A DNA stretch of 33,189 nucleotides from Oscillospiraceae bacterium. GTDB lineage: Bacteria > Bacillota > Clostridia > Oscillospirales > Ruminococcaceae. The stretch covers positions 1-33,189 of the forward strand of contig WRLV01000020.1 of NCBI GenBank assembly GCA_009777445.1. The letters are read 5' to 3'. Both the position numbers and the translations under genes were made by a program. Within the stretch, counting starts at the first letter, position 1. Each line of letters starts with the position of its first letter. Positions 1-33,189 of the stretch are shown here, in pieces. The notes beneath the pieces are model-generated. The model did no database searches. It was not told the origin of the DNA and was given only the letters and a program-made list of their open reading frames with translations.

Positions 1-240
1 CCACAAGTTGAAAAAGCCGTTGTTCGTCTTATGGAACTGTCCGCTGACGAGAAAACGCGTTTGGTTTACGAGTCACGCCATAAAATGGAATGGGATAATT
101 GGGCACGTGAGAGGGCGGCTGTTGAAAAGGGCAGACAGGAAGGCAGACAAGAAGGCATGGAGTTTGGCATACAGGAGACCATTGAAAGGTTTAGACGGGG
201 CGGCATGTCTGATGAAGAAATCAATAAATACCTGCATTAA
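1..240 (+). CDS. Rpn-family recombination-promoting nuclease / putative transposase, C-terminal fragment
   Basis: The open frame runs in from the left edge and ends at a TAA at 238-240, so only the last 79 residues are seen. The tail reads VRLMELSADEKTRLVYESR, then a charged stretch with GRQEGRQEG repeats, then a short GMSDEEINKYL end. From family knowledge, this pattern (a 'MSxDEKxRxxYExR' helix, a Glu/Gly/Lys/Gln linker, and a closing helix that looks like a small DNA-binding helix) is typical of the C-terminus of Rpn/YhgA-like PD-(D/E)XK proteins. These are often annotated as putative transposases. The nuclease core lies outside the window, so activity cannot be judged. A second frame (8-268) overlaps it but has no family resemblance. 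The assignment rests on the tail only. Confidence 0.6.
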   Translation, partial: PQVEKAVVRLMELSADEKTRLVYESRHKMEWDNWARERAAVEKGRQEGRQEGMEFGIQETIERFRRGGMSDEEINKYLH

Positions 241-273
241 AGACGGGTTCGTGTGCAGGGACAGATGAAACCC

Positions 274-305
274 CCACCGCCCAACACAAAAGTGTCGGGC
301 GGTGG
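274..305 (+). terminator. Hairpin (CCACCGCCC / GGGCGGTGG), likely terminator
   Basis: A perfect 9-bp stem, CCACCGCCC with GGGCGGTGG, encloses an inner ACAC-AAAA-GTGT stem-loop. It lies 34 bases after the Rpn-like gene and before the dapL promoter. It belongs to the same family as the GGCGGT hairpins at 10682-10714, 14762-14796 and 29707-29737. The T-run after it is weak (TGTTATAT), so termination is inferred. Confidence 0.55.
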
Positions 306-326
306 TGTTATATACGAATTTAACTG

Positions 327-355
327 TTGACTTTTAGTGGGAAATGTGTTAGAAT
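327..355 (+). promoter_or_regulatory. SigA-type promoter of the dapL operon
   Basis: TTGACT at 327-332 and TAGAAT at 350-355 are separated by 17 bases, and a TGn extended -10 precedes the hexamer. The start codon of dapL is about 30 bases downstream, after a GAAAGGA ribosome site. No other convincing promoter was seen until recQ, so it may drive the whole run to gpmI. Confidence 0.7.
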
Positions 356-385
356 GATATTAGAAATCGAAAGGAATTTTGAATT

Positions 386-1594
386 ATGGCTAAAGCTAAT
401 GAAAATTTTAACAGGCTGAAAGAAAGCTATCTTTTTATTGAAATCAGTGAAAAGATTGGCGAATTTGTTAAAAACAATCCCGGGAAACCACTTATCAAAA
501 TGGGAATCGGTGATGTCACTCGCCCTTTAGCACCCGTGGTGGTTGAGGCGATGAAAAATGCCGCCGAAGAAATGGGGGTGGCAGAAACCTTCCGCGGCTA
601 TGAGGACACGGGCAGAGGTTATCTGTTTTTGCGAGAAGCCGTTGCCGGTTATTATTCTGCTATGGGGGTGACAATTGAGCCGGACGAAATACTTATAAGC
701 GATGGCGCGAAATCCGACTGTGGAAATTTAAGCGACATATTTTCCGATGACAATGTTGTGTTGGTTACCGACCCCGTTTATCCCGTCTATAACGATGCTA
801 ACTTAATGGGCGGACGACAGGTTGTGTTTCTTAACTCAAACATTGAAAATTCGTTTGCCGCCACCCCCGATGAGAGTTTGAAAGCCGATATAATTTATAT
901 TTGCTCACCTAACAATCCTACAGGTGCGGCTTATACGACTGAACAGCTTAAAAAATGGGTTGACTATGCCCTTAAAAATAACGCTGTAATTGTCTATGAT
1001 GCGGCATATGAAGCGTTTATACAAGACGATGAGCTTCCGCGAAGTATCTATCAAATTGACGGGGCTGAAAAATGCGCAATTGAGGTTTGCTCTCTCTCAA
1101 AAACGGCAGGGTTCACCGGAACCCGTTGCGGTTATACCGTTGTCCCAGAGCTTCTTGAGCTTGAACTGAAAGACGGGACGAAAACCACCGCTCAAAAGCT
1201 GTGGCGCCGCCGTCAAAGCACTAAATTCAACGGCGTTTCTTATCCCGTTCAGCGTGCTGCTCAGGCAGTGTTTTCAGAAGAAGGTCAAAAGCAAGTGCGT
1301 GACACGATTGCATACTATCAAAACAATGCAAAAATAATTACCTCAACTTTTGATAAATTGGGAATAACTTATACGGGCGGCAAAAACTCACCGTATGTTT
1401 GGTTCAAGTGCCCCGGAACAATGAGCGACCGTGAATTTTTCGATTATATGTTAAAAACCATTCAAGTGGTTGGAACGCCCGGTTCGGGTTTCGGAAAGAA
1501 CGGCGAAGGTTGGTTCCGATTGACTTCATTCAATACCGCTGAAAATACCACCGAGGCAATGAAGCGTTTCGAGAAAATGTATGAGCAGTTTTAG
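386..1594 (+). CDS. dapL: LL-diaminopimelate aminotransferase
   Basis: This PLP enzyme (fold type I) converts tetrahydrodipicolinate directly to LL-diaminopimelate with glutamate as amino donor. It is a one-step route to lysine and peptidoglycan precursors and acts in the cytoplasm. The 402-residue protein has the usual DapL length. Visible marks are MGIGDVTRPLAP near residue 39, the SPNNPTG motif at 174-180, and the PLP-lysine motif SLSKTAGFTGTRCGY with Lys at about 239. The ATG at 386 follows GAAAGGA and the SigA promoter at 327-355. The 3' end overlaps trmL by 14 bases, which suggests translational coupling. No other lysine genes are nearby; the gene heads a mixed housekeeping operon. Confidence 0.96.
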   Translation: MAKANENFNRLKESYLFIEISEKIGEFVKNNPGKPLIKMGIGDVTRPLAPVVVEAMKNAAEEMGVAETFRGYEDTGRGYLFLREAVAGYYSAMGVTIEPDEILISDGAKSDCGNLSDIFSDDNVVLVTDPVYPVYNDANLMGGRQVVFLNSNIENSFAATPDESLKADIIYICSPNNPTGAAYTTEQLKKWVDYALKNNAVIVYDAAYEAFIQDDELPRSIYQIDGAEKCAIEVCSLSKTAGFTGTRCGYTVVPELLELELKDGTKTTAQKLWRRRQSTKFNGVSYPVQRAAQAVFSEEGQKQVRDTIAYYQNNAKIITSTFDKLGITYTGGKNSPYVWFKCPGTMSDREFFDYMLKTIQVVGTPGSGFGKNGEGWFRLTSFNTAENTTEAMKRFEKMYEQF

Positions 1595-2087
1595 AGAGTT
1601 AAACATTGTCCTGTCAGAGCCGCAAATTCCTCAAAACACGGGGAATATTGCCCGAACTTGTGCGGCAACGGGGGCGCGGTTACATCTAATCAAGCCGATG
1701 GGTTTCACCCCGAGCGATGCAAAACTAAAGCGCGCCGGATTGGATTATTGGGGGTTGCTTGACATAACCTATTATGAGGGTTTAAGCGAATTTATTGAGA
1801 AAACTAACGGCGAAATTCTCTATTATTTCTCGACAAAGGCGGCGAAAACTTATTCAGACATAGTTTATCCCGATAAGGCTTTTATTGTGTTCGGGCGTGA
1901 AGATGCCGGGCTTCCCGAATCTTTGTTAGTGCAAAATCTTGATTCTTGCGTGAGGATTCCTATGATAAGCGATGCGCGAAGCCTTAATCTTGCTAACAGC
2001 GTTGCCATTGCGGCGTATGAAATTCTAAGGCAGTGGGGGTTTCCGCGTTTGTCGGCGGCAGGAAAACTTGCAAATTTACAAGACTAA
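1581..2087 (+). CDS. trmL: tRNA (cytidine(34)-2'-O)-methyltransferase (SPOUT family)
   Basis: Predicted to 2'-O-methylate the wobble base (C34/U34) of leucine tRNAs with S-adenosylmethionine. The 168-residue length fits TrmL. SPOUT knot motifs are visible: EPQIPQNTGNIARTC near residue 13, KRAGLDYW, VFGREDAGLP, and IPM followed by RSLNLANSVAIAAYE near the C-terminus. The ATG lies inside the end of dapL, 14 bases before the dapL stop, and no separate promoter is seen. The residues after about 155 (FPRLSAAGKLANLQD) extend slightly past the usual end. Other SPOUT enzymes are less likely because the protein is short and lacks an N-terminal RNA-binding domain. Confidence 0.92.
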   Translation: MSSFRELNIVLSEPQIPQNTGNIARTCAATGARLHLIKPMGFTPSDAKLKRAGLDYWGLLDITYYEGLSEFIEKTNGEILYYFSTKAAKTYSDIVYPDKAFIVFGREDAGLPESLLVQNLDSCVRIPMISDARSLNLANSVAIAAYEILRQWGFPRLSAAGKLANLQD

Positions 2088-2109
2088 AAAAATGAAAGGC
2101 ATTTTAAAA

Positions 2110-2970
2110 ATGAATAAATATCGTTTAATTACCGACAGTGGGGCTGATATAACCAAAGAGATGGCACAGCAGCACGAAATAGACTTAATTCCATTTAGCA
2201 TACTCATAGATGACAAAGAGTACTGGGAGACTATAGATTTAACGACTCAACAATTCTACGAGCTTGCGGTTAAGTCCCCGACAATCCCAAAAACAAATCA
2301 AATCACAACAGGGCGTTTTGAAGAAAAAATCATCAAGTGTCTTGATGACGGGGTGCAGGATATTATAATAGTGACTATTAATTCCGCGGGTTCGGGGACG
2401 TATCAAGCCGCCCTTAACGCAAAGGCAAATTTGAGCGACAGGCTTGACGGGGTGAATCTTCATATAATTGATAGCCACACCTATTCAATCGGCTATGGCT
2501 ATCCCGTGGTTGAGGCGGCGAAAAAACTCAAAGCCGGAAAAAGCGTGAAAAGCGTAATCGACTATCTTGAAGACTGGTTCGCGCAAGTTCAGGTTTGTTT
2601 AGTTGGCTTTGACCTTCGGCATATGAAAAAATCAGGCAGAATAACAGCGGCGGCATCGTTTATGGGCGAGCTTATGGGAATTCGCCCTATTATAAGAATG
2701 AAGAATGACAAAACGATGGTTGTTCAAAAGGTGAGGGGCGATAAAGCCGTGATTGAAGCGGCGGTTGAATATGTGGCACAAACGTTGGTTCCCGAAACGC
2801 CGTGGACTCTTTTGAGAACCACTGTCACCGAATATGAAGAGGCTTTTGTTAAGGGGCTGACTAAAAAAATCGGCTACCCACCCGCGTTTGAGGGTTATTC
2901 GGGTTGTGCCGTGTCGTCTAATGCAGGGACTAAGATGTTCGCCATCTTATATAAAACCAACTTGGAATAA
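2110..2970 (+). CDS. DegV family fatty-acid-binding protein
   Basis: DegV proteins bind a fatty acid between two domains. In Firmicutes, FakB-type members present it to the kinase FakA. I place the start at ATG 2110 ([13 protein letters not shown]), 286 residues, because GAAAGG lies about 9 bases upstream and family members begin this way. The frame is also open from a TTG at 2068 and an ATG at 2092. Motifs seen are ITDSGADI at the start, [19 protein letters not shown] and [13 protein letters not shown], which match the DegV ligand pocket. It lies 22 bases after trmL and 26 before pgk, on the same strand. No fakA-like kinase is in the window, so the lipid partner is unknown. Confidence 0.9.
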
Positions 2971-2996
2971 GTTGCAAAGAAAGGCAGGAAAATTTT

Positions 2997-4208
2997 ATGG
3001 GGAAACTAAACAAGAAGAGCGTAGACGATTTAAATTTATGCTCAAAGCGCGTATTGGTTCGTTGTGACTTCAACGTACCTCTTAAAGAAGGGGAGATTAC
3101 TGATGACGGGCGGATTAAAGCCGCGCTGCCGACAATCCGAAAACTTATATCTGAACATGCGCAGGTGGTTCTTTGTTCGCATTTGGGTAAACCAAAGAAC
3201 GGGCCCGAGGATAAGTTTTCTCTTAAACCCGTTGCCGATAGGCTTACCAAGCTTTTGGAAAAGCAGGTGACATTCGCTAAAGATGATGCAGTGGTAGGCC
3301 CAAACTCGTTAAGGGTAATTGAGGCGATGAAAGACGGTGACGTTGTTTTGTTAGAAAACACACGTTTTCGCTCTGAAGAAACCAAAAACGATGATGCTTT
3401 CAGCAAAGAGTTAGCAAGCATAGCCGACATATATGTCAACGATGCATTCGGCTCTGCCCACCGCGCCCATTGTTCAACAGCAGGGGTTGTTAAATTCGTT
3501 GAGGAAAGTGCTGTAGGGTACCTTATAAACAAGGAAATTGAATTTTTAGGTAACGCAATTGAAGAACCCGAACGTCCTTTTGTCGCGATTTTAGGCGGCG
3601 CGAAAGTTGCCGATAAGTTGAATGTAATTTCAAACTTATTAGACAAATGCGACACCCTTATAATAGGCGGCGGTATGGCATATACATTTATAAAAGCGCA
3701 GGGCGGCGATATTGGGAACTCTTTAGTTGACAACGAGAAGCTTGACTATTGCAACGAAATGCTTTCTAAAGCCAAAAGTTTGGGGAAAACCATACTTTTG
3801 CCCGTTGATTCGGTTAACTCTCCGTCTTTCCCTAATCCGATTGACGGGGGTATACAAATCGAAATCACGGCGGCAAATCAACTTAGCGCGGGGACTTTAG
3901 GGCTTGATATAGGCCCCGAAAGCCAAAAAATATTCGCGGCGGCAGTTTCAAACGCGAAAACAGTTGTTTGGAATGGGCCTATGGGAGTATTTGAAAATCC
4001 CACGCTTGCGAAAGGAACTATTGCGGTGGCGGCGGCATTAGCTCAAACAAATGCCACAACAATAATCGGCGGCGGCGACAGTGCGGCGGCTATAGTTCAG
4101 TTGGGGTTTGCCGACAAAGTCACACACATATCAACCGGCGGCGGCGCGTCGTTGGAATATCTTGAGGGTAAAACGTTACCGGGGATTGACGTACTTGACG
4201 ATAATTGA
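2997..4208 (+). CDS. pgk: Phosphoglycerate kinase
   Basis: Transfers the acyl phosphate of 1,3-bisphosphoglycerate to ADP, giving 3-phosphoglycerate and ATP in lower glycolysis. The 403-residue protein is full length. Motifs include [12 protein letters not shown] near residue 18, LCSHLGKPK, the substrate segment [21 protein letters not shown], and the nucleotide-binding GGGDSAAA and [14 protein letters not shown] near the end. The ATG follows GAAAGGCAGG. It is followed by tpiA and gpmI; a gapdh gene, a common neighbour, is absent here. The TGA at 4206-4208 falls inside the first TTGAC unit of the repeat at 4205-4275. Confidence 0.97.
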
Positions 4209-4275
4209 CGAACAGTTGACAGTTGACAATTGACAGTTGACAGTTGTGGTGTCGCCGTTGGCGACGGGTTTTATT
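4205..4275 (+). repeat. Gene-end modular repeat, copy 1 (heptamer tract plus hairpin)
   Basis: About five TTGACAR heptamers are followed by TGTGGT and a hairpin, GTCGCC (4251-4256), GTT, GGCGAC (4260-4265), then GGGTTTTATTT. The first TTGAC supplies the stop of pgk. It sits inside the pgk-tpiA gap of what looks like one operon, so it need not fully terminate transcription. It lacks the distal GGCGGT hairpin of the full-length copies. Confidence 0.85.
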
Positions 4276-4301
4276 TGTGCAGAAAGGACATGTTTTAAAT
4301 T

Positions 4302-5096
4302 ATGAATAAATCTAAAAGAAGAGCTATTATAGCGGGAAACTGGAAGATGAATAAGACGGCTGCTGAAGCGGTCGCGTTGACTGAGGAAATTAAAAACTCG
4401 GTGTTCAGCGGAAGGACACAAGACTGTGAAGTCGTCCTTTGCGTGCCGTTCACCAGCCTTCAGGCTGTGGTAAAAGCGGTTGAAGGCACGAGCATTAAAG
4501 TGGGTGCGCAAAACGTCCATTTCGAGCCTTGTGGGGCGTTCACCGGTGAAATATCGGTTGACATGCTTAAAGAAATAGGGGTTGAATATGTGATTGTGGG
4601 GCATTCTGAGCGGCGGCAATATTTCGGCGAGACCGACCAAACTGTCAATAAACGCGCTAAAGCCGCGTTGGCAGGAGGGCTTGTTCCCATTGTTTGCATA
4701 GGCGAGTTGCTTTCACAGCGCGAATCGGGCGAGACTGAAAATGTTCTTTCGTCTCAACTTAAATTGTGTTTAGAGGGAATGTCTGAGAGCGACATCAAAA
4801 AAGTGGTAATAGCTTATGAGCCTGTTTGGGCGATAGGCACAGGAAAAACCGCAACCGATGAACAAGCCGGCGATGCTTGTCTGTTTATCAGAGAATGTAT
4901 TGCAAAACTTTATAACCACGAAATTGCCGATGGAATAACCATACAATACGGCGGTTCGATGAACGCCGCCAACGCGGCAGGATTGCTCTCGAAAGAAGAT
5001 GTTGACGGCGGTCTGATTGGCGGTGCATCACTCAAAGCAATTGATTTCTCAAAAATCGTTAAGTCGGCGAACACTTTAGAAAGAAGGTTCTTATGA
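4302..5096 (+). CDS. tpiA: Triosephosphate isomerase
   Basis: Interconverts dihydroxyacetone phosphate and glyceraldehyde 3-phosphate. The 264 residues fit the family, with a short basic N-terminal addition (MNKSKRR). Catalytic residues are visible: Asn13 and Lys15 in AGNWKMN, His101 in VGHSERR, and Glu173 in AYEPVWAIGTGKTA. The phosphate-gripper YGGSM and GGLIGGASL occur near the end. The ATG at 4302 follows AAAGGA with a longish 13-base gap. The stop overlaps the gpmI start by 4 bases (ATGA), so the two are coupled. It is separated from pgk by a 93-base gap that holds a repeat element. Confidence 0.97.
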   Translation: MNKSKRRAIIAGNWKMNKTAAEAVALTEEIKNSVFSGRTQDCEVVLCVPFTSLQAVVKAVEGTSIKVGAQNVHFEPCGAFTGEISVDMLKEIGVEYVIVGHSERRQYFGETDQTVNKRAKAALAGGLVPIVCIGELLSQRESGETENVLSSQLKLCLEGMSESDIKKVVIAYEPVWAIGTGKTATDEQAGDACLFIRECIAKLYNHEIADGITIQYGGSMNAANAAGLLSKEDVDGGLIGGASLKAIDFSKIVKSANTLERRFL

Positions 5097-6664
5097 GCAA
5101 GAAAATTCTCTTAGTGGTAATGGACGGAATTGGTTTTTCACAGACCGGGTTGGGGGATGCGGTTTCGCTTGCCAACACCCCCACCCTTGACAGGCTTATG
5201 AAAGAATGTCAGGTGAAAAAGCTGAAGGCCCACGGAACGGCTGTAGGGTTGCCCTGTGATGATGACATGGGTAACAGCGAGGTTGGGCATAACGCACTTG
5301 GGTGCGGACAGGTGTATTCACAAGGGGCAAAGTTGGTTAACGAGGCAATTGCCAACGGCAGTATTTATCAATCTCAAGCCTGGCGTGAAGTTGTTGAAAA
5401 GCCTTTAAGCAACAACGGCACACTTCATTTTATCGGCTTACTGTCTGACGGAAATGTTCACTCAAACATAGAACATCTTTTCGACATGCTCAAAAGGGCA
5501 AAACAAGACGGCATTAAATCAGTGAGAGTGCATATACTCTTAGACGGCAGAGATGTTCCGTCTACCTCCGCGCTTGAGTATGTCGAGAGACTTGAAAAGG
5601 TTTTAGCTGAATTGAACTCTCCGGACTTTAACGGCAAAATCGCTTCGGGTGGCGGCAGAATGAAGGTCACGATGGACCGCTATCAGGCTGATTGGGGCAT
5701 GGTTGAATGCGGTTGGAAAACCCACGTATTAGCTCAAGGGCGGCAATTTGAATCAGCTTCACAAGCTATAGAGACACTAAGAGCAGAAAACATAGGAATC
5801 ATAGACCAAGACATTCCACCCTTTGTCATATCCGCAAACGAAGCGATTTTAGATGGCGACAGCGTTGTTCTCTTTAATTTCCGCGGCGACCGCGCTATTG
5901 AAATATCTATGGCGTTTGACAACGATGAGTTTGAGTTTTTTGAACGTGGGAAAAAACCGGACATCTGCTACGCCGGAATGTTGCAGTATGACGGGGATTT
6001 GCAGTTGCCGAAACGCTATCTTGTTAACCCCCCCGAAATAAAAAATACACTCACCGATTTGTTAGTGAGCAATAACATTCGACAATACGCCGTGTCTGAA
6101 ACGCAAAAATATGGGCATGTCACCTATTTCTGGAACGGCAACAGAAGCGGAAAAACGAGTGAAGAGCTTGAAACTTTCAAGGAAATACCATCTGATAATG
6201 TGAGCTTTTCGCAACGCCCGTGGATGAAGTCGGCTGAAATCACCGATGACCTAATCGCGGCAATTAAGTCGCAAAAGTATGACTTCATTCGCGCGAACTT
6301 CCCTAACGGCGACATGGTGGGCCACACGGGGAGCCTTGATGCCACCATAATCGGTGTTGAGGCCGTGGATTTAGCATTGGCGCGGCTTATTCCGGTTTGC
6401 GATGAATACGGCATAACGCTGATTGTCACTGCCGACCACGGAAACGCCGACGAAATGCTTGAAAAAGACAAAAAAGGAAACACGGCGATAAGAACCGCCC
6501 ACTCGCTCAATGCAGTTCCGTTTTTCATTTACGAGAAAACGAAAAAATACACCCTCAAAGAAGGCGACAACTTCGGCCTCGCAAACGTCGCCCCGACTAT
6601 TGCGAAGTTGTTAGGATTGACACCGCCAGAGTGTTGGGACGAACAATTGACAATGTACAATTGA
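5093..6664 (+). CDS. gpmI: 2,3-bisphosphoglycerate-independent phosphoglycerate mutase
   Basis: Manganese-dependent alkaline-phosphatase-superfamily enzyme that converts 3- to 2-phosphoglycerate. The 523-residue length is slightly above the usual 510. Visible are the metal DG motif at the start (VVMDGIG), the phosphoserine motif GNSEVGHNALG with Ser62, LLSDGNVHSN, HILLDGRDVP, NFRGDRA, FPNGDMVGHTG and VTADHGNADEM. The ATG overlaps the tpiA stop. The last residues, DEQLTMYN, and the stop codon at 6662-6664 are encoded by a copy of the gene-end repeat, so the natural C-terminus has probably been rewritten by its arrival. This is the last gene of the glycolytic run. Confidence 0.96.
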   Translation: MSKKILLVVMDGIGFSQTGLGDAVSLANTPTLDRLMKECQVKKLKAHGTAVGLPCDDDMGNSEVGHNALGCGQVYSQGAKLVNEAIANGSIYQSQAWREVVEKPLSNNGTLHFIGLLSDGNVHSNIEHLFDMLKRAKQDGIKSVRVHILLDGRDVPSTSALEYVERLEKVLAELNSPDFNGKIASGGGRMKVTMDRYQADWGMVECGWKTHVLAQGRQFESASQAIETLRAENIGIIDQDIPPFVISANEAILDGDSVVLFNFRGDRAIEISMAFDNDEFEFFERGKKPDICYAGMLQYDGDLQLPKRYLVNPPEIKNTLTDLLVSNNIRQYAVSETQKYGHVTYFWNGNRSGKTSEELETFKEIPSDNVSFSQRPWMKSAEITDDLIAAIKSQKYDFIRANFPNGDMVGHTGSLDATIIGVEAVDLALARLIPVCDEYGITLIVTADHGNADEMLEKDKKGNTAIRTAHSLNAVPFFIYEKTKKYTLKEGDNFGLANVAPTIAKLLGLTPPECWDEQLTMYN

Positions 6665-6726
6665 CAATTGACAATTGTGGTGTCCGCTTGCGCGGACGGA
6701 TTGTAGGGGACGGGCTTGCTCGTCCC
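6638..6726 (+). repeat. Gene-end modular repeat, copy 2 (with GGGACGGG module)
   Basis: Begins GACGAACAATTGACAATGTAC within the gpmI coding end, continues as TTGACAA heptamers, and reaches a hairpin GTCCGC (6682-6687), TTGC, GCGGAC (6692-6697). Immediately after is a second, different palindrome, GGGACG (6707-6712) with CGTCCC (6721-6726), preceded by TTGTAG. The TGA of gpmI lies in the heptamer tract. The rest of the gap to recQ contains a partial echo (GGGGTGGGCAAGCCC) and no gene. Confidence 0.85.
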
Positions 6727-6788
6727 GCAATTTGCAGATGTTTAAAAGACGGGGTGGGCAAGCCCTAATTTATTAAGGAAAAACTTCA

Positions 6789-8635
6789 ATGACTAAACAA
6801 GACATTCTGAAACAATACTTCGGCTATGACGATTTTCGCAATGGGCAGGAAGAACTCATAAACGGGATTTTACAAGGAAAAGATGTTCTCGGAATTATGC
6901 CGACAGGGGCGGGAAAATCAATCTGTTTTCAAATCCCTGCCGCCATGTTTTTGGGGTTGACAATTGTTATTTCGCCGCTCATTTCTCTAATGAAAGACCA
7001 AGTAAATGCTCTTACACAATCAGGAATTTCAGCGGCGTTAATTAATTCAACGCTCTCTGAACAAGAAATGTTTTTTACTTTACAAGAAGCACGTAACAAT
7101 GCTTACAAGTTGATTTATGTTGCTCCCGAGCGGTTATTAAATTCTAACTTTTTAAATTTCGCGCAATCTGTTAATATTTCAATGGTGACGGTGGACGAGG
7201 CGCATTGTATTTCGCAATGGGGGCATGATTTCCGACCGAGTTATTCTCAAATTACTATGTTCATAGAGCAACTTTATGAACGTCCGGTTATATCCGCATT
7301 TACCGCAACAGCTACTCCGCAGGTACGTGAAGATATAGTGAGTTTACTTGGGCTTAAAAATCCGGTCAGAGTCGTGACGGGATTTGACCGCCCTAATCTT
7401 TTTTTGGTGTACAAAAACACAGTAATCAAGAATATAAATTTAATGCGTTATTAAATTTTTTGAAAGAGCGTAAAGAAAAAAACGGCATTATCTATTGTAT
7501 ATCACGCGCATTAGTTGAAGAAGTTTGTTCAGGTTTATGTGAACGTGGCTATAACGCTTCACGATATCACGCAGGGCTATCTGACACAGAGCGTAGAATT
7601 AATCAAGACGATTTCATTTTTGACAGGGTGCAAATTATGGTTGCCACAAATGCGTTTGGAATGGGAATTGATAAGTCAAATGTGTCCTTCGTTGTGCATT
7701 ATAATATGCCCAAAGATATTGAAAGTTATTATCAAGAAGCAGGGCGAGCAGGGCGTGACGGCGAACCCGCCGATTGCTTATTGCTATGGGGCGGAAAAGA
7801 CATCAACACCAACACGTGGCTGATTGAAAACTCCCGGGATATTGCTAAAATGAAAGAAGGAGTGTCTCCAGAACAAGTAGAACAATCTTTGGAAAACTCA
7901 CGTGCAAAACTGCGTGAAATGACCTTTTACAGCACAACCAACGATTGTTTACGCAGACGGTTGCTAAATTATTTCGGGGAAACTCCCGCTTCATATTGCG
8001 GCAATTGCAGCAACTGTAATACACACTTTGAAACAGTTGATGTTACTGTTATGACACAGAAAATTCTTTCATGTGTAGGGCGTTTAAATCAGCGTTTCGG
8101 AATTAAAATGATTGTTGATGTTTTACGCGGAAACGCGGAAAATCGAATATTGGAATTAGAATTAAATAAGCTGTCAACTTACGGTATTTGTGCGGATATT
8201 TCCACAGGGAGAATCCGTGATATAATTAACCATTTAATTATATCGGATTATTTAGTCAAGACCGATAGTGAGTATCCTGTTATACGTTTTGGGACACGCG
8301 CAAACGAAGTATTGCGAGAAAGTGGGACGGTGTCTATGAAACTGCCTGTCAAAGACAACATTCGACCTAAACAACCTAAGAGTGTTAAACAATCGGTTGT
8401 TTTAAAACCTTTTGACAAACGGTTATTTGAGGTTTTGCGAAGATTAAGATTAACGATTGCAAACGAACAAAACGCACCGGCTTTCACCGTATTTTCAGAC
8501 AGCACTTTAACCGATATGTGCATAAAATTGCCTGCTACACCAGAAGAATTTTTAACTGTGTCGGGTGTCGGTAATGTGAAATGCGAAAAATACGGCGAGC
8601 GATTCTTGAAGTGCATTTCAGAGTTCAATATATAA
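6789..8635 (+). pseudogene. recQ: ATP-dependent DNA helicase RecQ, split by a -1 shift at a T7 run
   Basis: A 3'-5' DNA helicase of recombination and replication-fork repair, read in two frames. The first part (6789-7454) has Walker A MPTGAGKS (Lys43), DEAH at 136-139 with ISQWGHDFRPSY, and SAFTATATPQVR. The second part (open before 7460, to 8635) has GIIYCISR, ATNAFGMGIDKSNV, YYQEAGRAGRDGEPADC, a zinc-binding CGNCSNC, and an HRDC-like C-terminus. Adding one T to the T7 run at 7399-7405 gives RPNLFFGVQK and joins NALLNFLKERKEKNGIIYC in frame, exactly the expected RecQ order, about 615 residues in all. Causes could be phase variation, -1 ribosomal or polymerase slippage, recent decay, or a homopolymer read error. 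The ATG at 6789 follows AAGGAA. Confidence 0.88.
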
Positions 8636-8719
8636 TAAATTCATCATGCGAAAGTTTGGCATTGGGAATGTAAATTTAGTATAAATTCTGAATTGTCAAT
8701 AGGTTTTTGAAAAAAAGTC

Positions 8720-8748
8720 TTGCAAATTTAATCGGCTTATGTTATAAT
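8720..8748 (+). promoter_or_regulatory. Extended -10 promoter of pdxST
   Basis: TTGCAA (8720-8725), 17-base spacer, and TGT-TATAAT (-10 at 8743-8748) stand 30 bases before the pdxS start. The 84 bases between recQ and this promoter show no gene or clear terminator. Confidence 0.7.
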
Positions 8749-8778
8749 AAGTTGCAAAGTCTAATGCGAGGAAAGGGC

Positions 8779-9663
8779 ATGTTTAAAAAAATGAATGAAC
8801 AATATGGGTTAAACAAAAATTTAGCGCAAATGCTTAAAGGCGGCGTGATTATGGATGTTACCACGCCTCAACAAGCGAAAGTCGCCGAAGCGGCAGGGGC
8901 GTGTGCCGTTATGGCGTTAGAACGTATTCCGGCAGACATACGGGCTGCGGGTGGCGTTTCAAGAATGAGCGACCCTAAAATGATTAGGGAAATTCAACGC
9001 GCTGTTACCATTCCTGTAATGGCAAAATGTCGAATTGGGCATATAGCTGAAGCGCGAATTTTAGAGGCAATTGAAATTGATTTTATTGATGAAAGTGAAG
9101 TATTGTCTCCTGCTGATGATATTTATCATGTTGACAAAACGCAATTCAGCGTTCCTTTTGTGTGTGGCGCGAAAGATTTAGGTGAAGCTCTTCGTCGAAT
9201 CGCCGAAGGCGCGGCAATGATTCGGACAAAAGGTGAGCCTGGAACAGGCGACGTGGTTCAAGCTGTAAGACATATGCGGCAAATTATGAGCGAAATAAGA
9301 ACTCTCAGCGCGAAATCTGCGGACGAGCTTTTTGAAGCCGCTAAACAATTGGCTGCCCCTTATGATTTGGTAAAACAAACGGCTGAATCGGGCAGGCTTC
9401 CCGTAGTCAATTTCGCGGCGGGAGGAGTGGCGACACCTGCTGATGCGGCGTTGATGATGTTGCTTGGGGCAGAAGGCGTTTTCGTAGGTTCGGGGATTTT
9501 CAAGTCGGGAGAACCCGAAAAAAGAGCCGCCGCAATTGTGAAAGCGGTGACTAATTTTAACGATTTTAAATTGCTTGCCACTCTTTCTGAGGATTTGGGT
9601 GAGGCAATGGTGGGCATAAACGAAGATGAAATCAGTTTGTTGATGGCAGAACGTGGAAAATAA
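8779..9663 (+). CDS. pdxS: Pyridoxal 5'-phosphate synthase, synthase subunit PdxS
   Basis: TIM-barrel subunit that makes pyridoxal 5'-phosphate from ribose 5-phosphate, glyceraldehyde 3-phosphate and ammonia supplied by PdxT. The 294-residue form starting at ATG 8779 is chosen because GAGGAAAGGG lies just upstream; ATG 8791 ([10 protein letters not shown]) is the other possible start. The frame is open further upstream to a TTG at 8707, but that lies ahead of the promoter. Motifs include [83 protein letters not shown] and [17 protein letters not shown]. It overlaps pdxT by 11 bases, giving the standard pdxST operon. Confidence 0.97.
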
Positions 9664-10264
9664 GAAACTTAACGCCGCCGGCGCGCCGCTTAAAATTGGG
9701 GTGTTGGCCCTTCAAGGCGCGTTTATTGAGCATTGTAATATGTTGAGAAAATTAGATGTTGAGCCGATTGAAATTCGGCGGCGTGTTGATTTTTCAGATA
9801 ACCTTGATGGGCTGATTATTCCCGGCGGCGAGAGCACGGTTATGGCGAAGCTCTTGTATGAGCTTGAATTGTTGAACCCGATTAAAGATGCAATAGCGAA
9901 TGGGCTTCCGACCTTTGGCACCTGCGCCGGGTTAATCTTGCTTTCTCGTCAGATTGAGGGGGCAGGAGAGGGGGCTTTTCCTGTTTTGGATGTGGTTACA
10001 CGCAGAAACGCATACGGGCGACAACTTGGAAGTTTTAAAACAACATCTCAATTTCACGGAATCGGTGAAATCGAGATGGTGTTTATTCGCGCACCATATG
10101 TATCTGAGGTCTATGGGCAAGCGCGAGTCTTGGCTGTTGTTAATGAAAAGGTTGTGGCGGTGGAACAGGGAAAAGTAATAGCAGTCGCCTTCCACCCTGA
10201 GCTTACGGAAGACACGCGGCTACATGAATATTTTGTTAAAATGATTGTCAACTGTCAACTTTAA
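9653..10264 (+). CDS. pdxT: Pyridoxal 5'-phosphate synthase, glutaminase subunit PdxT
   Basis: Class I glutaminase that releases ammonia from glutamine for PdxS. The 203 residues fit the family. Visible are [23 protein letters not shown], the nucleophile cysteine in [10 protein letters not shown], and the catalytic His-Glu pair in AFHPELTED. Translation starts at a GTG (9653) inside the end of pdxS, so the two are coupled. A TTG start at the IGVLAL segment is less likely because the GTG gives the overlap. The last residues (VNCQL) are read from an antisense copy of the gene-end repeat, and the 3' end overlaps the convergent cupin gene by 17 bases. Confidence 0.96.
10244..10261 (-). repeat. 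Gene-end repeat, minimal copy 3 shared by pdxT and cupin
   Basis: Two and a half heptamers only. On the minus strand the unit supplies the TGA stop of the cupin gene. On the plus strand the same bases are stop-free and encode the last residues of pdxT. No hairpin module is attached. Confidence 0.6.
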
Positions 10265-10595
10265 AAACCAACACCTTAAGAACCCCCTCGCTGTTATTAT
10301 AAAGCGCGTGTTCGCCGAACGGCTTGTTTAGTATGGTGTCGCCGGCGGTGACGGGCGTTTTATTTCCGTCAATCAGCGCGATTCCCTCACCCTCGAGAAT
10401 AATATACACCTCTTCGTCGTTTTGGTGGGTGTGAACCCCAATTGAGGTGCCGGGTGGCATTTCTGTATAGTGAATAAACTTCAACGCTGTCGAAAATTCT
10501 TCCACCCCAAACACAACACGCCCGTTCAACAACCCCTCACCACCATGACTACTCTTAGGTGTCGGCGCGATTTCATAAAAATTTTTAATAGGCAT
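10248..10595 (-). CDS. Small single-domain cupin protein
   Basis: A 115-residue beta-barrel of the RmlC-like cupin fold. Cupin motif 1 is clear (GVHTHQNDEEVYIILEGEG: two His, one Glu). Motif 2 is GDTILNKPFGEHALYN, with the fourth metal-ligand His. All four usual metal ligands are therefore present. The substrate cannot be told from sequence; small cupins of this type include sugar isomerases, dioxygenases and sensors. The ATG follows AGAAAGGA on the minus strand. It lies downstream of ppdK on the same strand, 188 bases away across a repeat element, so co-transcription is possible. It converges on pdxT. Confidence 0.85.
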   Translation of the reverse strand: MPIKNFYEIAPTPKSSHGGEGLLNGRVVFGVEEFSTALKFIHYTEMPPGTSIGVHTHQNDEEVYIILEGEGIALIDGNKTPVTAGDTILNKPFGEHALYNNSEGVLKVLVFKVDS

Positions 10596-10681
10596 AAAAC
10601 AAAATCCTTTCTATAAAAAACGTTGGTCTCGCCCCATCGCCGCTCTATCTCATTTTCGCAAGACATTCCAACCAAAAGCAT

Positions 10682-10793
10682 CACCGCCCAACACAAAATA
10701 AGTGCAGGGCGGTGTAGCTATTATAATTTCAAATCCGTCGCCGTAAGGCGACACCACAATTGTCAATTGTCAATTGTACATTGTCAATTGTTA
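10682..10793 (-). repeat. Gene-end modular repeat, full-length copy 4
   Basis: Read on the minus strand: heptamers with the ATGTAC variant, TGTGGT, hairpin GTCGCC-TTAC-GGCGAC (10752 to 10737), GGATTTGAAATTATAATAGC, and a distal hairpin of CACCGCCC with GGGCGGTG (10714 to 10682). It is about 112 bases and parallels copies at 14675-14796 and 29632-29741 in order of modules. It contains the ppdK stop codon (10784-10786) and fills most of the ppdK-cupin gap. Confidence 0.88.
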
Positions 10794-13408
10794 ATAGCCG
10801 CTTGAGCCGCCGCTAATCTTGCAATCGGCACGCGGAATGGTGAACATGAAACGTAATCTAACCCTACGTTGTGGCAGAAGGTGACGGATGACGGGTCGCC
10901 GCCGTGTTCGCCGCAGATTCCGAGTTTTAAGTCGGGTCGCCCTTCTCTTCCTAAAGTAACAGCAGTTTTCACTAATTTACCAACGCCTTTTTCATCAAGC
11001 CTTGCAAACGGGTCGGACTCATAGACATTCTTCTCATAATAAGCATCAAGGAATTTCCCTGCATCATCGCGTGAGAAGCCAAACGTCATTTGCGTAAGGT
11101 CGTTTGTTCCGAATGAGAAAAATTCAGCTTCTTTTGCAATTTCGTCAGCCGTGAGAGCAGCACGCGGAATTTCAATCATAGTGCCGACCATATATTTCAG
11201 CTCAACGCCTGCATCTTTAATCAGTTTTTCCGCTGTTTCAACAACAATATTTTTAACAAACTGGAATTCCTTAACCTCGCTTGTAAGCGGAATCATAATT
11301 TCAGGAACAACCTGTTTGTCAGCGGCACGGTTTTTGTTTATATTGATTGCCGCTTTAATTACCGCTCTTGTTTGCATTACAGCGATTTCGGGATAAGTGA
11401 CTGCTAAACGACAGCCCCTGTGTCCCATCATTGGGTTGAACTCATGCAAAGATGAGATAATGTCTTTGACGTCTTTGACAGTTTTGCCCATAGAGTTAGC
11501 CAATTTTTCGATGTCTTTTTCGTCTGTAGGAACAAATTCGTGAAGGGGGGGGTCGAGATAGCGGATTGTCACAGGCCAACCTTCAAGTGCTTCGTAAAGC
11601 TCTTCAAAATCTTTTTGTTGGATTGGCTCAATTTTAGCTAATGCCTTTTCGCGTTGTTCTACAGTGTCTGAGCAAATCATTTCACGAATTGCCGCTATTC
11701 TGTCAGTTTCAAAGAACATATGCTCTGTGCGGCAAAGACCGATGCCTTGCGCGCCAAATTCGGCGGCTTTTTTCGCGTCAGCCGCTGAATCGGCGTTAGC
11801 GCGAACTTTAAGAACTCTGTAATTGTCAGACCAGTCCATTATACGTTTGAAGCCGCCACCGATAGTCGCCTCGACAGTGGGTAATTTTTCGCCGTAAATA
11901 TTACCGGTGGAACCGTTAAGCGAGATAAAGTCGCCTTCTTTATATACGTTGCCGCCAAGTTCAAAGAGTTTGTCTTGCTCGTTGAATTTTATGTCGCCAC
12001 AACCGCAAACACAGCAGGTGCCCATTTGGCGAGCCACAACTGCGGCGTGGCTGGTCATACCACCGCGCACGGTGAGAATGCCTTTTGAGCGGTGCATACC
12101 CTCGATGTCTTCGGGAGTTGTTTCAAGACGAACCAAGATGACATCTTTGCCTTCTTTGCCCCAAGCGGCGGCATCATCGGCAGTAAACACAACCTGTCCG
12201 CAAGCGGCACCGGGAGAAGCCGCAAGCCCTCTACCCACCGGTTTTGCCGTAGCAAGTGCATTGGGGTCAAATTGCGGGTGCAAGAGTTGGTCTAACAAAC
12301 GAGGGTCTATCATAGCAACAGCTTGTTTTTCGTCAATCATTTTTTCGTCAACTAAATCACAAGCGATTTTAAGCGCGGCGGCGGCAGTTCTTTTGCCGTT
12401 TCTTGTCTGCAACATATACAATTTTTTATCTTCAATCGTGAATTCCATATCCTGCATATCGCGGTAGTGGTTTTCAAGAATATTAACGTTTTTGACGAAC
12501 TCGTCATAAATTTCGGGCATGACTTCTTTAAGGCGGTCGATATTTTCGGGAGTGCGAATTCCCGCGACAACATCTTCCCCTTGAGCATTAATGAGATATT
12601 CACCATACAGCTTTTTCTCGCCGGTTGCGGGGTTGCGGCTGAAAGCAACGCCTGTCCCCGATGTGTCGCCCATATTACCGAATACCATTAATTGAACGTT
12701 AACAGCAGTTCCCCATGAAGCAGGAATGTCATTCATTCTTCTGTAATAGATTGCTCTATCGTTATTCCATGAACGGAAAACAGCCTCAACCGAATCAAGC
12801 AACTGCTCACGTGGGTCGCTCGGGAAATCAGCCCCGACTTTGGATTTATATTCAGCTTTAAACTGCTCAGAAAGGACTTTGAAATCATCTGCTTCGAGGT
12901 CTATGTCATTTTGAACGCCTTTCTTTTCTTTCATTTCGTCAATAAGCTCTTCAAAGACTTTTTTGCCGGTATCTTTAACAACGTCGGAGTACATCTGGAT
13001 AAAACGGCGATAACAGTCATAAGCCCATCGCGGGTTGCCTGATTTTTCAGCAATAACCTTAACGACTTCATCATTAAGCCCAAGGTTAAGCACGGTGTCC
13101 ATCATGCCCGGCATAGATGCTCTCGCGCCTGAGCGAATTGACACTAACAACGGGTTTTGGCTGTCGCCGAATTTCTTCCCGATTACACCCTCAAGTTTGA
13201 CGATGTTTTCTAAGATTTCAGCGCGCAAATCATCGTTCATCACACGATTGTCCTCATAATATTGAGTGCACGCCTCGGTTGTCACCGTAAACCCCTGGGG
13301 AACGGGAAGCCCAATCCTGGTCATCTCGGCAAGATTTGCCCCTTTTCCGCCGAATTTGTTTTTGTCGCTGCCGTCGGCCTCAGAAAAAAGATAGACAAAT
13401 TTTTTCAT
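10784..13408 (-). CDS. ppdK: Pyruvate, phosphate dikinase
   Basis: Interconverts pyruvate, ATP and phosphate with phosphoenolpyruvate, AMP and pyrophosphate. In clostridia it often works glycolytically with pyrophosphate recovery. The 874 residues match bacterial PPDK. Domains in order are the ATP-grasp N-terminal domain (FGGKGANLAEM near 19, IRSGARASMPGMMDTVLNLG near 91-110), the swivelling phosphohistidine domain (RGGMTSHAAVVAR, His454), and the C-terminal PEP/pyruvate TIM barrel (GLCRTEHMFF, CGEHGGDPSSV with the catalytic Cys). The ATG follows a near-perfect AAGGAGG. It has its own promoter at 13447-13475. The stop lies within a gene-end repeat. No regulatory protein gene (PDRP) is in the window. 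Confidence 0.97.
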   Translation of the reverse strand: MKKFVYLFSEADGSDKNKFGGKGANLAEMTRIGLPVPQGFTVTTEACTQYYEDNRVMNDDLRAEILENIVKLEGVIGKKFGDSQNPLLVSIRSGARASMPGMMDTVLNLGLNDEVVKVIAEKSGNPRWAYDCYRRFIQMYSDVVKDTGKKVFEELIDEMKEKKGVQNDIDLEADDFKVLSEQFKAEYKSKVGADFPSDPREQLLDSVEAVFRSWNNDRAIYYRRMNDIPASWGTAVNVQLMVFGNMGDTSGTGVAFSRNPATGEKKLYGEYLINAQGEDVVAGIRTPENIDRLKEVMPEIYDEFVKNVNILENHYRDMQDMEFTIEDKKLYMLQTRNGKRTAAAALKIACDLVDEKMIDEKQAVAMIDPRLLDQLLHPQFDPNALATAKPVGRGLAASPGAACGQVVFTADDAAAWGKEGKDVILVRLETTPEDIEGMHRSKGILTVRGGMTSHAAVVARQMGTCCVCGCGDIKFNEQDKLFELGGNVYKEGDFISLNGSTGNIYGEKLPTVEATIGGGFKRIMDWSDNYRVLKVRANADSAADAKKAAEFGAQGIGLCRTEHMFFETDRIAAIREMICSDTVEQREKALAKIEPIQQKDFEELYEALEGWPVTIRYLDPPLHEFVPTDEKDIEKLANSMGKTVKDVKDIISSLHEFNPMMGHRGCRLAVTYPEIAVMQTRAVIKAAININKNRAADKQVVPEIMIPLTSEVKEFQFVKNIVVETAEKLIKDAGVELKYMVGTMIEIPRAALTADEIAKEAEFFSFGTNDLTQMTFGFSRDDAGKFLDAYYEKNVYESDPFARLDEKGVGKLVKTAVTLGREGRPDLKLGICGEHGGDPSSVTFCHNVGLDYVSCSPFRVPIARLAAAQAAINN

Positions 13409-13446
13409 TTATTAGATTCCTCCTTAAAATTTTTAATACAAGTATC

Positions 13447-13475
13447 ATTATAACAGATTAGAGGGGAAATTTCCA
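13447..13475 (-). promoter_or_regulatory. Extended -10 promoter of ppdK
   Basis: On the minus strand TGT-TATAAT (13452-13447) lies about 39 bases before the ppdK ATG. The -35 at the 17-base position is TGGAAA, a weak match that the extended -10 may offset. Confidence 0.55.
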
Positions 13476-13571
13476 CAATTTTACTTAATAAAAGGGCAAT
13501 ATAATTATTTTCGTCAAATCATATAAAGATTTTTATCATGAGTTGATGGAATGTGTATATATTGCCAAAGC

Positions 13572-13598
13572 AAAGAGGGCGGTTGAGTCGCCCCCTTT
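13572..13598 (-). terminator. Intrinsic terminator after mazF
   Basis: AAAGAGGGCG (13572-13581) pairs with CGCCCCCTTT (13589-13598) with one mismatch around a 7-base loop. It lies 20 bases past the mazF stop and carries T-rich flanks on both sides, so it could work in either direction. The remaining bases up to the ppdK promoter show no gene. Confidence 0.65.
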
Positions 13599-13617
13599 CT
13601 TTTTATTTCTTTGCGTT

Positions 13618-13971
13618 TCAATTCATTGCGTTTAATCCGAAGCTTACGGAAAGCGCGCTGTCAACTTTGTGCATAGAACCTCTGTCTAATTCGCCCATGC
13701 GCTCTTTCAGCCTCTTCTTGTCTAAGGTGCGAACTTGTTCCAAAAGAACGACTGAGTCTTTTGCCAAGCCGCAGTGGTGAGAGTTGAGCGCGATATGAGT
13801 CGGAAGGCGTGATTTTTCTTTTTGGCTGGTGATTGCTGCGGCTATCACTGTTGGGCTGTGGCGATTTCCCACATCATTTTGGACGATAAGAACAGGTCTC
13901 ATTCCGCCTTGTTCTGAGCCGATTACAGGGCTTAGGTCAGCGTAATATATTTCTCCGCGTTTAATGTACAT
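13618..13971 (-). CDS. mazF: MazF/PemK (EndoA-type) mRNA interferase
   Basis: Sequence-specific endoribonuclease toxin of the MazF/PemK/CcdB fold. The start at ATG 13971 gives 117 residues, beginning MYIKRGEIYYADLSPVIGSEQGG, the normal length and N-terminus of the Firmicutes EndoA group; the frame remains open further upstream. Motifs are GGMRPVLIVQND, the catalytic-site segment SPTVIAAAITS, PTHIAL and EQVRTLDKKRL. A purine-rich AAAGGAAAGGAAA precedes the start. No MazE-like antitoxin is found in the 223 bases upstream or on either side, so the partner is elsewhere, very short, or missing. Confidence 0.92.
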   Translation of the reverse strand: MYIKRGEIYYADLSPVIGSEQGGMRPVLIVQNDVGNRHSPTVIAAAITSQKEKSRLPTHIALNSHHCGLAKDSVVLLEQVRTLDKKRLKERMGELDRGSMHKVDSALSVSFGLNAMN

Positions 13972-14108
13972 AATATTTCGGATTTCCTTTCCTTTTGTTT
14001 TTGGTGCCGCCGACAAGAGAAATTTATGTAGCGGAACCCTTACACTAATTATTTTTAACCTCAGATACATTTTTATACAAAACATATCACTATATTTTAT
14101 TATTTTTA

Positions 14109-14136
14109 TTGACATTTTGTTCTAAAAGGTTATAAT
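14109..14136 (+). promoter_or_regulatory. Consensus SigA promoter of mscL
   Basis: TTGACA (14109-14114), 16-base spacer, TATAAT (14131-14136), about 60 bases before the mscL GTG. Confidence 0.75.
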
Positions 14137-14194
14137 AATTATATAGGCAGAAATCTCAAAGCTTAACTTTTATAGAAGGGATATATCTAAAAAG

Positions 14195-14683
14195 GTGAAA
14201 AATAAAGAAAAAAAAGAAAAGAAAGAAAAGAAGGCACGTGCAAAGAGAGAGCGGTTAAAAGGTTTTATCAACGAGTTTAAAACCTTCATCTCGCGCGGAA
14301 ACGTAATGGATTTAGCGGTCGGGGTGATTGTCGGCGCGGCGTTTACGGCAATAGTCAACTCGTTAGTCGGCGATATCGTTACCCCGTTGTTGGGGCTTAT
14401 AATAGGTGGGATTGACTTTTCAGGTTTGGTGGTGACAATCCCCGGGATTTTCGCAGGGCAATCAGTCACAATTACATACGGTAACTTCATTCAGTCAATC
14501 ATCAGTTTTTTGGCAGTGGCATTTTGCGTATTTTTAATTATAAAAGTCATCAACAAAATAAAAGACTCGCTAATAAAAAAAGAGCAAGTCGAAGAAAAGA
14601 AAACAACCCCCGACGAACAACAAGTCGCGCTGTTGGAGGAAATTAAGGAGCTGTTGAAACAGTTGACGGCAGTTGACAATTGA
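14195..14683 (+). CDS. mscL: Large-conductance mechanosensitive channel
   Basis: Membrane-tension-gated homopentameric pore that releases solutes on hypo-osmotic shock. The MscL core is clear: FKTFISRGNVMDLAVGVIVG (N-terminal helix and TM1), a periplasmic loop with DFSGL, TM2 (about residues 98-118) and a C-terminal charged helix ending EEIKELLKQL. The 162-residue protein is longer than usual because a GTG start adds about 20 Lys/Glu-rich residues (KNKEKKEKKEKKARAKRER) before the normal beginning. No later ATG precedes the conserved helix, so the extension seems real. The strong promoter lies upstream. The stop TGA (14681-14683) is inside a gene-end repeat, which also encodes the last residues. 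Confidence 0.95.
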   Translation: MKNKEKKEKKEKKARAKRERLKGFINEFKTFISRGNVMDLAVGVIVGAAFTAIVNSLVGDIVTPLLGLIIGGIDFSGLVVTIPGIFAGQSVTITYGNFIQSIISFLAVAFCVFLIIKVINKIKDSLIKKEQVEEKKTTPDEQQVALLEEIKELLKQLTAVDN

Positions 14684-14796
14684 CGAACAATTGACAATGT
14701 ACAATTGACAATTGACAATTGTGGTGTCGCCTTGCGGCGACGGATTTAAAATTATAACAACTACACCGCCTAACACAAAAATTGCCGGGCGGTGTA
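14675..14796 (+). repeat. Gene-end modular repeat, full-length copy 5
   Basis: Heptamers with GACGAAC and ATGTAC variants, TGTGGT, hairpin GTCGCC (14726-14731)-TTGC-GGCGAC (14736-14741), GGATTTAAAATTATAACAAC, then a perfect 9-bp distal hairpin TACACCGCC (14762-14770) with GGCGGTGTA (14788-14796). It carries the mscL stop. Its heptamer tract is the exact inverse of that of copy 6, across about 120 bases. Confidence 0.9.
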
Positions 14797-14814
14797 TAAT
14801 TCGTTATTCAATTC

Positions 14815-14881
14815 GGGACAGGCAAGCCCGTCCCCTACAATAATTGTCAATTGTCAATTGTACATTGTCAATTGTCCGTCA
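14815..14881 (-). repeat. Gene-end modular repeat, copy 6 (GGGACGGG variant)
   Basis: On the minus strand it reads TGACGGACAATTGACAATG, the heptamer tract, ATTATTGTAG, and GGGGACGGGCTTGCCTGTCCC, whose ends GGGAC and GTCCC pair. The GTCGCC hairpin is absent and replaced by this module. The pilZ stop (14879-14881) is the first TGA of the element. Confidence 0.85.
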
Positions 14882-15253
14882 GCTTCTAATCAGTTCATCT
14901 AAGCGGGTGCGTTCGTTTTCTGAGATTTCGGTAATTTGCGCTCCGTATGCCCATTTGTCGTTGACATTCCCCATAAATTTCTTTACAACGGCTTTGAATT
15001 TTAATTTTACTTTTACGGGGGTATGCCCGTCAAACTTGTTGATGATGGGGGTGTCAATGTTCAAGTCAAATTCTAATTCGTCGGACTCGTTTAACTCTTT
15101 TTCTATGTCAAAAAGCAAACCTCCCGCCGATATGTTGTATGCCGACACTTTAAGCGTTTGCGGCGGTTCGCCTATTGTCGCGCTTCCCATGATTTGAAAG
15201 CGTTCCGTGCGTTGATATGAACGGCGGTCAAAAAATTCTAAATCTAATGCCAT
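14879..15253 (-). CDS. PilZ-domain protein (probable c-di-GMP receptor)
   Basis: A 124-residue protein consisting of little more than one PilZ domain. The two c-di-GMP-binding signatures are present: an RxxxR pattern near the N-terminus (R11-S-Y-Q-R15) and NISAGG (N/DxSxxG) near residue 40. The end (WAYGAQITEISENERTRLDEL) has the usual PilZ finish. It therefore probably binds cyclic di-GMP; the output partner is unknown. The ATG follows AAAGGGG. It lies downstream of the gyrB-like gene on the same strand, with a 157-base gap filled by two inverted repeat copies. No GGDEF or EAL gene is in the window. Confidence 0.85.
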   Translation of the reverse strand: MALDLEFFDRRSYQRTERFQIMGSATIGEPPQTLKVSAYNISAGGLLFDIEKELNESDELEFDLNIDTPIINKFDGHTPVKVKLKFKAVVKKFMGNVNDKWAYGAQITEISENERTRLDELIRS

Positions 15254-15277
15254 TTCAAATAACCCCTTTCTTTTATA

Positions 15278-15339
15278 GTTGATAGTGGAGAGTGGACAGT
15301 GGATAGTTGTTGTGTCCGCTTGCGCGGACGTTTTTAAAA
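15278..15339 (+). repeat. Gene-end repeat, diverged copy 7 (antisense to pilZ and gyrB-like genes)
   Basis: A decayed heptamer tract (GTTGATAGTGGAGAGTGGACAG) leads to TGTTGTGTCCGC (stem 15314-15319), TTGC, GCGGAC (15324-15329), then GTTTTTAAAA. It faces copy 8, forming a composite inverted structure between the gyrB-like and pilZ genes. Confidence 0.7.
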
Positions 15340-15342
15340 TAC

Positions 15343-15413
15343 GTCGCCAACGGCGACTCCATAACTGTCAATTGTCAATTGTCAACTGTCAATTGTTCGT
15401 CAACTGTTCGTCA
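15343..15413 (-). repeat. Gene-end modular repeat, copy 8
   Basis: On the minus strand it starts at the gyrB-like stop (TGACGAAC twice), continues with TTGACAR heptamers, and ends in hairpin GTCGCC (15357-15352)-GTT-GGCGAC (15348-15343). The distal module is absent. Confidence 0.82.
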
Positions 15414-17405
15414 GCTTACATCAATTGCTTCTAAGTAACCGCTTCCGTTGTGGCTTATATAGTCTTTGCGGCCTTGAAGATTGTCGCCGAGTAATAAGTC
15501 GAACATGTCTTTCGTTATTTGAGCGTCTTGTGGTGTTACTTTGATTAGCCTTCGCGTTTGTGGGTTCATGGTGGTTAGTGCCATCATGTCTGCTTCGTTT
15601 TCGCCGAGACCCTTTGAGCGTTGAAGCTTATATTTTGAGTTTGGGTATTTTTTTATAATGCGGTTCTTCTCCCTCTCGGTATAGGCGAAATAGGTTTCGT
15701 CTTTTATATTTATTTCATAAAGCGGCGATTCGGCAATATAAACATATCCCCCGCGGATTAGCGTTGGCGCAAGGCAATAGAGCATGGTAAGAATAAGTGT
15801 GCGAATTTGGAAGCCGTCAACATCTGCGTCGGTGCAAATTATGACTTTGTTCCATCTGAGATTGTCAAGATTGAAGGTCGAGAGTTCTTTGTTAGATTTT
15901 GCTTTTACTTCAACGCCGCAACCCAATACTTTTATAATATCGGTGATGATTTCGTTTTTAAATATTTTGTCGTATGAGGCTTTGAGGCAGTTTAAAATCT
16001 TTCCTCTAACGGGTATAACCGCTTGATATTCGGCATCGCGCGCAAGTTTCACCGCGCCCAAAGCAGAATCGCCCTCCACTATATAGATTTCGCGTTTCGA
16101 CAAGTCTTTAGTTCGACAATCGACAAATTTTTGAACGCGGTTCATTATGTCGATTCCACCGGCTAACTTCTTTTTCAGGTTAAGCCGCGTTTTCTCGGCA
16201 CTTTCGCGGCTTCTTTTGTTGAGCATTATTTGTTCGCAAATTTTCAGCGCATCGTCTTTGTTTTCGAGAAAATAGACCTCAAGTTGATGTTTAAGCCAAT
16301 CGCTCATTGCTTCTTGAATAAATTTATTGTTAATTGCCTTTTTTGTTTGGTTTTCGTAACTTGTTTGCGTGGAAAAATTAGACGAGATGAACAGCAAACA
16401 CTCTTCTATATCAACAAAACTGATTTTGCTCTCACCCTTGTTGTATTTGTTATTTTGCTTGAGAAAGCCGTCAATTTGAGAGACAAACGCCTGTCTTAAG
16501 GCTTTGTCGGGGCTTCCGCCGTGTTCAAGCCAGGATGAATTGTGGTAGTGTTCGATTAGCTTTTTTCTGTTTGAAAAGGCTATGGCAACGCGAAACTTCA
16601 CCTTATATTCGTCTTTGTCGGCGCGGTCGCGGCCACGTCGCTCGGCATTCCATTTTTGCTGCGGGGTAATAAAATCATCACCCACTGTCTGACTCAAATA
16701 GCCGTCAATGCCACTTTCATAACAGAATTGCTCCTTAGAAAAAACGCCGAGTTCTTCCTCACTTATTAACGTAAACAATAATCCATCGTTGACTATTGAT
16801 TGGCGGCGCAGGACATCTTGATAATATTCAAGGGGAATGTCAATTTCTGTAAACACTTCAAGGTCGGGTTTCCATTTAATCCGTGTGCCTGTTTTTCCGT
16901 TTGATTTTTGTTTTGTAAAGCCGCGTGGGTCACGTTGCAATGTTACGTTAAAGCCTTTTTCAAACCTTAAATTGTGCCGCCAAGTGCCGTTGTCTGATTC
17001 GACTTCCATATATTCTGACGAGAATTGTGTGGCGCAAAGCCCTAAGCCGTTGAGCCCCAAGGCGAAGGTGTAGTTCTCGCCTGTGTTGTTGTCGTATTTT
17101 CCCCCGGCGTAAAGTGTACACAGCGCAAGCTCCCAATTATACTTGTCTTCATTTTTATTAAAGTCAATAGGAATCCCGCGCCCGTGGTCGGTTATTTCGA
17201 TTGAACCGTCAAGAAAGCGCGTGATTGTTATTTCGTTTCCGAAACCCTCGCGGGCTTCATCAATTGAGTTTGAGAGAATTTCAAAGACAGAGTGCTGACA
17301 GCCCTCAATCCCATCAGAGCCGAAAATAACCCCCGGTCTTTTGCGAACACGGTCAGGCCCCTTCAACGCTTTCAAACTATTATCGCCGTAATTTTTTTTA
17401 GACAT
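15411..17405 (-). CDS. Type IIA DNA topoisomerase B subunit (divergent GyrB/ParE paralogue)
   Basis: ATPase/Toprim subunit of a type IIA topoisomerase, 664 residues. The GHKL ATPase domain shows EILSNSIDEA (Glu, Asn), DHGRGIPID and GLNGLGLCATQFSSEY, with the K-loop QTKK near residue 350. The Toprim domain shows YIVEGDSALGAVKLARD and CTDADVDGFQIRTL. The C-terminus has QRSKGLGENEADMM where GyrB has QRYKGLGEMN. The changes from GyrB consensus in the ATP lid and after Toprim suggest the second clostridial GyrB/ParE-like paralogue, not the housekeeping gyrase. No GyrA/ParC-type subunit is adjacent, which is unusual. It starts 26 bases after a glycosyltransferase-like gene. The stop lies in a repeat. 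Confidence 0.9.
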   Translation of the reverse strand: MSKKNYGDNSLKALKGPDRVRKRPGVIFGSDGIEGCQHSVFEILSNSIDEAREGFGNEITITRFLDGSIEITDHGRGIPIDFNKNEDKYNWELALCTLYAGGKYDNNTGENYTFALGLNGLGLCATQFSSEYMEVESDNGTWRHNLRFEKGFNVTLQRDPRGFTKQKSNGKTGTRIKWKPDLEVFTEIDIPLEYYQDVLRRQSIVNDGLLFTLISEEELGVFSKEQFCYESGIDGYLSQTVGDDFITPQQKWNAERRGRDRADKDEYKVKFRVAIAFSNRKKLIEHYHNSSWLEHGGSPDKALRQAFVSQIDGFLKQNNKYNKGESKISFVDIEECLLFISSNFSTQTSYENQTKKAINNKFIQEAMSDWLKHQLEVYFLENKDDALKICEQIMLNKRSRESAEKTRLNLKKKLAGGIDIMNRVQKFVDCRTKDLSKREIYIVEGDSALGAVKLARDAEYQAVIPVRGKILNCLKASYDKIFKNEIITDIIKVLGCGVEVKAKSNKELSTFNLDNLRWNKVIICTDADVDGFQIRTLILTMLYCLAPTLIRGGYVYIAESPLYEINIKDETYFAYTEREKNRIIKKYPNSKYKLQRSKGLGENEADMMALTTMNPQTRRLIKVTPQDAQITKDMFDLLLGDNLQGRKDYISHNGSGYLEAIDVS

Positions 17406-17431
17406 GAAATCTTCCTTTAATTTAATATATG

Positions 17432-18685
17432 CTATTCAAGCGGTTTCCAGTCGCTTTTGAAAATTTTATTGAGGGCTCGTATAGGCTTTGTGATTTTCCA
17501 GGATTTAGAGTTTAAAACTTGTTCAAACTTAGCACGCGCAACAGCAAGCTCTCCGCGAACCGCCCAAATCTCGGAATGAAGGTCGCTAAGTTCTTGTAAA
17601 TTTTTAATATGTTCCTCTCGTATATGCCGTCTCGCGGCGATATACCACGGGTCAACGCGGTCGTTAAACAAGTCATCTTGAAACTTCATAAAAGCATCTA
17701 AACAAGCCTGCCCCTCAAACGGGAACATCTCTTTTTTCAACTTTTGCTGTTTTTCAAAATACTCAGGCGATAAAGCCTTTTCAATAATCTCTTCTAATTT
17801 GTCAATATCATTAGTCCCCGGTATAATGTCGTCTTCAATTAATTGTTGAGGAAGACATAATTTACCGCCATAATAAATTGGCTTGCCAAAACCAAATAAG
17901 GCAAGGGGAACATCGCCGGCTATTGCATCAAATGCCGCACCGGAGCGGTCAGACAATACAACGTCCGCATCGTTTAAAATTTCCGCTATCGGTGTGTTTA
18001 CATCGTAAACATGGTTAAAATCATCAAACAGAATGCGTTGGCATGCCAGTTTATCCGAGTAGGCGGTGTGTCCGTGCATTTTGGTAGCAATATTATATTT
18101 ACTTTGTAATGACAACAGCTTGCGGATTGTGCTGTCGTTAACACTATTGATTGCTTCTCCGCCACTCCCCCATGTCGGGAGATAAAGGATTGTCTTTTTC
18201 CCTTGTGGAACTGCTCTTGTTCTCTTATAATTGGCAAGCTTTATATTACCGATTGTTATTGATTTTAAGTGGCCTAAACTAAGTGATGAATTGTGTTCAC
18301 TCAGTGCCAAAAAATAGTCATAATAACAATAATGTGCAGGAGTAAACATCTCCGGTTTGCTGCCGGCATTACCGTGATAATCTAATCTTACGTTGTAGCG
18401 AATATCATTTGAGCGAGCAAGCATTTCATGATACCCATGATACATGGAATATACTACATCATACTTCACGCCTTCGGGAAAGTCTGACAAAACTTCAATG
18501 CCCCGACTTTCAAACGCGGATTTAAGACTGTTATGCCCATTAATGATAAAATCTAAATTAGCATTCGGAGTGGGAACATATACATCAAAGGGAATGTTAT
18601 TGCGTTTTATTTCCAAAATGATTGGAAGTGCCGCGAAAAAAAACGGTATATATTCCGCAAAAAACGCAACCCTTCTTTCTTTCAT
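17432..18685 (-). CDS. CDP-glycerol glycerophosphotransferase-like GT-B protein
   Basis: A 417-residue protein with a TagB/TagF-like (GT-B) fold. Supporting segments are VAFFAEYIPFFFAALPII at the start, VYSMYHGYHEML, TILYLPTWGSGG, KMHGH and DADVVLSDRSGAAFDAIAG, the last being a typical donor-site loop. Residues 350-400 form a likely coiled coil, and the tail NSKSWKITKPIRAL matches the SWxxTxPLR motif seen at the ends of many surface-polysaccharide transferases. It probably transfers a glycerol-phosphate or similar unit to a cell-surface polymer; donor and acceptor are unknown. It starts 17 bases after the methyltransferase gene and is clearly in the same operon. The ATG follows AAGGAGAATT. 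Confidence 0.75.
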   Translation of the reverse strand: MKERRVAFFAEYIPFFFAALPIILEIKRNNIPFDVYVPTPNANLDFIINGHNSLKSAFESRGIEVLSDFPEGVKYDVVYSMYHGYHEMLARSNDIRYNVRLDYHGNAGSKPEMFTPAHYCYYDYFLALSEHNSSLSLGHLKSITIGNIKLANYKRTRAVPQGKKTILYLPTWGSGGEAINSVNDSTIRKLLSLQSKYNIATKMHGHTAYSDKLACQRILFDDFNHVYDVNTPIAEILNDADVVLSDRSGAAFDAIAGDVPLALFGFGKPIYYGGKLCLPQQLIEDDIIPGTNDIDKLEEIIEKALSPEYFEKQQKLKKEMFPFEGQACLDAFMKFQDDLFNDRVDPWYIAARRHIREEHIKNLQELSDLHSEIWAVRGELAVARAKFEQVLNSKSWKITKPIRALNKIFKSDWKPLE

Positions 18686-18702
18686 AAGTTAAATTCTCCT
18701 TG

Positions 18703-19542
18703 TTAATTCTGCTTTACAATAGCTATGCTGATTTCATCGGCGATAGGCATGAATGCTATTTTATTATTTTCGCAAAACTCATCAACGGCTTTTTTAACGC
18801 CCTTATAGCCGGGAGTAAAATAATCATGAACTAATATTACCCCACCATGCACCATTTTGGGATAGAAAAAATCAAGCCCGGCTAAAGTTGGAGCATATAG
18901 GTCAAAATCGAGATTCACGAATACGAATTTATCGTCTATTCCTGCCGCCGTTTCAGGGAAATAGCCTTTTTTGATTATAGCTTTTTCGGGATGTGGGAGA
19001 ATCTGTTTTACTTTTTCTTCAGAAGTTTTTAAATGACCGACCCCGTATTTAGAAAATTTGTTTTTTATTTCAGCCCCAATATCTCGTGAATCAAAACCTT
19101 CAAATGTGTCAAAAAGATACAGCGTTCTGTCGGGGAAGAACTCGTTTATTTTTTTTGCAAACGCGCCGTCAAATACTCCACCTTCTGCGACATTCCCTGT
19201 AATGTTTCTATCGTAAACTAATTTTGAAAAGTATTCAAGAAATATAATTCTATTCTTGATTGATTCAAACACATAACTTATATCAATCTTTTCCTTAGGA
19301 ACAGAAAAGTCTTGCACTAAGTTTTCAACTGCGCCTTCATACGCCATTGTGGCAACAACAACTTTATCATACTCACGGCTGTTTATCTCATTGGGGTTTA
19401 TAATTTTAAGCCCGAAAAGCTCCCCCTCCCAATAGGTGGGGTTTCTGTCGGCAAAAGCGACAACCTGAACTCCTATAAAAGATTGAAGTTCTTGATAAAT
19501 TCGCTCGCCTGTTTGACCGGCACCATAAATTATTACCTTCAT
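18703..19542 (-). CDS. Rossmann-domain plus TylF/MycF-type methyltransferase fusion
   Basis: The start at ATG 19542, after TTTGGAGGAATT, gives 279 residues. The first ~90 residues form a Rossmann-like domain (MKVIIYGAGQTGERIYQEL, then VVAFADRN and YDKVVVATMAYE). The rest matches TylF-type sugar O-methyltransferases: GNVAEGGVFDGAFAKKINEF (SAM site), LYLFDTFEGFD, VFVNLDFDLYAPTLAGL, and GGVILVHDYFTPGYKGVKKAVDEF. The metal-binding acidic and His residues expected in LDFDLY and VHDY are present. It likely methylates a sugar or glycan unit together with the next gene's transferase. The promoter is at 19584-19612. Its exact substrate cannot be told. Confidence 0.8.
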   Translation of the reverse strand: MKVIIYGAGQTGERIYQELQSFIGVQVVAFADRNPTYWEGELFGLKIINPNEINSREYDKVVVATMAYEGAVENLVQDFSVPKEKIDISYVFESIKNRIIFLEYFSKLVYDRNITGNVAEGGVFDGAFAKKINEFFPDRTLYLFDTFEGFDSRDIGAEIKNKFSKYGVGHLKTSEEKVKQILPHPEKAIIKKGYFPETAAGIDDKFVFVNLDFDLYAPTLAGLDFFYPKMVHGGVILVHDYFTPGYKGVKKAVDEFCENNKIAFMPIADEISIAIVKQN

Positions 19543-19583
19543 TATTCCAATTCCTCCAAAAAATTCAAAATCCAACCCACCCT

Positions 19584-19612
19584 ATTATACCAAATTCACA
19601 AGAAACACGCAA
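19584..19612 (-). promoter_or_regulatory. Promoter of the methyltransferase-glycosyltransferase-gyrB-like operon
   Basis: On the minus strand TTGCGT (19612-19607), 17 bases, TATAAT (19589-19584), 41 bases ahead of the ATG. It is the only good promoter seen upstream of the four minus-strand genes that end at 14879. Confidence 0.65.
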
Positions 19613-19705
19613 GTTTTTTTTGAAATTATTCAAAATTTAAGTAAAAATGCACAAATATTGTTGTGGTTTTTGGGGTTTGGTGGTTGTTATTGACGGGGTT
19701 GGGGT

Positions 19706-19736
19706 GGTTGACAACGCGGTGTGATTATGGTATAAT
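19706..19736 (+). promoter_or_regulatory. Consensus promoter of hicAB, also left copy of a direct repeat
   Basis: TTGACA (19708-19713), 17 bases, TATAAT (19731-19736), then GGGGTGAAGG and the hicA ATG 20 bases on. The 21 bases from 19706 (starting GGTTGACAACGCGGTGTG) recur exactly at 21388-21408. A second TTGAC occurs at 19690. Confidence 0.8.
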
Positions 19737-19755
19737 TTATTTTAGGGGTGAAGGA

Positions 19756-19938
19756 ATGACAAATACAGAGCTAAGAAAAAAATTGCGAAAAGCAGGTTGG
19801 GTGATTACATCGGGGGGAGCTCATGACCAGGCAAAAAATCTGAACTACCCGGGTGTTAAAATAGCGATTCCACGCCACAAGGGCGATATTCCCAAAGGCA
19901 CGGCAAACTCAATTCTAAAGGAAGCGGGGCTAAAATAA
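19756..19938 (+). CDS. hicA: HicA-type mRNA interferase toxin
   Basis: A 60-residue toxin with the small dsRBD-like fold that cleaves translated mRNA. The ATG at 19756 is chosen because AAGG and a consensus promoter lie just upstream; the frame is open earlier but that region is promoter. Features are TELRKKLRKAGWVITSGG, the catalytic His in GGAHDQAKN (the NHD-like variant of the more usual GSHH), and PRHKGDIPKGTANSILKEAGLK, which is a strong HicA end. The gene is followed after 34 bases by hicB, so the order is toxin first, as in most hicAB loci. Confidence 0.9.
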   Translation: MTNTELRKKLRKAGWVITSGGAHDQAKNLNYPGVKIAIPRHKGDIPKGTANSILKEAGLK

Positions 19939-19972
19939 TCCCCCCATACTAAAAGCAAAGGAGCTATTTACA

Positions 19973-20380
19973 ATGAAATATGTTTATCCTGCACTTTTTT
20001 CAAAAGAAGGTGATTCGATTTTAGTCAGCGTTCCCGATTTGCCCGGCACTCATACTTTCGGTTCTGATATAGCAGATGCCTTGTTTATGGCAGAAGATGC
20101 TGTAGCCATGTGGCTATGGGATGCCGAAAATAACAAGGAAACTATTCCAAAAGCTTCCGCAAAATCTGACATAGAAAAACAATGCAAAGGAAAAGGGCAA
20201 TTTGTCAACCTTGTAGCCGCTGACACAGAGGAATACAGACGACAAAATGATTCAAGGGCTATAAGAAAAACTCTCTCTATCCCTGCGTGGCTAAATCATA
20301 AAGCCGAAAGGGCAAACGCCCCTTTTTCACAAATATTGCAACAGGGCTTAAAAGATTATCTTCATATAACAGATGCTTGA
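19973..20380 (+). CDS. hicB: HicB-type antitoxin
   Basis: A 135-residue antitoxin with two parts. The N-terminal half is the partial RNase H-like HicB fold that covers HicA (YPALFSKEGDSILVSVPDLPG, then AEDAVAMWL). The C-terminal segment (KTLSIPAWLNHKAERANAPFSQILQQGLKDYL) looks like a ribbon-helix-helix DNA-binding domain, so it probably represses the promoter at 19706-19736. The ATG follows AAAGGAG. A hairpin terminator lies 23 bases after the stop. Confidence 0.9.
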   Translation: MKYVYPALFSKEGDSILVSVPDLPGTHTFGSDIADALFMAEDAVAMWLWDAENNKETIPKASAKSDIEKQCKGKGQFVNLVAADTEEYRRQNDSRAIRKTLSIPAWLNHKAERANAPFSQILQQGLKDYLHITDA

Positions 20381-20403
20381 AGACAGGGCTGAGGTAACTA
20401 ACG

Positions 20404-20443
20404 AAAGAGCGCGCCGCAAAAAAGCAGTGCGCTTTTATCTTTT
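20404..20443 (+). terminator. Intrinsic terminator of hicAB
   Basis: AAAGAGCGC (20404-20412) pairs with GCGCTTTT (20429-20436) with one bulge, with a small inner GC/GC pairing, followed by ATCTTTT. Confidence 0.65.
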
Positions 20444-20445
20444 AG

Positions 20446-20498
20446 CATGATTTTTCAATTTTGTCAAGTTTTTAATAAAATTTTTTAGACGATGGCGC
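20446..20498. repeat. Direct repeat A flanking the aspartic-protease cassette
   Basis: A 53-base AT-rich segment (CATGATTTTTC...GATGGCGC) that recurs with few changes at 21323-21387. It sits just past the end of the protease gene. Confidence 0.75.
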
Positions 20499-20506
20499 TA
20501 AAATTT

Positions 20507-21037
20507 TCAATCTTTCTCAACCGAATAAATCTGTATCGGTTTTTCACCTTGTGACAACTTAGGGGTTCTGGTCGTTTTCCATAAAGTTAGTTCTAAGTCG
20601 TCGTAATTTACTGTGAAATTAAAGTGCTTCATTAAGTCACTGCCCAACAATGTGTTTAGTTTGGGCTGTTTAATTTCACCTTTGTCTATAGCTTGTCTGA
20701 TTTTTATGTCCAAATCTTTTTTAAGCATGAAAAATACTCGTGCGTGCTGTATTTCTCTGTCTCCAAATTTAATTGACACATTGTCTATGTGGCGCAGCGG
20801 TATTTCTCCGGCTCCCGTAATAGCTTTATGTGTAATGTCATTACATTCGTTGAGCAGTAATTCTTCTGTATACCCTAACCTCTCTAAAGCTTCATCGCTG
20901 AGTGTCGTAAAATCGGATGCGGTGTCTAATTTAAATTTTATCGGTCTTAGAGATTTACTGTCAAAAGTTGTTACGTCTGCTTCAAAATCCACCCGTCCGC
21001 GTTCATCGGTTTCAAAATTTATCTTTATTGGTGTCAT
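20507..21037 (-). CDS. Retropepsin-like aspartic protease domain protein
   Basis: A 176-residue single-domain protein. The active-site region reads KFKLDTASDFTTLSDEAL, with Asp38 in DTAS (retropepsins have DTG/DTGA), followed by the strand-helix pattern of pepsin-like half-barrels. The second signature LLGSDLMKHFNFTVNYDDLELTL is the typical end of bacterial retropepsin-like domains. As with retroviral proteases it would need to dimerise. No membrane segment or signal peptide is seen, so it is probably cytoplasmic; its substrate is unknown. It overlaps the upstream 81-residue gene by 4 bases. Both lie between direct repeats A and B. Confidence 0.8.
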   Translation of the reverse strand: MTPIKINFETDERGRVDFEADVTTFDSKSLRPIKFKLDTASDFTTLSDEALERLGYTEELLLNECNDITHKAITGAGEIPLRHIDNVSIKFGDREIQHARVFFMLKKDLDIKIRQAIDKGEIKQPKLNTLLGSDLMKHFNFTVNYDDLELTLWKTTRTPKLSQGEKPIQIYSVEKD

Positions 21038-21279
21038 ACAACAAACAGTCCCCCTATCCGAGGGGTGTCGTCATATCCTTCTACAGCCGCCACTCTGCCC
21101 ATTTCCCCTTTATTGTCTAACTCTTTTTCAATCCTAATCGCTTCTTTGGAATCTTCTAATATCTTATAGACCTCTCCGCATAGCCTGTTTTCTTCCCAAG
21201 CCACATTGACGGCTATCACCCATTTTTTTGGGTATTTCATAGATATAGCACCAAGCGACATTCTTTCCATAACAGACAT
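21034..21279 (-). CDS. Hypothetical 81-residue protein paired with the aspartic protease
   Basis: A small soluble protein with the segment SMKYPKKWVIAVNVAWEENR near the start and a Glu/Lys-rich middle. It resembles the short 'YPGKWV' proteins (DUF5678-like) that I recall next to retropepsin-like proteases; this is from memory and untested. ATG 21279 follows GGAGG at 4 bases; ATG 21270 (MERMSL) is an alternative with wider spacing. The last 4 bases overlap the protease gene, implying coupled synthesis. It could be a substrate, a regulator or a partner of the protease. Confidence 0.7.
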   Translation of the reverse strand: MSVMERMSLGAISMKYPKKWVIAVNVAWEENRLCGEVYKILEDSKEAIRIEKELDNKGEMGRVAAVEGYDDTPRIGGLFVV

Positions 21280-21322
21280 AAGCCCTCCAACAAATAAAAA
21301 TAAGAATACTTTAATATTTTAA

Positions 21323-21387
21323 CATAATTTTTCGATTTTGTCAAGTTTTTAATAAAACTTTTTAGACGACTTTTTAGATGATGGCGC
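21323..21387. repeat. Direct repeat B flanking the aspartic-protease cassette
   Basis: Same sequence as 20446-20498 with a few substitutions and an extra 12-base internal duplication (TTTTTAGACGAC / TTTTTAGATGAT). The two copies are 877 bases apart and enclose only the two-gene cassette. Confidence 0.75.
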
Positions 21388-21418
21388 GGTTGACAACGCG
21401 GTGTGATTGTGCTATACT
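21388..21418 (+). promoter_or_regulatory. Duplicate of the hicAB promoter, pointing into the 3' end of hflX
   Basis: TTGACA (21390-21395), 17 bases, TATACT (21413-21418). The first 21 bases are identical to 19706-19726. It directs plus-strand transcription, but the next gene, hflX, is on the minus strand, ending at 21423, so any transcript would be antisense to hflX. Confidence 0.65.
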
Positions 21419-21422
21419 AAAT

Positions 21423-22709
21423 TTAGTTCTTATCCCCCAACTGCAACCCGTTGAGAACTACCACGTCTACCAAAGCATTAACTTTTATGCCGTCGCTTAG
21501 AAATTCTTCTGAATAGATTATGCCGTTTTCGCGGATTTTTGACGTAAGCCCTGCTTGAGCATACGGGATTAGCAATGTCACGCGCTTTGCTGTCTCGGGA
21601 AGCGTTTTCGCAAGAACTTCTAACATACGTTCAAGCCCGTAACCCGTTTTCGCGCTGATTTCAAGCGGTGCGCCGGCGGTTTCAGCGGTTTCTCCGGCGG
21701 CGCGCCAACTGCCATCGGCGGCTCGCCGGTCGCATTTGTTAAGTATGGTTACGATGGGGATTCCTCCGCAGCCTAATTCTGACAGGATTTTTTCTGTGGT
21801 TTTGGTTTTTTCATAAACTTGTTCATCAGAGGCATCGGCTAAATGAAGGATTATATCGGCGTTTTTGGCTTCTTCGAGGGTGGATTTAAAAGCCTCTACC
21901 AAATGGTGAGGTAGTCGCCTTATAAGTCCCACCGTGTCAATCAGCAACAGCTCTCTGCCATCGGGTAGTGTTACGGCGCGTGAGGTAAGGTCTAAGGTGA
22001 CGAAAAGCTTGTCTTGCTCTAAAACACCGGCGTTGGTTAATTTATTCAATAGTGTGGATTTCCCTGCGTTGGTGTAACCGACAATCGCGCCTGTTAAAAC
22101 TCTGTCTTTTTTGCGGCGTGAACGCATGAAGTCACGGCGACTTTGAAGCTCTTTCAGCTCGTTTGAAAGTTTTGAAATGCGGCGGCGAATATGGCGACGG
22201 TCGGTTTCAAGCTGGGTCTCGCCCGGGCCGCGGGTTCCAATCCCACCGCCTAAACGGCTTAACGCTGTACCCATTCCCGAAAGACGAGGAAGCCGATATT
22301 TAAGTTGCGCCAATTCAACTTGAAGCTTGCCCTCACCCGACACAGCGCGCGCGGCGAATATATCGAGAATCAGCATAGTGCGGTCAATCACCCTTACTTG
22401 CTTTTTCTCGCCTATAAGCCGCTCAATGTTTCTGATTTGACTGCTTGACAACTCATCGTCAAAAACGACAAGCTCAACCTCAAATTGTTCGCAAAGTTCG
22501 GCAATTTCTTCGATTTTGCCTTGCCCCAAATAGGTTGAAGCTAACGGGCGTTCAAGCTTTTGAACAACCTTTGCGACAACGCGGCTTCCTGCTGTTTGCG
22601 CCAATTCTTCAAGCTCGTCAACAGACACATCGGCATCATATTCGCCGGTGTCAGCGGCGGCAACAATTGACAAAGTCGGCATTTCGTTTTGGTGATGATT
22701 TGTGTTCAT
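21423..22709 (-). CDS. hflX: Ribosome-associated GTPase HflX
   Basis: A GTPase that splits stalled or hibernating ribosomes in other bacteria. The 428 residues fit. The HflX N-terminal domain is visible (YLGQGKIEEIAELC, VVFDDELSSSQIRNIE, VIDRTMLILDIFAARA), then the linker GTRGPGETQLETDRR with a coiled coil, then the G domain with GYTNAGKST (P-loop), DTVGLIRRLPH (G3), NKCD (G4) and ISAKTG (G5). The start has GAAAGG 9 bases upstream. It is divergent from nadB with only 42 bases between start codons, so their promoters must overlap each other or the coding ends. Confidence 0.96.
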   Translation of the reverse strand: MNTNHHQNEMPTLSIVAAADTGEYDADVSVDELEELAQTAGSRVVAKVVQKLERPLASTYLGQGKIEEIAELCEQFEVELVVFDDELSSSQIRNIERLIGEKKQVRVIDRTMLILDIFAARAVSGEGKLQVELAQLKYRLPRLSGMGTALSRLGGGIGTRGPGETQLETDRRHIRRRISKLSNELKELQSRRDFMRSRRKKDRVLTGAIVGYTNAGKSTLLNKLTNAGVLEQDKLFVTLDLTSRAVTLPDGRELLLIDTVGLIRRLPHHLVEAFKSTLEEAKNADIILHLADASDEQVYEKTKTTEKILSELGCGGIPIVTILNKCDRRAADGSWRAAGETAETAGAPLEISAKTGYGLERMLEVLAKTLPETAKRVTLLIPYAQAGLTSKIRENGIIYSEEFLSDGIKVNALVDVVVLNGLQLGDKN

Positions 22710-22751
22710 AAAAATTAACCTTTCAATTTAATAAAGGGGCGTACTTTAAAT

Positions 22752-24239
22752 ATGGAAATTTCAACGTCCGATAAAGCTCAAGTTGATGTTATTGTTGTTG
22801 GAACAGGTGTAGCAGGGCTTTACACCGCGCTTGAACTTGAGTCGCGGTTTAAAGTGTTAGTTCTTTCTAAGAAAGAGCCTATGGTTTGTAATTCCGCGTT
22901 GGCGCAAGGTGGAGTAGCCGCCGTTATCGACAAAGTTCATGACGACTACACCCTTCATATAGAAGACAGTTTGATTGCCGGCGGCTATGAAAACAACATA
23001 GAAAACCTTAAAATTTTAGCAAAGAGAGGCCCCGTTGAGATTGAAAATCTCATAAAATTAGGGGTCAACTTTGACAAGAAAGACGATGGCAGCATAGCAC
23101 TAACCTTAGAGGGCGGGCACTCACGGCGCAGAATAGTCCATTCAAAAGACAGCACAGGTCTCGAGATTGTCTCGACATTACTCAAAAAAATCAAAGAGAG
23201 AGCCAACATAAAACTTCTTGAAAACGCCCAACTTGTCAACCTGACTAAAAAAGACACCGGTTTCGCGGCAGATGTTTATATTGACGGGGCGCACTATTAT
23301 TATACCACAAAAACCTGTGTTCTTGCAACAGGCGGAATAGGAAGAATTTATGATTACACCACAAACTCGGCTACAGCCACAGGCGACGGGATTTATTTCG
23401 CCTATAACATGGGGGCGGCTGTTGAAAACTTGTCACTTATTCAGTTTCACCCTACAGCCTTTGCCGGTGAAGCGCGAGAGCGATTTTTAATATCAGAGTC
23501 TGTGCGCGGTGAGGGGGCAAAGCTGTTAAACGTGCATATGAAAAGGTTCATGCCTGAATATGACGAACGCGCCGAATTAGCCCCACGAGATGTGATTTGT
23601 CGCTGTATGTTTCAAGAGGAATTGCGCACGGCAAGCAAGCAATTTTATCTTGATATTTCACACCGCGACAGCGAATTTATAAAAACAAGGTTTCCCATGA
23701 TTGAACGGCGGCTTAAAGAAATGGGCTATGACATGACTAAAGAGCCGGTTCCGGTCTACCCGTGCCAGCATTATTTAATGGGTGGAATTTCGGTGAACCA
23801 AAACGGAAGAACCACCGTTGACGGTCTGTATGCGGCAGGCGAATGTTCATACACAGGGATTCACGGCAAAAACCGATTAGCAAGCAACTCACTGTTAGAA
23901 GCGTTGGTTTTTTCCCGTCTTATCGCTATCGACATAAACGCACAAAGCCTTGAAAGCGGCGACATTACCTGTGACAACATCTCGGGCGGCAAAGAAAAAG
24001 ACTTTCCGCGCGGCTTGCGCACAGAGCTTAGGGCAATCATGCAAAAGGCGTTTTTCGTAATCCCCGACCCCAACGTCTGCAAAAAAGAACTGCCACGAGT
24101 AAATGAAATCAACACAATCCTCGAAACAGGCGATTATGAACTGACACCCGAGCTGATTGAAACAAAATCGTTAGCACTTATCGCTAAGCTTATTCTCAAT
24201 GAAATTATAGAAAAAGAAATTAAACGAGAGGGAAAATAG
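22752..24239 (+). CDS. nadB: L-aspartate oxidase
   Basis: FAD enzyme that oxidises L-aspartate to iminoaspartate, the first step of de novo NAD synthesis. In anaerobes fumarate can serve as electron acceptor. The 495-residue protein shows the FAD-binding GTGVAGLYTALEL near residue 17, SALAQGGVAAV, EGGHSRRRIVH, VLATGGIGRIY, FHPTAFAG, VRGEGAKLLN, PCQHYLMGGI and the GECSYTGIHGKNRLASNSLLEA signature of NadB. The ATG follows AAAGGGG. The stop is one base from the start of nadC. The C-terminal helical domain is a little shorter than usual. No nadA (quinolinate synthase) gene is in the window. Confidence 0.95.
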   Translation: MEISTSDKAQVDVIVVGTGVAGLYTALELESRFKVLVLSKKEPMVCNSALAQGGVAAVIDKVHDDYTLHIEDSLIAGGYENNIENLKILAKRGPVEIENLIKLGVNFDKKDDGSIALTLEGGHSRRRIVHSKDSTGLEIVSTLLKKIKERANIKLLENAQLVNLTKKDTGFAADVYIDGAHYYYTTKTCVLATGGIGRIYDYTTNSATATGDGIYFAYNMGAAVENLSLIQFHPTAFAGEARERFLISESVRGEGAKLLNVHMKRFMPEYDERAELAPRDVICRCMFQEELRTASKQFYLDISHRDSEFIKTRFPMIERRLKEMGYDMTKEPVPVYPCQHYLMGGISVNQNGRTTVDGLYAAGECSYTGIHGKNRLASNSLLEALVFSRLIAIDINAQSLESGDITCDNISGGKEKDFPRGLRTELRAIMQKAFFVIPDPNVCKKELPRVNEINTILETGDYELTPELIETKSLALIAKLILNEIIEKEIKREGK

Positions 24240-24240
24240 C

Positions 24241-25080
24241 ATGTTGCCGAATTTTTATCTTGACGAAATAATTAAAACCGCCTTAGCAGAAGACATCGGA
24301 TATATTGACATCACCACCGACTTGTTAAACGGTGGCGATGAGCAAACACGCGCGTTTTTCGTTGCCAAATCAGACGGCGTTGTTTCGGGAATTTCGGTTG
24401 CACATAGGGTTTTTGAGCTGTTAGACACACATTTTCGCGCCTTTCCTCTTTTTAAAGACGGTGACAGGGTGAAAAAAGGGGATGCCATTTCAAATTTTGA
24501 GGGAACAACTTCAGCTCTTTTAAAGGGGGAGCGCACAGCGTTGAACTTTCTTCAGCATATGAGTGGAATTTCTACAGCCACGGCGCGATGTGTGGAATTG
24601 ATAAAAGACACCAAAGCTAAAGTGGTCGACACGAGAAAAACCCTGCCCGGGCTGAGAAGGTTGCAAAAGTACGCCGTTCTTGCAGGCGGCGGTTTTAACC
24701 ACCGCTTTGGGCTGTCAGATGCGGTTATGCTTAAAGACAATCACACAGATGCTTACGGCGGCATTAGTGGGGCAGTAAACGCGTTAAGGCAAAAAATCGG
24801 GCATACAGTAAATATAGAGGTTGAAGTCCGCAATTTTGACGAGTTGCAAGAGGCGTTAGAAGTAGGCGTTAAACTAATTATGTTAGACAACATGAGCATA
24901 GAGCAGATGAAACAAGCAGTGAAACTCACAAACAACCGCGCCATTTTAGAAGCATCAGGCAATATAACAGAAGAAAACATCACACAAACAGCAAAAACAG
25001 GGGTAGACATAATAAGCATAGGCGCGCTGACACACAGTGTTAAAGCGTTTGATGTTTCTATGAGTGTAAATGGCTCTTAA
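24241..25080 (+). CDS. nadC: Nicotinate-nucleotide diphosphorylase (carboxylating)
   Basis: Quinolinate phosphoribosyltransferase, which makes nicotinate mononucleotide from quinolinate and PRPP. The 279 residues are full length. Motifs are AEDIGYIDITTDL at the start, LNFLQHMSGISTATA, DTRKTLPGLRRLQKYAV, GGGFNHRFGLSDAVMLKDNH, EVEVRNFDEL, MLDNMS, LEASGNI and ISIGALTHS. It starts one base after nadB, giving nadBC. It ends 23 bases into the convergent TPR gene, so the two share coding DNA at their 3' ends. Confidence 0.96.
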   Translation: MLPNFYLDEIIKTALAEDIGYIDITTDLLNGGDEQTRAFFVAKSDGVVSGISVAHRVFELLDTHFRAFPLFKDGDRVKKGDAISNFEGTTSALLKGERTALNFLQHMSGISTATARCVELIKDTKAKVVDTRKTLPGLRRLQKYAVLAGGGFNHRFGLSDAVMLKDNHTDAYGGISGAVNALRQKIGHTVNIEVEVRNFDELQEALEVGVKLIMLDNMSIEQMKQAVKLTNNRAILEASGNITEENITQTAKTGVDIISIGALTHSVKAFDVSMSVNGS

Positions 25081-26419
25081 TATATTCTAAGTTCGCGGCA
25101 GAATCAGCGGTGTACGGGTGTTCTTTGCCTAAAACCCTTTCGCGAATTTTTAAAGCTTTTTCGTAAAATTTCAACGCCTTTGCATAGTTGCCTTGTTTGT
25201 CATAAAGCAATGCCATATTGCCATAGAGCGTGGCGGTGTTAGGGTGTTCTTTACCCAAAACCCTTTCATAAATTGCCAAAGCTTTTTCGCAAAAGCTAAT
25301 CGCCTTAGCATCATCGCCTTGATTGTTATAAATTGCCGCCATATTGTTATAGGTTGTGGCGGTCTCCGGATGTTCTTTGCCTAAACTCTTTTCTTGAATT
25401 TCCGAAGCTTTTTCGTGAAACTCAAGCGCCTTGACGTAGTCGCCTTGATTGTCATAAACTACCGCCATATTGTTATAGGTTGTGGCGGTTTTTTGGTGTT
25501 CTTTGCCAAAAACTTTCTCGTCAATCTTTAAAGTTTTTTCGTAAAGTTCAAACGCTTTTGCATAGTCACCCATCTCAACATAAACGGCTGCCATATTGTT
25601 ATAGATTGTGGCGGTTTCCGGGTGTTCTTTGCCAAAAGTCTTTTCGTTAATTTCCAAAACTTTTTCGTAAAACTCTAACGCTTTTGCATATTCGCCCTGC
25701 CCGTTATATATCTTTGCTATATCAGAAGCTGAATTTTCAGACTCGCTTTTATATTTCGGCAATAATTCATTAAATCTTTTATAAAAACGTTTTAAATCAA
25801 TTGAGTGTAAAACCCGTAAATCTGTATTCAGAGTTAATATTTTTAAGAGCGTTTCAAACTCTTTTTGAGTACCCATGTCTTTTACTTTAGCGTATCCGTC
25901 TAAATAATAATTAAGTAATTCTCGATTAGTTTCGCTGTATGAATTTTCATAGTCAATTTTGGCAGAGGGGGCGTTTGTTGTATCTGTGACAAATTCGACA
26001 TGATAACAAAAAAACGAGTTGAAATCAGGGGCGCGGCGCGCGAGTTCTATGCGAAAATATGACGGCATTATAAAAACCAAAGCACAAGGCAATTCTGCCA
26101 AAGCATCACGACTTAAATTTATAGCCTGCAAAAACTCAACCTCTTCCATATCACCGCAACCCAAATTAAAGTTAACCAAAAGCAAATGTTTTGTCGTTTT
26201 TTTCATATGCTCTCTTAAATAAGCGCACGAAAAACGCATGTTATCTCCAAAATCAATAATCTGCGTCTCGCCCTCTGGAAGTCGAGAGCTGATTTCTTCG
26301 GCGATTTTCTTTTGCAAAGGCATGGCGTTAGCCACCACACAGAAGAAAGCGTTTGCCTGTTGTAGTGCAAGCCTTTGGCACAGCCGTTCAATTTTTTGTT
26401 CATCAACGGCTACTAACAT
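25058..26419 (-). CDS. TPR protein with an N-terminal NTPase-like partner domain
   Basis: A 453-residue cytoplasmic protein in two parts. Residues 1 to about 175 form an alpha/beta domain with FFCVVANAMPLQKKIAEEIS, HLLLVNFNLG, then INLSRDALAELPCALVFIMP and RRAPDFNSFF. From memory this looks like the Walker-less domain found before TPRs in bacterial TPR/ATPase pairs. Residues about 226-435 are five 42-residue TPRs of the kinesin-light-chain type, each ending LGKEHP or FGKEHP. Its start overlaps the ATPase gene by 7 bases. It is the last gene of a three-gene operon and probably senses or scaffolds a ligand for the ATPase. No enzyme motif is seen. Confidence 0.82.
   Translation of the reverse strand: MLVAVDEQKIERLCQRLALQQANAFFCVVANAMPLQKKIAEEISSRLPEGETQIIDFGDNMRFSCAYLREHMKKTTKHLLLVNFNLGCGDMEEVEFLQAINLSRDALAELPCALVFIMPSYFRIELARRAPDFNSFFCYHVEFVTDTTNAPSAKIDYENSYSETNRELLNYYLDGYAKVKDMGTQKEFETLLKILTLNTDLRVLHSIDLKRFYKRFNELLPKYKSESENSASDIAKIYNGQGEYAKALEFYEKVLEINEKTFGKEHPETATIYNNMAAVYVEMGDYAKAFELYEKTLKIDEKVFGKEHQKTATTYNNMAVVYDNQGDYVKALEFHEKASEIQEKSLGKEHPETATTYNNMAAIYNNQGDDAKAISFCEKALAIYERVLGKEHPNTATLYGNMALLYDKQGNYAKALKFYEKALKIRERVLGKEHPYTADSAANLEYIKSHLHS
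25115..25744 (-). repeat. Five tandem 126-bp TPR-coding repeats
   Basis: The five TPR units are similar at DNA level. Blocks such as GTTCTTTGCC and GCCATATTGTTATA recur every 126 bases, so unit number can change by recombination without breaking the frame. Confidence 0.75.
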
Positions 26420-27678
26420 TGAACACCTCCGCTTTTTTTGTCAATATAGTCACGAACAAGTGGGTGTAAATCTATCCAACGCTCGCCGTTATATTCAAAA
26501 ACCGCCCCACAATATAATAAGTCGGGGACTAACTCATCTTGCTTGGGGTCATGATTTCCGTTGTAAATCGAATTTACTAAGGGCAAAAGATTTACAGGGA
26601 TTCTCATATAAACCTCATTTGTAAAATTTTTTATAGTAAAGTCTAATGCTTCCATGCTTATTTTTTCTCTTTTACGCATGTAGGTTTCAAACGCACTGTT
26701 TGAAATTAAATAGTTTGTGTCGCGCAAACTTCCGCCGCTTTTTTCAATGATTTTTTCTAAAACACTATCCTCGAAATAACTTTCATCTACCCTTTTTAAA
26801 ATCATTTCGCGTATAACGTGAATCCCTTCAGCGTGGGGATTTTGTTCTTTGTCATGTGTTTTAATCATCGGCATTACAGAGGGCGCGCTAAAATATCCTC
26901 TTAAAGTGGCACCGTCTATAGAGCGATAGATAGACAACGGGCAGGTGACAACAATATGCGCTTTTAGCCCTAAAAATGAGCCAAAGTCTTCGACAAACAA
27001 TTTTCTCACACGTTCTATATTGCATTTTTCAAGCTCGTCTATTATTATAACCAAAGGCTGTTCTAACTGCTCGTTCAAATTCTCAATTAGAGCATTAAGG
27101 GTATTTTTAATAGCGTTCATTTTCGGCTCAAACTCACTGTATAACTCTTCTTTAATACCGGATGCTATTTTTAGAGATGCGGTGATTTTCGCGATAAATC
27201 CCATGAAAATGCCAACGTCAATTTCCCCCTTAACTCCCCAGTTTTCAGTGATTGTTTTGGTCGAAAGCGATTTGTAAAAAGCCGATAAAAGTCTATGGTC
27301 AATATCAAGTTCGTTTTCTTTAGCGTATTTTAAGACACGCTCTACAATCAGCATAAAAATATCAATATAGCTGAAGTTAAACCCATTTAAATCATCCGGA
27401 GCTATTATGCAGATAGATTTAAAGTTGTTGTCGTCAAGCTTTGCCATAAGCATTTGTAATTCAGTTGACTTTCCACATCCCACGTGACCGATAACCAATA
27501 AGCGCGCACAACAACTATCAGACATAGTTATCTGACTATATAAGTTGTCATAGAATTCGTAGGAACTGCTACCCCTTGCAATGGCGGTTTCTTGATAAAA
27601 ATCTCGTTGCTCTTTTTTCAACGCCTCCGGTTTGAAGATGTTAAATATTTGTCTCATTGATGTTGCTTTTTTAGTCAT
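26413..27678 (-). CDS. P-loop ATPase, partner of the TPR protein
   Basis: A 421-residue cytoplasmic P-loop NTPase with AAA/ORC-like layout. Walker A is GHVGCGKST at 64-72, and Walker B is PLVIIIDELEKC with Asp215-Glu216. A sensor-like GGSLRDTNYLIS lies near residue 315, and the C-terminal third looks like a winged-helix region. The GHxGCGKSTEL form is characteristic of a family I recall next to TPR proteins; its role has not been described to my knowledge. The gene starts in the ATGA overlap with the membrane protein and ends 7 bases into the TPR gene, so all three are translationally coupled. KAP or STAND ATPases are alternatives, but no effector domain is fused. Confidence 0.8.
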   Translation of the reverse strand: MTKKATSMRQIFNIFKPEALKKEQRDFYQETAIARGSSSYEFYDNLYSQITMSDSCCARLLVIGHVGCGKSTELQMLMAKLDDNNFKSICIIAPDDLNGFNFSYIDIFMLIVERVLKYAKENELDIDHRLLSAFYKSLSTKTITENWGVKGEIDVGIFMGFIAKITASLKIASGIKEELYSEFEPKMNAIKNTLNALIENLNEQLEQPLVIIIDELEKCNIERVRKLFVEDFGSFLGLKAHIVVTCPLSIYRSIDGATLRGYFSAPSVMPMIKTHDKEQNPHAEGIHVIREMILKRVDESYFEDSVLEKIIEKSGGSLRDTNYLISNSAFETYMRKREKISMEALDFTIKNFTNEVYMRIPVNLLPLVNSIYNGNHDPKQDELVPDLLYCGAVFEYNGERWIDLHPLVRDYIDKKSGGVQC

Positions 27679-28505
27679 GATTTACTTTCCCCTTTCTTCC
27701 CTAAAAGATAAAGCACTGCCGCCAACGTTGCGCCGTCCATCATGAAGGCGGGGGTTGGCATTGTTATTTGCATGACTGCTAAGCTTCGCGCTAAAGTTTC
27801 TGCTTCTGCGAGCCAGAATAACACCTTGCCGCCGGCATCGCCTATAATCAAAACTAAAGCGAAAAGTCCTAATCCGCAAATTTTCACCCTTGAAAAATTG
27901 GTTTCATTTCGCGAGAACACGCGCCCTAACGCAAAATATATTACCCCTAACGCCAAATCGATTAAAAGAGTGATTAGTTTGTCAGACACGTTTATAATTA
28001 CTAAGTTGTGCATAAATATGTTTACCGCTCGCAAAATATACATCGTGGCAGGTAAAGCCATAGCGAAACCTATAGCCGGGGTTATTCGCCTTATAATCGG
28101 CAACATCGCCCCAATCGCAAAAAATCCCACCGCGCCGATTGAAAGAAAAGTTAGCTCAAACGCATCGAATCTTTCGAGATAACACACAATCGCTTTATGA
28201 GTATACACCGCGCCGCTCGCTAACATAAACAAACTGAGCATGGTGGTCTCGAAAGGGGTTATTTTTTTCATTCGCTTGGTGAAAAAATACGTTTTGTTTT
28301 TCTTCAGCACCAACGCTAAAATCCAGAAGAAAGACAATACCACCAAAATCAAAATATAGACCGCCGCACCTAATAAGCCACCGTCGCCGTAATAAAACCC
28401 GGTGTCGAAATCAATTGAATAGAGACACTGAAGATAGCGAACCAAAATAAAAATCGCGCTTAACAGTATGAGGGAAATGAGCAATATTCGCTTGTTTGTT
28501 TTCAT
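27675..28505 (-). CDS. Polytopic membrane protein, first gene of the ATPase-TPR operon
   Basis: A 276-residue integral membrane protein with about seven to eight hydrophobic segments, beginning at residues 7-25 (ILLISLILLSAIFILV). A loop reads SIDFDTGFYYGDGG between the first two. Basic residues on the loops (KKNKTYFFTKRMKK) suggest inside-positive topology. The closing segment is LAAVLYLLGKKGE. No enzyme or transporter motif is recognised. Its last four bases are shared with the ATPase start. It could anchor the ATPase-TPR pair, act as the membrane effector, or be a housekeeping gene that happens to precede it. Confidence 0.8.
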   Translation of the reverse strand: MKTNKRILLISLILLSAIFILVRYLQCLYSIDFDTGFYYGDGGLLGAAVYILILVVLSFFWILALVLKKNKTYFFTKRMKKITPFETTMLSLFMLASGAVYTHKAIVCYLERFDAFELTFLSIGAVGFFAIGAMLPIIRRITPAIGFAMALPATMYILRAVNIFMHNLVIINVSDKLITLLIDLALGVIYFALGRVFSRNETNFSRVKICGLGLFALVLIIGDAGGKVLFWLAEAETLARSLAVMQITMPTPAFMMDGATLAAVLYLLGKKGESKS

Positions 28506-28548
28506 GATGTAACGCCTTTCGGAATAAATTTAAAGGTTGTCTGCATAT

Positions 28549-28577
28549 AGTATAACACAGATTTCAAACTTTTGCAA
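28549..28577 (-). promoter_or_regulatory. Extended -10 promoter of the membrane protein-ATPase-TPR operon
   Basis: On the minus strand TTGCAA (28577-28572), 17 bases, TGT-TATACT (-10 at 28554-28549), 43 bases before the ATG. TTGCAA is its own reverse complement, and 17 bases the other way is TTTAAA (28595-28600), so the same box might serve spoIID weakly. A TATACAAC at 28613-28620 resembles a SigE -10, but no good SigE -35 was found. Confidence 0.6.
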
Positions 28578-28643
28578 GACATATAGCCTTTCCGTTTAAA
28601 ATTTATTTTGGCTATACAACTATGTTTCTGAAGGGAGATAAAT

Positions 28644-29603
28644 GTGTTGAAAAATGTCGCATTGACTTTAGTTCTCTTTTGCGCGCTTTTATTTTCTGTT
28701 CCGTTTGCTCACGGCAAAATGTCGCTTGAGCAGAATTTCGAGAGCCCTGCACACTTTACCCTTAAAATAACAGAAACCGACGAGGTTGTGACGCTTTCTG
28801 TCACCGACTATCTCATCGGCTGTCTCTTTGCGCAAATTCCGCCTGACTATCACATTGAAGCCCTCAAGGCGCAAGCCGTTGCCGCACACACATATGCGTT
28901 GCGGTTTATAAAGAATAATTCCATATTTCCTGATTTTGTTGATGTAATTGGTGGTGCGAATCTCACTGACGATGCAAGAGTTTTTCAACCCTACTATTCG
29001 CCAGACAAAGCGCGAGAATTTTACAAAGACGATTACGAACGCTATTACGATAAGATAAAAACAGCCGCCGAGTTTGGGGCGAAGCACGTCATTCTCTACG
29101 CTGACGAGCCGATTAACGCGGTTTATCATAACGTCTCAAGCGGTGTAACAAACACGCCCGGCGGCGTTTGGGGACAAGACTTTCCCTATTTAAAAAGTGT
29201 CAACAGCGAGTGGGACACATTACACCCGGATTATCTTTGCATAAATGAATTCGCCTTAGACCGCGTGTTAGTCGCGTTTTTAGACCACGACCGCTCTATG
29301 CAAATTCCCGAAAGCCCCGACGACTGGTTCACCGCCCCCAAAGTCAACGCCGCAGGCTATGTCGAGAGCGCGGATATAGGAGAAACCACGTTTTCAGGCG
29401 GCGACATCTGGCGGATTTTAAACCTACGCTCGCCGGCATTCAAGGTAACGCTGAGTTCAAACGTGTTCTCATTTGAAACAAAAGGTTTCGGCCACGGCGT
29501 AGGCCTAAGCCAGTTCGGCGCAAACCACATGGCAGAAAACGGCAAAACAGCTCTTGAAATTTTGAGCTATTATTATAGTGATGTTGAAATTAGAGGGGGG
29601 TAG
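28644..29603 (+). CDS. SpoIID/LytB-family protein with the catalytic Glu replaced by Gln
   Basis: SpoIID proteins are lytic transglycosylases that thin peptidoglycan during forespore engulfment; LytB-type relatives act on vegetative walls. This 319-residue protein has an N-terminal signal segment (residues 5-24) and a SpoIID domain: DYLIGCLFAQIPPDYHIEAL, KAQAVAAHTYALRF, YHNVSSGVTNTPGG and GFGHGVGLSQFGANHMAENG. In active members the position in 'xAAEMP' is Glu; here it is Gln64 (CAA, 28833-28835), which should abolish or change activity. The start is a GTG with AAGGGAG 6 bases upstream. No other spo genes adjoin it. The strong hairpin terminator at 29707 follows. Confidence 0.88.
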   Translation: MLKNVALTLVLFCALLFSVPFAHGKMSLEQNFESPAHFTLKITETDEVVTLSVTDYLIGCLFAQIPPDYHIEALKAQAVAAHTYALRFIKNNSIFPDFVDVIGGANLTDDARVFQPYYSPDKAREFYKDDYERYYDKIKTAAEFGAKHVILYADEPINAVYHNVSSGVTNTPGGVWGQDFPYLKSVNSEWDTLHPDYLCINEFALDRVLVAFLDHDRSMQIPESPDDWFTAPKVNAAGYVESADIGETTFSGGDIWRILNLRSPAFKVTLSSNVFSFETKGFGHGVGLSQFGANHMAENGKTALEILSYYYSDVEIRGG

Positions 29604-29631
29604 TGATTTGCCAACGATGTAAACGGACGGG

Positions 29632-29741
29632 CAATTGACAATGTACAATTGACAATTGACAATTATTGTGTCCGCTTACGCGGACGGATTTAAAATTATA
29701 ACAGCTACACCGCCCGGCAGTTTTTGTCGGGCGGTGTTTTT
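29632..29741 (+). repeat. Gene-end modular repeat, full-length copy 9
   Basis: ATGTAC-containing heptamers, then ATTATTGT, hairpin GTCCGC (29670-29675)-TTAC-GCGGAC (29680-29685), GGATTTAAAATTATAACAGC, and the distal hairpin. It starts 28 bases after the spoIID stop, so it does not supply the stop itself. Confidence 0.88.
29707..29741 (+). terminator. Intrinsic terminator after the SpoIID-like gene (distal repeat hairpin)
   Basis: ACACCGCCCG (29707-29716) pairs perfectly over 10 bp with CGGGCGGTGT (29728-29737), followed by TTTT. This is the clearest terminator form of the GGCGGT hairpin. Confidence 0.75.
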
Positions 29742-29769
29742 GGTTGAACCGTAGTCCTTTCAACGATTT

Positions 29770-31314
29770 TTATGGGAAAACTTTTGTTTCGGGAATTTTA
29801 AATCCTTCAATTTCATAGCCGCGTTTTGCTGTAGAATCTGCTGTAACCCATTTTTTAAAATCGCTAACGTATCTGCCATTTTTCAACAATAGAGCATTAT
29901 CATATACCTCTGCAACGTTAGTAGCTACTCTTTCGGGTGTAGGTTTATTTGAGTCCCATGTCCATAATTCGCCATTGGTTTTTAAAAATTTATACGTTCC
30001 TGCCCATTCTACACCATCTGCAATTTTAACAGCTTCTTCTTTGCGCGGCACTTTTGTCCCATCGCCTAACTGTCCGGCTGTGTTATCACCCAATCCCCAT
30101 AAAGAACCGTCTGATTTAATAATAAACAAATGGTGATTATTAAAATAAAACCTGTCAACATCTTCAGAGATTTTAACGTCAGTAGCGTTGCTTGTTCCGG
30201 CATTACTCCAACTCCAAAGAGTTCTGTCTTGGTCAATCCAACATGAATAACCAAACGTTACATAGGCTTGATACACCGGAACACCGGGCTTATCTAAAAT
30301 CGAATTATCAAAGCTGGACATTATAAGTCCATTAGAAGCGTGCAAAAGTGCTTGGGTATAATTATAAAAACAATTAATCATATCATCCGCTACTAATACC
30401 GGGGCATAATCAGTGTTGTTTCCCCACTTCCAAATAGTTTTGTCTGTCTTGACAGCACGAAAACCGCTATCGTTCGGATTCGAGTTCACAAAATTAGCAA
30501 CTCGTGCCACATCATCTAATATTTTGATAGGGGTTTCGCTGTCAACGCCCGTTCCATCTCCGAGCATTCCATTTCTGTTGCTGCCGAATCCCCATAAAGA
30601 ATTATCGTTTTTTATGTAAAGAACGGTTGCACCGGCGTATTCTATAGAACGCACATCGGTGTCTATGTCTGTCCATTGCCACTCACGCGAAGAATTGTTT
30701 TTTTGCAATACAGAGTCTGCTGTAATCCGGTATCCCTGATAACGATTAAGAGATAACACATTCTCTTTTGCGATAATAGGCAAATTTAGGTCTAAAAACG
30801 CCGGCTCAGGTTCAGGCGGTTGTTCTGTCACAACGGAGTTATTGGCGGCGACACTCGGAGGTGTCGTTTCTTTATTATCGGGCGGCAATTGAGAAGCAAG
30901 AGTGGCGTTGGCTTGTTTGCTTGATTCTAAGACATATTCTATACCGTCTATGTAAATATAATCTCCTTTTCTTTCATAACTAAACGTCACGGCTCTTCCT
31001 GCTGCTGCGGCTATAATTTTGAGATGACCGCTTTCTATGGTATATGCAGTTTCAAAGCCCATATTATTGGTTATTGTATTACCTTTGACAGTGAAGGAAT
31101 TGCCCGTCCCCGCCACCGTAAGCCATGCCAATCTTGTACCAAACATTGCTGCCGGGTCATTATTCGTTGATGTATCTTTGACATATACATAATGCCCCTC
31201 GGGAATAGCCGTACTGCTACAACTTGTCAGCAATAAAATAAACATTAAAATCAAAATAGGTGCCGCAATAAAAAATGGCTTTGCTTTAATAAAATTAAGA
31301 ACTTGATTGTACAT
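29770..31314 (-). CDS. Lipoprotein with RCC1-type repeats
   Basis: The start at ATG 31314 (AAGGAG 8 bases upstream) gives 514 residues; the frame is open a little further but lacks a ribosome site. The N-terminus is a lipoprotein signal (hydrophobic residues 14-29, LLTSC lipobox, Cys32). Residues 34-150 form a beta-rich domain of unknown type, followed by a Pro/Glu-rich linker (TTPPSVAAN, EPEPAF). The rest shows degenerate RCC1 (beta-propeller) repeats, such as NSLWGFGSNRNGMLGDGT and GSLWGLGDNTAGQLGDGT. It is likely anchored on the outer face of the membrane; its ligand is unknown. It faces spoIID with a shared terminator region. Confidence 0.82.
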   Translation of the reverse strand: MYNQVLNFIKAKPFFIAAPILILMFILLLTSCSSTAIPEGHYVYVKDTSTNNDPAAMFGTRLAWLTVAGTGNSFTVKGNTITNNMGFETAYTIESGHLKIIAAAAGRAVTFSYERKGDYIYIDGIEYVLESSKQANATLASQLPPDNKETTPPSVAANNSVVTEQPPEPEPAFLDLNLPIIAKENVLSLNRYQGYRITADSVLQKNNSSREWQWTDIDTDVRSIEYAGATVLYIKNDNSLWGFGSNRNGMLGDGTGVDSETPIKILDDVARVANFVNSNPNDSGFRAVKTDKTIWKWGNNTDYAPVLVADDMINCFYNYTQALLHASNGLIMSSFDNSILDKPGVPVYQAYVTFGYSCWIDQDRTLWSWSNAGTSNATDVKISEDVDRFYFNNHHLFIIKSDGSLWGLGDNTAGQLGDGTKVPRKEEAVKIADGVEWAGTYKFLKTNGELWTWDSNKPTPERVATNVAEVYDNALLLKNGRYVSDFKKWVTADSTAKRGYEIEGFKIPETKVFP

Positions 31315-31339
31315 TTTTCTTTCTCCTTGAATTAATTTG

Positions 31340-31368
31340 AGTATACGTTTTTTGTCCATTTGCAAAGT
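31340..31368 (-). promoter_or_regulatory. Probable promoter of the RCC1 lipoprotein, shared motif
   Basis: Minus-strand reading: ACTTTGC, 4 bases, GGACAAAAAA, CG, TATACT (-10 at 31345-31340), 26 bases before the start. The same arrangement precedes the next gene (32163-32193), which suggests common control. Confidence 0.5.
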
Positions 31369-31430
31369 AAAAAGGGTGATTTTATGTTATATTCAGCCAA
31401 AATCATTTGAACCCTTTAAAATCAAAAGGC

Positions 31431-32141
31431 TCAATCGATTACCTTAACTCGTATTTTCAATTCTATGCCATTAACCACAGCAATGATGTCGGCGTTACCT
31501 CGTGCAACAGCTCTTACTGCACCGTTAGATGATACCGTAACCGCTCCCCTATTGCTTGATTTCCATGCAATTCTATCTTTTGAGTTAGCAGGGGTTAAAT
31601 CCGCGCCTAACCTCAATTGCTCGCCACGCCTTAGAGTGGCAGTCATTATAGCGTCAGTTGCGCCCCTGTTGGGGGCAAAAGTTACTTTAATTGTACATTC
31701 GCCTTGGACATCACGACTAACTATTCTTGCATAATTCATGCCTTTTTGCACGTTATATTCGGCTGTCCCCCTTGCTTGTTGGCTGAAGTTATTCCATAGG
31801 AGAGTAGTGGCCTGGGAGGATATTTTACTGAAGTAGTAACCAGGCCAACTCCATTCTCCCACAGAACTCTCCGTTTTGTTTGATTTTAATTCAGACCCAC
31901 CGTTATTAAAAACTTGCAAACCGGTATACTCTGCTCTTGAATAAAGAGACACTATTATTTTCCCATTAGCGGGGATATTTAGTCTAAAAACAACTGGGTT
32001 GTCTCCTAAATACACCGTTTCAGATTTATTTAGTGCCAGATTTTTTGCCGTGTCCATAATACTATTTTCTGCCCCCACAGAAATTGTTGCCATGGATAAA
32101 ACCATAACCATTGCTAAAATAATGCTGATTGTTCTTTTCAT
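31431..32141 (-). CDS. Secreted protein with a C-terminal bacterial Ig-like (BIG2-type) domain
   Basis: 236 residues. The N-terminal signal peptide (MKRTISIILAMVMVLSMATI, cleavage near VGAEN) indicates export. Residues about 30-150 form a beta-rich region with no recognised family (segments YLGDNPVVFRLNIPANGK and VGEWSWPGYYFSKI). The last 75 residues match BIG2: RLGADLTPANSKDRIAWKSS, then GAVTVSSNGAVRAVARGNADI. The role is probably adhesion or glycan binding. The ATG follows a GGAG-type site. It lies 116 bases upstream of the RCC1 gene, which has its own promoter-like motif. Confidence 0.78.
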   Translation of the reverse strand: MKRTISIILAMVMVLSMATISVGAENSIMDTAKNLALNKSETVYLGDNPVVFRLNIPANGKIIVSLYSRAEYTGLQVFNNGGSELKSNKTESSVGEWSWPGYYFSKISSQATTLLWNNFSQQARGTAEYNVQKGMNYARIVSRDVQGECTIKVTFAPNRGATDAIMTATLRRGEQLRLGADLTPANSKDRIAWKSSNRGAVTVSSNGAVRAVARGNADIIAVVNGIELKIRVKVID

Positions 32142-32162
32142 CTTATTTCTCCTTTGAATTTG

Positions 32163-32193
32163 ATTATATATTTTTTGTCCCCCCTCGCAAAGT
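32163..32193 (-). promoter_or_regulatory. Probable promoter of the BIG2 protein, shared motif
   Basis: Minus-strand reading: ACTTTGC, 6 bases, GGACAAAAAA, TA, TATAAT (-10 at 32168-32163). A -35-like TTTGCG stands 17 bases upstream of the -10. Compare 31340-31368. Confidence 0.5.
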
Positions 32194-32224
32194 GAAAATG
32201 GGAATTTTGCTCTTCTGCTGATGA

Positions 32225-33031
32225 TTAACCTGCAAGAAGCACAATCAGCAAGAACACCAATATTTGCACGGAGTAGGTAGATATTGTGGCATACGCTGAC
32301 TGGTTTTCTGTTAAACCGAACACAGACGAAAAAACGGATGGTCCCAACACTATAGCGGCTACAACTCCCATCGCAACCAATGCAACCACTAAAGGCGGTG
32401 CTATCAGACCAACGATGATAGATACAACCAACGTAAAAGTTAGCGGTATTTGCGCCGTTAGTATGTAGCCAATGAGTTTTTTGATACCACTTGAGCCATC
32501 GAAAGTTCCCTTAAATACTACCTTGCCGAAAAACAATGTAACGGCAGTAAGTATTACAAGAAGAATAGCGCATATGAATATTGCTTGAAAGAATAACGCA
32601 AATCTTGACGAGCCGCCCCCGACATTGCCATATACGACAAACAATAAACCGACAATAGGTGAATTCCACCCCCTAAAAGTCAAAACAAGGAGTGTCAAGG
32701 CAAGACCAAGTGCCTGTGCAACGGCAAAAATGATACTCTCCTTAAAACCGAGACTCGTTTCGAGCATTGCCCCTATCGGATTTTTTGCAAAAACTTTCAA
32801 GAACCCCAAAGCACCTTTGCTTGCATCTGTAAGCAGATTCCCGACCTCTTTTGCTTTTTGTGTTGCTTGACTCGGCGCGGTGGGTGTCGTAATCGGTGTA
32901 ACTGTTCCATTATGAGAGCCTTGGTTATTTGACACTTCTCCATCAGAAAGAGCTTCCGAACCTTTGCCGGGACCAACCGTCTGTAATGTCAGCATGACCT
33001 TCTCGAAATTCCACATACGGGTTTTTTTCAT
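32225..33031 (-). CDS. Polytopic membrane protein of unknown function
   Basis: ATG 33031 (MKKTRMWNFEKVM) gives 268 residues. The frame is open to a TTG at 33103, and ATG 33016 (MWNFEKV) is also possible; no strong ribosome site decides. After a Ser/Thr/Pro-rich linker (about residues 35-60, TPITTPTAPSQATQK), there are about five hydrophobic segments, including ESIIFAVAQALGLALTLLVL and FALFFQAIFICAILLVIL, with a closing segment ILVFLLIVLLAG. The layout (soluble N-terminus, linker, 5 TM) resembles Yip1-like or zinc-ribbon-linked membrane proteins, but no cysteine ribbon is seen. Function is not recognised. Confidence 0.65.
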   Translation of the reverse strand: MKKTRMWNFEKVMLTLQTVGPGKGSEALSDGEVSNNQGSHNGTVTPITTPTAPSQATQKAKEVGNLLTDASKGALGFLKVFAKNPIGAMLETSLGFKESIIFAVAQALGLALTLLVLTFRGWNSPIVGLLFVVYGNVGGGSSRFALFFQAIFICAILLVILTAVTLFFGKVVFKGTFDGSSGIKKLIGYILTAQIPLTFTLVVSIIVGLIAPPLVVALVAMGVVAAIVLGPSVFSSVFGLTENQSAYATISTYSVQILVFLLIVLLAG

Positions 33032-33141
33032 AATGGTTATCCAGTCAATCAACGACAAGATACCGAATAATCGAGTCTGTATAACCACCCGTGTAAATGT
33101 CAATAATCTCCATAAGAAAAAAATAAATGGAGGTTAATGCA

Positions 33142-33189
33142 ATGAGAACAACAAATAATATTCAAACAGAACAAGAAATGGAGTTAGTA
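33142..33189 (+). CDS. Start of a gene running off the right edge
   Basis: ATG 33142 with GGAGG at 33129-33133 (8-base spacing). The 16 visible codons read MRTTNNIQTEQEMELV. Too short to identify. It is divergent from the membrane-protein gene. Confidence 0.55.
   Translation, partial: MRTTNNIQTEQEMELV

Follow-up and report, generated by a model that had tools for sequence, protein, structure and literature searches.

The genes of the stretch of DNA analyzed here, a contig of 33,189 nucleotides from an Oscillospiraceae bacterium (referred to as the window), raise the question how copies of one short repeat come to supply the stop codons of several genes. An earlier note had described nine copies of a repeat with a TTGACAA heptamer tract and had interpreted the repeat as a portable 3' end. 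A search with TTGACAATTGACAA, allowing at most one mismatch, gave 13 matches in the window versus 0.01 expected from shuffles, and the nine copies were recovered as eight strict tracts and one degenerate arm (15279-15310). The names given to the seven repeat-ended genes, pgk, gpmI, cupin, ppdK, mscL, pilZ and gyrB-like, agree with their Pfam domains (PGK, iPGM, Cupin_2, PPDK, MscL, PilZ and gyrase B), and in 7/7 the stop codon lies inside the repeat and the repeat is sense to the gene. As had been noted, the sense strand of the tract contains TGA in all three frames and the opposite strand is open. The stop TGA is located within the heptamer units in gpmI, ppdK, mscL and cupin and belongs to the left end of the element (TGACGAAC or TGACGGAC) in pgk, pilZ and gyrB-like; the C-terminal tails QLTMYN of gpmI and LTAVDN of mscL are indeed encoded by the repeat.

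The copies differ in their arrangement, and three features below had escaped the earlier note: the antisense reading by pdxT, the inverted pair between gyrB-like and pilZ and the position of the last copy beyond a native TAG. Single elements end pgk (4206..4265, plus strand; stop TGA 4206-4208 as first triplet, tract to 4246, hairpin 4251-4265), the orthologues of which end at the same codon as the repeat-supplied stop, gpmI (6638..6727, plus strand; stop TGA 6662-6664 in the tract, hairpin 6682-6697 and a second, GTAG-type hairpin at about 6703-6727) and ppdK (10737..10797, minus strand; stop 10784-10786 in the tract, hairpin 10737-10752). Between the convergent genes cupin and pdxT (SNO family) only two heptamer units are found (10245..10264, minus strand), which are sense to cupin (stop 10248-10250) and are read antisense by pdxT, giving it the tail IVNCQL and a stop just past the units (10262-10264). 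The convergent gap of mscL and pilZ contains a pair with an mscL-side arm (14663..14741, plus strand; stop 14681-14683, tract to 14721, hairpin 14726-14741) and a pilZ-side arm (14814..14881, minus strand; stop 14879-14881, tract, and a GTAG-type hairpin at about 14814-14838). A further inverted pair (15279-15413) lies in the gap between gyrB-like and pilZ; its stop-side arm (15343..15413, minus strand) has the gyrB-like stop at 15411-15413, the tract from 15361 and a hairpin at 15343-15357, and its start-side arm (15279..15329, plus strand), with the degenerate tract, a hairpin at 15314-15329 and the left end toward the pilZ start, lies below the reach of the detector used for the sample survey. 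The last element (29626..29741, plus strand) is positioned near a gene with a SpoIID domain, 22 nt 3' of its native TAG (29601-29603), with the tract to 29664, a hairpin at 29670-29685 and what reads from the sequence as a terminator-like hairpin at 29707-29741.

In the source genome (G000; 1.98 Mb, 91.6% complete) the genome-wide search for copies that the earlier note had proposed yielded 469 near-matches to the two-unit TTGACAA tract, and placement was counted in a 432-kb sample. Of 99 tracts in the sample, 74 lie sense at a stop codon, none was classed as antisense and none as lying inside a coding sequence; under a stricter definition 64/83 lie sense at a stop versus 13.1 +- 3.3 expected. 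Random placement and orientation, which the earlier note had named as the outcome that would speak against it, is thus not what was found, because stop and hairpin are oriented at the 3' ends in the genome sample. The stop TGA was scored as the repeat's own in 57/76 stop-side tracts, and TGA is the stop of 64/74 tract-ended genes versus 106/315 other genes. Relics following the TGA of other genes gave no clear excess. The same sense-at-stop placement is found in a second species, G020 (41/61 tracts), and, more weakly, in loci of other organisms; an isolate recorded as Pseudoflavonifractor sp. MSJ-30 has 168 near-matches. A control with reversed sequence gave 31 tracts in G000 and 7 among the named loci, which probably reflects the similarity of the reversed tract to the unit. 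Element-poor genomes were used as control instead: no tract was found in 800 kb of G014 or in 382 kb of G010, and 396 kb of G078 contained 6, of which 4 lie sense at stops. Two viral contigs contain the composite pattern.

The repeat unit is built from the TTGACAA-type tract and, in most cases, a short GTC...GAC hairpin after it. Some units stand alone and others form inverted pairs in which the two tracts point outward (44/99 tracts are paired in G000, 27/62 in G020). Read by eye, the main hairpin starts with GTGTC or GAGTC, and the second hairpin, TGTAGGGG..., contains GTAG; Rfam covariance models gave no match at the gathering threshold in the window. The other arm of inverted pairs faces the start of the next gene, and 22/25 non-stop tracts have an opposite tract in the same gap. 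In the genome sample the frame-independent stop and hairpin of the portable 3' end are real and oriented. The tract itself, however, makes up one arm of a repeat of the REP/REPIN-like kind that also has start-facing partners, and the earlier interpretation as a whole is partly supported. Among unpaired arms the stop:start ratio is 53:1 in G000 and 31:2 in G020. A degenerate partner was found beside 1/36 unpaired arms in tandem gaps, so that singles need not be decayed pairs, and in convergent gaps a decayed partner arm was found beside 0/14 singles. The stop:start asymmetry bears on the idea that copies insert at random and survive where harmless, with short gaps pushing them against stops. 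Element-free tandem gaps are indeed short (median 26 nt), and at one site at which G000 carries a pair, the relative's genes overlap by 4 nt. However, random insertion predicts about as many start-side as stop-side single arms, which is already refuted in the main by the 1 versus 53 observed; the placement is equally strict in convergent gaps (16/17 at the sense stop, with 1 that is at an antisense stop as well), and the gaps of relatives at 7 carrier sites range from -4 to 81 nt. We therefore consider this explanation very improbable.

The explanation that we favor, at about an even chance, is that of an intergenic, REP/REPIN-like repeat whose outer arm is a heptamer tandem and whose stops in all frames let copies become gene ends and then be retained. 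It is supported by the counts of placement and orientation, the use of the repeat's own stop, the pairing, the covarying hairpin described below and the stop-side bias of unpaired arms, which a second heptamer family (see below) does not show. Since the sense strand has TGA in all three frames, a copy that falls on the native stop or on the codons just before it would terminate the protein after no more than a few residues, whichever frame it lands in. Such a copy can take the place of the native stop and serve as the 3' end of the gene itself, an outcome that is seen in the genome, while the reason given for it is our reading. Loss of a copy that serves as stop would mean read-through, and so retention of stop-side arms should be favored. 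The comparison with orthologues, which had been suggested earlier, showed a median change in protein length of 0 aa for 26 element genes, of which 17/26 end within 3 aa of the orthologue versus 69/90 controls. Orthologues entered the comparison when identity was 45% or higher across 60% of the query and no unaligned tail exceeded 30 aa, a filter that retained 26/64 element genes and 90/325 controls. As this first orthologue set contained carriers, the comparison was repeated leaving out G020 and 7 ORFs ending in a tract, giving 15/21 versus 50/70 controls. At two empty sites (ilvC and a DUF2079 gene) the junction coincides with the native stop, with AAC-TAA in the relative versus AAT-TGA-CAATTGAC in the carrier; the G000 paralogue pairs examined gave no exact insertion sites. 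A more specific version, in which a putative mobile repeat captures a host stop near the 3' end through its all-frame stops and is locked in, such that about 170 genes here would depend on a repeat stop (57 in the sample, extrapolated by pattern hits), is put forward only tentatively.

Several observations weigh against the favored explanation. Where the upstream stop was not scored as the repeat's, its distance from the copy is nevertheless 10 nt or less in 8/12 cases, for which lock-in alone is inadequate and targeting fits. Partners are nearly absent beside unpaired arms in tandem gaps, as given above. In G000 singles are not more diverged than pairs (0.89 against 0.90 and 0.88); in G020 they are (0.76 against 0.86). 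Stops inside the element have a similar frequency in pairs (16/23) and in singles (41/53). Targeted insertion, in which a machinery picks stops or neighboring features such as TTGA/TGAC-like sequence or single-stranded DNA at transcribed 3' ends in fixed orientation, would explain that left ends abut stops, whether the repeat's own or not, that the junction lies at the stop in both empty sites and that unpaired arms are almost exclusively stop-side, though pairs tolerate start-side arms. The codon phase of the junctions is not fixed (25/16/14), and the PF01797 profile search offers no candidate integrase. A second heptamer family in G020, TGCAGAA, has a unit without stops, and its unpaired arms show a stop:start ratio of 3:5 versus the ratios given above for the TTGACAA type (Fisher p 0.0014; just 8 unpaired TGCAGAA arms). 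This balance within G020 argues against targeting, but the family abuts stops too: the gene often ends on a TAA that coincides with the left flank of the repeat or adjoins it, and the family is not a clean stop-free control. As TGCAGAA copies thus often end at a TAA within or next to their own flank, less weight falls on the favored explanation and on its lock-in version and more on targeting, which we nevertheless regard as somewhat unlikely.

The hairpin raises a further alternative, namely positive selection for a function of the 3' UTR, in which tract and hairpin protect or terminate the mRNA and sense copies at stops are kept. The hairpin covaries across species (20 two-sided compensatory cells versus 7.8 in shuffles, with 0/500 shuffles as high) and follows 86/99 tracts in G000, and sites are partly common to G000 and G020 orthologues (of 46, 5 have the element in both genomes, 10 and 1 in a single genome and 30 in neither; Fisher p 0.010). 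However, the hairpin is present at just 35/62 tracts of G020, a genome in which most tracts nevertheless lie at sense stops, it has no clear U-run, and 27/35 relatives in the genus carry 10 or fewer matches. Such selection is judged unlikely as the main explanation.

The RAYT-like transposase that the earlier note had proposed to look for did not appear: the PF01797 (Y1/RAYT) profile, the sole transposase family searched, has no match in G000 and none in the carriers G027, G021, G023, G012 and G007, and an origin from RAYT/Y1 was set aside for G000. The element is therefore classed as REP-like rather than as a RAYT-dependent REP. In the carrier G020 a single weak match exceeded the cut-off (25.2 bits, covering profile positions 22-121 of 121 in an open frame), and the carrier G008 has a short one with stops inside.

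REP/REPIN/BIME sequences of the GTAG and CGTC super-families are described as short, high-copy intergenic sequences with hairpins, present as singles and inverted doublets, which in gaps between unidirectional or convergent genes lie near the 3' end of the upstream ORF, and the termini of GTAG REPs are reported to often give flanking ORFs their TAG stop (PMC3733652); REP singlets are described as more diverged than doublets (PMC3116915). The TTGACAA element is likewise high-copy and intergenic, with a hairpin, single or in inverted pairs, and like other REPs it is placed against gene 3' ends. Where REPs have a short tag, its outer arm is a tandem of 7-bp units that places TGA in every frame, and G000, without a Y1/RAYT match, has its unpaired arms almost all on the stop side. 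The TAACTGA heptamers of Beggiatoaceae, cyanobacteria and Bacteroidetes are mostly intergenic 7-bp direct repeats with stops in three forward frames, of which 13 sets overlap the stop of the upstream gene and which in the main genome described lie mostly just 5' of start codons (PMC4679880). Both stop supply by REP ends and all-frame-stop heptamers are thus already published (PMC3733652; PMC4679880). The TTGACAA tract shares with the TAACTGA repeats the 7-bp tandem, the three-frame forward stops and the open reverse strand. It differs in its unit, in its hairpin and inverted pairs, neither of which is reported in the TAACTGA description consulted, and in lying mostly at stops, with arms near starts being mostly reverse partners of pairs. 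The cyanobacterial STRR heptamer repeats, reportedly described by Mazel in 1990, are short tandem heptamers in intergenic DNA, which unlike the TTGACAA element are not known to supply stops at gene ends. In the literature text searched, TTGACAA tract strings did not occur, nothing joined Oscillospira or Ruminococcus with short repeats and MITE, and REPs providing or overlapping a stop codon were not found by that phrasing, as PMC3733652 words it otherwise. Here, selfish-looking repeats turn into gene ends on a large scale, and with stop-bearing and stop-free heptamer units in one genome the question why REPs crowd 3' ends becomes testable by counting. For annotation, C-terminal QLTMYN, LTVDN and LTAVDN in these genomes can be repeat-encoded.

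In the window, the nine TTGACAA-type tract copies counted in an earlier note were all recovered, eight as strict copies and one as a degenerate arm at 15279-15310, and its gene names were borne out by Pfam. It was also confirmed that the TGA of the repeat is the stop codon of seven genes (pgk, gpmI, cupin, ppdK, mscL, pilZ and a gyrB-like gene), that the repeat is sense to all seven, and that the sense strand of the tract carries TGA in every frame and the opposite strand in none. The gene pdxT, an opposite-direction case absent from the earlier list, runs through two antisense units and has the tail IVNCQL.

In the whole genome of the window (G000; 1.98 Mb, 91 contigs, 91.6% complete), TTGACAATTGACAA has 469 matches at ≤1 mismatch and the reversed pattern has 31. 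Placement was analyzed in 432 kb of this genome, i.e., the window and 20 stretches picked from contigs with listed matches, gene context playing no part in the choice; this sample is richer than the genome (159 hits within 22% of the bases), and genes were called by a home-made dicodon caller instead of a standard program. Random placement with respect to stop codons and orientation is contradicted: in the strict set (stop at -25 to +30 nt relative to the tract) a sense stop was found for 64/83 tracts and an antisense stop for one, compared with 13.1 ± 3.3 sense stops, at most 24, in 1000 random intergenic placements. With degenerate units included there are 99 tracts, of which 74 adjoin a stop in sense orientation, 18 point their left end toward a start and seven fall into neither class; none lies within a gene and none was classed as antisense, a tract near both a sense and an antisense stop being scored as sense. 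In convergent gaps, 16/17 tracts take the sense-stop position. The stop is TGA in 64/74 stop-side tracts and in 106/315 other genes. Judged by the left boundary of the element (n = 67), the stop lies within the element in 55 cases and upstream in 12, eight of these ≤10 nt away; codon phases at this boundary are 25/16/14. In the related carrier species G020, which shares 70% DNA identity with G000 at gpmI, sense stops were found for 41/61 tracts and an antisense stop for one, with TGA in 35/41 stop-side tracts vs. 67/247. In 62 loci from other organisms, taken from the matches listed and chosen for the composite tract-hairpin pattern, 44/116 tracts have sense stops and two have antisense stops (null 11.8 ± 3.3), TAA or TAG being commoner there (19/44 sense-stop tracts).

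In earlier reports, GTAG REP termini are described as often supplying a TAG stop to flanking ORFs and REPs as lying near 3' ends of upstream ORFs (PMC3733652), REPs were found immediately downstream of rayt stop codons (PMC2817692), and TAACTGA heptamers present stops in all forward frames, 13 sets lying over upstream stops (PMC4679880). The TTGACAA element resembles the GTAG REPs in that its end gives the stop to the adjoining ORF (PMC3733652), and its tract resembles the TAACTGA heptamers in its stops in each forward frame and its overlap with upstream stops (PMC4679880). As both are in print, the present finding is a variant of a known phenomenon.

Within the element, the tract is followed by a hairpin starting with GTC, with stems including GTCGCC, GTCCGC, GTCGGC, GTCTGC and GTCCC. 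In 23 hairpins all 138/138 cells pair, a percentage inflated by selection for a complete six-pair stem, which does not affect stem variety, and two-sided changes number 20 vs. 7.8 in shuffles. A perfect stem ≥5 follows the tract in 86/99 cases in G000, 35/62 in G020 and, among the matches listed, 73/104 in the loci from other organisms, compared with 24/160 starts of G000 gaps >80 nt, carriers kept in. RNA folding z-scores of four window copies are -0.60, -2.41, -2.92 and -2.43. Of 25 non-stop tracts, 22 have an opposite-strand tract in the same gap. In 19 tandem gaps that hold pairs, the median distance of the outer ends is -8 nt to the stop and 17 nt to the following start. For REPs, PMC3116915 makes the case that it is the inverted doublet that moves and that singlets are what remains of such doublets.

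Usable orthologues in relatives were available for 26/64 element-ended genes. The median shift of the protein end is 0 aa (≤3 aa in 17/26, ≤6 aa in 22/26; controls 69/90 and 81/90); leaving out G020 and tract-ended orthologues, 15/21 are within 3 aa and 18/21 within 6 aa (controls 50/70 and 62/70). As protein ends are nearly unchanged, the sequence comparison indicates that the element took over the position of the native stop to within a few codons. There are two clear empty sites. For ilvC (KARI domains) an 82% identical relative ends AAC TAA and both carriers end AAT TGA CAATTGAC; for a DUF2079 gene the relative has AAC TAA and then a terminator-like hairpin, and the carrier AAT TGA CAATTGAC, with 68 and 245 nt, respectively, between the aligned blocks. 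In G391, scpA ends in a tract and encodes 235 aa; with starts included, 11 relatives have 233-256 aa. At L162 (~1452-2031), compared with L311, the stop of one gene and a terminator are separated in G380 by an extra gene that ends in a tract and hairpin, whereas in G381 the terminator directly follows that stop; this is a cassette-like indel.

We prefer the reading that copies which became a gene's stop were retained. If single arms arose by loss of the other arm, decayed partners are expected, but a degenerate partner was found for only 1/36 tandem single arms; in G020, though not in G000, singles show greater divergence than pairs. Furthermore, stops that are not repeat-supplied still adjoin the element in both heptamer families, and native gaps of relatives at seven carrier sites (-4, 21, 25, 36, 66, 68 and 81 nt) are not all tight. 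Insertion targeted at stops thus is a live rival to retention. An inverted pair at L047 (11752-11880), whose tract forms the end of the upstream gene, lies between two genes whose counterparts in the relative G010 overlap by 4 nt.

The second family, TGCAGAA in G020, has no stop codon in its unit, and 63/72 are in inverted pairs; the inner sequence of these pairs is CCGACGGAA-type (L251-L270). Unpaired TTGACAA arms are stop-side:start-side 53:1 in G000, 31:2 in G020 and, among the matches listed, 43:12 in the loci from other organisms; the few unpaired TGCAGAA arms (n = 8) are 3:5 (Fisher p 0.0014 vs. TTGACAA within G020). A stop was scored inside the array for 27/46 TTGACAA and 1/26 TGCAGAA arms in G020, with criteria that differed between families. 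In ten more of these 26 the gene end is ≤4 nt from the core and in several a TAA stop immediately precedes the unit, so this family abuts stops too, and its flank may be the source of the TAA. It is thus a control for all-frame stops, not for stop contact.

The TTGACAA family is patchy in the genus: seven of 35 relatives have >40 matches (G020 260, G008 162, G027 145, G023 93, G021 78, G012 76, G007 47), a single relative has 19, and the other 27 range from 0 to 10. The exact three-unit tract occurs in 5/298 other genomes sampled across the phylum. In 46 G000-G020 orthologue pairs a tract is at the stop in both for five, in G000 only for ten, in G020 only for one and in neither for 30 (p 0.010); shared sites are old sites or hot spots. 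The at least 62 pattern-bearing stretches are titled mostly Oscillospiraceae, Ruminococcus and Clostridia, others Rikenellaceae, Bacteroides and Tannerella. As pattern counts of a Bacteroides sp.-titled genome (L133) are identical to those of G008 from the window's genus, this label is doubtful, possibly reflecting a mislabelled MAG. The pattern also occurs on two IMG/VR contigs (L209:7933-7956, L210:4477-4500).

A RAYT-like transposase, which the earlier note proposed to look for, did not emerge in G000 or in five other carrier genomes, none of which has a match to the Y1 profile (PF01797). G020 has a weak above-cut-off match (C154:742-1065, open frame 204 aa) and G008 a short, broken one; full matches occur in the nearly element-free G014 and G019.

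The window also contains a 126-bp tandem repeat (42 codons) within a minus-strand gene (25107-25696), which may be TPR-like, and two diverged repeat pairs (19700-19742/21382-21424 and 20419-20492/21296-21369), one of which contains a TTGACA...TATAAT-like promoter sequence.
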